Shown piece after piece: positions 1-64,000 of a stretch of DNA of 64,000 nt. Below the pieces are notes generated by a model. That model was not told where the DNA came from, ran no database searches, and worked only from the letters and a program-made list of their open reading frames with translations. How positions within the stretch are numbered: position 1 is the stretch's first letter; each line of letters starts with the position of its first letter. The DNA comes from Simplicispira suum (GTDB taxonomy: Bacteria > Pseudomonadota > Gammaproteobacteria > Burkholderiales > Burkholderiaceae_C). Position numbers and translations under genes: made by a program. The stretch is from the NCBI RefSeq assembly GCF_003008595.1, contig NZ_CP027669.1, positions 1,922,001-1,986,000 on the forward strand, written 5' to 3'.

Positions 1-539
1 GCCTGCATGGCGCTGCGCCCCATTACCAGAACCACAGCGGGCGCGAAGGCCGCCACATGCTCTGCCATGGCCGCGTCTGCTGCCTGTGCGCCCGGTTCGG
101 CCCCTGCGCTCACGCTGCACAAACCCACCCGGGGGTGCCGGTGCAGCTGCAGTGCGTGCAGCATGGCGTGCAACAGGCGTTCGGCGCCCTCGGCCAAGGG
201 ATCGTCCGGCGCAAACGCTTCCGCCACCACCAGCCAGCCCGCTCCGAGTGCCAACGGCGCTTGGCTCGGATCCGCCTGCGGATACAGCAGGCGCGGGGCC
301 TGAATGGTCCAGGCAGATACGGCAGCTACCCGCTCAATGGTGTTTGCTGGCTGCGCAGGCATCCGATGTGCGGGGGTGGGCGCTGGACCGGTTGCTGCTT
401 TGGGTGAGGTCTGCACGCGGGCGGCTGGCGCCTGTGCCAGGAGCGGCAATGGCGCTGTCGACGAGGCTGGGGGAGTCCACATTCGCACCCCCATCTCGTG
501 GAGCATGGCGCGTTGGCGAGCGTCGAGCTGCAGAGTCAC
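1..539 (-). CDS. uracil-DNA glycosylase family protein, C-terminus outside window
   Basis: About 179 codons are visible, reading off the left edge. The GTG start at 539 overlaps the rimI stop as GTGA; an ATG at codon 12 is an alternative. After a Pro/Ala-rich linker (about residues 24-70) comes a UDG-fold core: the strand GWLVVAEAF, then RLLHAMLHALQL, then FAPAVVLVMGRSAMQA, the pattern of the family 4/5 fold. The usual GE(A/P)PG...G(Q)PFVG active-site motif reads AEAFAPDDPLAEGAE, so the catalytic loop looks degenerate. The position after tsaB-rimI is the usual one for this gene in related bacteria. The family call is an inference from fold pattern and context; activity is doubtful. Confidence 0.6.
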   Translation of the reverse strand, partial: MTLQLDARQRAMLHEMGVRMWTPPASSTAPLPLLAQAPAARVQTSPKAATGPAPTPAHRMPAQPANTIERVAAVSAWTIQAPRLLYPQADPSQAPLALGAGWLVVAEAFAPDDPLAEGAERLLHAMLHALQLHRHPRVGLCSVSAGAEPGAQAADAAMAEHVAAFAPAVVLVMGRSAMQ

Positions 540-1015
540 AAGGCCAGACTCATGACGATGGCATCCTCGCGCGCGCCGCCCGCTGCCGGGTAGTAGCGTG
601 GCCGCTCGCCAACGCGGCGAAAGCCGAAAGATTGGTAGAGCGCGATGGCGCGCGCATTGCTTGAGCGCACTTCCAGCCACAACCACTGAGCGCCTTGCGC
701 GCGCGCCCAAAGTGCCAGCGCATCCAGCAGCACCCGGGCCCAGCCCTGGCGTTGGAACTGCGGCGCCACGGTGAGGTTGAGCAGGTGCGCCTCGTCCACA
801 CCGCGCATGGCGACGTAGTAACCCAGTACCTGCTCGCCTGCGCACAGCAGATGCACCGCGTAGCCACTGGAGAGGGAGTCCGTGAAATTGCCGCGGCTCC
901 AAGGGAATTCGTAGGCTTGCGACTCAATCGCCAGCACGCATTCGAGCTGGCCGAGCGAAAGCGCCTCCAGCCGCACCTGCAGCGCATTGGGCGTTTGGGC
1001 GGCGACGGCGTTCAT
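536..1015 (-). CDS. rimI: ribosomal protein S18 alanine N-acetyltransferase
   Basis: 159 aa GNAT-fold enzyme that acetylates the N-terminal alanine of ribosomal protein S18 using acetyl-CoA. The acetyl-CoA loop is QRQGWARVLL (about residues 88-97), followed by LEVRSSNARAIALYQSFGF, the RimI signature. The ATG start at 1015 overlaps the tsaB stop as ATGA, so the two are translationally coupled. The tsaB-rimI pairing supports this assignment over a generic GNAT. Confidence 0.93.
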   Translation of the reverse strand: MNAVAAQTPNALQVRLEALSLGQLECVLAIESQAYEFPWSRGNFTDSLSSGYAVHLLCAGEQVLGYYVAMRGVDEAHLLNLTVAPQFQRQGWARVLLDALALWARAQGAQWLWLEVRSSNARAIALYQSFGFRRVGERPRYYPAAGGAREDAIVMSLAL

Positions 1016-1719
1016 GGTGCTGTCGCCCCCCTCTGGGCGGCCATGGCTGCGCGCTCGGCCGTGGTCTGGGCCACCTTGTTGCGCACATACAAGGGCAGGG
1101 CCGCATCGGCCGCAAGTGCCAGCCCTTGCGCCAGCAAGGCAGGCGCAAGGCGCAGCAGAGCGGCGGCTTCGGGCCGCGCCTGTACGTGCAGCGCATGGGG
1201 CGCGAGGCGCGCGCCATAGACAGCGTGGGCGTTGCCGGCCACGGTCCAGCCGTCCTGCACTGCCATCGACTCGGGCGCGCAGACCGAGCAGTCGCCGCTG
1301 GTACTCCAGTGCCCTGCGTCGTAGCTGTAGTGAGCCATGTAGACCTCGTCCATGCGGGCGTCCAGCACCGCGACGACCTGCGTGCAGCCATGCCGGTGGC
1401 GGGCGTCCTCGGCTACGGCGAGCAAGCTGCCGATGGGCAAGACCGGCAGGCCCGCGCCGCCGCGGGCGCCAAAGGCCAGGCCCTGCGCGACCGAGCAGGC
1501 GGTGCGCACGCCCGTAAACGAGCCGGGTCCGCGCCCGAAGACCAGCGCATCCAAAGCGTCGAGCGAGAGGGCCGCTTCGCCCAGCGCCTGGCGCAGCGCG
1601 GGAATCAAGCCGGCCGAAGCCTGGGCGCCCCCAGTGCCGCTGTGCGTGATCACGCGCTCGCCGTGCTGCACGGCGATGGACAGCGATTCGGTGCTGGTAT
1701 CGAAGGCAAGCAACTTCAT
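1012..1719 (-). CDS. tsaB: tRNA threonylcarbamoyladenosine biosynthesis protein TsaB
   Basis: 235 aa. The N-terminal actin/Hsp70-like fold starts MKLLAFDTSTESLSIAV and contains the FGRGPGSFTGVR loop characteristic of TsaB. It is the scaffold partner of TsaD in forming t6A37 on ANN-decoding tRNAs. The ATG at 1719 is chosen because homology begins there; the reading frame is open far upstream only because it runs antisense to dacB. It is the first gene of tsaB-rimI-udg, all with 4-nt overlaps. The t6A partner tsaC lies at 6303-7304. Confidence 0.95.
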   Translation of the reverse strand: MKLLAFDTSTESLSIAVQHGERVITHSGTGGAQASAGLIPALRQALGEAALSLDALDALVFGRGPGSFTGVRTACSVAQGLAFGARGGAGLPVLPIGSLLAVAEDARHRHGCTQVVAVLDARMDEVYMAHYSYDAGHWSTSGDCSVCAPESMAVQDGWTVAGNAHAVYGARLAPHALHVQARPEAAALLRLAPALLAQGLALAADAALPLYVRNKVAQTTAERAAMAAQRGATAP

Positions 1720-1794
1720 GGGATGTGGGGGAGCGGGGCCATGGACACGATTATCGGCGCCGTGGCGGACTCTGGCGCGCATAGACTCCGGCGG

Positions 1795-3255
1795 ATGTTG
1801 AAGTGCCTGCCCTCCCTGCTTTCCTTCTCGCGCCCGCTCTGTGCTTTCCTTGTGTGCACACTTGCCCCCAGCTTCTGGGCGACCGCAGCTGCGCCGCCTT
1901 CCGCAACGCTGCCAGCCACTGTCACCGCAGCGCTCAGCCGCGCTGGCGTGCCCCGCGAAGCCTTTGCCGCGCTCGTCGTGCCCGCTGACGAAGGCAGCTC
2001 GCCACGCCTGAACTGGCAAGGCGATCGACCCATGAATGCGGCGTCGGTGATGAAGCTCGCCACCACTTTTGCCGCGCTGGATTTGCTGGGGCCCGCCTAC
2101 ACCTGGAGCACGCCCGTGTTTGCGCAGGGCCCGGTGCGCGATGGCACGCTGCAAGGCAACCTGTACCTGCGCGGCAGTGGCGACCCCAGCTTGGTGATGG
2201 AACGGCTCTGGCTGCTGCTGCGGCGTGTGCAGGCGCATGGCATTGACGCCATTGCGGGTGACATCGTGGTCGATGGCACAGCGTTCGCCGGTGCTGCCCG
2301 TGATCCGGCGGCCTTTGATGGCGAGCCGCTGCGCGCCTACAACGCCGCGCCGGACGCCCTGCTGGTGAACTTCAAATCGCTGGTGCTGGACTTGGTGCCA
2401 GATGCCGCAGCCGGCCTGGCGCGCATCCAGGTGGCGCCACCAATGGCAGGACTTGCGGTGCAGGCCAGCGTACCGCTGGCGCCTGCCGGAACGCGCTGCG
2501 GCGATTGGCGCGCACAGATGCGCCTCAGCCTGGCAGATCCCACTCGGTTGGCTTTTCAGGGGCAGTACCCAGCAGCTTGCGGCGAGCGCAGCTGGGCGCT
2601 GGCCCCGCCCCAGCCCGAGTTGTTCGGGCCGCGTGCCGTGGCCGGTATGTGGCTGGCGCTGGGTGGCAGGCTGGGCGGCAGCGCACGGCTGGGCAAGGTG
2701 CCGGACGGCCTGGCGCCCCTTTTCGTACACAGCTCGGCGCCGCTGGCCGAGGCAGTGCAAAACATCAACAAGTTCAGCAATAACGTCATGGCTCAGCAGG
2801 TTTTTTTGACGCTCGGTCTGGAGGCCGGCGGCGTCGGCAGCCTGGATACTGCACGCGCCGCGCTGCAGACTTGGTGGGCACGCCGCATGGGCGCCGCCGC
2901 CATGCCGGTCTTTGACAACGGTGCAGGCCTGAGCCGTGAAACGCGAATCAGCGCGTCTTCGCTGGCGCGCATGTTGCAGCGCGCCTGGGCCTCGCCCGTG
3001 ATGCCGGAGCTGATGGCTTCGCTTCCCATTGTCGGAGTCGACGGCACCCTGCGCCGCAGCCAGAGCCGCGCCGTGGGCAGCGCACATCTCAAGACCGGCA
3101 GCCTGCAGGATGTGCTGGCCATCGCCGGTTACGTGCATGGCGACGACGGCCAACGCTGGGTCCTGGTGGCCCTGGTGAACCACGATCATGCGGCGGCTGC
3201 CCGGCCGGCGCTGGATGCGTTGATCGACTGGACGCGTCTGGCAAGCCAGCGTTAG
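1795..3255 (+). CDS. dacB: D-alanyl-D-alanine carboxypeptidase/endopeptidase (PBP4 type)
   Basis: 486 aa periplasmic low-molecular-weight penicillin-binding protein of the S13 peptidase family, acting on peptidoglycan cross-links. A hydrophobic signal segment with an Ala-rich cleavage region occupies residues 1-35. The three active-site motifs are present: SVMK (Ser84-Lys87), SNN (Ser328) and KTG (Lys433). The large insertion between motifs 1 and 2 is typical of class C PBP4. The ATG at 1795 gives a clean signal peptide; an in-frame ATG at 1741 is possible. Divergent from tsaB. Confidence 0.93.
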   Translation: MLKCLPSLLSFSRPLCAFLVCTLAPSFWATAAAPPSATLPATVTAALSRAGVPREAFAALVVPADEGSSPRLNWQGDRPMNAASVMKLATTFAALDLLGPAYTWSTPVFAQGPVRDGTLQGNLYLRGSGDPSLVMERLWLLLRRVQAHGIDAIAGDIVVDGTAFAGAARDPAAFDGEPLRAYNAAPDALLVNFKSLVLDLVPDAAAGLARIQVAPPMAGLAVQASVPLAPAGTRCGDWRAQMRLSLADPTRLAFQGQYPAACGERSWALAPPQPELFGPRAVAGMWLALGGRLGGSARLGKVPDGLAPLFVHSSAPLAEAVQNINKFSNNVMAQQVFLTLGLEAGGVGSLDTARAALQTWWARRMGAAAMPVFDNGAGLSRETRISASSLARMLQRAWASPVMPELMASLPIVGVDGTLRRSQSRAVGSAHLKTGSLQDVLAIAGYVHGDDGQRWVLVALVNHDHAAAARPALDALIDWTRLASQR

Positions 3256-3351
3256 GTTTGCGCAGCATCGGTCGCTTCGGGCAGGCAAGAGGCGGCACCA
3301 TTGGCGTTTACCCGCTGTAACTTTTATCGCGCCCGCAGTAACATTTCAAGC

Positions 3352-3373
3352 AAATAGAACGGTCGTTCTATTT
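3352..3373. promoter_or_regulatory. perfect 22-bp palindrome, probable repressor operator
   Basis: AAATAGAACG, a GT centre, then CGTTCTATTT: ten perfectly paired bases per arm. It lies 23 bp before the ATG of the SGNH hydrolase gene and its AT-rich arms stand out from the GC-rich surroundings. Size, symmetry and placement are typical of a TetR-family dimer site; no terminator-like T-run belongs to it. No tetR-like gene is visible in the window, so the regulator is unknown. Confidence 0.5.
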
Positions 3374-3396
3374 TCCAATTTTTGGGAGTGAAGTGT

Positions 3397-4542
3397 ATGG
3401 ATTTCCAGCGCAAGACAAAGTGGGCCTTGCTGGCAGTTGCCGCAGCGGCACTGTCGGCATGCGGCGGAGGTGGCTCGGATACGACCCCAGCGGCGCCGAT
3501 CACCGGGGTCAAGGTCATGGGCGACAGCCTGGCCGACAGCGGCACTTTCGGGCTCAAGTTCACGGTGCAGGGCGCTGCACCTACGGGCGCCGGATCCACG
3601 CCCATCTGGCCTGAGCGCATCGCCAGTGAATACGGCGTCTCGCTGTGCCCCAAGTACCAATTCACTGGAACGGCCTTCAATTCCGCTGCTGGATGCACCA
3701 ATTACGCCATCGGCGGCGGGCGCATCAACAACTACACTGCCCCGACATCGCCCGTCTCCATTACCAAGCAGATGGGGGATGCCGGTGCGGCAGGCTTTGC
3801 TGCCGGGGACCTGGTGCTGATCGATGGTGGTGGCAACGATGCCGCCGACTTGGTGGGCGCCTACCTTTCTGCATCCAAGGACGGCGGCGCGGCCTACAAG
3901 GGCTTCTTGACGACGTTGTTGCCCGCTTCCATGGTCGATGCCGCCTTTGCTGGCGGTACCACGGGGATGGCCCAGGTGGGTGGTGCTTATATGGTCGGCC
4001 TGGCCGACAAGTTTTCTGCGTCTATTGCTGCCGATGTGCTGGGCAAAGGCGCGCAGCGGGTCGCTGTTCTGAATCTGCCCGGCATTTACAACACTCCGCG
4101 CCTGCAGCAATTGCTTGGTGGCATTGCAGCTTCCGCTGGCCCAGCCGCCGCCGCGCAAGTTCAGGGCTTGGTCAAGAGCTGGGTTGAGGCCTTCAACGCG
4201 AAACTCGCCGCCAACTTTGCTGGCAACGACAAAGTCGTGATTGTGGATTTCTACACCTCACTCAATGACCAGATTGCGCACCCTGAGCAGTTCTCCCTGA
4301 CCAATGCCAAGAACACCGCCTGCCCGATCACGGGCGTGGGCGGTGATGGCTTGCCTACCTACACTTTTGCTACCTGCACGGCGACCTCGCTCTCGGCGAT
4401 GGCGCCTCCTGCCGGCGCAACCGGTGGCGCGGACTGGTGGAAGACCTATGCGTTCTCCGACAGCTTTCACCCCACTCCCTACGGACACCAGTTGCTGAGC
4501 CAGCTGGTGGCGCGCTCCCTTGCCCAGGCTGGCTGGCTGTAA
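3397..4542 (+). CDS. SGNH/GDSL-family esterase, putative lipoprotein
   Basis: 381 aa. The N-terminus ends in LSACG, a lipobox predicting an outer-membrane lipoprotein. The SGNH blocks are intact: block I GDSLADSGTFG (nucleophile Ser44), block III GGGNDAADL, and block V DSFHPTPYGH (Asp355, His358). This predicts a lipase/esterase of GDSL family II. The ATG at 3397 has a GGGAG ribosome site 7-8 nt upstream. It is followed after 21 nt by an OmpW gene and probably cotranscribed with it; a 22-bp palindrome precedes it. A catalytically degenerate homologue lies opposite at 5292-6245. The substrate cannot be told from sequence. Confidence 0.87.
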   Translation: MDFQRKTKWALLAVAAAALSACGGGGSDTTPAAPITGVKVMGDSLADSGTFGLKFTVQGAAPTGAGSTPIWPERIASEYGVSLCPKYQFTGTAFNSAAGCTNYAIGGGRINNYTAPTSPVSITKQMGDAGAAGFAAGDLVLIDGGGNDAADLVGAYLSASKDGGAAYKGFLTTLLPASMVDAAFAGGTTGMAQVGGAYMVGLADKFSASIAADVLGKGAQRVAVLNLPGIYNTPRLQQLLGGIAASAGPAAAAQVQGLVKSWVEAFNAKLAANFAGNDKVVIVDFYTSLNDQIAHPEQFSLTNAKNTACPITGVGGDGLPTYTFATCTATSLSAMAPPAGATGGADWWKTYAFSDSFHPTPYGHQLLSQLVARSLAQAGWL

Positions 4543-4563
4543 CTGCACCATCAAGGAAACACC

Positions 4564-5241
4564 ATGAAAAACACAAACCAATGGCGCTGGGTGGCAGGCG
4601 CGCTGCTGCTGGCAGCCGCACCGCTGGCGCAGTCCCAAAGCGCAGGCAGCCTGCTGGTACGCGGGGGCTTTACGCAGATTTCGCCAGACGTCAGCAGCGG
4701 CAACCTCACGGCGCCCAGCTTTGCCAATACCAAGGTGGACGTGCGCTCGGATACCCAGCTTTCGGGCGGCATCACCTACATGTTGACCGACCACTGGGCG
4801 GTGGACGTACCGCTTGCCTTGCCGTTCAAGCACGACACGGTGGGTGCTGGTGCGATTGCAGGCGTGGGCAAGATCGGTGAGGTCAAGTCCCTGCCGGTCA
4901 CCGTCTTTGCGCAGTACCGTTTCCTGGAGCCCCAAGCCAAGATTCGCCCGTACGTGGGCTTGGGCCTGACCTACGCAAAGTTCTACAAAGAGCGTGGCAC
5001 GGCAGCGCTGAACGGCCTGACGGGCGGGACACCTGCCAACCCGACGTTGCTGAGCGCAGAATCCAAATTGGGACTGACGCCGCAGGTAGGCGTCAGCATT
5101 GCGCTGAATGACCGCTGGTTTGTTGACCTGGCCTATTACAAGACCTTCGTGAAGACGCGCAACACACTGTCGACTGGTCAGCACATCGACATCAAGCTCA
5201 ACCCGGATGTCTTTGCGATCGGCGTAGGCTACCGCTTCTAA
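4564..5241 (+). CDS. OmpW family outer membrane protein
   Basis: 225 aa with a signal peptide ending around residue 25. The mature part has the OmpW pattern: LLVRGGFTQISPD near the start, GITYMLTDHWAVDV, PVTVFAQYRF, RPYVGLGLTYAKFY, a DRWFVDLAYYKTF strand, and a C-terminal aromatic residue (GVGYRF), as expected for an 8-strand beta-barrel recognised by BAM. OmpW proteins form narrow hydrophobic channels. It directly follows the SGNH lipoprotein gene; a functional link such as export of lipolysis products is only an inference. A strong terminator follows. Confidence 0.9.
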   Translation: MKNTNQWRWVAGALLLAAAPLAQSQSAGSLLVRGGFTQISPDVSSGNLTAPSFANTKVDVRSDTQLSGGITYMLTDHWAVDVPLALPFKHDTVGAGAIAGVGKIGEVKSLPVTVFAQYRFLEPQAKIRPYVGLGLTYAKFYKERGTAALNGLTGGTPANPTLLSAESKLGLTPQVGVSIALNDRWFVDLAYYKTFVKTRNTLSTGQHIDIKLNPDVFAIGVGYRF

Positions 5242-5243
5242 TC

Positions 5244-5270
5244 AAAAAACCGACCCAAGGGTCGGCTTTT
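5244..5270. terminator. bidirectional rho-independent terminator
   Basis: An A6 run, then CCGACC-CAAG-GGTCGG, then CTTTTTT. The stem is perfect and flanked by A and T runs on opposite sides, so it can end both the ompW transcript and the convergent SGNH-like gene. Confidence 0.85.
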
Positions 5271-5291
5271 TGATGGCAAGTGCGTGCGCGC

Positions 5292-6245
5292 TTACCAGCG
5301 GGCGCGCAAGCGGTCGTAGGCGTAGTTGCCCAGCTGTCTGTGGGCCGACGGGCTCAGGTAAACCGAGTCCGCAAACACGTAGCTGCTGGCATTGGCACCT
5401 GCCACCAGGGTGGCTGGTGTGCACAACGCCGAATTGACCTGGCCCGCCCCAATGCCGATGCCAGCGCCTGCGTCGACGGAGGTGCAGACAGGGTCCGTAG
5501 TGTTCGTGAATGAATACACCCCTGGAGCCGCTTTGTAGAGATTCACGAAGTAGGCCGCGTCGATGTACAGAACGTGGGCACCCAGATCGTTGATGTCGAC
5601 CAGCAGCCCTTGATTGAAGGCGCTGCTGGCCTGGCTGAGCAGGCTTTCGCGGTCGACGGCCTTGGCCCAGGGCGTCATTCCCAGATCAAAAATACCCGAT
5701 ACCAGTACATGCGGTGCGCCTGCATCCACCAGGCGCTTGACCTGCGCGGCCAGGAGCTTGCCGTTGGCGCGGGAGTTGGCGACGAAGGCATCGGCCGTCT
5801 GGCTGCCTGCCTGCACCGCAGCGAGGCCGACGATCAGATCGCTGATACCGCCGTTGATCAGAATCAGGTCATTGGCTGCAAAGCTGCCCTTGGCCAGAAA
5901 TGCATCGACCTGGGCCGCAATCGTCGGCGTGGACGCGTCGCCTGCCGCATCGGGTGTCGCCGCAAGGCGAGCATTGCCCTGCGCATAGCTCAGACCGCCG
6001 GCGGAAGCGCTTGTCAGCGTCTTGCCGTAGCGGTCGGCCACTTGAAGCGTCCAGTTGTTGATGCTGCCGTCGTTGACGGTGTAGCGCGTACCTTTTTGGC
6101 CAACGTCGCTGTAGGCGTCGCCAAAGGCAACGAAACGATCGGGTGTGATGGCCGATTCGGTGGTGCTCGATCCGCAAGCCGTCAGCAAGGCTGCTGCGGC
6201 ACAGGCGGCTGCGAGGACGCTGCGGCGCATCCAGTGTTTTGCCAT
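5292..6245 (-). CDS. SGNH-fold lipoprotein with substituted catalytic residues
   Basis: 317 aa. The lipobox LLTAC predicts a lipoprotein. The fold matches the SGNH protein at 3397-4542 along its length, but the catalytic blocks are changed: block I reads FGDAYSDVG (Ala44 in place of Ser), block III reads GGISD (Ser in place of the GxND Asn), and block V reads DSVYLSPSAH (Tyr296 at the His position). The frame is intact over 317 codons, so it appears to be under selection without hydrolase activity. It might bind a lipid or carbohydrate, but that is speculation. It converges on ompW and shares its terminator. Confidence 0.8.
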   Translation of the reverse strand: MAKHWMRRSVLAAACAAAALLTACGSSTTESAITPDRFVAFGDAYSDVGQKGTRYTVNDGSINNWTLQVADRYGKTLTSASAGGLSYAQGNARLAATPDAAGDASTPTIAAQVDAFLAKGSFAANDLILINGGISDLIVGLAAVQAGSQTADAFVANSRANGKLLAAQVKRLVDAGAPHVLVSGIFDLGMTPWAKAVDRESLLSQASSAFNQGLLVDINDLGAHVLYIDAAYFVNLYKAAPGVYSFTNTTDPVCTSVDAGAGIGIGAGQVNSALCTPATLVAGANASSYVFADSVYLSPSAHRQLGNYAYDRLRARW

Positions 6246-6302
6246 GGTGTGTGTTCTCCGATAAGGCTGGCTAGTTTAACGATCTGCAACGCCCACGTGC
6301 GT

Positions 6303-7304
6303 TCACGCCGCCGCGCGCTGCAGACGGTCGCGCACGCCTTCCCATTCCGGCGTGTTGGGCGGTACCTCCACCCAGATCAGGCGCACGCCCGCATCATCGA
6401 AGCCGCGCAGCGCAGCAAAGAGCTGCTGTGCGGTGGCCTCGGCGTCGTCGGGCATGCGGCGGATCAGCACGCGGGACGACGCGCTGCGCAGGGGGGCTCG
6501 GGCATACACCGCCAGGTGGGCCGCGTCCGCGCCCAGGATGTCGAGGCCCGCTTGCAGCGCGCGCGCGTCCATCAGGCGCACCGTCGCCTGCGGCGCGTAG
6601 TGCGATTCCAGCGTGCCCGACGCACGCGGCGCCTTGGCAGGCAGATCGTCTCTGGACAGCAATGGGCGAGCGCAAACCGCCTCGATTTGCGCGCGGCTGA
6701 TGGCGCCCGGGCGCAGCAGCACCGGGGCGCCGCGCGTGCAATCGACGATGGTCGATTCAATGCCCACGGCGCAGGCGCCGCCGTCGAGCACCAGCAGCTC
6801 GTTGCCCAGTTCGTCCAGCACGTGCTGGGCCGTGGTGGGGCTGACCCTGCCAAAGCGGTTGGCGCTGGGCGCAGCCAGGCCGGCGATGGCGCGCTCGCCT
6901 GCAGAGGGCGCGGCGCAGGCGGCCAGCAAGGCCTGGGCCACGGGGTGCGCCGGGCAGCGCAGGCCGATGCTGTCCTGGCCGCCGGCGGCGGCTGCGGCCA
7001 CTTCAGCGCGGCGCGGCAGGATCACGGTGAGCGGGCCGGGCCAGAAAGCATTGACCAGCGCTTGAGCGAAATCCGGCACCTCGCGGGCGAAGTGCTGGAG
7101 CGCGTCGGCGCTTGCCACGTGCACGATCAGCGGGTGATCGCTCGGCCGTCCCTTGGTGGCAAACACCTGCGCCACGGCGCCATCGCTGTCCGCGTCGGCG
7201 GCCAGCCCGTAGACGGTTTCGGTGGGCAGGCCCACCAGGGCGCCGCTGCGCAGCGCTTGCGCGGCCTGGACGATGGAATCGGGGAGCTTGCCGTCGAGGA
7301 TCAT
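6303..7304 (-). CDS. tsaC: L-threonylcarbamoyladenylate synthase (Sua5/YrdC)
   Basis: 333 aa. The YrdC domain (about residues 10-200) carries ALVGLPTETVYGLAADA and KGRPSDHPLIVH, the ATP/bicarbonate/threonine site. A C-terminal Sua5 domain follows (to residue 333), so this is the long Sua5-type enzyme. It makes threonylcarbamoyl-AMP for t6A tRNA modification, feeding TsaB/TsaD. The ATG at 7304 is chosen over upstream codons that overlap the end of purK. It lies 10 nt downstream of purK and is likely in the purE-purK operon. Confidence 0.93.
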   Translation of the reverse strand: MILDGKLPDSIVQAAQALRSGALVGLPTETVYGLAADADSDGAVAQVFATKGRPSDHPLIVHVASADALQHFAREVPDFAQALVNAFWPGPLTVILPRRAEVAAAAAGGQDSIGLRCPAHPVAQALLAACAAPSAGERAIAGLAAPSANRFGRVSPTTAQHVLDELGNELLVLDGGACAVGIESTIVDCTRGAPVLLRPGAISRAQIEAVCARPLLSRDDLPAKAPRASGTLESHYAPQATVRLMDARALQAGLDILGADAAHLAVYARAPLRSASSRVLIRRMPDDAEATAQQLFAALRGFDDAGVRLIWVEVPPNTPEWEGVRDRLQRAAA

Positions 7305-7314
7305 CGCTGCGCTC

Positions 7315-8484
7315 TCAGAAAGCCGGCAGCCCAAGGAGCGCCGCCGCCTGCAACGCCGTGCTGTGCGCTGCAGCCGCACTGGCCGCTGTCACATTCAGGT
7401 GCCCCATTTTGCGGCCGTGGCGCGCCTGCTCTTTGCCATAGAGGTGCAAATGCGTCCCTGGCAAGGCCAGCACCTGCGTCCACGCAGGCTCCTGCTGCGT
7501 CTCGCCGCCTGCAAACCACAAGTCTCCCAGCAGGTTGAGCATGATGGCTGCGCTGTGCTGGTGCGGCGGCGTCAGCGGCAAACCAGCGAGCGTGCGTACC
7601 TGCAGCTCGAACTGCGAAACGTCGCAGGCGTCCACGCTGTAGTGGCCGCTGTTGTGCGGGCGTGGGGCGATTTCGTTCACAACGAGGCGTCCGTCCTCCA
7701 GAACAAAGAATTCGACGCACAGCACGCCGATGTACTGCAATTCGTCCGCTATTGATTTTGCAGCTGCCAGCGCTTGCTGCATAAGCGCTAGAGGCATATT
7801 TTCTTCATAAACTTCGGTCACCGCCAGAATCCCGTCCCGGTGCAGATTGCGCTGCAGTGGCAGGTGCACACAGGCCCCATCCGCGCCGCGCGCGACGATC
7901 ACCGAGCATTCCAGCGCCAGGTGCAGCCGCTGTTCCAGCACGCAGGGAGCGCGGCCCATGGCGTCCCAGGCGGTGGTCAGTTCGGCGGGCGTCTGCACGC
8001 GAGCCTGGCCCTTGCCGTCGTAGCCCATGCGGGAGGTTTTCAGGATGCCCGGAAAAAGCGACGGGTCGGCGCTGGCCAGTTGCTCGGGCGTCTCGATCAC
8101 CGTGTACGGCGCGCAGGGCACGCCGCAGGCGGTGAAATGGGCCTTCTCCTCGGCCCGGTTCTGCGCCACGGCCACGGCGCGGGCTGCGGGCGAGACGGTG
8201 CACTGGCCGGCCAGCGCCGCCAGCGCCACAGCGGGCACGTTTTCAAACTCGGTGGTGACGGCGGCGCACAGGCCCGCCAGTTGGCGCAGGCCGTCGGGGT
8301 CGTCGTAGGCGCTCTGGATGTGGTGGTGGCTGACGCGCCCCGCCGGGCTGGCCGGGTCCGGGTCGAGCACGGCAGTGAAGTAGCCCATGGCCTGCGCCGC
8401 GTGCACGAACATGCGGCCCAGCTGGCCGCCGCCCAGCACGCCCAGCGTGGCGCCAGGCAGGATGGGGAGCATGCCCGCGCTCAT
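7315..8484 (-). CDS. purK: 5-(carboxyamino)imidazole ribonucleotide synthase
   Basis: 389 aa ATP-grasp enzyme converting AIR, ATP and bicarbonate to N5-CAIR in purine synthesis. It starts with GVLGGGQLGRMF; ATP-grasp elements include AVTTEFENVP, the KTSRMGYDGKGQ lysine loop and VCVEFFVLEDGRLVVNEIAPRPHNSGHY-type metal-binding residues. The start overlaps the purE stop as ATGA. Residues about 226-246 (YEENMPLALMQQALAAAKSI) are encoded by a copy of the dispersed repeat R1, at a place where the family normally has an unrelated helix of similar length. Confidence 0.95.
   Translation of the reverse strand: MSAGMLPILPGATLGVLGGGQLGRMFVHAAQAMGYFTAVLDPDPASPAGRVSHHHIQSAYDDPDGLRQLAGLCAAVTTEFENVPAVALAALAGQCTVSPAARAVAVAQNRAEEKAHFTACGVPCAPYTVIETPEQLASADPSLFPGILKTSRMGYDGKGQARVQTPAELTTAWDAMGRAPCVLEQRLHLALECSVIVARGADGACVHLPLQRNLHRDGILAVTEVYEENMPLALMQQALAAAKSIADELQYIGVLCVEFFVLEDGRLVVNEIAPRPHNSGHYSVDACDVSQFELQVRTLAGLPLTPPHQHSAAIMLNLLGDLWFAGGETQQEPAWTQVLALPGTHLHLYGKEQARHGRKMGHLNVTAASAAAAHSTALQAAALLGLPAF
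7747..7812 (+). repeat. R1 dispersed palindromic repeat, copy inside purK
   Basis: Core CAGCTGCCAGCGCTTGCTGC followed by ATAAGCGCTAGAGGC. Bases 7768-7795 match the intergenic copy at 58915-58942 at 26 of 28 positions, and similarity extends into both flanks. The palindrome is AGCGCTT...AAGCGCT. Here the element is coding, read on the minus strand in the purK frame. Confidence 0.8.
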
Positions 8485-8972
8485 TCGGGCGGCAGCCGCA
8501 TGGCGCGCGCTGCCTCGGTCTGCGCCTTGCGAAAGACGCGCAGCTGCTCGCGCAGCGCCGGATTGTGGTTGGCCAGCATGGCCACGGCAAACAGCGCGGC
8601 GTTGGCCGCGCCCGCCGCGCCAATGGCAAAGGTGGCTACCGGAACGCCCTTGGGCATCTGCACGATGCTGTGCAGCGAATCAACGCCCTGCAGGTGGCGG
8701 CTGGGCACCGGCACGCCCAGCACCGGCACAGGCGTCTTGGCGGCCAGCATGCCCGGCAGGTGCGCCGCACCGCCCGCGCCGGCAATGATGGCTTGCAGGC
8801 CGCGCCCGGCTGCGGCCTCGGCGTAGGCGAACATGTCGTCGGGCATGCGGTGGGCTGAAACCACCTGCGCCTCGTAGGCGATCCCGAATTGACTGAGAAT
8901 CTCGACTGCATGTTGCATGGTGTCCCAGTCGCTGCTGGAACCCATGACGACGCCGATCTGAAGGCTTGTCAT
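8481..8972 (-). CDS. purE: 5-(carboxyamino)imidazole ribonucleotide mutase
   Basis: 163 aa class I PurE, converting N5-CAIR to CAIR. Diagnostic motifs are MGSSSDWDTM at residues 10-19, SAHRMPD around the catalytic His, and AGAGGAAHLPGM. First gene of purE-purK-tsaC on the minus strand. Divergent from cnoX; the 102-bp gap 8973-9074 must carry promoters for both directions. Confidence 0.97.
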   Translation of the reverse strand: MTSLQIGVVMGSSSDWDTMQHAVEILSQFGIAYEAQVVSAHRMPDDMFAYAEAAAGRGLQAIIAGAGGAAHLPGMLAAKTPVPVLGVPVPSRHLQGVDSLHSIVQMPKGVPVATFAIGAAGAANAALFAVAMLANHNPALREQLRVFRKAQTEAARAMRLPPE

Positions 8973-9074
8973 AGTGTCTTGAGGCGCAGTACCTGCGGGT
9001 CTGCGCTAGAGTGAACCCGCAATTTTACTTTTGGGGCGGCGTGCCCGCCCCACCGCCCTTGGAAAACGATTCCC

Positions 9075-10043
9075 ATGATCGATGTAACCCTAGTCAATTT
9101 TGAAGCCGAAGTCATCACCGCCTCGCTCCGTGTCCCGGTGTTGGTGGACGTCTGGGCCGAGTGGTGCGGTCCCTGCAAACAGCTCGGGCCGCAGCTGGAG
9201 CTGCTGGAGACCGAATACGCCGGCCGCTTTGTTTTGGCCAAGCTCGACGCCGACAAGGTGCCCGAGATTGCGGGCCAGTTGTCGCAAATGTTCGGCACGC
9301 GCAGCATTCCGCTGTGCGTTTTGTTCGTGCAGGGCCAGCCGGTGGACGGTTTTGTCGGCGCACTGCCGCCCGCGCAACTGCGCGCCTTTCTCGACAAGCA
9401 CGTCCCATCCGAGGCTTCGCTCGAAGCCGAGGCCGAAGTCGATGAGGCCCATGCATTGCTCGACGCGGGCGACACCCAGGCGGCACTGGTCAAGATGGCG
9501 GACGCCCTGGCGGCAGACCCCGCCAACGACGACGCCCGTTTTGACTACGTGCGCCTGTTGATCGGCACTGGCGCCTATGAAGAAGCACAGGCGCTTTTGC
9601 ATGAGCCGCTGGCGCGCATTCCGCGTCCGCTGCGTTTTGAGGCCCTGTCCCACTGGCTGGGCGCCCTGCAGTTTGTGCAGCAGGACGATCGCGGCAACTG
9701 GCCCCTGGAGCAGTTCGACGCGCTGATTGCGCAGAACAAGCGCGATTTCGACACCCGCTTTGCCAAGGCGCGCGTGCTGATGGCCGAGGGGCAATGGACC
9801 GCCTCCATGGACGAGTTGCTGGAGATCATCATGCGCGACAAGGCTTGGGACGATGGCGCGGCGCGCAAGACGTTTGTCGCCATCCTGGAGCTGCTCACGC
9901 CCCCGAAGCCCAAGGCAGACGCCGGCGTTCCTGGCAAGAGCGCTGGCGGCATCGAGCTGATGGGCAAGGCGGGTGCGCAGGAAGACGAAGCCACCACGCT
10001 GCTGAACAGCTACCGGCGCAAGCTCAGCATGGCGCTGAACTGA
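9075..10043 (+). CDS. cnoX: thioredoxin-like co-chaperone with TPR domain (CnoX/YbbN)
   Basis: 322 aa cytoplasmic protein. The N-terminal thioredoxin fold (residues 1-110) has VDVWAEWCGPCKQLGPQ with both redox cysteines (WCGPC), unlike E. coli YbbN, which lacks the canonical pair. A helical TPR region covers residues about 115-300. The family is a holdase that protects clients from oxidation and hands them to GroEL or DnaK. It stands alone, divergent from purE and convergent with purC. Confidence 0.88.
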   Translation: MIDVTLVNFEAEVITASLRVPVLVDVWAEWCGPCKQLGPQLELLETEYAGRFVLAKLDADKVPEIAGQLSQMFGTRSIPLCVLFVQGQPVDGFVGALPPAQLRAFLDKHVPSEASLEAEAEVDEAHALLDAGDTQAALVKMADALAADPANDDARFDYVRLLIGTGAYEEAQALLHEPLARIPRPLRFEALSHWLGALQFVQQDDRGNWPLEQFDALIAQNKRDFDTRFAKARVLMAEGQWTASMDELLEIIMRDKAWDDGAARKTFVAILELLTPPKPKADAGVPGKSAGGIELMGKAGAQEDEATTLLNSYRRKLSMALN

Positions 10044-10052
10044 ATGCAGCGA

Positions 10053-10127
10053 TTCGAATGCTATTGAAAAAATAGCTGCTAGCGCTTATGGGGTAAGCGC
10101 TATAGCGCTATTTCTTCAGATATTTCG
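10053..10127 (+). repeat. R1 dispersed repeat between convergent genes cnoX and purC
   Basis: GAATGCTATTGAAAAAATAG, then CTGCTAGCGCTTATGGGGTA and AGCGCTATAGCGCTATTTC. The core AGCGCTTA-TGGGG-TAAGCGCT is a perfect 8-bp stem. It fills the whole gap after cnoX and its far end supplies the purC stop codon. It could act as a transcript-end structure for both genes, although no clear T-run follows. Confidence 0.8.
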
Positions 10128-11045
10128 ACCGGTCAGACGTTCCAGCGCTTCCCGGTATTTGGCGGCGGTGTTGTCAATCACGGCCTGCGGCAGGCGCGGC
10201 GCGGGCGGGGTTTTGTCCCAGGGCTTGCCGCCCACCTGCGCCTGCTCCAGCCAGTCGCGCACAAACTGCTTGTCGTAGCTGGGCGGATTCTCGCCAGCGG
10301 CCAGCGCGGCCTCGTAGCCTTCCACCGGCCAGTAGCGTGAGCTGTCGGGTGTGAGCACCTCGTCCATCAGCACCAGCGTGCCGTCGGGAGCGAGGCCGAA
10401 TTCGAACTTGGTGTCGGCAATGATCATGCCCTTCTCCAGCGCGATGGCTGCCGCCGCCTGGTACAGCGCCATGCTGATATCGCGGATGCGCCCTGCGTGC
10501 TCGGCGCCAATCATCTCCACGGTACGCTCAAAGCGGATGTTCTCGTCGTGCTCGCCCGCCGCCGCCTTGGCCGCCGGTGTGTAGATCGGGGACGGCAGGC
10601 GCGCGGCGTTGGTCAGGCCGGCGGGCAGGGCGACGCCACAGACTGATTGCGTCGCCTGGTATTCCTTCCAACCGCTGCCGGCCAGATACCCGCGCACCAC
10701 AGCCTCCACGGGCAGCGGTTTCAGGCGCTGCACCAGCATGGATCGGCCACGTACCTGGGCCACTTCGTCTGCGCTCACCACGCTCTCGGGCGTTTGACCC
10801 GTCAAGTGGTTGGGGCAAATGTGGCCGAGCTTGTCGAACCAGAACAATGCCATCTGCGTCAGCAGCTCGCCCTTGCCGGGAATGGGCTCGCCCATGATCA
10901 CGTCAAAGGCTGAGAGGCGGTCGCTGGCCACCATCAGGATGCGGTCGTCGCCGACGGCATAGTTGTCACGCACCTTGCCGCGCGCCAGCAAGGGCAACGA
11001 AGCGAGCGTGGAGGTGTGCAGGGCAGGGCTGGCGATGGCAGTCAT
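10116..11045 (-). CDS. purC: phosphoribosylaminoimidazole-succinocarboxamide synthase
   Basis: 309 aa SAICAR synthetase of the long, yeast Ade1-like type. It ligates aspartate to CAIR with ATP. Motifs: [20 protein letters not shown] near the N-terminus, [19 protein letters not shown], and [20 protein letters not shown] followed by DSSRYW. The ATG at 11045 is chosen because homology starts just after it. It completes a purine cluster with purE and purK 2 kb away. The last codons (GRNI-stop) overlap an R1 repeat. Confidence 0.95.
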
Positions 11046-11405
11046 GGGCGAGGGTCTGGCGAGGAAGAGGTGGCGGAAGGGGGGTGGAGCGCGCACTGGC
11101 GCCTGGCAGGGGCCGGCCCAAAAAAGAGTGGGCAGGATATGGCGATTTTATGCGTCGACCGGTGGGCAGTGGTCCAGGCGGACGGCACGGCAGTTGGGGG
11201 GGCGCCACCCCAAGCCAGCTATTGTGCGCCGTTTGGCGCACTGGCGCGAGTGCTGCCCGAGAACCCCGCCGCAGGCCTCTGGAATGCCATTGCTTTGCGC
11301 TGGGGCCGCGCGCATAGTGGCTTCGTCGCGACTTCAATCAGGTTTCGAGCCACCCTTCTGCCAGGAGGCGTGGCGTTCTTCCCCAGAGCCCCAGGAGGTT
11401 TCTTT
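11046..11405. other. 360-bp intergenic region upstream of purC and hpf
   Basis: The gap separates the divergent purC and hpf genes and should hold both promoters. A strong ribosome site, AGGAGG at 11393-11398, serves hpf. I found no convincing -35/-10 pair, sigma-54 -24/-12 motif, riboswitch or small gene. In many betaproteobacteria rpoN precedes hpf; it is not here. Confidence 0.4.
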
Positions 11406-11753
11406 ATGAATTTGACAATCAGCGGTCACCACCTCGAAATCACGCCCGCATTGCGCAGCTATGTCACCAACAAGCTCGATCGCATCACGCGGCACTTTGA
11501 CCAGGTGGTGGACGTCAAGGTGTTGATGTCGGTCGAAAAACAAAAGGAGAAGGAAAGACGACAGCGCGCGGAATGCACCATCCGCGTCAAGGGCAATGAT
11601 TTGTTTGCAGAGAGCGCACACGAAGATCTGTATGCGGCGGTGGATGACTTGGTAGACAAGCTCGATCGCCAGGTCGTGCGCCACAAGGACCGTTTGCAAG
11701 ACCACCATTTCGCCGCGCGTCGGCGCGAGCAGCCGGCGCAGATGTCGGCTTGA
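11406..11753 (+). CDS. hpf: ribosome hibernation-promoting factor, short form
   Basis: 115 aa S30AE/YfiA-type protein starting [20 protein letters not shown], with the [20 protein letters not shown] strand and [20 protein letters not shown] helix. It lacks the long C-terminal dimerisation domain, so it is the short type that binds the 30S A/P sites in stationary phase. The ATG follows AGGAGG with 7-nt spacing. It heads the hpf-ptsN-hprK cluster, but a terminator lies between hpf and ptsN. Confidence 0.93.
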
Positions 11754-11790
11754 TGCACATTTGGCGCCGTGCCCAGCAGGCGCCAGACCA

Positions 11791-11815
11791 AGCCGCCCCT
11801 CGGGTGGCTTTTTTT
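11791..11815 (+). terminator. rho-independent terminator after hpf
   Basis: AGCCGCCC-CTC-GGGTGGCT, an 8-bp stem with one G-T pair, directly followed by six T. It sits 38 nt after the hpf stop and suggests that hpf can be expressed separately from ptsN-hprK. Confidence 0.85.
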
Positions 11816-11877
11816 GTGGCTTTTCCGCGCCTATGGGGTTGCTCACGTGGGCGGTGCATAATTCCTCCCGACACGCC

Positions 11878-12345
11878 ATGAATCGCCTCGCTTCCATCCT
11901 GCCCTCAGCCCAAGTGCTGGTGAGCGTTGACGCCACCAGCAAAAAACGTGCTTTCGAAGAAGCGGGCCTGCTATTTGAAACCCTGCACGGGCTCTCCCGC
12001 GCCCTGATCACCGACAGCCTGTTTGCCCGTGAACGCCTGGGCTCCACCGGTCTGGGCCACGGCGTTGCCATTCCGCACGGGCGGATCAAAGGCCTCAAGT
12101 CGCCGATGGCCGCGGTGTTCCAGCTGGAACGCCCCATTGGCTTTGATGCCCCCGACGAACTTCCCGTCAGCTTGCTGATTTTTCTGCTGGTGCCCGAGGC
12201 TGCTACGCAGAAACACCTGGAAATCCTCTCGGAAATTGCCGAGCTCCTGAGCGATGCCCCTCTGCGCGAGCGCATCAAGGCCAGCACCGACGCCGCCGAA
12301 CTGCACGGGCTGATCGCCAGCTGGCAGTCCACGCAGGCCGCCTGA
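11878..12345 (+). CDS. ptsN: PTS IIA-like nitrogen-regulatory protein PtsN
   Basis: 155 aa EIIA-Ntr domain. The phosphorylatable His67 lies in GHGVAIPHGR, and the helix QKHLEILSEIAELLSD is typical. It accepts phosphate from NPr in a regulatory rather than sugar-transporting chain that affects K+ uptake and nitrogen or stress control. TrkA/Kup systems lie at 23.8-30 kb, but no direct link is shown. Followed after 28 nt by hprK. Confidence 0.92.
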   Translation: MNRLASILPSAQVLVSVDATSKKRAFEEAGLLFETLHGLSRALITDSLFARERLGSTGLGHGVAIPHGRIKGLKSPMAAVFQLERPIGFDAPDELPVSLLIFLLVPEAATQKHLEILSEIAELLSDAPLRERIKASTDAAELHGLIASWQSTQAA

Positions 12346-12373
12346 ACCGCCCTGAGCGCTGGCGCTGCTGCCT

Positions 12374-13330
12374 GTGAAACCCAATGTTGTCAGCGCCGAT
12401 GTCCTCTTCGAAGCCTTTCGAGCGCACCTGAAGTGGGAGTGGGTGGCTGGCCTGGGGGCCTCAGAGAGGCGTTTTGATGAAGTGGCGGTGCGCTCCGCGC
12501 GCTCGGGCGCGGACTTGGTCGGCTACCTCAACTACATCCACCCGTACCGCGCGCAGATTCTGGGTGAGCGTGAACTCAACTACCTGAGCAACGCAACGCC
12601 GGAAGACGCTACGCGGCGCATTGCACGCATCGTCACGCTGGAACCTCCCGTGTTGGTGCTCGCCGACGGCCAAGTGGCGCCCGAAGCGCTGCTGTCCATG
12701 TGCGAGCGTGCGCAGATTCCGATGTTTGCCACACGCGAGTCGTCGGCCTTCGTGATCGATGTGCTGCGCGCGTATTTGTCCAAGCATTTCGCTGATCGTC
12801 TCACCATGCACGGCGTGTTCATGGACATTCTGGGCCTGGGCGTAATGATCACCGGCGAGTCGGGCCTGGGAAAAAGCGAGCTGGGGCTTGAGCTGATCTC
12901 GCGCGGGCAGGGTTTGGTGGCCGACGATGCGGTCGATCTTTTCCGCATCAACCAGACCACCATCGAAGGCAAATGCCCGGATCTGCTGCAGAACCTGCTG
13001 GAAGTGCGCGGTATTGGCCTGCTCGACATTCGCGCCATCTTTGGCGAGACGGCGGTTCGGCGCAAGATGCGGCTCAAGCTCATCGTGCACCTGGTGCGCA
13101 AGGAGACGCTGGAGCGTGACTATGAGCGCCTGCCGTACGAGCCACTGACGCAGGACGTACTTGGCGTGCCGATTCTCAAGGTGGTGATTCAGGTCGTGGC
13201 CGGGCGCAACATTGCCGTGCTGGTCGAAGCTGCGGTGCGCAATACCATTCTGCAGTTGCGCGGCATCGATACGTACCAGGAATTCGTTGAACGCCACCGC
13301 CGCGCGATGGACCAGGGCAACGGAGCTTAG
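12374..13330 (+). CDS. hprK: HPr kinase/phosphorylase
   Basis: 318 aa. Full two-domain protein: N-terminal half (1-130), then the kinase domain with Walker A GESGLGKS (161-168) and the HPrK signature [17 protein letters not shown]. It phosphorylates HPr on serine. The start is GTG at 12374, within 30 nt of the ptsN stop. The last four bases overlap the convergent fur gene. The ptsN-hprK pairing without sugar-specific PTS genes is the usual betaproteobacterial arrangement. Confidence 0.95.
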
Positions 13331-13764
13331 GACTTGTTTGCTGCTGCGCGTGCACGCGCGCAACTGGCGCACAGGCCATAGAGGGCCATCGAGTGGTCTT
13401 CCACCACCCAGCCCTTGGCCTTGGCCACGATCTGCTGGCGCTTCTCGATCTCGGGGTCGTAGAACTCTTCCACCTTGCCGCAGGTGGTACAGACAAAGTG
13501 ATCGTGGTGCTGGCCTTCGTTGAGTTCGTAGATGGCCTTGCCACTTTCGAAATTGCTGCGCAGCAGGATGCCGGCTTGCTCGAATTGCGTCAGCACCCGG
13601 TACACGGTGGCCAGGCCAATATCAGAGCGGTCTTCCAGCAGCACGCGGAACACATCCTCTGCCGTCATGTGTCGCTGCGCGCCCTTCTGAAAGACTTCGA
13701 GAATCTTCAGCCGGGGCAGCGTGGCTTTGAGCCCGGTGCTCTTGAGCTCATCAATGTTGGTCAT
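13327..13764 (-). CDS. fur: ferric uptake regulator
   Basis: 145 aa. N-terminal winged helix (residues 1-85) with [13 protein letters not shown] and [18 protein letters not shown]; the metal/dimer domain has [18 protein letters not shown] and a second CASC pair near the C-terminus (structural zinc). It represses iron-uptake genes when bound to Fe(II). Its 3' end overlaps hprK by 4 nt, and it is divergent from bamE across 107 bp, the usual fur-bamE arrangement. Confidence 0.96.
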
Positions 13765-13871
13765 GGCAAAAGTCCTTCGTGCGCCGCCGTTCCTGCGGCG
13801 GGTGACCAGGCAGCATGGGTACTGAGCCCTGTCGCTACAATCGACTGATCATAGCCTCAAGCCCCCCGCCC

Positions 13872-14429
13872 ATGTCCGCCCCAGCCCATCGCAGTGCCCG
13901 CCTGGGCTCTCTCCTGTGCTTAGGCGCCCTGCTTGCAGGGTGCAGCGCCTTTAACGGTGCCAGCACATCGATCGCCAACATGGTCCACCCGTACCGCGTC
14001 GAGGTGGTGCAGGGCAATTTCGTTTCGCGTGAGCAGGTGCAGGCGCTGCAGCCCGGCATGGGGCGCCAGCAGGTGCGGGAAATCCTCGGAACCCCCTTGC
14101 TCACCAGCCTGTTTCATGATGACCGCTGGGACTATGTCTTCACGCTCAAACGCCCTGGTCTCGAAGCGCAGACGCGCAAGCTGACGGTGTTTTTCAAGGG
14201 CGACGTGCTGGAGCGCCATGAGGGCGACGAGATGCCCACCGAGAGCGAATTCGTCGCCTCGTTGCAATCGCGCAAGGGCAAAGGCAAGGTACCGACGCTC
14301 GAAGCCACCGAACAGCAATTGGCGCGCTATCCCGTACAAACCCCGGACCGCAAGGCTGTCGAGACGGATGGGCTGGCGCAGAGTGTGCCTGCTCGCACTT
14401 ACCCGCCGCTCGAACCCACGACGCGCTGA
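13872..14429 (+). CDS. bamE: outer membrane assembly lipoprotein BamE
   Basis: 185 aa. The lipobox LLAGC around residue 22 predicts a lipoprotein. The SmpA/OmlA domain (residues 40-115) has [20 protein letters not shown] and [11 protein letters not shown]. It is the small subunit of the BAM beta-barrel insertion complex. The C-terminal 70 residues are a low-complexity extension beyond the short E. coli form. A TACAAT hexamer at 13836-13841 may be its -10 box, but no good -35 is seen. Confidence 0.92.
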
Positions 14430-14472
14430 GCGCTGCGCGCACTGCGGCGCATCTTTTGAATTTGGATTACCG

Positions 14473-15306
14473 ATGGCGAACTCTGTGTCCGACTCCTCTC
14501 CTGTTCCGATCCGTGTTGCGGTGGCCGGCGCCAGTGGCCGCATGGGACGCATGCTGATCGAAGCCATCCGCGACAGCGACGACTGCGTGTTGGCCGGCGC
14601 CCTCGATGTGTCGGTGAGTCCAGGCATTGGTTCCGACGCCACCGCGTTTCTGGGCTACGCCAGCGGCGTGCCGATCACTGCAGACCTCGACCTCGGCCTG
14701 GCTACCGCCGATGTGCTCATCGACTTCACCCGCCCAGAGGGAACGCTGGCCCATCTCAAGGCTTGCGCTCGCCACGGCGTGCAGGCCGTGGTAGGCACCA
14801 CCGGGTTTTCCGACGCGCAGAAGGCGGAAATCGCCGGGCATGCCGAACGCATTGCCATCGTGATGGCGCCCAACATGAGCGTGGGCGTCAACGTCACCCT
14901 CAAGCTGCTGGACATGGCGGCGCGTGCGCTGTCCACCGGCTACGACATCGAAGTGATCGAGGCGCACCACCGCCACAAGGTCGATGCCCCATCGGGCACG
15001 GCACTGAAAATGGGCGAAGTGCTGGCCAACGCGCTCGGGCGCGACCTGAAAGGCTGCGCCGTGTATGCGCGAGAGGGCGTGACGGGCGAGCGCGACCCCT
15101 CGTCCATCGGTTTTGCCACCATTCGCGGCGGCGATATCGTGGGCGACCACACGGTGCTTTTTGCGGGGACCGGCGAGCGCATCGAAATCACGCACAAATC
15201 GGCCAGCCGCACCACCTACGCGCAGGGCAGCCTGCGCGCAGTGCGCTTTCTGCGCGGGCGCACCGCAGGCATGTTCGATATGTTCGATGTGCTTGGACTG
15301 CGCTGA
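14473..15306 (+). CDS. dapB: 4-hydroxy-tetrahydrodipicolinate reductase
   Basis: 277 aa. The Rossmann motif [14 protein letters not shown] binds NAD(P)H; the catalytic block [20 protein letters not shown] carries the His and Lys residues. It acts in lysine and meso-diaminopimelate synthesis. The ATG at 14473 is 12 nt before the conserved start of homology. It follows bamE by 43 nt and precedes the exbB-like gene by 6 nt. Confidence 0.96.
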
Positions 15307-15312
15307 GTTTTC

Positions 15313-15978
15313 ATGAACTTCGTGCATTGGTGGCGCAGCGGCGACGCCGTGACCCAGACGGCAGCGCTGGTGCTGCTCCTCATGTCCGTCGCGAGCTGGG
15401 TCATCATGCTATGGAAAACGCGCCTGCTGAGCCGGGCCAGCGCCGACCTGGCCCGCAGCCTGGCCGCCTTTTGGCAAGCCCCCGACTGGCCGCAGGCCCA
15501 TGCGGCCGTAGCAGCGTTCGATCGCGAATCGCTGGTGCTGCCTTTGGTGGTGGCGGCTGACATGGCACGGGCACGCCCTGAGATCCGCACAGGCGGCACT
15601 GCGCTGCAGGAACCTGCGCTGGCCCATGCCACGCGATTGCTGCGCGGCGCGCTGAACGCCGGTACCGCGCGCCTTCAATATGGCCAAGTGGTGCTGGCCA
15701 CCGTGGGTGCCACTGCGCCTTTTGTCGGATTGCTCGGCACGGTCTGGGGCATCTACCACGCGCTCGCCGCCATGGCTGGAGCGGGACAGATCAGCGTTGA
15801 GCGCTTGGCCGGTCCGGTGGGTGAAGCATTGATCATGACCGCTGCCGGGCTCGCCGTCGCGATTCCTGCGGTGCTGGGCTACAACGTTCTGGGCCGCACC
15901 GTTGGGCGGCTCGAGGGCGAACTGGAAGGTTTTGCGCACGATTTGCGTGAACTCTGCGCCAGCGCGCCCGAGGCCTGA
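15313..15978 (+). CDS. MotA/TolQ/ExbB family proton channel protein
   Basis: 221 aa inner-membrane protein with three expected membrane segments: residues 13-33, about 120-145 (VVLATVGATAPFVGLLGTVW, the family signature) and about 165-190 (EALIMTAAGLAVAIPAVLGY). With the ExbD-like partner 2 nt downstream it should form a proton-driven stator. No tonB, tolA or receptor is adjacent. ExbB rather than TolQ is favoured by the lack of a tol cluster. Confidence 0.88.
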   Translation: MNFVHWWRSGDAVTQTAALVLLLMSVASWVIMLWKTRLLSRASADLARSLAAFWQAPDWPQAHAAVAAFDRESLVLPLVVAADMARARPEIRTGGTALQEPALAHATRLLRGALNAGTARLQYGQVVLATVGATAPFVGLLGTVWGIYHALAAMAGAGQISVERLAGPVGEALIMTAAGLAVAIPAVLGYNVLGRTVGRLEGELEGFAHDLRELCASAPEA

Positions 15979-15980
15979 AC

Positions 15981-16412
15981 ATGGCATTCGGGCGGCTTGC
16001 ACGCAGCATCCCCGCGCGCCCCATGAGCGACATCAACGTCACGCCGCTGGTCGACGTGATGCTGGTGCTGGTGGTGATCTTTATTCTGACCGCGCCCCTT
16101 CTGGCGGGTTCCTTGCGCCTGGATCTGCCCCGCGCTCAGGCTGCGGTGCCTGGCGTCAGTGGCCCGTCGCTGCTCTTGGAGCTGGACCGCTCGGGACAAT
16201 TGCGCCTGGATGGCGCGCAACTGAGTGACGCAGTGTTGGGCGAGCGCCTGGCCGACGTAGCGGCCACGCGGCCAGAGACCGAAATCCAGTTGCGCGCCGA
16301 CGCAGCCGTGCCCTATGGCCGGGTGGTGGAGCTGATGGGGCTGGCGCATACGGCCGGGCTCGCGCGCATCGCGTTCGTTGCCGAAACTGCGCCACCGGCC
16401 GCTGCTCACTGA
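15981..16412 (+). CDS. ExbD/TolR family biopolymer transport protein
   Basis: 143 aa. One membrane helix near the N-terminus begins in [20 protein letters not shown]; the conserved Asp within it carries protons in this family. A periplasmic domain follows. It is cotranscribed with the exbB-like gene. The last bases lie 85 nt before the leuS start, whose promoter probably falls here. Confidence 0.88.
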
Positions 16413-16497
16413 GCTGGTGCTGCTGCCGACGCAGGCAGCGCCTAAAATCCCTGCAACGCAGCGGTTTGCGGCTGCCTCTCACTCTTTTCGGGCTTCC

Positions 16498-19263
16498 ATG
16501 GACACCAAATACCAACCCTCCGACGTCGAGCGCGCCGCGCAGGCGCACTGGAGCGCGAACGACGCTTACCGCGTGATCGAAGACGCGAGCAAAAAGAAGT
16601 TCTACGCCTGCTCCATGCTGCCCTACCCCAGTGGCAAGCTGCACATGGGCCATGTGCGCAACTACACCATCAACGACATGCTCACGCGCTACCTGCGCAT
16701 GAATGGCTACAACGTGCTCATGCCCATGGGCTGGGACGCCTTTGGCCTACCGGCAGAGAACGCGGCCATGAAAAACGGCGTGCCGCCCGCGCAGTGGACG
16801 CTGGACAACATCGCCTACATGAAGCAGCAGATGCAGGCTATGGGCCTGGCCATCGACTGGAGCCGCGAAGTGGCTACCTGCGACCCAACGTACTACAAGT
16901 GGAATCAGTGGCTCTTTCTGAAGATGCTGGAAAAGGGCGTCGCCTACCGCAAGACCCAGACCGTCAACTGGGACCCGGTGGACCAGACCGTGCTGGCCAA
17001 CGAGCAGGTGATCGACGGCAAGGGCTGGCGCACGGGCGCGGTGGTGGAAAAGCGCGAGATCCCCGGCTATTACCTGAAGATCACCGAATACGCCGATGAA
17101 CTGCTCGACTTCGTCGCCGGCGACAAGCTTCCCGGCTGGCCGGACCGCGTCAAGCTGATGCAGGAGAACTGGATTGGCAAGAGCGAGGGCGTGCGCTTTG
17201 CTTTCCCGCACGCCATTCGCGGCGAGGGCGGTGAGCTGATCGGTGGTGGCCGCATGTACGTGTTCACCACCCGGGCGGACACCATCATGGGCGTCACCTT
17301 CTGCGCGGTGGCCCCCGAGCATCCGCTGGCTGCGCATGCGGCGCAGAACAACCCGCAGCTGGCGGCCTTTATCGAAGACTGCAAAAGCGGCGGAACCACC
17401 GAAGCCGAACTGGCCACGCAGGAGAAAAAGGGCATGCGCACCGGCCTGGTCGTGCAGCACCCACTGACGCGAAAACCGGTGGATCTGTGGGTCGGCAACT
17501 ACGTGCTCATGGGCTACGGCGACGGCGCGGTGATGGGCGTGCCGGCGCACGACGAGCGTGATTTTGCCTTCGCGCTGAAGTACGGTCTGGAAATCAAGCA
17601 GGTGGTGCTGGTCGACGGGGAAACCTACGATTTCCACCGCTGGCAGGACTGGTACGCCGACAAGCAGCGCGGCGTCACGGTCAATTCCGACAACTTCAGC
17701 GGCCTGAGCTACAAGGACGCTGTCGACGCGGTGGCGCACGCTCTGGTGCAAAAAGACCTGGGCGCCAAAAAGACCACCTGGCGCCTGCGCGACTGGGGCA
17801 TCTCGCGCCAGCGCTATTGGGGAACGCCCATTCCCATCATCCATTGCGATGAGCACGGTGCGGTCCCGGTGCCGGAGCAGGACCTGCCCGTGGTGCTGCC
17901 GCGCGACTGCATTCCCGACGGCTCGGGCAACCCGCTGCACAAGCACGAGGGTTTTCACGCCGGGGTGACCTGTCCTGTCTGTGGCAAAGCGGCGCGGCGC
18001 GAAACCGACACCATGGACACCTTCGTGGACAGCTCCTGGTACTTCATGCGCTACTGCGACCCGAAGAACGGCGATGCCATGGTGGCGAACGGCGCCGACT
18101 ACTGGATGCCGATGGACCAGTACATCGGCGGTATTGAGCACGCCATCCTGCACCTGTTGTACGCGCGCTTCTGGACCAAGGTCATGCGCGATCTGGGGTT
18201 GGTCAAAGTCGACGAACCCTTCACCAAGCTGCTGACCCAGGGCATGGTGCTCAACCACATCTACTCGCATCGCACCGACAAGGGCGGCAAGGAGTATTTC
18301 TGGCCTCACGACGTCGAACATGTGCTCGATGACGACGGCAAGGTCATCGGCGCCCGGCTGATCAAGGCCGTGGGTGATCTGCCCGTGGGCACGGCCATTG
18401 ACTACGAGGGCGTGGGCACCATGTCCAAGTCCAAGAACAACGGCGTTGATCCGCAGGACCTCATTGAAAAATACGGCGCCGACACCGCCCGCCTCTACAC
18501 CATGTTCACGGCGCCGCCCGAGGCCACACTGGAATGGAACGACGCGGCCGTCGAAGGCAGCTACCGCTTCCTGCGCCGGGTGTGGAATTTCGGCATGAAG
18601 TTGTCTACTATGGATATCGAAGCTGCCAGCGTAATAGCAACAAGCGCTAGAGGCCTAAAAGATATCAAATTTGGCGATGAAGCCCAGGCCCTGCGTCGCG
18701 AGATCCACACCGTGCTCAAGCAGGTGGATTACGACTACCAGCGCATGCAGTACAACACCGTGGTCTCGGGCGCGATGAAGATGATCAACGCCCTGGAGAG
18801 CTTTGCCCCCACGCTCGACACGTGTGTGTCCTCGCTGCCCCCCGAGGGGGCCCTCGCGGCTAGGGGCGGCCCGTCGCCGCTCGACTTTAAGGCGAGCGAC
18901 TCCGCTGGCGGTCAGGTGGCGCTGGTGGAAGGCTTTGGCATTCTGCTGCGCTGCCTCTACCCGGCCACGCCGCACATCGCGCATGGCCTTTGGAGTCAGC
19001 TTGGCTATGCCGGCGTACTGGGTGATCTGCTGGACGCCCCCTGGCCACAAGTCGATCCGGCGGCACTGGTGCAAAGTGAAGTGGAACTGGTGCTGCAAGT
19101 CAACGGCAAACTGCGCGGCAGTGTGCGCGTGCCGGCAAAGGCCGACAAGGCCGAGATTGAGCGCCTGGCGCTGGCAAGCGACGCCTTTGTCGCGCATTCC
19201 GGCGGCGCCCATCCGAAGCGGGTGGTGGTGGTGCCGGGCCGTTTGGTCAACGTAGTGGTCTGA
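16498..19263 (+). CDS. leuS: leucyl-tRNA synthetase with two extra peptide segments
   Basis: 921 aa class I synthetase, about 60 residues longer than the 860-aa E. coli enzyme. HIGH motif [16 protein letters not shown] motif TMSKSKNNG, and the CP1 editing domain in between are intact. Two unusual segments lie in the C-terminal anticodon-binding part: residues about 703-725, encoded by an R1 repeat, and about 778-805 ([20 protein letters not shown]), GC-rich and repeat-like. Both keep the frame. The enzyme must be functional since it is essential, so the insertions are presumably surface loops. The R2 repeat follows the stop. Confidence 0.96.
18605..18672 (+). repeat. R1 repeat copy inside leuS
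   Basis: Contains AGCTGCCAGCGTAATAGCAA followed by CAAGCGCTAGAGGCCTAAAA. It shares GCTGCCAGCG with the purK copy and AAGCGCTAG(A/C)GGCCTAAAA with the intergenic copy at 49728. The left palindrome arm is decayed. It is read in frame as [20 protein letters not shown]. Confidence 0.75.
18829..18890 (+). repeat. GC-rich repeat-like insertion in leuS
   Basis: CTGCCCCCCGAGGGGGCCCT followed by CGCGGCTAGGGGCGGCCCGT. A CCCCC/GGGGG inverted repeat opens it. It encodes a Pro/Gly/Ala-rich loop absent from typical LeuRS. It resembles GC-rich intergenic elements in style but is not a copy of R2. Confidence 0.45.
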
Positions 19264-19266
19264 AAT

Positions 19267-19465
19267 GCAGCAGCACCCCCCTGAGGCGCTGCGCGCCTCC
19301 GTGCAGCCGCCAAAGGCGGCAGCCCTTCGGGGACGTCCAAGCCTGCGCAGGCAGGCTTGGAGCCGCGCCCCTCAGCCCCCGCTCTCGCTGCGCTGCGCAC
19401 AGCGGGCAGGGGGACGCCGCCAGCGCGGCGGGGCGGCCCTTGCGCGGCGGCTGCTGGGCTGCGCT
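19267..19465 (+). repeat. R2 dispersed GC-rich repeat, copy 1 (after leuS)
   Basis: Roughly 195 bp. Bases 19322-19387 match 56815-56880 (opposite strand) at 65 of 66 positions, and similarity of about 80-85 percent continues on both sides. It contains nested hairpins: GCCGCCAAAGGCGGC, and AAGCCTGCGCAGGCAGGCTT. It begins a few bases after the leuS stop and fills most of the 251-bp gap to lptE. Confidence 0.85.
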
Positions 19466-19514
19466 GTGTCGATTTCATGGCCCGTCGGTGACTCGAACGC
19501 AATGGATAATTGAG

Positions 19515-20012
19515 ATGCAAAGACGCATGCTGTTCACCCTGGCGTCTTCGGCGCTACTCGCCGGCTGCGGCTTCCGCCTGCGCGGCGTGCCGCAGTTCGC
19601 TTTTCGCTCGCTGTACATCAGTGCGCCCGCCGGGTCGCTGCTGGCGCTGGAGCTGCGCCGCACGCTGGCGACGGCGGGTGGTTCGCTGCAGGTGCTCAGC
19701 GATCCCGCATCGCTGCCCCAGGCCGAGGCGGTGTTTGAGCTGCTCTCCGAGAAGCAGGAGCGCTCGGTGGTCGGCTTCAACGCGTCGGGCCAGGCACGTG
19801 AACTCGAACTGCGTCTGCGTATTCGTTTTCGTCTGCGCAACCAGGCCGGCACCGAATTGATCGCCCCCACCGAAATCCTGCAGCAGCGCGAGATCAGCTA
19901 CAACGAAACCATCGCCCTGGCCAAGGAAGCCGAAGAGGCGCTGCTGTACCGCAACATGCGCAGCGATCTGGTGCAGCAACTGCTGCGCCGGTTGGCCGCA
20001 GTCAAACCCTGA
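19515..20012 (+). CDS. lptE: LPS-assembly lipoprotein LptE
   Basis: 165 aa. The lipobox LLAGC-GFRLRG is immediately followed by the LptE start motif. It plugs the LptD barrel in the outer membrane for LPS export. The order leuS-lptE-holA is conserved in proteobacteria, here interrupted by an arginase gene on the other strand. The ATG at 19515 gives a short, clean signal peptide. Confidence 0.9.
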   Translation: MQRRMLFTLASSALLAGCGFRLRGVPQFAFRSLYISAPAGSLLALELRRTLATAGGSLQVLSDPASLPQAEAVFELLSEKQERSVVGFNASGQARELELRLRIRFRLRNQAGTELIAPTEILQQREISYNETIALAKEAEEALLYRNMRSDLVQQLLRRLAAVKP

Positions 20013-20024
20013 ATCAACGCGTTT

Positions 20025-20975
20025 TCAGCGTCCTGGCCGCTCGCGCATCAGCGTGCTTTTGCCAAACAGAGACTCCACCAGGTCCACCGCCAGTCGCGCC
20101 GTCTTGTTGCGCACGTCCAGCGCCGGGTTCAATTCAACAATGTCGAGTGAGGCCAGGCGGCCGCTGTCGGCAATCATTTCCATGCACAGTTGCGCCTCCC
20201 GGTAGGTCGGGCCGCCGGGCACCGTGGTGTCCACGCCCGGTGCGAGTTCGGGGTCCAGAAAGTCGACGTCAAAGCTCACGTGCAGATGGGTGGCATCGTC
20301 CATGCCAGCCAGGGCGCGCTGCATGGTCTCTCGCATGCCCACTTCGTCAATGAAGCGCATGTCATAGACCTCCAGGCCCTGCTCGCGCACCAGTCGCTTC
20401 TCGCCTGCGTCCACGCTTCGGATGCCGATCTGGCGGATCTGCGCCGGGGTCAAGGCATTGCGACCGTCCGGCAGGCGTGCCAGTGCGGTCAGGGGTTCGG
20501 GGCCGAGCCCGAACAGGCAGGCAACGGGCATGCCGTGCAGGTTGCCGCTGGGGGTGAGACCGCTGGTATTGAAGTCGGCATGGGCGTCGAGCCAGAGCAC
20601 GCGCAACGTTTTGCCGGTGTCATGGCAGTGGCGCGCCACTGCCGCGATGCTGCCCAGGCCCAGGCAATGGTCGCCGCCGAGCAGCACCGGCAGGTGCCCC
20701 GCCTGCAGCTCGGAAAGCACCGCAGCAAACACCGCCTGGTTCCAGGCGACAACTTCGGGCAGGTGGCGGTAGCCACCGCTGGGCGGTTGCCAGGGGTTTG
20801 CGGGGCCATGCAGGTTTCCGCGGTCGATCACGTCCAGCCCATGGTTCTCCAGTGCAGCCTGCAACCCGGCCACGCGCAGCGCTTCCGGGCCCATGGACGC
20901 TCCGCGAGAGCCGGCACCAATATCGGTGGGTGCGCCAATCAGCGCCAGGGTCTGTGCAGGGTTGGACAAGGTCAT
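20025..20975 (-). CDS. rocF: arginase
   Basis: 316 aa ureohydrolase converting arginine to ornithine and urea. Metal-binding motifs are all present: LLGGDHCLGLGS, WLDAHADFNT, and SFDVDFLDPELAPGV. The N-terminal GAPTDIGAGSRGASMGPEAL is typical of true arginases. It lies antisense between lptE and holA, which are normally adjacent, so it was probably inserted in this lineage. The start at 20975 is the first ATG before homology. Formiminoglutamase or agmatinase are less likely alternatives. Confidence 0.88.
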   Translation of the reverse strand: MTLSNPAQTLALIGAPTDIGAGSRGASMGPEALRVAGLQAALENHGLDVIDRGNLHGPANPWQPPSGGYRHLPEVVAWNQAVFAAVLSELQAGHLPVLLGGDHCLGLGSIAAVARHCHDTGKTLRVLWLDAHADFNTSGLTPSGNLHGMPVACLFGLGPEPLTALARLPDGRNALTPAQIRQIGIRSVDAGEKRLVREQGLEVYDMRFIDEVGMRETMQRALAGMDDATHLHVSFDVDFLDPELAPGVDTTVPGGPTYREAQLCMEMIADSGRLASLDIVELNPALDVRNKTARLAVDLVESLFGKSTLMRERPGR

Positions 20976-21146
20976 GGCAGATGGCAGATGCGTCTTGAGC
21001 GAAGATCGCCATTGTGCGCACGAGCGCCAGCAGGGGGTAGCCCGCCGTTTGCTCTTTCTGTACGCCAAATTGACGATCGGCCAGACCTTGTTGGCGAATT
21101 GCCGCAGAGCAAGGGGGCGATAGCGCCTTGCCATAGACTTGCCCCG

Positions 21147-22202
21147 ATGCAAATTGCCCTGGCCCAACTCTCCGCACAGCTGCAGCGCGGTCTGGCGCCG
21201 TTGTATCTGCTGCATGGCGACGAAGCCTTGCTGATCGAAGAGGCCGCCGATGCCGTGCGTGCCGCAGCACGTGCTGCCGGCCATACGGAACGTACGGTGT
21301 TTGTCGCAAGCGGAGCCCGGTTTGACTGGAGCGCTGTGCTGGCTGCTGGCGGCAGCCTGAGCCTGTTTGCAGACCGCCAGACGGTAGAGTTGCGCGTGCC
21401 CTCCGGCAAACCCGGTAAGGAGGGCAGCGCGGCCTTGCAACAACTGGCCGCAGCGGCCGAGCCGGGCTCCAGCACGCTGGCCCTGGTCTTGATGCCCAGG
21501 CTCGACAAGGCAACGCGCTCGGGCGCATGGTTTGGCGCGCTGGCGGCTGCCGGCGTGGCAGTGCAGATCGATGCGGTCGAGCGGCCTGCGCTGCCCCAAT
21601 GGATTGCCCAGCGCCTGGCCCTGCAGGATCAGCGGGTGCCACAGGGCGAGGCAGGCCAGCGCACGCTGCAGTTTTTTGCCGACCGGGTCGAAGGCAATCT
21701 GTTGGCAGCGCACCAGGAAATCCAGAAGCTGGCGCTGCTGCATCCGGCGGGGGAGTTGTCGCTGGAGCAGGTCGAGTCGGCCGTGCTCAACGTGGCGCGC
21801 TACGACGTGTTCAAGCTCAGCGAGGCGGTTCTGGCAGGCCAGGTGCTGCGTGTGCAGCGCATGCTCGACGGCTTGGAAGCCGAAGGCACGGCGGCGGTGC
21901 TGGTGCATTGGGCGTTGTCGGACGACATCCGCGCGCTCAAGCGCATTGCCGATGCGATGGCCGCGGGGCGTCCGCTGCCCATGGCGCTGCGCGAGGCGCG
22001 CGTCTGGGGCGCCAAGGAGAAGTTGTACGAGCGCGTGCTCGGCCACCTGGCGCCATCTGCTGCGGGGCGTTTGCTGCAATCCGCCCACCTGGTGGACGGC
22101 ATCGTCAAGGGTCTCAAGGTGCCCGATTGGCCGCAGGACGCCTGGGAAGCATTGCACCGGCTAGCGCTGCAATGCACCCGCGTCTGCAGAGGCCCTCAAT
22201 AA
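21147..22202 (+). CDS. holA: DNA polymerase III subunit delta
   Basis: 351 aa. The N-terminal AAA-like domain starts LYLLHGDEALLIEEAADAVR; ARYDVFKLSEAVLAGQ marks the central linker, and the C-terminal collar domain follows. It opens the beta clamp within the clamp loader. The ATG at 21147 has homology starting immediately. The 171-bp gap to the divergent arginase gene (20976-21146) must carry both promoters. Confidence 0.94.
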   Translation: MQIALAQLSAQLQRGLAPLYLLHGDEALLIEEAADAVRAAARAAGHTERTVFVASGARFDWSAVLAAGGSLSLFADRQTVELRVPSGKPGKEGSAALQQLAAAAEPGSSTLALVLMPRLDKATRSGAWFGALAAAGVAVQIDAVERPALPQWIAQRLALQDQRVPQGEAGQRTLQFFADRVEGNLLAAHQEIQKLALLHPAGELSLEQVESAVLNVARYDVFKLSEAVLAGQVLRVQRMLDGLEAEGTAAVLVHWALSDDIRALKRIADAMAAGRPLPMALREARVWGAKEKLYERVLGHLAPSAAGRLLQSAHLVDGIVKGLKVPDWPQDAWEALHRLALQCTRVCRGPQ

Positions 22203-22210
22203 GGCAGGAG

Positions 22211-22420
22211 TCAGCCCTTCGCGCCGCCGACGAATGTGACCTGCATGTTCACCCGGTAAGCGGTGATGCGGCCGCCTTCCACCGTCACCTTTTGCTCCTT
22301 GATCCACGCACCGCGCACCTGGGACGCGTCCTGGCAGGCATTGGCAATGCCCTGGGCAATGGCATCTTCGAAGCTGGTCTTGCTGGTGGAACTGACTTCA
22401 ATTACTTTGGCGACGCTCAT
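22211..22420 (-). CDS. dodecin family flavin-binding protein
   Basis: 69 aa, full length for dodecins: [19 protein letters not shown], a [18 protein letters not shown] strand, and a conserved Trp (RGAWIKEQ) that stacks on flavin. Dodecins assemble as hollow dodecamers that store riboflavin, FMN or FAD. A GGAGAG ribosome site precedes the ATG. It faces holA and is divergent from proA. Confidence 0.93.
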
Positions 22421-22551
22421 GGAAACTCTCCGTTGGATGGCAAAAGAGCCATCCTAGGCAGAGTGTGCGGGTGGCCTTGTCGGACGCCGCGCCCCATCAC
22501 GGTAGGCGCGCCGCACGGCCCTGGTCCGGCCCTTCTGCCAGAATCCTGGCC

Positions 22552-23832
22552 ATGAACGCTCTTAACGTCACCGAATACGTCCAGACGCTGGGTTTGCAGG
22601 CAAAAGTGGCTTCAGCGCTTATGGCATCAGCGTCAGCAGCTATCAAAAATGTTGCGCTCAGAAGCTTGGCCAGCCAGTTGCGTGCGCAGGCGCCGCAGCT
22701 GAAAGAGGCCAATTCCCTCGATTTGGCGCGTGCTCGCGCCGCCGGCCTGGCCGAGCCCATGGTGGATCGCCTGAAATTGACCGACCAAGTGCTGGAAACC
22801 TGTGCGCAGGGCTGCGAGCAGCTCGCTGCCATGCCAGACGTCATTGGCGAAATTGTGGGGATGAACCAACAGCCCAGCGGCATCCGCGTGGGCCGCATGC
22901 GCGTACCGATTGGCGTCTTCGGCATGATTTACGAGAGCCGGCCCAACGTCACCATCGAGGCAGCGAGTCTGGCCATCAAAAGCGGCAACGCAGCGATCCT
23001 GCGCGGTGGCTCCGAGGCCATCGAGTCCAACCGGGCGCTGGCGCTGCTGGTGCAGCAGGCGCTGCAGGCCGCCGGCCTGCCGCAGGACGCGGTGCAACTG
23101 GTGCAGACCACCGACCGCGAAGCCGTGGGCCAGCTCATTGCCATGCCAGCGTTTGTGGACGTGATCATCCCGCGCGGTGGCAAGGGGCTGATCGAGCGCA
23201 TCAGTGCCGGCGCAAAGGTGCCGGTGATCAAGCACCTGGACGGCAACTGCCACAGCTACGTCGACGATCCTTGCGACCTCGATATGGCGCTGCGCGTGGT
23301 GGACAACGCCAAGACGCAGAAGTACAGCCCCTGCAACGCAAGCGAAAGCCTGCTGGTGGCCCGCGCGGTGGCGCCGGAGTTTTTGCCGCGCATCGGCGCC
23401 GTCTTCGCGAAAAAACAGGTCGAAATGCGGGTTTGCGCTGAATCCATGGCGTTGTTAGCTCCTATTTCAGGAGCAAAACTGGTCCCCGCCACCGAGCAGG
23501 ACTGGGCCGAGGAATACCTGGCGCCGGTCATCAGCATCAAGGTGGTGGCAGGTGTGGACGAGGCCATCGCCCACATCAACCGCTATTCAAGCCACCACAC
23601 CGACGCCATCCTCACGCGCGACCACCTGCATGCCCAGCAGTTTTTGCGTGAGGTCGATTCGGCCAGCGTCATGGTGAACGCCAGCACGCGGTTTGCCGAC
23701 GGCTTCGAGTACGGCCTGGGCGCGGAAATCGGCATCAGCACCGACAAATTCCACGCCCGCGGCCCGGTGGGCATCGAAGGCTTGACCTCGCTCAAATGGG
23801 TGGTCTTGGGCCAGGGCGAGGTGCGCGGCTGA
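22552..23832 (+). CDS. proA: glutamate-5-semialdehyde dehydrogenase
   Basis: 426 aa. It reduces gamma-glutamyl phosphate in proline synthesis. [33 protein letters not shown] and the catalytic-Cys region [10 protein letters not shown] are intact. Two stretches coincide with repeat-like DNA: residues 17-35 (R1) and about 302-310 ([10 protein letters not shown], an R1-related tail). The family has a conserved helix of similar length at the first site. The ATG at 22552 fits the start of homology. Confidence 0.96.
22602..22655 (-). repeat. R1 repeat-like segment inside proA
   Basis: TGGCTTCAGCGCTTATGGCA followed by TCAGCGTCAGCAGCTATCAA. In reverse orientation it matches the R1 pattern (CTAGCGCTTAT..CATCA.GCG, then AGCTATC) over about 45 bases. 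It is in the proA frame, encoding [15 protein letters not shown]. Because ProA has a conserved Ala-rich helix here, part of the match could be convergence. Confidence 0.55.
23453..23481 (+). repeat. short R1-associated motif in proA
   Basis: TTAGCTCCTATTTCAGGAGC followed by AAAACTG, an inverted repeat GCTCCT/AGGAGC. The same string with few changes (TAGCTC.CTTTTCAGGAGC, then AAAA) ends the R1-like copy at 46636-46692. Coding here. Confidence 0.45.
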
Positions 23833-23848
23833 GCAGCCGCAGGCAAGC

Positions 23849-25291
23849 ATGAAAATCATCATCCTCGGCGCCGGCCGCGTCGGCTGCAGCGTGGCGGAGA
23901 GCTTGGTGTCCGAGCGCAACGACATCACCGTCATTGATATTGACGCGCGGCGGGTGCGCGAACTTGAGTCGCGCTTTGACTTGCGCGGTGTGGTCGGCAA
24001 TGGCATCGAGGCCAGTGTGCTGGCCGAGGCCGGGGCGAGAGATACCGACCTTTTGATTGCCTGCGCGGCGCAGGACGAAACGAATCTGGTGTGCTGCAAA
24101 GTGGCGCAACTCCTGTTCAACATTCCGACACGCATTGCCCGTGTGCGCTCTGCGGGTTTCGACAGCGAAGCGCTGACCAGCAACGAAGGCTTTGGTGTCA
24201 GCCGCATCATTTGCCCGGAAGAGTCGCTCACGCGCTACATCGGCAAGCTCATTGAGTACCCGGAGGCCATGCAGGTGCGCGAGTTTGCTGGTGGCCGCGC
24301 CTGCCTGGTCTCGACGCGTGCACGCGCAGGCGCACCCATGGTCGGCAATACGATTGGCGCGATCCGCGCCAGCATGCCGGACCTGGCCATGCGCATCGTC
24401 GCCTTGTACCGGCGCTTTCCGGACGAGCCCGATCGTTTTGTTGCCTGCGATGGCGAAACGCGCATTGAGGCGGCGGACGAGGTGTTTGCGCTCTCCGCCA
24501 GCGAGAACATCGCGCAGGTGCTGCGCGGCCTGCACCGGCCCGTGGGGCACGTGACCCGCACGGTGCGCCGGGTGATGATTGCCGGTGGCGGCGCCGTAGG
24601 CCTGCGCCTGGCTCAGCAACTGGGGCAAGAGCCGGGCCGTTTTCACGTCAAGATATTCGAGGAAGATGCCGAGCGCAGCGTCGAACTGGCGTCGATGCTG
24701 CCGTCCGAAGTACTGGTGCTGCATGGCGAGGCGACCGACGAAGACCTGCTGGCGGCCGAGACCATCGAGGACGTGGACCTGTTCCTCGCGCTCAGCAATG
24801 ACGATGAGAACAACATCATGGCAGCCCTGCTCGCCAAGCGCATGGGCGCGCGCCGGGTGCTGGCGCTGATCAACCGGCGCAGCTATGCCGATCTGATGCA
24901 CGGCACGCAAATCGACATCGCGCTCTCGCCCGCCCAAGCCATGCTGGGCGAACTGCTGGCCCATGTGCGCCGCGGCGACGTGCAGGCGGTGCACAGTCTG
25001 CGCCGAGGCGTCGCTGAAGCGCTGGAAATGGTGGCGCGCGGCGACCGCAAGAGTTCGCGGGTGGTAGGCCGCAGGGTTAAGGAGTTGCGCTTGCCGACCG
25101 ATGTGCACATGGGCTTGATCGTGCGCGGCCTGGTGGACGTCGGCGTGGCAGCCGAGCAGCCGCCAGAGGTCATCATTCCGCACAGCGACACCGTGATTGA
25201 GCAGGGCGACCATGTCGTGTTCTTTCTGCCGCACAAGCGCTTGGTGGGCGATGTGGAAAAGCTTTTTCGCGTCAGCGCGACCTTCTTCTGA
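23849..25291 (+). CDS. trkA: Trk potassium uptake regulator TrkA
   Basis: 480 aa peripheral membrane protein with duplicated RCK modules. Nucleotide-binding motifs are IIILGAGRVGCSVAE (residue 3 on) and VMIAGGGAVGLRLAQQLG (about 245 on); each is followed by a TrkA-C domain. It gates TrkH with NAD(H)/ATP. It begins 16 nt after proA and overlaps the trkH promoter region, with only 5 nt before trkH. Confidence 0.95.
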   Translation: MKIIILGAGRVGCSVAESLVSERNDITVIDIDARRVRELESRFDLRGVVGNGIEASVLAEAGARDTDLLIACAAQDETNLVCCKVAQLLFNIPTRIARVRSAGFDSEALTSNEGFGVSRIICPEESLTRYIGKLIEYPEAMQVREFAGGRACLVSTRARAGAPMVGNTIGAIRASMPDLAMRIVALYRRFPDEPDRFVACDGETRIEAADEVFALSASENIAQVLRGLHRPVGHVTRTVRRVMIAGGGAVGLRLAQQLGQEPGRFHVKIFEEDAERSVELASMLPSEVLVLHGEATDEDLLAAETIEDVDLFLALSNDDENNIMAALLAKRMGARRVLALINRRSYADLMHGTQIDIALSPAQAMLGELLAHVRRGDVQAVHSLRRGVAEALEMVARGDRKSSRVVGRRVKELRLPTDVHMGLIVRGLVDVGVAAEQPPEVIIPHSDTVIEQGDHVVFFLPHKRLVGDVEKLFRVSATFF

Positions 25292-25296
25292 GCGCC

Positions 25297-26763
25297 ATGT
25301 CCGACGTGCTACCGGTTCTGCGGGTGCTTGGCATGCTGGTCATGCTGTTCGCTCTGGCCATGGGAGTTCCCCTGGCGGTGTCTTTGCACCAGCAGGACGG
25401 CGTTTGGCAGGTATATCCGATTGCCATGGCAGTCGCCTTGGTGAGCGGCTCCGCGCTCACCTTCGGCCTGCGTCGTTACCAGCGCGAGCTGCTGCCACGC
25501 CATGGTGTCATGCTGGTGTCGCTTGCCTGGTCGCTGTTGCCGCTGGTGGCTTCGCTGCCGCTCACTTTGGCGTGTGGACTGGCAGGCCGGCCCATTTCGT
25601 TCACGCATGCGTACTTTGAGGCGGTCTCTGGCCTGACCACCACTGGCGCGACGATTTTCACCGGACTCGACGCGCTACCGGTTTCGGTGAATGTCTGGCG
25701 CACGCTGCTGCAATGGATTGGCGGCATGGGCATTCTGGTGCTGGCCGTGGCGGTGCTGCCCATGTTGGGTGTAGGCGGCAGCCAGCTCTTCAAGGCCGAA
25801 GCAGCCGGCCCGGTGCGCGATACCAAGCTCACCCCGCGCATGACCGGAACGGCCAAGGGGCTCTGGGGCGTGTACGGCACGTTTTCGCTCGCGTGCGTGC
25901 TCGCCTATTGGCTGGCCGGAATGGAGCCACTCGACGCTTTGATGCACATGTTCAGCACTGTGAGCTTGGGCGGGATGTCGTCCCACGATGCAAGTTTTGG
26001 CCATTTCCGCTCACCGCTGCTGGAATGGATCGCGGTGGGCTTCATGCTGCTTGCGAGCTGCAACTTTGCGCTGTACTTCATCGCCATGCGCAAAGGCCAC
26101 GTGCGCGAATTCATGAGTGACCCCGAGATGCGGGCTACGCTGGGAACGCTGGTCGGGGTGGGCCTGTTCATTGGCTTGCTGCTCTGGATCAAGGGCGTTT
26201 ACGCTCCCGTCGAGGCGCTGCGCCAGGGCTTGTTTCACACCATTTCAGTTGCTTCCACCACCGGCTACGCAAGCAGCGACTATCTGGGTTGGCCGGTGTT
26301 TGCGCCGGTGATGATGCTGATGCTCTCGGGCGTGGCCACCAGCGCCGGCTCCACAGGCGGTGGCATCAAGATGGTGCGCATGCTGATTCTGTTCAAGCAG
26401 GCGCAGCGCGAACTTACTCGTCTGGTGCACCCCAATGCTGTGCAACCGGTGCGTCTTGGTGGGCGGGTTGTCGGCAGCCCCATGATTTTCTCCGTACTGG
26501 CGTTCATGTTGGTGTACGCGGCCACGCTCATTCTTCTCAGCATGGTGTTGATGCTGACGGATCTGGACCCGGTGACGGCTTTTAGCGCGGTGATGGCGAG
26601 TCTGCACTGCATGGGGCCGGGCCTGGGCGCGGTTGGACCGACCTCGACCTACGCGGTGCTCACCGATTTCCAGGTGTGGGTCTGTACCCTGGCGATGGTG
26701 CTTGGGCGGCTGGAGATCCTGAGTTTCCTTGCCCTGCTGACGCCTGCCTTCTGGCGTCGCTGA
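25297..26763 (+). CDS. trkH: Trk potassium uptake channel TrkH
   Basis: 488 aa polytopic membrane protein with the four selectivity-filter repeats: VSGLTTTGATIFTGLDALP, STVSLGGMSS, SVASTTGYASSDY, and SLHCMGPGLGAVGPTSTY. It imports K+ together with TrkA, encoded just upstream in the same operon. A second K+ importer, Kup, lies 1.5 kb downstream. Confidence 0.95.
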   Translation: MSDVLPVLRVLGMLVMLFALAMGVPLAVSLHQQDGVWQVYPIAMAVALVSGSALTFGLRRYQRELLPRHGVMLVSLAWSLLPLVASLPLTLACGLAGRPISFTHAYFEAVSGLTTTGATIFTGLDALPVSVNVWRTLLQWIGGMGILVLAVAVLPMLGVGGSQLFKAEAAGPVRDTKLTPRMTGTAKGLWGVYGTFSLACVLAYWLAGMEPLDALMHMFSTVSLGGMSSHDASFGHFRSPLLEWIAVGFMLLASCNFALYFIAMRKGHVREFMSDPEMRATLGTLVGVGLFIGLLLWIKGVYAPVEALRQGLFHTISVASTTGYASSDYLGWPVFAPVMMLMLSGVATSAGSTGGGIKMVRMLILFKQAQRELTRLVHPNAVQPVRLGGRVVGSPMIFSVLAFMLVYAATLILLSMVLMLTDLDPVTAFSAVMASLHCMGPGLGAVGPTSTYAVLTDFQVWVCTLAMVLGRLEILSFLALLTPAFWRR

Positions 26764-26812
26764 GCGCTGGCTGCACTTCTACAATCGCCCGATCCCCTTT
26801 GCAAGGCTCCGC

Positions 26813-28108
26813 ATGGTTCCGCATCTCATCACCGCCCTTACGGGGCCCATCAACGAACTTGAGCAGCGCGTCATCGACTCGATGCCGGCGACGGAGCGCT
26901 GGTTTCGCCTGGAATGGATGGAGCACACGCCGCCGTTCTATACGTCGGTAGATATCCGCAATGCCGGCTTCAAGCTTGCGCCTGTGGACACCAACCTGTT
27001 TCCGGGTGGCTGGAACAACCTCACGCCTGAGATGCTCCCGCTGGCCGTGCAAGCCGCCATGGCGGCAATTGAAAAGATCTGCCCGGAAGCGCGCAACCTC
27101 CTCATCATTCCAGAGAACCACACGCGCAACAGTTTCTACCTGAGCAATCTGGCGCAGCTGCAGCGCATCTTCAATATGGCTGGGCTCAATGTCCGGATAG
27201 GTTCGGTGAGCCCGGACGTGAAGAAGTCCACGGTGATTGAGCTGCCTCACGGAGAGAGCCTGACGCTCGAACCCGTGGTGCGCACGCGGGGGCGCCTGGG
27301 CCTCAAGCACTTCGATCCTTGCACCATCTTGCTTAACAACGACCTGTCTGCTGGCGCGCCCGGTATTCTTGAAGATCTGCACCAGCAGTATCTGCTGCCG
27401 CCGCTGCACGCAGGCTGGACCGTGCGACGCAAGAGCACGCATTTTCGCAGCTACGAAGAAGTTGCCAAACGGTTTGGCAAGGTTCTTGGCATCGACCCCT
27501 GGCTGATCAATCCGCTGTTTGGCAAATGCAGCGACGTGGACTACAGCACGCAGCAGGGTCTGGACGCGGTGCAGGTCCAAGTGGATGCCGTCCTTGGCAA
27601 GGTGCGGCGCAAGTACAAGGAATACGGCATCAAGGAAAAGCCCTTTGTGGTTGTCAAGGCCGACAACGGCACCTACGGCATGGGCGTCATGACGGTGCGC
27701 GACCCCAAGGATCTGGAAGCGCTCAATCGCAAGACGCGCAACAAGCTGGCCGTGGTCAAGGATGGTCAGCTGGTGCACGACGTTATCGTTCAGGAAGGCG
27801 TGCTGACCCAGGAGCGCCTCAACGGCGCCGTGGCGGAACCCGTGGTCTACATGATGGATCGCTATGTCGTCGGGGGCTTCTACCGGATGCATCCGGACCG
27901 CGGCGTGGACGAAAACCTGAATGCGCCCGGAGCAGCCTTTGTCCCCTTGGCCTTTGACCAAAGCACGCACATGCCCCAATTGGGTGCGCGACCAGGCGCC
28001 AGCGCGCCCAACCGCTTCTATATGTACGGCGTGGTGGCCCGACTCGCCATGCTGGCTGCCAGCTACGAACTCGAAGCCACCAACCCGGATGCCGAAATCT
28101 ACGATTGA
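26813..28108 (+). CDS. gshA: glutamate-cysteine ligase
   Basis: 431 aa enzyme of the GshA type found in Acidithiobacillus and betaproteobacteria, different from the E. coli GshA fold. The start MVPHLITALTGPINELEQRV and the KPFVVVKADNGTYGMGVMTV block are diagnostic. First step of glutathione synthesis. TACAAT at 26780-26785 is a possible -10 box. gshB follows 3.5 kb downstream, separated by two transporter genes. Confidence 0.9.
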   Translation: MVPHLITALTGPINELEQRVIDSMPATERWFRLEWMEHTPPFYTSVDIRNAGFKLAPVDTNLFPGGWNNLTPEMLPLAVQAAMAAIEKICPEARNLLIIPENHTRNSFYLSNLAQLQRIFNMAGLNVRIGSVSPDVKKSTVIELPHGESLTLEPVVRTRGRLGLKHFDPCTILLNNDLSAGAPGILEDLHQQYLLPPLHAGWTVRRKSTHFRSYEEVAKRFGKVLGIDPWLINPLFGKCSDVDYSTQQGLDAVQVQVDAVLGKVRRKYKEYGIKEKPFVVVKADNGTYGMGVMTVRDPKDLEALNRKTRNKLAVVKDGQLVHDVIVQEGVLTQERLNGAVAEPVVYMMDRYVVGGFYRMHPDRGVDENLNAPGAAFVPLAFDQSTHMPQLGARPGASAPNRFYMYGVVARLAMLAASYELEATNPDAEIYD

Positions 28109-28258
28109 GCACTGCGTGGCGGCTTTGCAACAAATTGCAATCGAAGTAGAACGCGGCGCGATGGGCATGTTCGCATAACCGCAGTCCGGCGCAGAATGAC
28201 CGGCCCGATCTCCTGAGGTGGCGGGGCGCCTGAAAGCGCCTTTGCTGTCGCCCTGTTT

Positions 28259-30127
28259 GTGCAAAGCTCGAAATCTTCTCTATCGGCCCTGACCCTTGCC
28301 GCCATTGGCGTGGTGTATGGCGACATAGGCACCAGCGTCCTCTACGCCGTCAAAGAAGTTTTCGGCTCTGGCTATGTGCCTTTCACCCAGGACAACATCT
28401 ACGGCATCCTGTCGATTTTTTTCTGGACGCTGACCGTCATCGTCTCCCTGAAGTACGTGGTGCTGGTGCTGCGCGCGGACAACAACGGTGAAGGTGGCTT
28501 GGTAGCCATGCTGGCCCTGGCCTCGCAGGCGGTACTGGACAAGCCCCGATTGCGCCAGGTTTTGCTCGGCGTGGGTATCTTTGGAACCTCCTTGTTCTAT
28601 GGCGATGGCGTGATCACGCCGGCCATTTCGGTACTTTCGGCTGTGGAAGGCCTGGAAGTGGTCTCCACGCAGTTCACCGAGTACGTGATTCCATTGACCC
28701 TGTTGGTGTTGTTCTGCCTGTTTTTTGTGCAGAAGAGGGGCACCGGCGGCATTGGCAAGTTTTTTGGACCGATCACGCTGGTCTGGTTGCTGACCATTGC
28801 AGCATTGGGCGTTTCGCACATCCTTACCCATCCGGAGATCCTCTGGGCGCTCAGCCCGCACCATGCTTTGCGCTTCATCTTCGCCAATCCGGGAACCAGT
28901 TTCGTGATTCTGGGCGCGGTGGTGCTGTGCGTGACCGGTGCGGAGGCGCTGTATGCGGACCTGGGGCATTTTGGTAAATTGCCCATCCGCATTGCCTGGT
29001 TTGCCGTAGTCATGCCGGCACTGACGCTGAACTATTTCGGCCAGGGTGCCCTGCTCTTGGCGCATCCCGAAGCCGTCAAGAACCCGTTCTACATGATGGC
29101 GCCCGACTGGGCATTGGTGCCGCTGGTGTTGCTTGCCACCATGGCTACCGTTATCGCTTCTCAAGCATTGATTACCGGCGCCTTTAGCGTGACCAAGCAG
29201 GTGATTCAGCTCGGCTATCTGCCGCGACTCAACATCCAGCATACGAGCGTGCGAGACACTGGGCAGATTTACCTGCCGTTCGTCAATTGGGGCCTTTTTG
29301 TGGCCATCGTGCTGGCCGTGGTCCTGTTTCGCTCTTCCAGCAACCTCGCGTCGGCTTATGGCATCGCGGTGACGCTCGATATGCTGATCACGACGGTCTT
29401 GACGTTTTTTGTGCTTCGGTTCGGCTGGCACTACCCATTGGCCCTTTGCCTGGGTGCGACAAGCTTTTTCTTCGTTGTTGATCTGGCCTTCTTTACATCG
29501 AACCTGCTCAAGCTCTTTCAAGGTGGTTGGTTCCCGCTGATGATCGGCGGCATCGTCTTCACACTCATGACCACCTGGAAGGAGGGGCGCCGCCTGCTTA
29601 ACGAAAAACTGCGCAGCGATGCCATCGCCTTGCCTGATTTTCTCGAATCGGTGTTCATCAACCCGCCCACTCGCGTGGATGGAACGGCCGTGTTCTTGAG
29701 TGCAGAAGCCGGGACGGTCCCCAATGCGCTCCTGCACAATCTCAAGCACAACAAGGTGCTGCATAGCACCAATCTGTTCGTCACGGTCCATAACCACGAG
29801 GTACCTTGGATCGGCCTCGACGGGCGCCTGCAGGTGGATTCCCTGGGACACGACTGCTGGCAGGTGGTCATTCACTATGGATTCAAGAACGACCCCGACG
29901 TGCCCCGCGCCTTGCAGCTGCTGCGTGGGCGAGGTTGTGATTTGGAGCCAATGACGACCAGCTATTTCCTGTCGCGCGATACGGTCATTCCCACGATTGG
30001 CAGTGGCATGGCTCCCTGGCGTGAAAAGCTATTTGCGCAAATGCACCACAACGCGGGGGCCGCAGCGGATTTTCTGAATCTTCCCAACAACGCAGTGGTG
30101 GAGCTGGGCTCAAAAATCGAGATATGA
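28259..30127 (+). CDS. kup: low-affinity potassium transporter Kup
   Basis: 622 aa KUP/HAK family H+/K+ symporter with about twelve membrane segments in the first 440 residues and a cytoplasmic C-terminal domain. Hallmarks: [20 protein letters not shown] and [20 protein letters not shown]. The start is GTG at 28259; homology begins about ten residues later. The 150-bp gap before it shows no clear promoter. Redundant with trkAH nearby. Confidence 0.94.
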
Positions 30128-30323
30128 GGGCCGCAGCGCTGTTGCAGGGCCGACGCAGCTTTGTCCTGATTCGCCGCCATCGGGCCTGTGCTCGCTGAGC
30201 GGATACGGGTGACACGCATCACGTCATCGGTACGGAAGACCGAGCGTGTTGGATGGCATGCCATACGGACCGAAAATCCTCGCGCAATAGGGCGACCCTG
30301 TCACGCTGATCTCGACAGGCAAA

Positions 30324-31523
30324 ATGCCTGCCATGCAATTCTTCAAAGACCTTAGCCTTTCGGCTGTCAGTGCGGGTTTTGTTGCCGTGCTTGTCGGTTT
30401 TACCAGTTCCGTCGCGATCGTTTTTCAGGCAGCGCAGTCCTTTCATGCAACGCCTGCAGAAATTACTTCGTGGATGTGGGCGCTGGGCTTGGGCATGGGC
30501 CTGTGCTCCTTGCTGCCATCACTGGTACTGCGCAAACCCGTCATGATCGCGTGGTCTACACCTGGCGCGGCCGTATTGGCCACTGCTGGCGCTACGGGCC
30601 AGTTTGACATGGCGCAGGCAGTGGGTGCTTTCGTAGCGTGTGCCGCGCTCATCACGCTGGTCGGCCTGACAGGCTGGTTCGAGCGCGTGATGAATCGCAT
30701 CCCAGCCGAAATTGCGGCGGGACTGCTCGCCGGCGTGCTGGCGCGCTTTGGTATGGATGCTTTTGCTGCGGCCCAAACCGCTTTGCCACTCATTCTTGTA
30801 ATGCTGGGTGTCTACTTGCTCTCGCGCCGCGCCGCTCCCCGCTACGCCGTCGTGGCGACTCTGGGCGCAGGCATCGCCTACGCGGCGCTGGCCGGTCAAA
30901 TGCAGTGGTCATCTGTCACCTGGGAACTCGCCGTACCTCAATTTACGGCGCCGCGATTCGAGTGGAGCGCGATCGTCAGCTTGGCGTTGCCCTTGTTTGT
31001 TGTCACGATGGCATCGCAAAATCTTCCGGGGGTCGCCGTGATTCGTGCGTCTGGCTATCAGCTTCCCGTGTCCCGTCTCATCACACTGACGGGTGTAGCG
31101 ACGCTTGTATTGGCCCCATTTGGTGCTTTCGCGCTGAACTTCAGTGCCATCACTGCGGCCATCTGCATGGGTCCGCAGGCCCATGCAGATCCTTCCCGGC
31201 GCTACACCGCTGCAGCTGCCTGTGGGGTGTTCTACGTGCTTATCGGTATCTTTGGTGCCGTAGTGACAGGATTACTGACCGCATTCCCGCGCGAACTTGT
31301 TGTCGCCATCGCCGGCTTGGCGCTCCTGGGAACCATCGGAGCAGGCCTCGCCAGTGCCCTGCGGGACGAGGGTCACCGGGAAGCCGCATTGATTACCTTC
31401 TTGGTGACGCTGAGCGGAGTCGTCATTGCCGGCATCGGCTCAGCATTCTGGGGGGTGGTGGCAGGCAGTGTGGCATTGTTTGTGCAACAGTACGCCAACA
31501 GCCCCACTCGGGAAGAATCCTGA
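30324..31523 (+). CDS. BenE family membrane transporter
   Basis: 399 aa with about eleven to twelve hydrophobic segments. FKDLSLSAVSAGFVAVLVGF, RKPVMIAWSTPGAAVLAT and GFERVMNRIP-like blocks match the benzoate:H+ symporter (BenE/YdcO) family. No benzoate catabolism gene is near, so the substrate is open. The ATG at 30324 or 30333 could be used. It is between kup and gshB. Confidence 0.85.
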   Translation: MPAMQFFKDLSLSAVSAGFVAVLVGFTSSVAIVFQAAQSFHATPAEITSWMWALGLGMGLCSLLPSLVLRKPVMIAWSTPGAAVLATAGATGQFDMAQAVGAFVACAALITLVGLTGWFERVMNRIPAEIAAGLLAGVLARFGMDAFAAAQTALPLILVMLGVYLLSRRAAPRYAVVATLGAGIAYAALAGQMQWSSVTWELAVPQFTAPRFEWSAIVSLALPLFVVTMASQNLPGVAVIRASGYQLPVSRLITLTGVATLVLAPFGAFALNFSAITAAICMGPQAHADPSRRYTAAAACGVFYVLIGIFGAVVTGLLTAFPRELVVAIAGLALLGTIGAGLASALRDEGHREAALITFLVTLSGVVIAGIGSAFWGVVAGSVALFVQQYANSPTREES

Positions 31524-31567
31524 GCGGGAGTTTCCGCCCATTTTTCACCGATTTTTTGCCCCACCCC

Positions 31568-32512
31568 ATGCACTATTTGTTTGTCGCCGATCCGCTCGAA
31601 GCCTTCAACCCCAAGAAGGACACCACCTTCGCCATGATGCGCGAAGCGGTGCGACGCGGGCATACCCTAGCGGCTTGCGAGCCCGCAGATTTGCACTGGG
31701 AGTTGGGCGGAAAAGTGCAGGCACGAGTCCGCCAAATCACCCTGACGGGCCGCGCTGCAGACTGGTTTGAGGAAACCGGAACGGACGTTGCCACGTTGGC
31801 GGATTTTGGGGTGGTCTTGATGCGAAAAGATCCGCCATTTGACAGCGAGTACTTCTATTCCACCCACCTTCTCGAGCAGGCCGAGCGGGAGGGCGCGCGC
31901 GTCTACAACAAGCCCCGTGCGTTGCGCGATCACCCGGAAAAACTGGCCATCCTTGAGTTCCCGGAATTCATTGGCCCGACGCTGGTGACGCGCAATGCGG
32001 CAGATATCCGGAAATTTCATTCGGAGCACCACGACATCATTCTTAAGCCCTTGGACGGAATGGGGGGCATGGGAATCTTTCGCGTTGGTCCCGATGCGAT
32101 GAATTTGGGCAGCATTTCCGAAACGCTCAATCGCGGAGGGGCCCAGAGTGTGATGGTGCAAAAATTTCTTCCTGAGATTGCAGAGGGCGACAAGCGCATC
32201 TTGATCATTGACGGCGAGCCTGTGCCGTTCTGCCTGGCGCGCATTCCCCAAGGCAGCGAGGTTCGCGGCAACTTGGCTGCTGGAGGCAAGGGTGTCGCCC
32301 GCCCACTAAGCCAGCGCGACTGGGAGATAGGCAAGGCGCTAGGGCCGATCCTTGCTGGACGTGGACTCTTGCTGACCGGTATCGATGTCATTGGAGACTG
32401 CGTCACCGAAATCAATGTCACCAGCCCCACCTGCTTTCAGGAAATTCAGCAGCAAACGGGTTGTGACGTGGCTTCCATTTACCAGGACGCACTCGATCGC
32501 CTGTTGGGCTGA
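31568..32512 (+). CDS. gshB: glutathione synthetase
   Basis: 314 aa ATP-grasp enzyme. Starts MHYLFVADPLEAFNPKKDTT; the ATP-grasp motifs DIILKPLDGMGGMGIFRVG and the C-terminal INVTSPTCFQEI are typical of bacterial GshB. It adds glycine to gamma-glutamylcysteine. It is the last gene before the rRNA operon; a weak CGGCAG/CTGCCG hairpin at 32520-32537 follows, but without a T-run. Confidence 0.95.
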   Translation: MHYLFVADPLEAFNPKKDTTFAMMREAVRRGHTLAACEPADLHWELGGKVQARVRQITLTGRAADWFEETGTDVATLADFGVVLMRKDPPFDSEYFYSTHLLEQAEREGARVYNKPRALRDHPEKLAILEFPEFIGPTLVTRNAADIRKFHSEHHDIILKPLDGMGGMGIFRVGPDAMNLGSISETLNRGGAQSVMVQKFLPEIAEGDKRILIIDGEPVPFCLARIPQGSEVRGNLAAGGKGVARPLSQRDWEIGKALGPILAGRGLLLTGIDVIGDCVTEINVTSPTCFQEIQQQTGCDVASIYQDALDRLLG

Positions 32513-32972
32513 GCGCTAGCGGCAGCGCCTGCTGCCGACGCAAAAATTTCCTCTGATTTGATCATTCCTATCGAAAACCCGTACTACAATGCGAGGCTCA
32601 GCTGGATGTGGTGAAGATCTGAAGGGGTCTAGTCGGTGCGGCTGTGGTGGTGGGGAGGTATGGAGGCGGATTGGGGTTGGCGAAAAATTCTTTCGTTGAC
32701 TTTGACAGGAGCCAAGAAATCCTGCTATAATTCAAGGCTTCGCTGATCGCAGCGGGGCAGGCTGGCAAGAAGGGGTTAAGACTCTCGGATGCTGGCGCGG
32801 AACATTAAAAACATACAGCCGATAAGCGTGGGCGTTTGAGGCATTAGGCCTAAAGTTCTTTGGAACAAAAGAAGTCTTCATTGGCTTCGCAAACGCTCAT
32901 GAGAGAGAAGTGAAGTTCACTTCAATTCTTAATTTTGAGTGTGCCTCGAGAGAGGCAAAAAAACACAAGATC
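32513..32972 (+). promoter_or_regulatory. rRNA operon promoter and leader
   Basis: The gap holds a strong sigma-70 promoter: TTGACA at 32702-32707, an 18-bp spacer and TATAAT at 32726-32731, preceded by an A/T-rich UP-like stretch (GAAAAATTCTTT, 32682-32693). Transcription should begin near 32738 and give a leader of about 235 nt. A weaker upstream TACAAT at 32585-32590 with no good -35 might be a second promoter. No open reading frame of note. Confidence 0.85.
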
Positions 32973-34507
<1,535 letters not shown>

Positions 34508-34616
34508 CTGGAAAACTGGCCAAAGGCCTTGAACGTCCACACTTATCGGTTGTTGGAAGAAGTCGCTGGAGTGGCGCGCAGCGACAGTTGCGCGGTGCTT
34601 TGACAGAGGCCGACTT

Positions 34617-34693
34617 GGGTCTGTAGCTCAGTTGGTTAGAGCACCGTCTTGATAAGGCGGGGGTCGGTGGTTCGAGACCACCCAGACCCACCA
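34617..34693 (+). tRNA. tRNA-Ile (GAT anticodon)
   Basis: 77 nt in the 16S-23S spacer. Acceptor stem GGGTCTG/CAGACCC, discriminator A and encoded CCA; anticodon loop CTTGATAAGG gives GAT; T-loop GGTTCGAGACC. Confidence 0.97.
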
Positions 34694-34744
34694 AGTGCTG
34701 CAGGCCTGGTCAGTCAGAAGCGATACGACAATAATGCGATTCCT

Positions 34745-34820
34745 GGGGGATTAGCTCAGCTGGGAGAGCACCTGCTTTGCAAGCAGGGGGTCGTCGGTTC
34801 GATCCCGTCATCCTCCACCA
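34745..34820 (+). tRNA. tRNA-Ala (TGC anticodon)
   Basis: 76 nt, 51 nt after tRNA-Ile. Acceptor stem GGGGGAT/ATCCTCC (one G-T), discriminator A, encoded CCA; anticodon stem-loop CCTGCTTTGCAAGCAGG gives TGC. Confidence 0.97.
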
Positions 34821-35176
34821 ACCAAAAACGAATCGGGCATTCAACACCAAAGCGGCTTTGCGAAAGGCTGCTTTGTTGTTGATCGATATTGATCGATCAA
34901 TCGGCTGTTCTTTAAAAATTCATAGAGTCGAATCAGAGTTGTCGACGGAAAGTATCGCAAGATGCACCGTGCCGTCGGCAACAAGAATTTTTGATTGCGT
35001 CAAAACGAATATTCAAACTTTGGTTTAGAAATAAATCTGGGTTAGAAATTCAAATGTAATTACGATGAGAGCTCGAAAGAGCTGGAGTCGATTACGGCAT
35101 AACGCGCAAGGTGAAAGACCTTGCAAGTCAGGCGCTGTGATGGAGATAACTTCGCAAGGAGTTGTCAAAGTTATAG
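34821..35176 (+). promoter_or_regulatory. second internal spacer with hairpin and boxA
   Basis: 356-bp spacer before 23S. TTGATCGAT-ATTG-ATCGATCAA (34879-34900) is a perfect 9-bp hairpin, directly followed by a boxA-like TGTTCTTTAAAA (34906-34917), the usual order of NusB/S10 antitermination signals. The rest should carry the RNase III stem of pre-23S. No gene seen. Confidence 0.65.
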
Positions 35177-38057
<2,881 letters not shown>

Positions 38058-38201
38058 TATAACTTTGATAAAATCCGATTCACATCGGGTCCATCAGAGC
38101 TGATTTGTTATGCCAACAGACGCAAACCAAAAATTCCCCTGATTCCATACTCTATGAATTCGCCTTGTTGAACACATCAGTTCAGCAAAGCTCAAAAGTT
38201 A

Positions 38202-38316
38202 TGCCTGACGACCATAGCAAGTTGGTCCCACTCCTTCCCATCCCGAACAGGACAGTGAAACGACTTCGCGCCAATGATAGTGCGGGTTCCCGTGTGAAAG
38301 TAGGTCATCGTCAGGC
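38202..38316 (+). rRNA. rrf: 5S ribosomal RNA
   Basis: About 115 nt. TGCCTGACGACCATAGCAAG at the 5' end pairs with the CGTCAGGC end; CCCATCCCGAACAGGACAGT is the conserved loop region. Confidence 0.95.
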
Positions 38317-38334
38317 TCTTACAGCCCTGCCACA

Positions 38335-38366
38335 CCCCCTTGAATCCCTCAGGTTCAAGGGGGTTT
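38335..38366 (+). terminator. rRNA operon terminator
   Basis: CCCCCTTGAA, loop TCCCTCAGG, TTCAAGGGGG, a perfect 10-bp stem followed by TTTCGGCTTTT. The remaining 230 bp to rsmI contain nothing I can identify. Confidence 0.88.
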
Positions 38367-38595
38367 CGGCTTTTGCAGAACACAAAAATCACCCTCCGTT
38401 TGCACTACGCAGAAAATCATCGCGTACGTTAATGAACACCAATGACCAACCGTCTCGCCATAATGTCAGTTCTGGGGGCGCATAGCGCTGTTCGCATTAC
38501 AGGTGAGCGTCCGAGCAGCTAGCAAGCCCGATAATCAAGCGGCTTTTCAGACGATAACAAGCGATCAACTGCCGCTTCCAGCGTCAACCCTCTGG

Positions 38596-39519
38596 CTAAA
38601 TTTTGTCCGCATCCCGTCGGAGGGCAAGCGCCTGGTCATACAAAGCGTTGCGCGACGCGCCTGTAATGTCGGCCGTAATCCGTACAGCTGTTTTCAATGG
38701 GAGTACTGGCAGGAGTTTTTGCAGCAAGACAGCAGGTAAATCAACATCCTTTTCAACGCTAGCAGGATGCAGAATCACCACAAATTCACCGCGTGAGCGG
38801 TTGCTATCGGCGGCCAGCCAAGGAGGCAGTTGATCAGCGGGCTGACTCGTCACGCTTTCAAACTGTTTGGTCAACTCCCTGGCGAGAGTCACACGGCGCT
38901 GGCCCAGAACGGCCAGCGCCTGTGCCAGGTCCGCTATCCGATGGGGGGCTTCCAGTAGTACAACGCAGCGCGACTCGCGGCTAAGTTGTTCGACGGCCGC
39001 GCTACGTTCACCGGATTTGATCGGTAGAAAGCCCGCAAAGACGAATCCGGTCCCGGCGCCGTGCGCTTCAATCGCTCCGGCCACGCTGAGTGCCGCAGTC
39101 ACGCTGCTCACTCCAGGAACAGCCACTACACGCATCGCAGCGGCATGTACTGCTGCGGCCAACCGCGTGCCAGGGTCGCTGATGCCGGGCGTTCCAGCGT
39201 CGCTTACGTAAGCAACCCGCCGGCCCTGCTGCAAGTGCGCGAGGACGGCTTGCGCGCCTTCATGCTCGTTATGTTGGTGCACCGCAAGCAGCTGCGAGCC
39301 GCCTTTTTCGATACCGTAGCTGCGCAGCAGGCCTTGCGTGTGGCGGGTGTCTTCGCAGGCAACGCAATCGACAAGTTGCAGCACATGCAATGCGCGCAAA
39401 CTGATATCAGCCAAATTTCCGATGGGCGTGGCCACCACGTACAGAGCGCCATGCGGATAATGCTGCGTGGAGGCGACGTCGCTGGCGGCGCGCAAAGCAG
39501 AAGCGAAAGAGGCGTTCAA
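38596..39519 (-). CDS. rsmI: 16S rRNA (cytidine(1402)-2'-O)-methyltransferase
   Basis: 307 aa. SAM-dependent tetrapyrrole-methylase fold with GALYVVATPIGNLADISLRA, CEDTRHTQGLL and YVSDAGTPGISDPG, all RsmI hallmarks. The start is taken as TTG at 39519, the only start codon near the beginning of homology. It shares its first base with the ATG of the divergent yraN, so the two start regions overlap. Order matches the E. coli rsmI-(lpoA)-yraN-diaA-dolP cluster, without lpoA. Confidence 0.92.
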   Translation of the reverse strand: MNASFASALRAASDVASTQHYPHGALYVVATPIGNLADISLRALHVLQLVDCVACEDTRHTQGLLRSYGIEKGGSQLLAVHQHNEHEGAQAVLAHLQQGRRVAYVSDAGTPGISDPGTRLAAAVHAAAMRVVAVPGVSSVTAALSVAGAIEAHGAGTGFVFAGFLPIKSGERSAAVEQLSRESRCVVLLEAPHRIADLAQALAVLGQRRVTLARELTKQFESVTSQPADQLPPWLAADSNRSRGEFVVILHPASVEKDVDLPAVLLQKLLPVLPLKTAVRITADITGASRNALYDQALALRRDADKI

Positions 39520-39914
39520 TGGGGTTCCTTCGGAAAATGGCGCACGCTGCAACTGCAACGCAGACAACCCGGCAACAAGGCAATGAAGCCGAGGATTGGG
39601 CGCTTGCCCATCTGCAGGCAGCCGGTCTGCGATTGCTGGAGCGCAATTATCGAACGCCGGGGCGAGGCGGCGGCGAAATCGATCTGATCCTGCGCGACTG
39701 CGATGGAACCTTGGTGTTTGTCGAGGTCCGCCGCCGCGGGACCGCGGCGTTCGGCGGCGCCGGCGCGAGCATCCAGCCTGCCAAGCAGCGTCGCATCGTG
39801 TTTGCCGCACGCCACTATTTGCTGGCACTGCGGTCCCCGCCGCCTTGCCGCTTTGATGTTGTGCTGGTGCAAGACGGCATTGAATGGCTTCAAGGCGCCT
39901 TTGACGCGGGCTGA
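39519..39914 (+). CDS. yraN: YraN family nuclease-like protein (UPF0102)
   Basis: 131 aa. GNEAEDWALAHLQAAGLRLL, GGGEIDLILRD and LVFVEVRRR give the restriction-endonuclease-like core (E, D, ExR motifs). The role is unknown; the family resembles Holliday-junction resolvase folds. Starts at 39519 or MAHAATA at 39537; the second avoids overlap with rsmI. Confidence 0.88.
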   Translation: MGFLRKMAHAATATQTTRQQGNEAEDWALAHLQAAGLRLLERNYRTPGRGGGEIDLILRDCDGTLVFVEVRRRGTAAFGGAGASIQPAKQRRIVFAARHYLLALRSPPPCRFDVVLVQDGIEWLQGAFDAG

Positions 39915-40000
39915 CCTCGCAAGCACAAATGCGTACTTGTTGCTACAAAAGCTGTAACAACGCGGGGTTATCATTCGGGCTTTGGCGCCTTTTTGTCCTC

Positions 40001-40594
40001 ATGTTAGAGCAACGAATTCAGCAGCATTTTATCGACAGCGCCGACCTCAAATATCAGGCGGCACCTTTGCTGGGCAAGCCGCTCGCCGACGCCGTGCATG
40101 CGCTGGTGGCTTGTGCCACGAGTGGCGGCAAGATGCTCGCGTGCGGGAACGGTCCGTCGGCGGCCAGTGCTCAGCAGTTCGCCGCTTTCTGCGTGGCGGG
40201 TTTCGAGCGTGAGCGACCTGAGCTGGCAGCTTTGGCTCTCAATGTGGATGGCGCACTGCTGACCAGCGGCGCCGGAGTGGACAGCACGCAGCAGTTTGCG
40301 CGCCAAGTGCGCGCACTGGGCCAGGCCGGCGACGTTTTGCTGCTGGTATGCGTCGCAGGCAACGACGCCAACCTGCTTAGCGCCGTAGAAGCCGCCCACG
40401 AGCGTGAAATGGTGGTGGTGGCTCTCACCGGGCGCGCTACGGGCGCGTTGGCTGGCGTGCTGCGCGAAACCGATATATTGATCAGCGTTCCGCATGAGCG
40501 CGCCGCGCGCGTGCGCGAAGTGCATGCTTTGGTGCTCAACTGCCTGTGTGACGGCATTGATTCGCAATTGTTTGGTGAACAGGAGAACCCATGA
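40001..40594 (+). CDS. diaA: SIS-domain protein, DnaA initiator-associating DiaA
   Basis: 197 aa. One SIS phosphosugar-binding domain, with ACGNGPSAASAQQFAAFC and the helix-rich dimer interface. DiaA binds DnaA and promotes initiation; GmhA (sedoheptulose-7-P isomerase) is the close relative. Context between yraN and dolP favours DiaA. It overlaps the next gene as ATGA. Confidence 0.82.
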   Translation: MLEQRIQQHFIDSADLKYQAAPLLGKPLADAVHALVACATSGGKMLACGNGPSAASAQQFAAFCVAGFERERPELAALALNVDGALLTSGAGVDSTQQFARQVRALGQAGDVLLLVCVAGNDANLLSAVEAAHEREMVVVALTGRATGALAGVLRETDILISVPHERAARVREVHALVLNCLCDGIDSQLFGEQENP

Positions 40595-41247
40595 AACTGA
40601 CTTTGTCTTGTCGTTTGCTCGCCAGCCTGCTGTTGGCTGCCAACTTGGCCGGCTGCGCCGCGCCGCTCGTGATCGGCGGTGCTGCCGTGGGCGGCATGAT
40701 GGCAGTCGATCGCCGCACCACCGGTACGCAGGTAGAGGACGAAGGCATTGAGCTGCGCGCCACCAACCGCATTTTTGGTGATCATGGCGACAAGGTGCAC
40801 ATCAATGTCACCAGCTACAACCGCCAAGTGCTGCTTACGGGTGAAGTGCCCAACGAACAGGTTCGCGATGCCGTACAGAAAACCGTCTCGCAGGTGGCCA
40901 ATGTGCGCTCCATAGTCAATGAACTGGCGGTGATGCCCAATACACCTATCACGCAGCGCTCCAACGACACCTTTATTACCGGAAAGATGCGCGCAAGCCT
41001 GCTCGATGCCAAAGACCTCACCGCCACCGCGTTCAAGGTGGTTACCGAGCGCGGCGTGATCTATTTGATGGGCATCGTGAGCCAGCGCGAGGCGGCGCGT
41101 GCCACGTCGATTGCGCGGGGCGTGACTGGCGTGCGAAAGGTAGTGCGGGTATTTGAATACGTGAGCGAAGATGACTTGGCCCGGATGAATACCGGATCGC
41201 GTGCGCCGGTCACCGACACCAACCCCGATTCCGCTCCCGCCAAATAG
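40591..41247 (+). CDS. dolP: BON-domain lipoprotein DolP
   Basis: 218 aa. The lipobox NLAGC predicts an outer-membrane lipoprotein. Two BON domains follow: about 60-125 (VTSYNRQVLLTGEVPNEQVR) and 130-200 (VITERGVIYLMGIVSQREA-like). DolP binds anionic phospholipid and supports envelope integrity and BAM. Translationally coupled to diaA. Confidence 0.87.
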   Translation: MKLTLSCRLLASLLLAANLAGCAAPLVIGGAAVGGMMAVDRRTTGTQVEDEGIELRATNRIFGDHGDKVHINVTSYNRQVLLTGEVPNEQVRDAVQKTVSQVANVRSIVNELAVMPNTPITQRSNDTFITGKMRASLLDAKDLTATAFKVVTERGVIYLMGIVSQREAARATSIARGVTGVRKVVRVFEYVSEDDLARMNTGSRAPVTDTNPDSAPAK

Positions 41248-41300
41248 CTCTTGATGCAGCCCGTCAGCCGCGCCTGTCCGGAAAGCGCTGCGGCTTGGCG

Positions 41301-42215
41301 TCAACCAAGCCGTTTGATCAGGCTTGACGTGTCCCAGCGCTGGCCACCCATGGCCTGTACATCGGCGTAGAACTGGTCCACCAGCGCCGTGACGGGAATG
41401 CGCGCGCCGTTGCGTCGAGCTTCCTGCAGGACCAGGCCCAGGTCCTTGCGCATCCAGTCGACGGCAAAGCCGAAGTCGAATTTGCCCGAGACCATGGTTT
41501 GCCCCCGGTTGTCGAGCTGCCAGCTTTGCGCCGCGCCTTTGCCGATCACGTCCAGCACTTGCGGCATGTCCAAGCCCGCGCGCTGGCCGAAGGCAATGGC
41601 TTCGGCCAAGCCTTGCACCAGGCCTGCAATACAGATCTGGTTGACCATCTTCGTCAGTTGGCCGGCACCGGCCTCGCCCATGCGGGTGAAGGCGCGTGCA
41701 AAGGCCGTGGCGACGGGCTGCACCGCGTCGAACGCCGCCTGGTCGCCACCGCACATTACGGTGAGTTGGCCGTTTTGCGCGCCGGCCTCCCCGCCCGAGA
41801 CGGGCGCATCGACAAACGACAAACCCAGCGTCCGCGCAGCACCGTGCAGTTCACGGGCGACTTCCGCTGATGCGGTGGTGTGGTCTATGAACACGGCGCC
41901 CGGCTCCATGCCGGCAAACGCACCATCGGCGCCCAGGGTGACTGCCCGTACGTCATCGTCGTTGCCAACACAGCAGAACACCAACGAGGCACCGCGTGCC
42001 GCCTCGCGCGGAGATTGAGCATGTTTTTGGCCTCCAGCACCTGCGTAGTCTGCGCACCAAGCTATCGCTTTGGAAGCAGTTCGGTTGTACACCGTGACCG
42101 TATGCCCGGCCTGGGCCAAGTGGCCCGCCATGGGATAGCCCATGACGCCCAGACCAAGAAAGGCGACGTTCTGTGGTGTGACAGGTTCGTAGGTGCGGGA
42201 CGCTGGATGGGACAT
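41301..42215 (-). CDS. beta-hydroxyacid dehydrogenase, 3-hydroxyisobutyrate type
   Basis: 304 aa. NAD(P)-binding FLGLGVMGYPMAGHLAQAGH, substrate motif FVDAPVSGGEAGAQNG, and catalytic Lys in GQLTKMVNQ. Likely substrates are 3-hydroxyisobutyrate, tartronate semialdehyde or succinic semialdehyde; no neighbour tells which. The ATG at 42215 lies about 15 residues before the Rossmann fold. Confidence 0.87.
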   Translation of the reverse strand: MSHPASRTYEPVTPQNVAFLGLGVMGYPMAGHLAQAGHTVTVYNRTASKAIAWCADYAGAGGQKHAQSPREAARGASLVFCCVGNDDDVRAVTLGADGAFAGMEPGAVFIDHTTASAEVARELHGAARTLGLSFVDAPVSGGEAGAQNGQLTVMCGGDQAAFDAVQPVATAFARAFTRMGEAGAGQLTKMVNQICIAGLVQGLAEAIAFGQRAGLDMPQVLDVIGKGAAQSWQLDNRGQTMVSGKFDFGFAVDWMRKDLGLVLQEARRNGARIPVTALVDQFYADVQAMGGQRWDTSSLIKRLG

Positions 42216-42267
42216 GGGCAAACAACCTGGGGAGCCGTGTGGTGCTAAGTCAAGAAAACGCGTGCGA

Positions 42268-43404
42268 TCAAACGATAACGAAGTGCTCCGTGCCGGCAGC
42301 CAAGTCGGTTGTCTTGGCGCGCTGGCTGCTGAGCTTGATCTGCAGCCGCAGGTCGTTGAGGGAGTCGGCGTTGCGCAGCGCGTCTTCGTAAGTAATGACG
42401 TTGGCTTCGAACAGATCAAACAGCGCCTGGTCGAAGGTCTGCATGCCCAGGTTGCGGCTCTTTTTCATGATCTCTTTGATCTCAGCGACTTCGCCCTTGA
42501 AGATCAGATCGGAAATGAGCGGCGTGTTGAGCAAGATCTCGACGGCCGCAGCCCGGCCCTTGCCGTCCTGCTTGGGCAGAAGGCGCTGCGAAACCAGCGA
42601 CCGAAGGTTGAGTGACAAATCCATCAGCAACTGCGCGCGCCGCTCTTCCGGGAAGAAGTTGATGATACGGTCCAGCGCCTGGTTGGCGCTGTTGGCGTGC
42701 AGCGTGGCCAGGCACAAGTGGCCGGTTTCCGAGAACGCAATGGCGTGCTCCATGGTCTCCCGATCGCGAATTTCACCCATCAGAATCACGTCGGGCGCCT
42801 GGCGCAGAGTGTTTTTCAGCGCTGCACCCCAGGTGTCGGTGTCGAGTCCCACTTCGCGCTGCGTCACCACGCAGTTTTTGTGGGGGTGCACGAATTCGAT
42901 CGGGTCTTCCACCGTGATGATGTGCCCAAACGAGTGCTCATTGCGCCAATCCACCATGGCGGCCAGGGTGGTCGACTTGCCCGAGCCTGTGGCGCCCACC
43001 AGGATGCACAGGCCGCGTTTGGACATGGTCACTTCCTTGAGCACCTGCGGAACGCCCAGGCCATCGATGGTGGGCAGGGTGAGCGGAATCACCCGCAGCA
43101 CCATGCCAACGCGCCCTTGCTGAATGAAAGCGTTAACGCGAAAGCGCCCGATTCCGGCAGGCGAAATGGCGAAGTTGCACTCTTTGGTGCGCTCGAAATC
43201 GGCTGCTTGCTTGTCGCTCATGATCGAACGCGCCAGCGTCAAGGTGTGGCTGGGAGTCAGGGCCTGCGGCGAGACCTTGCCAATCGAGCCGTCCACCTTG
43301 ATGGCCGGAGGGAACTCCGCCGTGATGAACAGGTCACTGCCGCCACGGCTGACAAGCAGCTTCAGCAGGTCGTTGATGAATTTACTGGCCTGATCGCGTT
43401 CCAT
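42268..43404 (-). CDS. pilU: type IV pilus retraction ATPase PilU
   Basis: 378 aa PilT-type hexameric ATPase: Walker A GATGSGKSTT, Asp box, Walker B ILMGEIRDRETM and His box TLHANSANQALDRI. The long charged C-terminal tail distinguishes PilU from PilT. The last gene of pilT-cNMP-pilU on the minus strand. Confidence 0.92.
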   Translation of the reverse strand: MERDQASKFINDLLKLLVSRGGSDLFITAEFPPAIKVDGSIGKVSPQALTPSHTLTLARSIMSDKQAADFERTKECNFAISPAGIGRFRVNAFIQQGRVGMVLRVIPLTLPTIDGLGVPQVLKEVTMSKRGLCILVGATGSGKSTTLAAMVDWRNEHSFGHIITVEDPIEFVHPHKNCVVTQREVGLDTDTWGAALKNTLRQAPDVILMGEIRDRETMEHAIAFSETGHLCLATLHANSANQALDRIINFFPEERRAQLLMDLSLNLRSLVSQRLLPKQDGKGRAAAVEILLNTPLISDLIFKGEVAEIKEIMKKSRNLGMQTFDQALFDLFEANVITYEDALRNADSLNDLRLQIKLSSQRAKTTDLAAGTEHFVIV

Positions 43405-43501
43405 CGCATGTTCCTCTCAGCGTGGGCGCCTGGGGCACCCGGGGCTTTGCGCAACCTCTTTCACGTGCCGGCTTGGGCAAGTTTCGGAAAATTGCGGTAG
43501 C

Positions 43502-44134
43502 TTATTTCTGGTTTTCGCTCAGCCGCGCGCTGACGGCGCGCAGACGCAGCGAGAGTTTGCGCGCCAGCAGTGCCACCAGGCTGGCGGCAAGCTGGGGGTC
43601 TTTCATCATCATTTCGTCCATGCCGTCGGCGGAGAGCACCGCAATCTCGCAGTCGGTCAGCGTGGTGCAGGCCGAAAAACGAATCCCGCTGTCGAGCAAC
43701 GACATTTCGCCCAAAATATCACCGGGCCGGGTTTCGGCCAAACGGAGCTGCTCGCCCCAAGGCTGCAGGCGGTCTACCGCAATGGTGCCGGTCAGCAGCA
43801 CCACCATGAAGTTGCCGTATTCATCCTGGCGGATCACGTCGCGGTTGGGCGGGATGTGAGCGAACTCGAAAAACTGCTCCATGCGGTGCACGGCGTCGTT
43901 GTCCAGGTGCGCCATGTACTTGTCTTTGGCCCACAGCGCCTGCAAAAGCTTGCCGCCACGGCTGGTGGGCAGGCGCTTGGCGCCCACTTCCACAGCACGC
44001 GCTTCCCAAGGAACCAGCATGCTTGAATCCACGCCTTGGTTGGCAAAGGCGGTCGAGAAGAAAACGGAATCTCCGTGTTCCGGGTTGGGTTTGGCGGAGC
44101 GCGAACCGCGCAACAGGCCGAGAATGCCTTTCAT
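43502..44134 (-). CDS. cyclic-nucleotide-binding domain protein between pilT and pilU
   Basis: 210 aa. One cNMP-binding domain (about residues 80-190): VVLLTGTIAVDRLQPWGE and RPGDILGEMSLLDSGIRFS, the phosphate-binding cassette PGDxxGE. No helix-turn-helix is visible, so it is probably a sensor or adaptor, not a Crp-like repressor. The ATG at 44134 has a GGAG site; a TTG 12 nt upstream is less likely. The position between two pilus motors suggests a role in twitching control. Confidence 0.8.
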   Translation of the reverse strand: MKGILGLLRGSRSAKPNPEHGDSVFFSTAFANQGVDSSMLVPWEARAVEVGAKRLPTSRGGKLLQALWAKDKYMAHLDNDAVHRMEQFFEFAHIPPNRDVIRQDEYGNFMVVLLTGTIAVDRLQPWGEQLRLAETRPGDILGEMSLLDSGIRFSACTTLTDCEIAVLSADGMDEMMMKDPQLAASLVALLARKLSLRLRAVSARLSENQK

Positions 44135-44187
44135 GGGGAACTCCAATAGGCGAGCACTTCAGGCCGCCGATACAAAAATGTGTGCAA

Positions 44188-45231
44188 TCAGCCGGGGAAG
44201 TTGTCTGGAATCTTGGCTTTGCTGCGTGCCTCGGCGGGGCTGATGATGTTGCGGCGTACCAAGTCGGTCAGATTCTGGTCCAGCGTCTGCATACCCACGC
44301 TATTGCTGGTCTGAATGGTGGAGTACATCTGCGCCACCTTGGCCTCGCGGATGAGGTTGCGGATGGCACTGGTGCCCAGCATGATCTCGTGCGCCGCAAC
44401 TCGGCCCGATCCGTCCTTGAGCTTGCACAGCGTCTGCGAGATCACCGCCTGCAGCGACTCGGACAGCATGGCCCGGACCATTTCCTTTTCTTCGGCTGGG
44501 AACACGTCGATGATCCGGTCGATGGTCTTTGCAGCGCTCGAGGTGTGCAGCGTGCCGAACACCAGGTGCCCGGTTTCTGCCGCAGTCATCGCCAGCCGAA
44601 TCGTTTCCAGATCGCGCATTTCGCCCACCAGGATGGCGTCCGGGTCTTCGCGCAGCGCTGAGCGCAGGGCGGCGGCGAACGACAGCGTCATGGGGCCGAC
44701 TTCGCGCTGGTTGATCAGGCACTTCTTGGATTCGTGCACGAACTCGATCGGGTCCTCGATAGTGAGCACGTGGCCGTATTCGCTCTCGTTGAGGTGGTTG
44801 ACCATGCCGGCCAGCGTGGTCGATTTGCCCGAGCCCGTGGGGCCCGTCACCAGTACCAGTCCGCGCGGTTTGAGCGAGAGGTCGGCAAAAATCTTGGGCG
44901 CGTTGAGCTGCTCCAGCGTGAGGATCTTGCTCGGAATCGTTCGGAACACGGCGGCGGCGCCGCGGTTCTGGTTGAAGGCGTTGACCCGAAAACGGGCCAG
45001 ACCTTCGATCTCGAACGAGAAGTCGACTTCCAGGAATTCTTCGTAGGTCTTGCGCTGCGAGTCGCTCATGATGTCGTACACCATGGCGTGAACCGTTTTG
45101 TGGTCCAGCGCATCGACGTTGATGCGCCGCACGTCGCCGTGCACCCGGATCATCGGCGGAAGGCCCGCAGAGAGGTGCAGGTCGGACGCCTTGTTTTTGA
45201 CGCTGAATGCGAGCAGCTGGGTGATGTCCAC
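44188..45231 (-). CDS. pilT: type IV pilus retraction ATPase PilT
   Basis: 347 aa. Walker A GPTGSGKSTT, Walker B ILVGEMRDLETI, His box, and the C-terminal AIRNLIREAK motif unique to PilT and needed for retraction. First gene of the pilT operon, divergent from yggS by 38 bp. Confidence 0.96.
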   Translation of the reverse strand: MDITQLLAFSVKNKASDLHLSAGLPPMIRVHGDVRRINVDALDHKTVHAMVYDIMSDSQRKTYEEFLEVDFSFEIEGLARFRVNAFNQNRGAAAVFRTIPSKILTLEQLNAPKIFADLSLKPRGLVLVTGPTGSGKSTTLAGMVNHLNESEYGHVLTIEDPIEFVHESKKCLINQREVGPMTLSFAAALRSALREDPDAILVGEMRDLETIRLAMTAAETGHLVFGTLHTSSAAKTIDRIIDVFPAEEKEMVRAMLSESLQAVISQTLCKLKDGSGRVAAHEIMLGTSAIRNLIREAKVAQMYSTIQTSNSVGMQTLDQNLTDLVRRNIISPAEARSKAKIPDNFPG

Positions 45232-45269
45232 GGGGTTCCCTCGGTCGTTTGATACGCTCGGTAAACATT

Positions 45270-45986
45270 ATGACCACGATTGCAGACAAGCTCCAAGAGG
45301 TGCGCACCCGTATTGACGCTGCGTGCAGCGCGGCTGGCCGAGCGCCAGACGCCGTGTCGCTGCTTGCCGTTTCCAAAACTTTCCCTGCCGAGATGGTGGC
45401 GCGCGCAGCGCTGGCGGGACAGCGGGCCTTTGGCGAGAACTACCTGCAGGAAGCTGTGGAAAAAATGTCACAGCTGGGCGAGGCTGGTCTGTCAAACCTC
45501 GAATGGCATTGCATTGGCCCGGTGCAGGCCAACAAGACGCGGCTGGTAGCGGAGCACTTTGACTGGCTGCACACGCTGGATCGCGAGAAGATCGCTCGCC
45601 GGCTGGCAGAGCAGCGGCCCGCCCAGCTGGCGCCGCTGCAGGTGTGCATTCAGGTCAATGTCGATGGCGGCGCCAACAAGGCGGGTGTGGCCCCGAGCGA
45701 GGCATTGGCGCTGGCGCGCGTGGTGGCGGCCTTGCCTGGCTTGCAGCTGCGCGGCGTAATGAGCATTCCCGAACCTGCGCCGGATTTTGAGAGTCAGCGT
45801 GCATTGCACCTGAAAGCGCGCGCAGTGTTTGACCAGCTTCGCGCAGCCGGCCTGCCGGGCGCTGAGCGCTTTGACACTTTGTCGATGGGTATGAGCAACG
45901 ATCTGGAAGCTGCAGTGGCCGCTGGCAGCACCATGGTGCGCGTGGGCAGCGCGCTCTTTGGTCAGCGAGCGGCGCGCGCGGGCTAG
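45270..45986 (+). CDS. PLP homeostasis protein YggS
   Basis: 238 aa single-domain alanine-racemase-fold protein. PLP-lysine in LLAVSKTFPAEM (Lys36); FGENYLQEAVEKM, the HCIGPVQANK loop and LSMGMSNDLEAAV are family signatures. Divergent from pilT, the conserved pairing. Converges with the DUF3617 gene. Confidence 0.93.
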   Translation: MTTIADKLQEVRTRIDAACSAAGRAPDAVSLLAVSKTFPAEMVARAALAGQRAFGENYLQEAVEKMSQLGEAGLSNLEWHCIGPVQANKTRLVAEHFDWLHTLDREKIARRLAEQRPAQLAPLQVCIQVNVDGGANKAGVAPSEALALARVVAALPGLQLRGVMSIPEPAPDFESQRALHLKARAVFDQLRAAGLPGAERFDTLSMGMSNDLEAAVAAGSTMVRVGSALFGQRAARAG

Positions 45987-45992
45987 GGCCGC

Positions 45993-46556
45993 TTATTTCT
46001 TGCGCGGCGCGTTGATGGCGCCCGTGCAATCTGACGAGAGCCATTGGCCCTCGACGTCCATGGTGATTTTTTCGCTCTTGCCCTTGACCGTCTGCACGCT
46101 CTCGCTGTGCATGCTGTATTGCTTCGGGCTGGTGAAGGTGACGGTGCCCTCGCCCCGGATGTCGGGATCCGTGCACTGGTAGCTGAACTTCATGGTGTTG
46201 CCAGAGCGCTTGGCGGGCGTGGTCTTGCAGTCGCCGTCCTGCACGGGCACCTCAGAGCGCTCGGCCATTTCTGGCGTCACGCAAGACTTCACGCGCATAC
46301 CTCCCTTGCCATCGACTGCCATGCCCATGTTGGCCATCATGGCCTCCATCTGCTTGCGCTGGGCGGGCGGCATGCTGGCCATTTGCTGCTGCATTTGTGC
46401 CATGGCCTGCTGCGTTTCCTTGTCGGAATGCGTCATCTGCGTGCGCATCTCCCACAGGCCAGGTTGGATGGACTGCGCAGCAACGCCTCCACTGAATGCA
46501 AAACCCGCGCACAGCAGCGCGGCGGGCCAGAGGGCGGGTCGGAGTGTGGGCTTCAT
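45993..46556 (-). CDS. DUF3617 periplasmic protein
   Basis: 187 aa. Signal peptide of about 27 residues ending VAAQ; the QPGLWEMRTQMT start, then a Met/Gln-rich stretch (about residues 48-85, eleven or so Met), then two Cys-containing halves (CVTPEMAE, DCKTT, SYQCTD). Function unknown in the family. Confidence 0.82.
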   Translation of the reverse strand: MKPTLRPALWPAALLCAGFAFSGGVAAQSIQPGLWEMRTQMTHSDKETQQAMAQMQQQMASMPPAQRKQMEAMMANMGMAVDGKGGMRVKSCVTPEMAERSEVPVQDGDCKTTPAKRSGNTMKFSYQCTDPDIRGEGTVTFTSPKQYSMHSESVQTVKGKSEKITMDVEGQWLSSDCTGAINAPRKK

Positions 46557-46635
46557 GGGTAGATCTCCAAGGGCTGGGGTGAATCGGAGGCATTGTGTCC
46601 TGCAGCGCCCGATCTGCCAAGTCGAGATGTGGTCA

Positions 46636-46692
46636 AAATGCTATCTGGCGCTTATCCAATAAGGGTAAATAGCTCACTTTTCAGGAGCAAAA
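46636..46692 (-). repeat. partial R1 repeat upstream of aminotransferase gene
   Basis: TGGCGCTTATCCAATAAGGG followed by TAAATAGCTCACTTTTCAGG and AGCAAAA. It matches the R1 pattern in reverse orientation with a weakened second arm; its tail repeats the motif found in proA at 23453. It occupies the gap between DUF3617 and the aminotransferase gene; the other 180 bp are featureless. Confidence 0.55.
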
Positions 46693-46800
46693 GCGCTCGC
46701 TGGTGCCGGGCCGTCGGTGGCAACGCCGTGCTAAGCTGAAATGCTTCATCGGGGCCGCCGGTCTGTGTGGCGCGCTCCACCCCCTCTCGGAGAACACGCC

Positions 46801-47940
46801 ATGCCAGGACTTTTGCCCGATATCGATCCCGACGGTCTGCTCGAATTTTCGGTGGTCTACACCGACCGCGCGCTCAACCACATGTCCCAGCGCTTTGCCG
46901 GCGTGATGAAAGACATCCTCGCCACGCTCAAAGAGGTCTACCACGCCCATACTGCGGTACTGGTGCCCGGCAGCGGCACCTTTGGCATGGAGGCCGTTGC
47001 GCGCCAGTTTGCCAACCAGGAAAAGGTTCTCATCGTGCGCAACGGATGGTTCAGCTACCGCTGGACGCAGATTTTCGACGCAGACAAAGGCCTGGGCGGC
47101 GGCTCGGTCGTGTGCAAGGCGCGCCGCCAGGGCGAGGGTCCGCAGGCGCCTTGGGCGCCCTGCTCAGCGCAGGAGGTCGCCGCAGCCATCCGCGCCGAGA
47201 AACCCAAGGTCGTGTTCGCGCCGCATGTGGAAACGGCCAGCGGCATTCTCCTTCCCGACGACTACATCCGCACCGTGAGCGCTGCGGCGCATGAGGTCGG
47301 CGCGCTCTTCGTGCTCGACTGCGTGGCTTCAGGCGCCATGTGGGTCGATATGCAGGCTACGGGCGTCGATGTGCTGATTTCGGCGCCGCAAAAAGGCTGG
47401 AGCGGCTCGCCCTGCTGCGCCATGGTGATGCTCTCCGGGCGTGCCCGCCAGGCCATTGAGGATACGCAGAGTTCAAGCTTTTCCTGCGATTTGAAAAAGT
47501 GGATGCAGATTGCCGAAGGCTACGAAAAAGGCGCGCACGCCTACCACACCACCATGCCGACCGACGCCTTGGTGCGCCTGCGCGATGTGATGCTGGAGAC
47601 CCGCGAATACGGCTTCGAGAAGGTGCGCGCCGAGCAGATCGAGTTGGGCGAAAAGGTGCGCGCGCTGCTGGAATCGCGCGGTTTTCCCAGCGTGGCGGCC
47701 GACGGATTCAAGGCGCCGGGCGTGGTGGTGAGTTTCACCACCGACCCCGGCATCCAGAGCGGCAAGAAGTTTGCGGAGGTTGGTTTGCAGACCGCTGCGG
47801 GCGTGCCGCTGCAGTGCGACGAAGGACCGGATTTCAAAACCTTCCGCCTGGGGCTGTTCGGCCTGGAAAAATGGCACAACGTGGATCGCACCGTGGGACA
47901 GTTGGCCGCAGCGCTGGATGCCATTGCTGCCAAGGGCTAA
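46801..47940 (+). CDS. class V aminotransferase (alanine-glyoxylate/serine-pyruvate type)
   Basis: 379 aa. Fold-type I PLP enzyme: VPGSGTFGMEAVARQ, PHVETASGI, the aldimine Asp region VLDCVASGAMWV, and the PLP-Lys SAPQKGWSGSP. The family moves amino groups between alanine or serine and glyoxylate or pyruvate. A link to glyoxylate from GlcD (57275-58810) is possible but not shown. The ATG at 46801 is chosen; the upstream frame is not conserved. Confidence 0.88.
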   Translation: MPGLLPDIDPDGLLEFSVVYTDRALNHMSQRFAGVMKDILATLKEVYHAHTAVLVPGSGTFGMEAVARQFANQEKVLIVRNGWFSYRWTQIFDADKGLGGGSVVCKARRQGEGPQAPWAPCSAQEVAAAIRAEKPKVVFAPHVETASGILLPDDYIRTVSAAAHEVGALFVLDCVASGAMWVDMQATGVDVLISAPQKGWSGSPCCAMVMLSGRARQAIEDTQSSSFSCDLKKWMQIAEGYEKGAHAYHTTMPTDALVRLRDVMLETREYGFEKVRAEQIELGEKVRALLESRGFPSVAADGFKAPGVVVSFTTDPGIQSGKKFAEVGLQTAAGVPLQCDEGPDFKTFRLGLFGLEKWHNVDRTVGQLAAALDAIAAKG

Positions 47941-47998
47941 GCGGAGCAACTTTTTTCAGTTTTCCCGGTCATTCCACTTTTTCTACCTCTCCTATTTC

Positions 47999-48421
47999 AT
48001 GACACCCTTCATTCGACCCTGGAGCGCCCTGGGCGCATTGGCCGCTCTGGCCGTTGCTGCTGCCGCGCCCGCATTCGCTGCAGCACCTGTTACCACCGCC
48101 AGCGGGCTCATCTACGAGAGCCTCAAGGACGGCAGCGGCCCCAGCCCCAAGGCGAGCGACACGGTGCGCGTGCATTACCGGGGCACCTTTGCGGAATCGG
48201 GAAAGGAATTCGACAGCTCCATTGCGCGCGGCCAGCCGATTGAATTTCCCTTGACTGGCGTGATTCCCTGCTGGACCGAAGGCGTACAGAAAATGAAAGT
48301 CGGCGGCAAGGCCAAGCTCACCTGCCCGCCGGCCATTGCCTACGGCGCACGCGGTGCGGGCGGCGTGATTCCGCCCAATGCCACGCTCAACTTCGAAGTC
48401 GAGCTGCTCGGCATCAAGTAA
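47999..48421 (+). CDS. periplasmic FKBP-type peptidyl-prolyl isomerase
   Basis: 140 aa. Signal peptide (about residues 1-28, ending AFA), then a single FKBP domain: VRVHYRGTFAESGKEFDSS, WTEGVQKMKVGGKAKLTCP and AYGARGAGGVIPPNATLNFE. Catalyses proline isomerisation in the periplasm. Precedes DUF445 by 9 nt. Confidence 0.92.
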   Translation: MTPFIRPWSALGALAALAVAAAAPAFAAAPVTTASGLIYESLKDGSGPSPKASDTVRVHYRGTFAESGKEFDSSIARGQPIEFPLTGVIPCWTEGVQKMKVGGKAKLTCPPAIAYGARGAGGVIPPNATLNFEVELLGIK

Positions 48422-48430
48422 GGGCAGGGC

Positions 48431-49714
48431 GTGCAGGACGCCGGCACCGAGCTTGCGCGCGCCAAGCGCCTGGCGCTCGCCTTGCTGGCGCTGGCGGCTG
48501 CCGTGTTTGCCGCCACCAGCTTCGCGCCACCGCATTTGGCGGTGTTGGCCCTCAAAGCCGTGGCCGAGGCCGCCATGGTGGGCGCGCTGGCCGACTGGTT
48601 TGCCGTGCGCGCGCTGTTTCACCGCGTGCCCTTGCCGTTCATCTCGCGGCACACCGCCATCATCCCGCGCAACAAAGACCGCATTGGGCGCAACCTGGCG
48701 CAGTTCGTGCGTGAGAAGTTTCTCGACGCCGACTCCCTGGTCGCGCTGATCCGCCGCCGCGACCCGGCCGCCCTGGTCGCCAACTGGCTCACCCGCCCGG
48801 CCAATGCCCGCCTGGTGGCGGCGCAGGTGGCGCGCATGCTGGCGGCTGCGCTCCAGGCGCTGGAAGACGCGCAGGTCGAGCGTTTTGTGCAGCGCGCGCT
48901 GCGCTCGGTGGTGGGGCAGATGGATTTGGCGCGGCTTGGCTCCGAACTGCTCGCCGCGCTCACCCAGGGCGGGCGCCACCAGCAGTTGCTCGACCAGGCG
49001 CTCGCGCGGCTCATCGCCGTGTTGCAAGAGGAAGAAACACGCCAACTCATTGCCAGCACGCTGGTCGGCTGGCTCAAACGCGAGCACCCGCGCAAGGAAA
49101 AGCTCCTGCCCACCGACTGGCTGGGCGACAAAGGTTCGGCCATGGTGGCCAATGCGCTGGAGAGCCTGCTGGCCGACATTGCCGCGCACCCCGAGCACCG
49201 GCTGCGCGCGCAGTTTGACGAAGCGGTGCACGAATGGATTGACCGCCTGCGCAGCGACCCGGCCTGGCTGCAGCGTGCCGAGGATTTTCGCCATTACCTC
49301 AGCCACGATGCGGCGCTGGCCGAGTACCTGCAATCGCTCTGGCGCAGCGCCCGCAGCGCGCTGCTGGCCGACCTGGAGCGCCAGGATTCCGGGACTGCGG
49401 CGCGCGTGCGCCGCATGGCGCTGTGGCTGGGCCATGCGCTGGCGGGCGACGCGGCCCTGCGCGCCTCGCTCAACCTTCGGCTGGAGCGCTGGGTGCAGGG
49501 CCTGGCGCCCGAGGCCTCGCGCTTCATTGCCCAGCACATCGAGCAGACCGTGAGTGCCTGGGATGCACGCGAGATGTCGGCGTTGATCGAGCTGCACATC
49601 GGGCGCGACCTGCAGTTCATTCGCGTCAACGGCACGCTGGTGGGCGGGCTGGTGGGGCTGGTGCTGTTTGTGCTGTCGCACGCGAGAGAGCTTGCGCGTG
49701 CCCTCGGCGCTTAA
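48431..49714 (+). CDS. DUF445 family membrane protein
   Basis: 427 aa. N-terminal membrane segment (about 13-35), ALADWFAVRALFHRVPLPFI (family motif), long amphipathic helical middle, and a C-terminal helix GTLVGGLVGLVLFVLSHA. DUF445 (YjiN-like) proteins have no settled function. The start GTG at 48431 follows the FKBP gene by 9 nt. Confidence 0.85.
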   Translation: MQDAGTELARAKRLALALLALAAAVFAATSFAPPHLAVLALKAVAEAAMVGALADWFAVRALFHRVPLPFISRHTAIIPRNKDRIGRNLAQFVREKFLDADSLVALIRRRDPAALVANWLTRPANARLVAAQVARMLAAALQALEDAQVERFVQRALRSVVGQMDLARLGSELLAALTQGGRHQQLLDQALARLIAVLQEEETRQLIASTLVGWLKREHPRKEKLLPTDWLGDKGSAMVANALESLLADIAAHPEHRLRAQFDEAVHEWIDRLRSDPAWLQRAEDFRHYLSHDAALAEYLQSLWRSARSALLADLERQDSGTAARVRRMALWLGHALAGDAALRASLNLRLERWVQGLAPEASRFIAQHIEQTVSAWDAREMSALIELHIGRDLQFIRVNGTLVGGLVGLVLFVLSHARELARALGA

Positions 49715-49727
49715 GGCGAAAGAGAAC

Positions 49728-49793
49728 TCTCTTATTTATAGCTGCTAACGCCCGTGGAATAAGCGCTAGCGGCCTAAAACACTTGGATTTTAC
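49728..49793 (+). repeat. R1 repeat between convergent DUF445 and ThDP-enzyme genes
   Basis: CTCTTATTTATAGCTGCTAA, CGCCCGTGGAATAAGCGCTA, GCGGCCTAAAACACTTGGAT. It lies in the gap and its far end reaches the stop codon of the minus-strand gene, the same arrangement as at 10053-10127. Confidence 0.75.
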
Positions 49794-51481
49794 TTGCCCC
49801 GAATCTGGCTCAGCGACCGCCCCGGCGTGATCGCCTCCGGGTCGATCAGGCAGTGCACCAGGGCGGGCAGGCGCGTGGCCGCTGCGGCCTCGCGCAGGCG
49901 TGCAAAAGCCGGGGCGAACTCTTCGGTGTGTGCCACGCGCGCGCCGTGGCCGCCAAAGGCTTTGGCGTAGGCGGCGAAGTCGGGGTTCTGTAGCTGCGTG
50001 CCGCTCACGCGGTGCGGGTATTCGCGCTCCTGGTGCATGCGGATCGTGCCGTACATGCCGTTGTCCAGCAGCACCACGAGGAGGGGCAGCCGGTACTGCA
50101 CGGCGGTGGCGAACTCCTGGCCGTGCATGAGGAAGTCGCCATCGCCTGCGAACACCACCACCGTGCGCTCGGGCCACAGGCGCAGTGCGCCTACCCCGGC
50201 CGGTAGCCCGTAGCCCATGCTGCCGCTGGTGGGTGCGAGCTGCGTGCCGAATTGGCGGAACGGCCAGAAGCGGTGCACCCAGGTGGCGAAGTTGCCCGCG
50301 CCGTTGCAAAAGACGGTATCGGGCGGCAGCACTTCGCGCAGGTGCTGCATCACTGCGCCCATCTGCAGATTGCCGGGAATGTGGATCGGCGCCGGGTCGC
50401 TCCAGGCCTGGTAGGCGGCGTGGGCCTCGTGCACGGCCTGCTGGCGCTGCGCGCTGGGCGCCTGCGCCGCCGTGGTCGGCAGGGCGGCGCAGAAGGCGGC
50501 GGGCGATGCGTTGATGGGCCACTGCGCCTGGTACACGCGGCCCAGCTCGTCCGGGTCGGGGTAGACATGCACCAGCGGGATCTGCGGCGTGGGAATGTCC
50601 AGCAGGGTGTAGCCCTGCGAGGGCACCTCTGAAAGCCGACCGCCCACAAGCAGCAGCAGGTCGGCCGCGCGGATGCGCGCCAGCAGCGCCGGGTTCACGC
50701 CCAGGCCCAGGTCGCCCGCATAGCAGGGGTGCTGGTGGTCGAACAGCATCTGGCGCCGGAACGAGCAGGCCACGGGCAGGGCGTGAGCGGCGGCGAAGTC
50801 CTGGAAGCGCGCCACGGCCTGGGCACTCCAGCGGCTGCCTCCGACGATGGCCATGGGCCTGCGGGCCTGGTCAAGCCGTTCGAGCAACTGCGCCATCTGC
50901 GCCGGGCCCGGTGCCGCTTCCATGGTTTGGTAGCTGCGCGCGGTGGGCGCGTCGACGCATTCGGCCAGCATGTCTTCTGGCAGCGCCACCACCACCGGGC
51001 CAGGGCGCCCGCTGCAGGCCAGGCTGAAGGCGCGCGCGACGATCTCGGGCAGGCGGCGCGCGTCGTCCACCTCGGTGGCCCACTTGGCCAGCGGGCCAAA
51101 GGCGGCGCGGTAGTCCACTTCCTGGAAGGCCTCGCGCCCGCGCGCGCCGCGCGCGATCTGGCCGACGAACAGCACCAGCGGTGTGGAGTCCTGCATGGCG
51201 ATGTGCACGCCCGCCGCCGCGTTGGTGGCGCCGGGGCCGCGCGTGACGAAGCACACGCCGGGCCGTCCGGTGAGCTTGCCGTGTGCCTCGGCCATCATGG
51301 CCGCGCCACCTTCCTGGCGGCAGACGGTCAGGGCGATGGGGGCATCGTGCAGCGCATCCAGCACGGCCAGATAGCTCTCGCCAGGGACGCAGAAGATGTG
51401 CTGCACGCCGTGCAGCACGAGCTGGGCGACCAGGATCTGGCCGCCGGTGCGCAGCGGGGAGAGGGTGGTTTCAGATGACAT
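49790..51481 (-). CDS. thiamine-diphosphate enzyme, acetolactate synthase-like
   Basis: 563 aa. N-terminal PYR domain with the conserved Glu in CRQEGGAAMMAEAHG, a central domain, and the ThDP-binding GDGDFLMHGQEF...LLDNG motif. It resembles IlvB-like decarboxylases but has no regulatory partner gene. The adjacent aldehyde dehydrogenase 24 nt upstream suggests one pathway, e.g. degradation of a 2-oxo acid. The product is not determined. Confidence 0.83.
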   Translation of the reverse strand: MSSETTLSPLRTGGQILVAQLVLHGVQHIFCVPGESYLAVLDALHDAPIALTVCRQEGGAAMMAEAHGKLTGRPGVCFVTRGPGATNAAAGVHIAMQDSTPLVLFVGQIARGARGREAFQEVDYRAAFGPLAKWATEVDDARRLPEIVARAFSLACSGRPGPVVVALPEDMLAECVDAPTARSYQTMEAAPGPAQMAQLLERLDQARRPMAIVGGSRWSAQAVARFQDFAAAHALPVACSFRRQMLFDHQHPCYAGDLGLGVNPALLARIRAADLLLLVGGRLSEVPSQGYTLLDIPTPQIPLVHVYPDPDELGRVYQAQWPINASPAAFCAALPTTAAQAPSAQRQQAVHEAHAAYQAWSDPAPIHIPGNLQMGAVMQHLREVLPPDTVFCNGAGNFATWVHRFWPFRQFGTQLAPTSGSMGYGLPAGVGALRLWPERTVVVFAGDGDFLMHGQEFATAVQYRLPLLVVLLDNGMYGTIRMHQEREYPHRVSGTQLQNPDFAAYAKAFGGHGARVAHTEEFAPAFARLREAAAATRLPALVHCLIDPEAITPGRSLSQIRGK

Positions 51482-51505
51482 TGCGTTCCATCAGAAGGTA
51501 CTCCA

Positions 51506-53050
51506 TCACACATCAAAACGCACGCCCTGGGCGAGCGGCAGTGCGTCGCTGTAGTTGATGGTGTTGGTCGCGCGGCGCATGTAGGCCTTCCAGGCGTCCG
51601 AGCCTGATTCGCGGCCGCCGCCGGTTTCCTTCTCGCCGCCAAAGGCGCCGCCGATTTCGGCGCCCGAGGTGCCGATGTTCACGTTGGCGATGCCGCAGTC
51701 GCTGCCCGTGCTGGAGAGGAAGCGCTCGGCGTCCCGCAGGTCGGTGGTGAAGATGGCGGACGACAGGCCCTGCGGCACGCCGTTTTGCAGCGCGATGGCC
51801 TCATCCAGGCTGGCGCAGGTGAGCACGTAGAGGATGGGCGCAAAGGTCTCGTGCTGCACCACGGCGCTTTGCGCGGGCATGCGCACCAGGGCCGGGCGGG
51901 CGTACCAGGCGTCCTGGCCCAGGGCCTCGCATGCGCGCTCGCCGCCCAGCACGGTGCCGCCTTGTTCCCGCGCCTGCGCCAAGGCGCTTTGCATCTGCGC
52001 AAAGGCCGCGCCATCCATCAGCGGGCCAACAAGCACGCCATCCTCCAGCGGGTCGCCCACGCGCACGCTGGCGTAGATTTTTCCGAGCCGCGCCAGCAGC
52101 GGCGCGGCCACGTCGCGGTGCACGATGAGGCGGCGCAGGCTGGTGCAGCGCTGGCCCGCCGTGCCCACGGCGGCGAAGGTGATGGCGCGCGCGGCCAGCT
52201 CCAGGTCGGCGCTGGGCATCACCACCATGGCGTTGTTGCCGCCCAGCTCCAGAATGCTGCGGCCAAAGCGCTGCGCCACGTCCACCGCCACGGCACGGCC
52301 CATGCGCGTGCTGCCCGTGGCGCTGAGCACCGCCACGCGCGGCGAGCGCGCCAGCAACTCGCCCATCTCGCGCCCGCCCAGCAGCAGCGTGGCCAGCCCG
52401 TCGGGCAAGGCCGGGCTTTGCTGGGCAGCGAACTCGTCCAGCGTCTGTTGCAGCAGGTGGTGGCAGGCAATGGCGCACAGCGGGGTTTTTTCCGAGGGTT
52501 TCCAGGCCACCGCATTGCCGCACACCAGCGCCAGGGCCGTGTTCCAGGACCACACGGCCACCGGAAAGTTGAAGGCCGAAATCACGCCGACCACGCCCAT
52601 GGGGTGCCAGGTTTCCATCATGCGGTGGCCCGGGCGCTCGCTGGCAATGGTCAGGCCGTGCAGTTGGCGCGACAGGCCCACGGCAAAGTCGCAGATGTCG
52701 ATCATCTCCTGCACCTCGCCCAGCCCCTCGGAGCGCAGCTTGCCCGCTTCCAGCGACACCAGCAGGCCCAGGGCCTCCTTGTGCCGGCGCAGTTTTTCGC
52801 CCAGGCGCCGCACCAGCTCGCCGCGTACCGGGGCGGGCGTGGCGCGCCACCGCAAAAAGGCGCTGTGCGCGCCCTCGATCAGGGCCTGTGCCTGCGCTGG
52901 CGTGTGGCTGGACAACTGCGCGTACACCGCCCCGTCGCGGGGCGCGCGCACGGCAAGGCCCTGGCCGCGCCAGGGGGCGAGGTCCAGGCCCAGTTGCTGC
53001 AACGCGGTGTCGAACAGGGTGGCGGAAGCAAAGGTCGAAGAAGTGGTCAT
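51506..53050 (-). CDS. aldehyde dehydrogenase, piperideine-6-carboxylate dehydrogenase-like
   Basis: 514 aa. ALDH superfamily: VISAFNFPVAVWSWNTALAL, catalytic Glu in ILELGGNNAMV and Cys in VGTAGQRCTSLRRL. It resembles ALDH7/AmaB (2-aminoadipate semialdehyde dehydrogenase) with the GEKETGGGRESGSDAWK tail. Lysine degradation is a plausible role. A LysR gene is divergent. Confidence 0.85.
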   Translation of the reverse strand: MTTSSTFASATLFDTALQQLGLDLAPWRGQGLAVRAPRDGAVYAQLSSHTPAQAQALIEGAHSAFLRWRATPAPVRGELVRRLGEKLRRHKEALGLLVSLEAGKLRSEGLGEVQEMIDICDFAVGLSRQLHGLTIASERPGHRMMETWHPMGVVGVISAFNFPVAVWSWNTALALVCGNAVAWKPSEKTPLCAIACHHLLQQTLDEFAAQQSPALPDGLATLLLGGREMGELLARSPRVAVLSATGSTRMGRAVAVDVAQRFGRSILELGGNNAMVVMPSADLELAARAITFAAVGTAGQRCTSLRRLIVHRDVAAPLLARLGKIYASVRVGDPLEDGVLVGPLMDGAAFAQMQSALAQAREQGGTVLGGERACEALGQDAWYARPALVRMPAQSAVVQHETFAPILYVLTCASLDEAIALQNGVPQGLSSAIFTTDLRDAERFLSSTGSDCGIANVNIGTSGAEIGGAFGGEKETGGGRESGSDAWKAYMRRATNTINYSDALPLAQGVRFDV

Positions 53051-53118
53051 GAAAGCGCTTTGGAGCCAATCGGGGGGTGCCTCGGCAGATTCCCGGCCTG
53101 TGCCGCTGCCGTGGGCTG

Positions 53119-53145
53119 CATGTGTGCAGCATGTGTGCAGCATGG
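53119..53145 (+). promoter_or_regulatory. 11-bp tandem repeats in divergent ALDH/LysR promoter region
   Basis: CATGTGTGCAG at 53119-53129 and again at 53130-53140, then CATGG. A period near one helical turn and the site between an operon and its divergent LysR gene suggest regulator binding. Not a terminator. Confidence 0.4.
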
Positions 53146-53226
53146 TAAGTGCGTTCAGTGCACCCAATCGCTGCTATATCCTCCAGAGTTGTTGAGTTTT
53201 GCGAACAAACCTGGAGTGCGCTCGCC

Positions 53227-54111
53227 ATGCGCAAAGACATCCCCAGCCTGGGTGTGCTCCAGGCTTTCGAGGCCTCGGCACGGCTGCAGAGTTTCTCGCG
53301 TGCGGCCGAAGAACTGGCCCTGACGCCCAGCGCCGTGAGCCGCCATGTCGCTGCGCTCGAAGATCGCCTGGGCGTGACCCTGTTCGTGCGGGCGCGCCAG
53401 CGCCTGGCCATGACGGACACCGGCCGCAGCTATGCGGCGCGCATCCGCCTGCATCTGGAGCAGATCGAGCGCGACACGCAGGAGATCCGGGTCGGGCGCG
53501 GCGAAGGCTATGTACTGCACCTGGCCGTGGTGTCTACTTTTTGCACGCAATGGCTCATACCGCGCCTGCCGCAGTTTGCGGCGCTGCACCCGCGCATCAC
53601 GCTCAACCTCTCGGTGCGCTCCGAGGTGTTTGCTTTTGACGAGAGTGGTTTTGATGCTGCCATTTACTATGGCGACCGGCTCTGGCCCGACACGCAGGGC
53701 CGCATGGTGCTGCCCGAGGGGCCGTGCGTGCCGGTGTGCAGCCCGGCCTATGCGGCCGTGCATGCCCTGCACGATGAGTCGGCCTGGCTGCACTGCCCGC
53801 ATCTCATGCTGGCCACGCGCGTCCATGCCTGGCGCGACTGGTATGCCGAGTGCGGCTGGCACTACACCTTGCACGCCTCGCGCGGGCCGCGCTATGAGTT
53901 GTTCTCCATGGTGATTGCCGCCGCCGCTGCAGGCCTGGGCGTGGGGCTGGTGCCGCAGTTGCTTGCGCGCGAGGCGCTGGACAATGGGCGCCTGGTGCCG
54001 GCGCACCCCCAGGCGCTGGCGGGCGAACAGGGCTACTGGTTCGTGCAGCCGCAGCACCGGGCCGGCTCCGAGGCGCTACAGGCTTTCAGGGACTGGCTGG
54101 CACGGGCCTGA
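53227..54111 (+). CDS. LysR family transcriptional regulator
   Basis: 294 aa. HTH at about residues 8-60: VLQAFEASARLQSFSRAAEE, LTPSAVSRHVAALEDRLG; then a GcvA-like effector domain. Divergent from the ALDH/ThDP operon, which it probably controls. The ATG at 53227 has homology starting within five residues. Confidence 0.9.
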   Translation: MRKDIPSLGVLQAFEASARLQSFSRAAEELALTPSAVSRHVAALEDRLGVTLFVRARQRLAMTDTGRSYAARIRLHLEQIERDTQEIRVGRGEGYVLHLAVVSTFCTQWLIPRLPQFAALHPRITLNLSVRSEVFAFDESGFDAAIYYGDRLWPDTQGRMVLPEGPCVPVCSPAYAAVHALHDESAWLHCPHLMLATRVHAWRDWYAECGWHYTLHASRGPRYELFSMVIAAAAAGLGVGLVPQLLAREALDNGRLVPAHPQALAGEQGYWFVQPQHRAGSEALQAFRDWLARA

Positions 54112-54230
54112 TCAGAGCATGCTCCGGTGCCGCCCAGGTGCGCCTGCCCGTCGAGTACTCGGGGAGCCGCAAAGGGATACCAGATAATGGTTCGATGACA
54201 TTGTCCGGCGTTGCTGCCCTTACCACCATG

Positions 54231-54267
54231 CCCCCTCTTGCTTGCGTCGCAGCGCTCTCTCAGGGGG
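54231..54267 (+). promoter_or_regulatory. inverted repeat enclosing the GNAT ribosome site
   Basis: CCCCCT (54231-54236) can pair with AGGGGG (54262-54267), which is also the best ribosome-binding site for the GTG start at 54275. It could reduce translation, but might also be a worn GC-rich repeat. Confidence 0.35.
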
Positions 54268-54274
54268 CCAACCC

Positions 54275-54955
54275 GTGACGATCCCGATCGTGGTTCGCCC
54301 CACCGAAGCGGCCGATGTGTCCGCGCTTCTTGCACTGCAAGAACGCGTCTACCCGACCATCGCGCCGTGGCGGCGCGACCAACTGGTGCGCCAGTTGAAA
54401 ATGTTTCCGCAAGGCCAACTGGTGGCGGTGCGCGACGGAACGCTGCTCGGCTGTGCCAGTTCCCTGGTGATTCTGTGGGACGAATGGGCCGACGAGCACA
54501 CCTGGAAGCAGATCACCGCTTCGGGGACGTTTCAGACGCACAACCCGGACGGTTTCACACTCTACGGTGCAGAGGTATTTGTCGATCCGGCCACACGCGG
54601 GCAGCGCGTTGGCCATTTGCTGTACGAAGGGCGTCGACAACTGTGCAAGCAGCTCAACCTGCGGCGCATCATTGCCTGTGGGCGGCTGCCGGGTTACCAC
54701 GCGTTGGCAAACGAAATGCCGGTGGAGTTGTACGCGAAGAAGATTCTCTGGGGCGACCTGCAGGACCCCGTGCTGAGTTTTCAGCTACGCGAAGGCTTTC
54801 GCTACTGCGGCATCATGAGCGACTACCTGCCGGACGACCTTGAATCCTGCGGTCACGCCAGCCTGATCGCCTGGATCAACCCGCACTACGACCCCACGCG
54901 CCGCACCGCGCTGCAAGGCGGTCACGCCAGCACTTTGGAACAGGACAACGCATGA
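54275..54955 (+). CDS. GNAT family acetyltransferase paired with nitrilase
   Basis: 226 aa with the GNAT fold: VVRPTEAADVSALLALQERV, LYGAEVFVDPATRGQRVGHL (acetyl-CoA loop) and RRIIACGRLPGYHALANEM. It overlaps the following amidohydrolase as ATGA. In other bacteria these two domains occur fused in one long protein (B. subtilis YhcX type), so they likely form a complex. Substrate unknown. GTG at 54275 fits. Confidence 0.82.
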   Translation: MTIPIVVRPTEAADVSALLALQERVYPTIAPWRRDQLVRQLKMFPQGQLVAVRDGTLLGCASSLVILWDEWADEHTWKQITASGTFQTHNPDGFTLYGAEVFVDPATRGQRVGHLLYEGRRQLCKQLNLRRIIACGRLPGYHALANEMPVELYAKKILWGDLQDPVLSFQLREGFRYCGIMSDYLPDDLESCGHASLIAWINPHYDPTRRTALQGGHASTLEQDNA

Positions 54956-55878
54956 CCATCCCAGACCCCGACGCGCACAAAATCACCCTCAAGCCGAGCC
55001 AGGGCACGGTGCGCATTGCTGCTGTGCAGTACCTGCTGCGCTCGATCGACAGCTGGGATGCGTTTGAGAACCAGGTGCGTTTCGTCATGAAGGCGGCTGG
55101 CGACTACAAGCCCCAGTTCGTCATGTTCCCGGAGATTTTCACCACGCAGCTGCTGTCCTTCATGGACACCAGTGACCTGCGCCGCGCTGTGCGCAACATG
55201 AACGACTACACCGAGCGGTATCTGGCATTGTTCAGCGAGCTGGCGCGCCAATGGGGCGTGCACATCATTGGCGGCAGCCACCCCACCATCACCGACGGCA
55301 AGCTGCTCAACACTGCCTACCTGTTCACGCCAGAAGGCAAGCATTTCACCCAGGAGAAGATCCACTTGACCCGGTGGGAGAAAGAAAAGTGGCACGGTGA
55401 CGCGGGCAACCACCTGCGCGTGTTCGACACCCCCTTTGGCCGCATTGCCATTCTGATCTGCTACGACATCGAGTTCCCGGAACTTGCGCGCATGGTCTGC
55501 GAGCAGGGCGTGGACATCATCTTTGTGCCGTCCTGCACCGACGACCGCCAGGGCTTCTGGCGGGTGCGCTACTGCTGCCATGCACGCGCCATCGAGAACC
55601 AGGTCTATGTGGCCGTGACCGGCACCGTCGGCAATCTGACCGTGGAAGGCCTCGGCCTGCACTACGGCCAGGCGGCGATCATCACGCCGTCCGACTTCCC
55701 GTTTGCACGCGACGGCATTGCGGCCGAGGGCGTGGCGAACATGGAGCAGGTCGTCATAGCCGATGTCGATCTGGCCAAGCTGGTCAACAACCGGGTCAAC
55801 GGCACCACCATCCCGCTGTACGACAAACGGGTGGATGTGTACGACAACGACGTCGAGGTGGTCGCCACCCAGGGCTGA
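54952..55878 (+). CDS. carbon-nitrogen hydrolase (nitrilase superfamily)
   Basis: 308 aa. Catalytic triad: Glu in FVMFPEIFTTQ, Lys in TQEKIHLTRWEKEKWHG, Cys in ILICYDIEFPELARM. Closest to the amidase branch fused or adjacent to GNAT domains. Translationally coupled to the GNAT gene. Substrate unknown. Confidence 0.87.
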   Translation: MTIPDPDAHKITLKPSQGTVRIAAVQYLLRSIDSWDAFENQVRFVMKAAGDYKPQFVMFPEIFTTQLLSFMDTSDLRRAVRNMNDYTERYLALFSELARQWGVHIIGGSHPTITDGKLLNTAYLFTPEGKHFTQEKIHLTRWEKEKWHGDAGNHLRVFDTPFGRIAILICYDIEFPELARMVCEQGVDIIFVPSCTDDRQGFWRVRYCCHARAIENQVYVAVTGTVGNLTVEGLGLHYGQAAIITPSDFPFARDGIAAEGVANMEQVVIADVDLAKLVNNRVNGTTIPLYDKRVDVYDNDVEVVATQG

Positions 55879-55913
55879 CAGGGTTTGCAGGCGGCGCTGG
55901 CAACTGCGCCCAG

Positions 55914-56639
55914 TCAGAACCAGCGGGCGACCATCGGAATCAGCAGCGACGCCACCACCACCTGCAACCCCAGTGCCAGCGCCGCCCAGGCGCCGGCATC
56001 CGCATGCACCTGCAGGGCGCGCGCTGCGCCAATGCCGTGGGCAGCCGTGCCCATGGCAAAGCCGCGCGCCATCCAGCCGACCGGGTCGGTGCCGATGCGC
56101 AGCAGCGCAAACAGCGCCTTGCCGCTGAGCGCGCCCACCAGACCGGTGACGACGGCAAACACGGCAGCCAGCGAGGGCACGCCGCCAATCTTGTCGGCAA
56201 TGCCCATGGCGACCGGCGCCGTGACCGATTTGGGCGCGAGCGACAGCACGGCTTCGCGCGGCAGGTCCAGTGCCCAGGCAATCGCGACCGCGCTGGCGGC
56301 TGCCGCAGAGCCGCCCACCACCGCTGCGAGCGTGAAGCGCGCCCAGTGCGCCCGCAGCTGTACGCGCCGCTCCCACAGCGGCCAGGCCAGCGCCACCACC
56401 GCCGGCCCGAGCAGAAAATGGATGAACTGTGCGCCGGCGAAGTAGGTCGGGTAGGCGGTGCCAGTCACCAGAAGCGCGGCACCCAGAACGATGATGGAGA
56501 GCAATACCGGGTTGGCCCATGGCGCCTGGCCCAGGCGCTGGTACAGGCCGAGCGCCAGCACATAGACCACCAGCGTGGCGTTCAGGCCGAACAGCGGCGT
56601 GGCCGAGAGGTAGACCCAGAGCTGCACGAAGTCGGTCAT
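55914..56639 (-). CDS. lrgB: LrgB/CidB family membrane protein
   Basis: 241 aa with about seven membrane segments; FLLGPAVVALAWPLWERR, LSLAPKSVTAPVAMGIADKIGG-type motif and MGTAAHGIGAARAL are LrgB signatures. It pairs with LrgA (56927-57262), with the R2 repeat between them. Related proteins are linked to export/import of pyruvate, and the plant homologue PLGG1 moves glycolate and glycerate. Confidence 0.9.
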   Translation of the reverse strand: MTDFVQLWVYLSATPLFGLNATLVVYVLALGLYQRLGQAPWANPVLLSIIVLGAALLVTGTAYPTYFAGAQFIHFLLGPAVVALAWPLWERRVQLRAHWARFTLAAVVGGSAAAASAVAIAWALDLPREAVLSLAPKSVTAPVAMGIADKIGGVPSLAAVFAVVTGLVGALSGKALFALLRIGTDPVGWMARGFAMGTAAHGIGAARALQVHADAGAWAALALGLQVVVASLLIPMVARWF

Positions 56640-56727
56640 GGCGTTTCTCTGTCCGGTGGGGCCGAACTGCCTATCCGTTTTCCATGGTGCGTCGCACTCC
56701 CCACGGCGCAGAGTACCCGCGTGACCC

Positions 56728-56926
56728 AGGCCAGCGGCCACCGTGCAAGGGCCTTGGCCGGCCGCGCCGCCCCGCCGCACAGGTGGCGTCCCCCACCCGC
56801 AGCGCGCAGCGGTGCGAGAGCGGGGGCTGAGGGGCGCGGCTCCAAGCCTGCCTGCGCAGGTTTGGACGTCCCCGAAGGGCAGCCGTCTCTGGTGGCTGCA
56901 TGGAGGAGCGCAGCGACATAGGGGGG
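56728..56926 (-). repeat. R2 dispersed GC-rich repeat, copy 2 (after lrgA)
   Basis: Inverted copy of 19267-19465; 65 of 66 identical in the core 56815-56880. It starts at the lrgA stop, as copy 1 starts at the leuS stop. It fills most of the 287-bp gap in the lrgA-lrgB operon; its hairpins could uncouple lrgB expression. The remaining ~90 bp before lrgB show nothing else. Confidence 0.85.
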
Positions 56927-57262
56927 TCACTTCATCAACCAGCGCAGCACCAGCGCCGACACCGCCATGCCAATCCAGGTCGAGAGCACCAGCACCACCG
57001 CCAGCCGCAGGCCATATTGCGCCAGCACGTCAAGCTGGGTGATGACGCCCACGCCCACGGGCACGAACAGCAGCGAGAGGTGCGCCAGCAGAAAATCGGC
57101 CACCGAGCGCACGCGCAGCTGCACGGCAGGCCAGCGCAGCGCGATGAGCAGCAGCACCATGCCAATCACCGGGCCGGGGTAGGGCAGGTGCAGCAGCCGC
57201 GAGAGCGCCTCGCCCAGCGACTGCAAGGTCAGCAGAATGGCCAGGCCTTGCAGCATCTGCAT
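56927..57262 (-). CDS. lrgA: LrgA/CidA family membrane protein
   Basis: 111 aa. Four membrane segments; LHLPYPGPVIGMVLLLIALR and VGVGVITQLDVLAQYG match LrgA. Starts 12 nt after glcD, hence cotranscribed. LrgA and LrgB together form the transporter-like pair. Confidence 0.9.
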   Translation of the reverse strand: MQMLQGLAILLTLQSLGEALSRLLHLPYPGPVIGMVLLLIALRWPAVQLRVRSVADFLLAHLSLLFVPVGVGVITQLDVLAQYGLRLAVVLVLSTWIGMAVSALVLRWLMK

Positions 57263-57274
57263 CGCAGTGGTCGC

Positions 57275-58810
57275 TCAGTAGCGGGGCAGGTCGGGGTGCG
57301 CCAGCTTGCCGCCGCGAATCAGCATCTTGCCGTACTCGGCGCAGCGGTTGAGCGTGGGAATGAGCTTGCCAGGGTTGAGCAGGCCTTCGGGGTCGAAGGC
57401 GTGCTTCAGCGCCATCATCTGCGCGTTTTCTTCCCGCGAGAACTGAACGCACATGCTCGAGAGCTTCTCCACGCCTACGCCGTGTTCGCCGGTAATCGTC
57501 CCGCCCATGGCCACGCTGGTCTCCAGGATCTCCGCGCCAAACAGCTCGCAGCGGTGCAGTTGGTCCGGGTCGTTGGCGTCAAACATGATGAGCGGGTGCA
57601 GGTTGCCGTCGCCCGCGTGGAACACGTTCGCACAGCGCAACTGGTACTTTTTTTCCATCTGCTGGATGGCCAGCAGGATGTCGGCCAGGCGCTTTCTCGG
57701 GATGGTCGAATCCATGCACATGTAGTCGGGGCTGATGCGGCCACTGGCCGGGAAGGCGTTTTTGCGCCCGCTCCAGAAACGCAGGCGCTCGGCTTCGTCC
57801 TTGCTGACCGAGATGGCCGTGGCGCCGGCGCCCGCCAGCACGGCGCGCATGCGGGAGATTTCTTCCTCCACCTCTTCGGGCGTGCCGTCGCTTTCGCACA
57901 GCAAAATCGCTTCGGCCGTCAGGTCGTAGCCGGCGTGCACAAAGTCTTCCACGGCGGCCGTCATCGGCTTGTCCATCATCTCCAGGCCGGCGGGGATGAT
58001 GCCGGCGGCAATCACGGCGGCCACGGCGTCGCCCGCTTTGCGGATGTCGTCAAAGCTGGCCATGATGCAGCGCGCCAGCAGCGGCTTGGGGATCAGCTTG
58101 ACGGTGACTTCCACCGCCACGGCCAGCATGCCTTCGCTGCCGATCACCGTGGCCAGCAGGTCGTAGCCGGGCGAATCGAGCGCGGCGCTGCCGAATTGCA
58201 CCGGTTCGCCCTCCATGGTGAAGCCGCGCACCGCCAACACGTTGTGCACCGTCAGGCCGTACTTCAGGCAGTGCACGCCGCCCGAGTTTTCCGCCACGTT
58301 GCCGCCAATGGTGCAGGCGATCTGGCTGCTCGGGTCGGGCGCGTAGTACAGACCGTATTGCGCCGCGGCCTCGCTGATGGCCAGGTTGCGCACGCCGCAC
58401 TGCACGCGGGCGGTGCGGGCGCGCGGGTCAATCTCAACGATGCGGTTGAAGCGTGCCAAGGAGAGCGTCACGCCCAGCGCGTGCGGCATGGCGCCGCCGG
58501 AGAGCCCGGTTCCGGCGCCGCGCGCCACTACGGGAACGCTCAGGCGGTGGCAGGTGCGCAGCACGGCCTGCACTTCGTCTTCGGTCTCGGGCAGGCAGAC
58601 CACCAGCGGGCGCTGGCGGTACGCGGTCAGGCCATCGCACTCGTAGGGCGTGGTGTCTTCCGCGTTCCACAGCAGACTGTGCGCCGGCAGCACGCTGGCC
58701 AGTGCGGCCACCACTTCGCGCTGGCGCGCGGCGCGGTCGGGTTCGGTGGGCGGCTTGGGCGCAGCGAAAACGGGAGTGTGCGTGGGCGACTGGGCAGCGG
58801 CGGTGTTCAT
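57275..58810 (-). CDS. glcD: FAD-linked oxidase, glycolate oxidase subunit GlcD
   Basis: 511 aa. FAD_binding_4 domain (about 60-200): ARGAGTGLSGGAMPHALGV, PDPSSQIACTIGGNVAENSG; C-terminal FAD-oxidase domain with HAGDGNLHPLIMFDAND and GTITGEHGVGVEKL. Oxidises glycolate, or D-lactate in a related subgroup. glcE and glcF are not in the window. It is followed closely by lrgA. Confidence 0.92.
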   Translation of the reverse strand: MNTAAAQSPTHTPVFAAPKPPTEPDRAARQREVVAALASVLPAHSLLWNAEDTTPYECDGLTAYRQRPLVVCLPETEDEVQAVLRTCHRLSVPVVARGAGTGLSGGAMPHALGVTLSLARFNRIVEIDPRARTARVQCGVRNLAISEAAAQYGLYYAPDPSSQIACTIGGNVAENSGGVHCLKYGLTVHNVLAVRGFTMEGEPVQFGSAALDSPGYDLLATVIGSEGMLAVAVEVTVKLIPKPLLARCIMASFDDIRKAGDAVAAVIAAGIIPAGLEMMDKPMTAAVEDFVHAGYDLTAEAILLCESDGTPEEVEEEISRMRAVLAGAGATAISVSKDEAERLRFWSGRKNAFPASGRISPDYMCMDSTIPRKRLADILLAIQQMEKKYQLRCANVFHAGDGNLHPLIMFDANDPDQLHRCELFGAEILETSVAMGGTITGEHGVGVEKLSSMCVQFSREENAQMMALKHAFDPEGLLNPGKLIPTLNRCAEYGKMLIRGGKLAHPDLPRY

Positions 58811-58890
58811 GGCTGCACTGTAGCCAAGCGCGCGCGCCCTGGTGTGAAGATTGTTTCAGCCTTGCGTGAATTGCGTTGGGCAGAACCAAT

Positions 58891-58960
58891 GAATACTATT
58901 AAAAAGATAGCTGTCAGCGCTTGATGGATAAGCGCTAGAGGCCAATTTAACTTGAATTTT
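58891..58960 (+). repeat. R1 dispersed repeat upstream of glcD
   Basis: GAATACTATTAAAAAGATAG, CTGTCAGCGCTTGATGGATA, AGCGCTAGAGGCCAATTTAA, CTTGAATTT. Best-preserved intergenic copy: 26 of 28 bases equal to the purK-internal copy. It lies in the 243-bp gap between the LysR stop and glcD start. Confidence 0.82.
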
Positions 58961-59053
58961 TTCCATCTACACGCCTCCTTTGGTTGCCGTGGGCACGTCC
59001 AGCTGGCGCGGCCCAGGCCGGTGGCGCAGCCACCCCGTGGGATGATCCTGCCA

Positions 59054-59950
59054 CTACACCATGCTCTTGTGCAGCCAGTCGGCAAAGGCCGCGCATTCCC
59101 AGCGGTCCATGGCGCCGGTGCGCCAGCACAGGTAGTGGGCGTGCGGGCTGGGCGCGTCCAGGTCGAACAAGCGCACCAGCGTGCCGTTCTCCACCCAGGG
59201 CGCGCCGAGCTTGAGGCGCACGAGGGCCACGCCCATGCCGGCGGCGGCGGCGTCGCACATCAGGCCGACGTCGTTGAACTGTGAGCCGTCGCGCGGTTCC
59301 TGCCAGGGCAGGCCCGCCGCGGCAAACCAGCTGCGCCAGGGCTCCAGCGGGCTGCGCAGCAGCGTGCTCGGGTCGAGTTCTTCCGGACGCTCAAACGGCC
59401 CGTGCTCGCGCAGCCAGGCGGGGGAGGCCAGCGGCGTCACGATGTCGCGCACGATTTCGCTGTACTCCACGTCGGCGTAGTGGCCGGTGCCAAAGCGCAC
59501 CACCAGATCGGCGTCCTCCGCCACCACGTCCATGAGGGGAATGGAGATCTGCAGTGCCAGGTCGATCTCGGGGTAGGCCTCGCGGAAATGGCGCAGCCGG
59601 GGAATCAGGATCACCCGCGCGAAGGTGGGGGTGACGGCAAGTTTGAGGCGGCGTTTGCCGGGCGCACCGGCCAGACCGGGAAAGCGCTGCAGCGCGCCCA
59701 GGCCCTCGCGCACGTTGGCCAGGTAGGCAATGCCGTCGGTGGTGAGCGAAAAATCGGCCCGGCCGAACAGGCGCGTGCCGATGATCTGCTCCAGCTGCTT
59801 GACGCGGTGGCTGACCGCGCTGGGCGTGACGCAGAGTTCATCGGCCGTCAGCGTCACGCTGCGCAGGCGCGCCAGGGCTTCAAAGGTCAGCAGGCACTGG
59901 ATGGGAGGGATGCGCCGCAGCGGCCCAGAAGCTTCGGCAGGCGAAATCAT
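59054..59950 (-). CDS. LysR family transcriptional regulator (GcvA-like)
   Basis: 298 aa. HTH: LLTFEALARLRSVTLTADEL, CVTPSAVSHRVKQLEQIIG; the effector domain resembles GcvA. Transcribed in the same direction as glcD-lrgAB, with an R1 repeat in between. A role in their control is possible. It follows purU by 24 nt. Confidence 0.88.
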   Translation of the reverse strand: MISPAEASGPLRRIPPIQCLLTFEALARLRSVTLTADELCVTPSAVSHRVKQLEQIIGTRLFGRADFSLTTDGIAYLANVREGLGALQRFPGLAGAPGKRRLKLAVTPTFARVILIPRLRHFREAYPEIDLALQISIPLMDVVAEDADLVVRFGTGHYADVEYSEIVRDIVTPLASPAWLREHGPFERPEELDPSTLLRSPLEPWRSWFAAAGLPWQEPRDGSQFNDVGLMCDAAAAGMGVALVRLKLGAPWVENGTLVRLFDLDAPSPHAHYLCWRTGAMDRWECAAFADWLHKSMV

Positions 59951-59974
59951 GCGGTGGCGCCCCTTGGGTGGTAC

Positions 59975-60823
59975 TTATCGAAAAATCACCGTCTTGTGCC
60001 CGTTTTGCAGCACGCGGTGCTCGCTGTGCCACTTGACCGCGCGCGCCAGCACCTGGCTTTCGGTATCGCGGCCACGGGCCGTCAGGTCCTCGACGGTATC
60101 GGTGTGATCGGCACGTGTAACATCTTGTTCGATTATCGGGCCTTCGTCCAGATCGGCAGTGACGTAGTGCGCGGTGGCACCAATCAGTTTGACTCCACGA
60201 TCATGCGCCTGGTAGTAGGGCTTGGCGCCCTTGAAGCTGGGCAAAAAGCTGTGATGGATATTGATGGCGCGGCCGGCAAGGCGCTGGCACATGCCGTTGG
60301 AGAGCACTTGCATGTAGCGCGCCAGAACCACCAGTTCGGCGCCCTCCTGCTCAATGATCTCCAACTGGCGCGCTTCGGCCTGGGCCTTGGTCGCCGCAGT
60401 GACAGGAATATGGTGAAACGGAATGTTGTAGCCGGCGGCGAGCTGGTAGAAATCGCGGTGGTTGCTGATGATGGCGCGGATGTCGATCGGCAGCAGGCCC
60501 GACTTCCAGCGAAACAGCAGATCGTTGAGGCAGTGGCCTTCGCGGCTGACCAGGATGGCGGTGCGCATGGGTTCGTGCGTGGCGTGCAGGCCCCATTGCA
60601 TCTGGTGCGGCTCGGCGAATTGGGCGAGGCGTGCTTTCAGTTCAGTGGGGTCGTGCGCGTCGCATGCAAATTGCACGCGCATGAAGAACAGGCCGGTGGC
60701 GGGGTCGTTGAACTGGGCGGCTTCTTCGATGTTGCCGCCTTGTTCAAGCAAAAAACCCGAGAGGGCATGCACCAGACCCTTGCGGTCGGGGCATGAAAGG
60801 GTTAATACATGTACTTGGCTCAT
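59975..60823 (-). CDS. purU: formyltetrahydrofolate deformylase
   Basis: 282 aa. An ACT domain (MSQVHVLTLSCPDRKGLVHA) precedes the formyl-transferase fold with NIHHSFLPSFKGAKPYYQAH and the catalytic Asp region. It hydrolyses 10-formyl-THF to formate and THF, balancing one-carbon units. Divergent from the EAL protein gene. Confidence 0.95.
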   Translation of the reverse strand: MSQVHVLTLSCPDRKGLVHALSGFLLEQGGNIEEAAQFNDPATGLFFMRVQFACDAHDPTELKARLAQFAEPHQMQWGLHATHEPMRTAILVSREGHCLNDLLFRWKSGLLPIDIRAIISNHRDFYQLAAGYNIPFHHIPVTAATKAQAEARQLEIIEQEGAELVVLARYMQVLSNGMCQRLAGRAINIHHSFLPSFKGAKPYYQAHDRGVKLIGATAHYVTADLDEGPIIEQDVTRADHTDTVEDLTARGRDTESQVLARAVKWHSEHRVLQNGHKTVIFR

Positions 60824-60863
60824 AGAAGCGAATTGTCGCAGCAGCCTGATCGGGTAGGTCCGC

Positions 60864-63536
60864 ATGAACACCAGTAAATGGTTTCGCCAGTCAGGGATGC
60901 CGACACCCGGCGTGGCTGCGGGGCTGTATCTCGCGTTGGGCTGTGCCTGGGTATTTCTGGGGGACTGGTTGCTGGCCGCGTTGATCACGGACGCCGCGCA
61001 ACTCGCACGCTGGCAGTTGTGGAAGGGCTGGACGTATGTTGCCTTGACCGCCGTGCTGGCCGCTTGGTTGGTGTACCGATTTCGCGATGCCGAGCGCAAG
61101 CGCAGATTGCGCGAGGATGAATTTTCTCAGGTGGTGCGTTACGCAAGTGCAGGCATTGCGCGCGTGCGAATTGGTGGCCAGATTCTGTGGGCCAACCCGC
61201 GGCTGCTGGAGATGCTGAATGTGGGCGAGAGCGATCTGCCCAACCTGAACTGGCGCAGCTTTGTGCCATCGGCCAACTCGGCCGAGATTGCCGAGCAGCT
61301 CAAGCGCCTGCTGGCGGGCGAAATTGACCATTACGTGGGCGAGCGCCAGTGCCTGCGGGCGGGTGGCCTGGAGCCGCTGCCGGTGCTGTGCACCGTCACA
61401 CGCGTTCGGGCGGGGGAAGATGCATCCGGCGATTCGCTGATCTGCGCGCTGCAGGATTTGAGCGGGACGGTGCAGGCGCGCGCCGCCCTTGAGCGCAGCG
61501 AAGCGCGGCTGCGACTGGCGTTAGAAGCCAGTGCCAGCGGGGTGTGGGACTGGGATGTGCGCGCGCGGGCCTTCAGCTTTTCGCCTGGCATCGCCCGCAT
61601 GCTGGCGTACCAGGGCACCGATCTCGCAAGCGAGCCCGATCTGATGGACCGCATCCTGCCAGAGGACCGAGAACGGGTACGCGCTGCGGCGCACTTCGTA
61701 CTCGGCGCAGGTGAGGTGCGGCTCGAGTCCTTCGGCATGCAGTGCTTTGACGGCCAGGTGCGCTGGTTCCAGGCGCGTGGGCACTGGTACGCCGGTGCGC
61801 AAGGCGAACCGGAGCGGGTCACAGGGTTGCTGACCGATATGAGTGACGCACGGTCTTCCGAGGAGCGCCAGCGGCTGGCTATGGCGGTGGTGGACAACGC
61901 CGCCCAGGGCGTGCTGGTCACCGATACGCAGGGCAACATCCGTTCCGCCAATGCGGCGGCGCTGCGCATTCTGGGCTACACCGAGGCCGAGGTGCTGGGC
62001 CGCAACCCGCGCATGTTCCAGTCTGGCCGCCAAGACCGCCAGTTTTACGCGGACTTGTGGGCGCAACTGCTGCGCACTGGACATTGGCAAGGCGAACTGT
62101 GGAACAAGCGCAAGAATGGCGAAATTTTTCCCGAGCAAGCGGCCATCAGCGCGGTGAGCGATGCGGGCGGCACCGTCACCCATTTCATCTGCATGTTCAC
62201 CGACCAGTCCCAGAGCCGGGCGCGCGAGCAGCAGGTCGAGTTTCTGGTCGGCCACGATCCGCTCACCGGCCTGGCCAACCGCGATAGCTTGGTCGTGGAA
62301 CTCGAAGCCATTCGCGAGCAGGCTAGGGCCAGCGGCGAGCATTTCGCCGTGCTGCAGCTGAACCTCGACCGGTTCAAGGAGGTGAACGAAAGCTATGGCC
62401 ACACCGTGGGCGACGCCGTCCTGCGCCACATCGCCGCGCAGGTGCAGCAGGCGCTGCGTCCGGGCGACCTGATTGCACGCCTCGCTGGCGACGAGATCGC
62501 CGTCGTTGCCCGCAACCTGCGCCATGCGGACGGCGCCGCCGCCGTTGCTCGCAAGCTGATGGAAGCGGCAGCCAGGCCTTGGTGTGCGCCTGAGGGCTTT
62601 GAAGTGGTGGTCAGAGCCAGCGTCGGCATCTGCATGTATCCGGACCATATGGCGTCCACCGAAGCCCTGCTGCAGGGCGCGCACTCGGCCGTCTATGGCG
62701 CCAAGGCGCTGGGGCGCGGCGCCTGGTGCTTCTACGACGAGGCCATGACGCAGGCTGCGCGCGAGCGCCTGACGCTGGAGGCCCGCCTGCGCCGTGCGCT
62801 GGCGGAGGGCGAGCTGCGGCTGTACTACCAGCCGCAGGTCGACATTGCCAGTGGCCGGATCGTTGGCGCCGAGGCTTTGCTGCGCTGGCAAGACCCGGAC
62901 GAGGGCCTCATTTCTCCCGATCGTTTCATTCCCGTGGCCGAGTCGTCGGGCCTGATCGCGCCCATCGGCCAGTGGGTACTTGAGGAGGCCTGCCGCCAGG
63001 CGCAGCAATGGCTCACGGCGGGGCTGCCAGCGCTGACCATGGCGGTCAACGTGTCGCCGCGCCAGTTTTTGTTGGGGGATCTTGTGGCGGGCGTCGGCCA
63101 GGCCTTGTCACAAAGCGGGTTCCCGGCCAACTTTTTGGAGCTTGAAATTACCGAAAGCGCCATGGCCGAGCGGCCCGAGCAGGCCTTGGCGCTGCTTAAC
63201 CGGCTGGGCGACCTGGGCCTGCGGCTGGCGGTGGACGACTTTGGCACCGGCTACTCATCGCTGGCGCACATCAAGCGGTTTCCCATCGACGTGCTCAAGA
63301 TCGACCAAGGCTTTGTGCGCGACATCCCCGAGAGCGCTGATGACATGGCGATTTGCTCTGCCATCATTGCCATGGGCCACAGCATGGGCTTTGCTGTTTT
63401 GGCCGAAGGCGTGGAAACGCCGGCCCAACTCGACTTTCTGCGGGAGCGCGGTTGCGACAACTACCAGGGCTATCTGCGCAGCCGACCGGTTCCGCCAGAC
63501 GCCTTTGAGGCGTTGCTGCGCGCTCAAAGCGTTTGA
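60864..63536 (+). CDS. membrane PAS/GGDEF/EAL protein, likely c-di-GMP phosphodiesterase
   Basis: 890 aa. Two N-terminal membrane segments (about 14-65), then three PAS-like segments (about 85-150, 205-330, 335-455), GGDEF domain (about 460-620) and EAL domain (about 640-885). The GGDEF site reads AGDEI (residues 541-545), so cyclase activity is doubtful. EAL residues are intact: EALLRW (Glu670), NVSPRQF, ELEITESA, DDFGTGYSS, KIDQGFV, AEGVET. Sensor for lowering c-di-GMP; pilT/pilU at 42-45 kb could be a downstream process, but this is inference. Confidence 0.9.
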   Translation: MNTSKWFRQSGMPTPGVAAGLYLALGCAWVFLGDWLLAALITDAAQLARWQLWKGWTYVALTAVLAAWLVYRFRDAERKRRLREDEFSQVVRYASAGIARVRIGGQILWANPRLLEMLNVGESDLPNLNWRSFVPSANSAEIAEQLKRLLAGEIDHYVGERQCLRAGGLEPLPVLCTVTRVRAGEDASGDSLICALQDLSGTVQARAALERSEARLRLALEASASGVWDWDVRARAFSFSPGIARMLAYQGTDLASEPDLMDRILPEDRERVRAAAHFVLGAGEVRLESFGMQCFDGQVRWFQARGHWYAGAQGEPERVTGLLTDMSDARSSEERQRLAMAVVDNAAQGVLVTDTQGNIRSANAAALRILGYTEAEVLGRNPRMFQSGRQDRQFYADLWAQLLRTGHWQGELWNKRKNGEIFPEQAAISAVSDAGGTVTHFICMFTDQSQSRAREQQVEFLVGHDPLTGLANRDSLVVELEAIREQARASGEHFAVLQLNLDRFKEVNESYGHTVGDAVLRHIAAQVQQALRPGDLIARLAGDEIAVVARNLRHADGAAAVARKLMEAAARPWCAPEGFEVVVRASVGICMYPDHMASTEALLQGAHSAVYGAKALGRGAWCFYDEAMTQAARERLTLEARLRRALAEGELRLYYQPQVDIASGRIVGAEALLRWQDPDEGLISPDRFIPVAESSGLIAPIGQWVLEEACRQAQQWLTAGLPALTMAVNVSPRQFLLGDLVAGVGQALSQSGFPANFLELEITESAMAERPEQALALLNRLGDLGLRLAVDDFGTGYSSLAHIKRFPIDVLKIDQGFVRDIPESADDMAICSAIIAMGHSMGFAVLAEGVETPAQLDFLRERGCDNYQGYLRSRPVPPDAFEALLRAQSV

Positions 63537-63548
63537 TCAGCTGCTGGG

Positions 63549-64000
63549 CTATTTGCGCAGCGGCGCGCAGGCGTCCTGCGGTGGCAGCTCAGCCGTCACG
63601 GGTGCCAGATCTGCTTCTATTTCAATAGCTGGTTGCGCTTTTCCTGATTGCGCTAGGACCACTTTTACTTCAAAATTTCTGGGTAAATATTGGGGTACGC
63701 CGCGGCTGCGCAGTACGTGGCCGGCGCCGGCAATCAGCAGCACGGTCTGGCCTGGAGCGCGCGGTGCTGCAGCCAGCGTGCGCGCCATGCTCCGGTCGCG
63801 CGCCATTTGGATGCGCACCATGCCCGGCAACTGCGCCTCAGGCAGCAAATCGCAATGGCCTTCGCGCACGGCCTGCAGTTGTGCGCTGTGCGCGGCCGGA
63901 GGCAAGGCGGCGTCCAGGGCTTCGTCCTGCATGGCGGTGCGCATGGCGGCGCGTGGCAAATTGCCGCCAAGCACAGGAACAGCGGCGCGCACGGCCGCCA
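63549..64000 (-). CDS. ChaN family lipoprotein-like protein, N-terminus outside window
   Basis: About 150 C-terminal codons. EGHCDLLPEAQLPGMVRIQM, RDRSMARTL and VLLIAGAGHVLRSRGVP match the ChaN/Tiki haem-binding fold. The frame is open to the right edge. An R1-like repeat is translated near the C-terminus (FEVKVVLAQSGKAQPAIE). Confidence 0.75.
   Translation of the reverse strand, partial: AAVRAAVPVLGGNLPRAAMRTAMQDEALDAALPPAAHSAQLQAVREGHCDLLPEAQLPGMVRIQMARDRSMARTLAAAPRAPGQTVLLIAGAGHVLRSRGVPQYLPRNFEVKVVLAQSGKAQPAIEIEADLAPVTAELPPQDACAPLRK
63617..63679 (+). repeat. R1 repeat copy inside the ChaN-like gene
   Basis: CTATTTCAATAGCTGGTTGC, GCTTTTCCTGATTGCGCTAG, GACCACTTTTACTTCAAAAT. It keeps ATAGCTG, GCGCTT, GCGCTAG..CC and TTTTACTT in the R1 spacing; palindrome arms partly decayed. 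Coding on the minus strand. Confidence 0.6.

Follow-up and report, generated by a model that had tools for sequence, protein, structure and literature searches.

The 64,000-nucleotide stretch of the Simplicispira suum chromosome analyzed here (the window) carries copies of a dispersed repeat, R1, both inside genes and in the gaps between them. R1 is an array of short modules, about 66 bp in length, held at fixed spacing: GCTAT-N7-ATAGCTG comes first, GCGCTT-N5-7-AAGCGCTAGAGGCC follows, and next are AATTT and, some 11 bp further along, AAATTT. About one-third of the consensus is G or C. With a profile built from 35 R1 copies, nine places in the window that do not overlap score at least 14 bits. 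The same profile gives no match above 8 bits in the reversed window, and the top score among 30 order-3 shuffles of the window is 9.1 bits. A broader second profile (R1b), which takes in the purK, proA, and leuS copies and is biased in this respect, was also scored. These results bear out the initial annotation, which had proposed a dispersed family in genes and gaps and had noted that two copies 51 kb apart (7768-7795 and 58915-58942) share 26 of their 28 bases; both statements are correct.

Genes in the window were called with our own ORF scorer, which, together with a ChaN domain match, places R1 in purK, leuS, proA, and a ChaN-like gene as well as between genes, as had been described. The first copy (7748..7818, plus strand, 51.7 bits) lies antisense and without an indel in purK (7315..8484, minus strand), whose product aligns ungapped with PurK relatives of solved structure in the three best alignments. 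The second (10059..10130, plus strand, 53.3 bits) is situated between the convergent thioredoxin-TPR gene and purC, assigned by domain matches. The leuS copy (18606..18676, plus strand, 42.7 bits) is in the sense frame, and R1 occurs at the same site in four other loci. In proA, the copy (22596..22654, minus strand) is antisense and in place in the region of the N-terminal helix; it scores 27.4 bits with the first profile and 47.6 with the broader one. A stretch in a 3-hydroxyisobutyrate-dehydrogenase-type gene, identified by its domains (42011..42078, minus strand, 14.5 and 19.7 bits), is marginal and only R1-like. Three further copies lie between genes: a partial one that covers model positions 2-47 (46644..46689, minus strand, 23.9 bits), one between genes whose arrangement is convergent (49726..49794, plus strand, 51.3 bits), and the best of the window (58894..58964, plus strand, 66.4 bits). 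The last copy (63612..63681, plus strand, 17.4 and 26.6 bits) is antisense in the ChaN-domain gene (PF04187), which is cut by the window end, and has orthologous R1 copies in five other loci.

The genome of 4.15 Mb consists of a main contig, C1 (3.92 Mb), and two small contigs, C2 and C3; Simplicispira hankyongi is a relative, with a PurK match of 93%. A sequence-only model finds at least 150 R1 candidates in the genome. Their E values do not exceed 2.5e-11, and none of them lies outside C1. In 400 kb sampled as 20 stretches of 20 kb across C1, there are 52 R1 places of 14 bits or more, as against none in the reversed control. This corresponds to one copy per 7.7 kb and, by extrapolation, to about 500 copies per chromosome. 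R1 is thus far more frequent than in shuffled or reversed sequence, the comparison with chance that the initial annotation had called for. The 14-mer AAGCGCTAGAGGCC occurs exactly 58 times genome-wide and not once in reversed form. Its consensus is relaxed, as 815 kb contain seven exact copies, 25 with one mismatch, and 33 with two; the best 9-mer in the same 815 kb has 36 exact and 128 singly mismatched copies (1 and 80 in the reversed control).

Strand bias, which had been raised at the outset, is absent: among the best 150 matches, 78 are on the plus and 72 on the minus strand (binomial p 0.68), and their spacing is near random, with a coefficient of variation of 0.99. Of 75 copies placed by our own gene caller, 30 of which came from the search with the exact 14-mer, 40 lie between tandem, 19 between convergent, and 6 between divergent genes, and 10 are inside genes. 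An unbiased sample of 43 copies that score at least 20 bits gave 14 tandem, 13 convergent, and 3 divergent positions, 12 in genes, and one at an edge. R1 is often close to gene 3′ ends, and 13 of 43 convergent gene pairs hold a copy vs. 3 of 46 divergent pairs (p 0.005).

The copies inside proteins are of two kinds. In PurK, 52 sequences align ungapped at the R1 segment, where third-position GC is 0.29 vs. 0.85 in the rest of the gene. R1-bearing lineages use AT-ending codons in this segment and R1-free ones spell similar residues with GC-rich codons, which shows that codon constraint alone, a possible explanation named in the initial annotation, does not make R1. ProA likewise aligns ungapped across the segment in 30 loci and against the structure 4ghk, and its segment has AT-ending codons within a GC-rich gene, as in purK. 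The thioredoxin-TPR gene beside purK is free of R1 in the window and carries it in eight relatives; the corresponding segment is 43 residues long in all eight R1-bearing orthologues and in 52 of 68 R1-free ones. LeuS is ungapped at R1 in 16 sequences of the family and has six more residues there than the distant LeuRS 6q89; its R1 residues evolve faster than the rest of the protein. In a Rhodoferax-like genome, the aligned part of TsaC, which runs from the middle of R1 onward, shows no gap. On the other hand, comparison of eight proteins with their R1-free relatives shows clear lengthening at R1 in four: MoeA by about 25 residues, a stretch carried by 15 of 30 loci and missing in the other 15, TlyA by 12 to 14, an SDR protein by 12, and an fdsB-like protein by 17. 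The gap at 10059 is also larger with R1, at 79 bp in the two relatives that have a copy there, whereas it is 5-20 bp in 6 of 16 close-neighbor loci without one; the thioredoxin-TPR/purC spacers of the other close-neighbor loci range from 5 to 156 bp. R1 therefore arises both in place, as in purK, proA, and the thioredoxin-TPR gene, and by insertion, as in the four lengthened proteins and the larger spacer.

Retention of R1 can be followed at the site of the best copy, 58894. R1 is present in the gap in all 13 genus genomes (of 26) that have both neighboring genes in the fetched locus. In 12 of these, with one near-copy excluded, pairwise mismatch is 0.00 in AGCT, 0.04 in ATTT, and 0.20 in AGGCC. 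The two loops, by contrast, are at 0.51 and 0.44, the second palindrome has a value of 0.40 in its left arm, and the 20-bp 5′ flank, compared ungapped, reaches 0.68. Other sites form orthologous clusters of up to 27 copies, drawn from regions around known copies, and two of the larger clusters mix neighboring sites. Details of the motif vary by lineage, and the resulting dialect groups include shared orthologous sites. Within genes the signal is slight. Synonymous change is modestly lower inside R1 than outside in 20 of 23 comparisons, which are non-independent, and codon identity in the purK segment is 0.70 vs. 0.65 in the rest (highest window 0.77) among R1-like lineages that were picked by low GC3. 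Strong codon conservation in purK was accordingly dropped as proof of selection. Because both tests are weak, the claim of retention is based on the 58894 site together with the distribution of R1 and its persistence across genera. In two alignments, the first of which is biased by its exact seed, the palindromes covary no more than shuffled controls do; the constraint thus looks like protein contacts on DNA and not like folded RNA.

The distribution of R1 is uneven among replicons. C2 and C3, 237 kb together, contain no copy where about 31 would be expected at chromosomal density; C2 encodes TraC and TraI_2 and is conjugative. Among 21 further or low-copy stretches, R1 is missing in three, L315, L320, and L326. 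The first two are 20-kb stretches of one ICE with Trb, relaxase, RepA, and ParA genes, and the third (16 kb) is not identified as foreign. An apparent plasmid copy on a 6-kb contig of another genome was rejected as a counter-example, the contig being 98-99% identical to the chromosome.

Among genomes, R1 tends to be either richly present or nearly absent. Of the 26 genomes of the genus, 22 have at least 150 matches, one has 139, one has 4, and two have none, one of the latter being 84% complete. In the GTDB family, 67 of 200 genomes match and 133 are without R1; 43 have 12 or more matches (36 of them at least 25) and 24 have one to nine. In the order, five of 200 genomes match: S. suum itself, two of the same family, and two of other families with two and one weak matches. 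Strong matches are limited to one GTDB family in the sets searched. A single exact 14-mer is found in 36 of 200 other genomes. The reversed control likewise has one or two matches in each of about a dozen genomes, so that single matches are near background and only genomes with several count. The purK segment is R1-like in 25 of 51 purK loci. A further R1 copy is found elsewhere in 21 of these 25 loci, vs. none of the 26 whose segment is not R1-like. On a purK tree from which the segment was left out, the R1 state changes 11 times by parsimony, at least six of them on well-supported branches, and R1-free Giesbergeria anulus, Acidovorax sp. Root219, and Comamonas koreensis nest among R1-bearing kin.

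The copies that arose in place, the orthologous sites, the kept motif, the near all-or-none presence, and the absence from the small contigs and the sampled ICE argue that R1 is a maintained chromosomal signal rather than mobile debris, and we hold this with considerable confidence. As the complement of R1 is whole or nearly absent between related species, some trans-acting factor must be needed to maintain R1. Taken together with motif retention, in-place enzyme copies, and absence from the other contigs and the ICE, this calls for both such a factor and a keeping force. We infer each of the elements of the reading that follows, the trans-acting factor, the drive, and the uptake. Uptake-biased transformation could supply both requirements: a surface receptor would favor R1-bearing DNA, and recombination of this DNA would keep and spread R1 in the shared chromosome and not in plasmids or ICEs, with new sites arising partly in place within proteins and partly as short insertions. 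By analogy with known uptake signals, we tentatively regard DNA uptake, or self-recognition in natural transformation, as the most likely role of the maintained signal, at somewhat less than even confidence. In its full form, which we put forward with equal reserve, R1 may be a self-recognition tag of Comamonadaceae, a 66-bp composite uptake signal with lineage dialects that is spread by receptor-biased transformation. It would then have changed the codons of core enzymes in many genera, added peptides to such enzymes, and disappeared from lineages in which the recognizing factor was lost.

Experimental work in related genera is relevant to this reading. DNA uptake in Verminephrobacter eiseniae is sequence specific and pilus dependent, and the tested Acidovorax strains showed no detectable transformation by DNA of other Acidovorax species, as reported in PMC4212676; poor recombination could be an alternative cause of this limit between species. 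ComEC is found in 190 of 200 family genomes and, being so widespread, does not separate R1-rich from R1-free ones.

The constraint pattern also fits another function. R1 may be the binding site of a chromosome-organizing or other DNA-binding protein, with each site under weak selection, a reading that we consider possible but rather unlikely. The fixed spacing with free loops, the dyad-like half-sites without covariation, the relaxed consensus, the restriction to the chromosome among the contigs searched, and the enrichment between convergent genes all agree with it, and a relaxed consensus is described as typical of regulatory binding sites in PMC1626085. Because of this relaxed consensus and the low density, a chromosome-binding protein stays a close rival to uptake. 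However, R1 shows no pattern with respect to terminus or strand, and weak selection on several hundred sites, like the repeated near-complete loss of R1 in close species, is harder to explain without a drive. A role as an RNA element, whether terminator, attenuator, or small RNA hairpin, would account for the three hairpins into which the consensus folds and for the proximity to gene 3′ ends. We regard it as very improbable, given the lack of covariation, the occurrence in both orientations with many copies within coding frames, and, at gathering scores, the absence of any Rfam match to the R1 copies of the window.

The remaining rivals are mobile elements. An RPE-like or MITE-like palindrome, inserted by some factor, tolerated in protein loops and gaps, and decaying with time, would explain the in-frame extra residues of MoeA, TlyA, the SDR protein, and the fdsB-like protein as well as the wider gap at 10059. 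This is improbable in view of the copies in place without an indel, the motif kept after its flanks had diverged, the lack of R1 on the other contigs and in the ICE stretches sampled, and the near-complete presence or absence between species. Still more doubtful is mobilization of R1 as a REP-type element by a RAYT (Y1_Tnp) transposase. The genome of S. suum has one Y1_Tnp gene, and such genes occur in 38 of 43 R1-rich vs. 109 of 157 other family genomes (Fisher p 0.012, with kinship ignored), but three near-complete R1-rich genomes have no Y1_Tnp match and no R1 copy lies in the 3.3 kb around the Y1 gene of S. suum.

To our knowledge, uptake sequences are established only in Neisseriaceae and Pasteurellaceae. 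For Verminephrobacter and Acidovorax, published work describes sequence-specific transformation, in the text considered here without a named signal (PMC4212676), and R1 is a concrete, testable candidate for one. The R1-rich and R1-free sister species provide a phyletic switch for finding the recognizing factor. Regardless of its function, R1 shows a DNA motif preserved within the genes of enzymes in different genera, and it is a clear example of proteins reshaped by pressure at the DNA level. A literature search by the letters of R1 and by topic, with subscription papers and preprints outside its scope, found no description of it; the papers matched by letters had titles on yeast, human, or fish work.

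RPE are palindromic repeats of Rickettsiales that occur in coding frames and gaps and lengthen proteins in frame. The likeness to RPE suggested in the initial annotation stands in part: R1 is also found in coding frames and gaps, and it adds in-frame residues in four proteins. It adds none in three (PurK, ProA, and the thioredoxin-TPR protein) and leaves LeuS ungapped within the family, and R1 differs from RPE in being often in place without lengthening, in being retained across genera with its motif kept at orthologous sites, and in its near all-or-none presence. Moreover, strong R1 matches are confined to one family of Burkholderiales, unlike RPE of Rickettsiales, which were compared by description. 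R1 resembles REP elements in being a small palindromic repeat, whereas it shows no tie to a Y1_Tnp gene as REP with RAYT do; a survey of GTAG/CGTC REP (PMC3733652) mentions none of six names searched for in it. BRE, found in Bordetella and Comamonadaceae, are likewise short repeats that are mostly intergenic and in some cases coding. BRE are described as about 90 bp long, with a GC content of 69% in Bordetella, often in tandem arrays, and numbering at most 29 per genome (PMC3110155). R1 is set apart from this description by its length of about 66 bp, its AT-richness, its dispersal, and its several hundred copies per genome.

The USS of Pasteurellaceae offer a closer parallel, judged from PMC1626085. 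Like R1, they are genome-wide, on both strands, and mainly non-coding and yet present in genes. In proteins they lie in place, as R1 does in PurK, ProA, and the thioredoxin-TPR protein, and they arise with few gaps relative to homologues. They also combine a core with AT-rich segments at fixed spacing, the second of two segments being centered 12 positions on (PMC1626085). In contrast, R1 is longer and about eight times rarer, has a relaxed consensus, and lengthens half of the proteins tested. USS and DUS occur near one per kb, vs. one R1 per 7.7 kb, and their perfect copies outnumber singly mismatched ones (PMC1626085), whereas singly mismatched copies of the R1 14-mer (25) exceed perfect ones (7). 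DUS are about 10-12 bp with a strong consensus and R1 is a composite of modules. Because its consensus is relaxed and its copies are rare, R1 is not filed as a USS or a DUS. DUS are biased toward the core genome, are missing from recently acquired genes, and are partly gained by recombination, according to PMC2397512; R1 resembles these signals of Neisseriaceae in its bias toward the core chromosome and its absence from sampled foreign DNA.

A second repeat pair, family D19 (TAGCTCC..TTTCAGGAGCAAAA), lies at 23456-23497 and 46670-46711 of the window. The pair looks like the left module of the dispersed repeat R1 alone, in its GCTCCTGAAATAGGAGC form; comparison of motif variants between lineages showed that this form of the module is common among Rhodoferax-like R1 copies.

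The spacer 5' of the intergenic R1 copy at 58894-58964(+) contains a further inverted repeat, of the TTTATTGCAG..GTGAAA..GCTGCAA type (about 58840-58880), which is conserved in genus relatives (loci L259 and L263-L267) and is perhaps a terminator or regulatory hairpin. At the same site, the contig of genome G215 (L258/L281) carries a repeated flank and a run of N, which together represent an assembly gap.

Elsewhere on the S. suum chromosome, at about 3.385-3.430 Mb (stretches L320 and L315), an integrative conjugative element encodes ParB-like, RepA, ParA, relaxase (DUF3363), and Trb genes; it also bears metabolic cargo and the reverse transcriptase of a group II intron. Contig NZ_BMGY01000069.1 (L119), filed as Hymenobacter frigidus, has a purK of Comamonadaceae type, near Polaromonas, and this assembly is therefore probably contaminated.

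In the search of family genomes, matches to the RAYT-type transposase domain Y1_Tnp usually numbered 0-5 per genome among the genomes listed. Genome G015 has at least 20, many of them identical, and this set is an IS200/IS605-like expansion.
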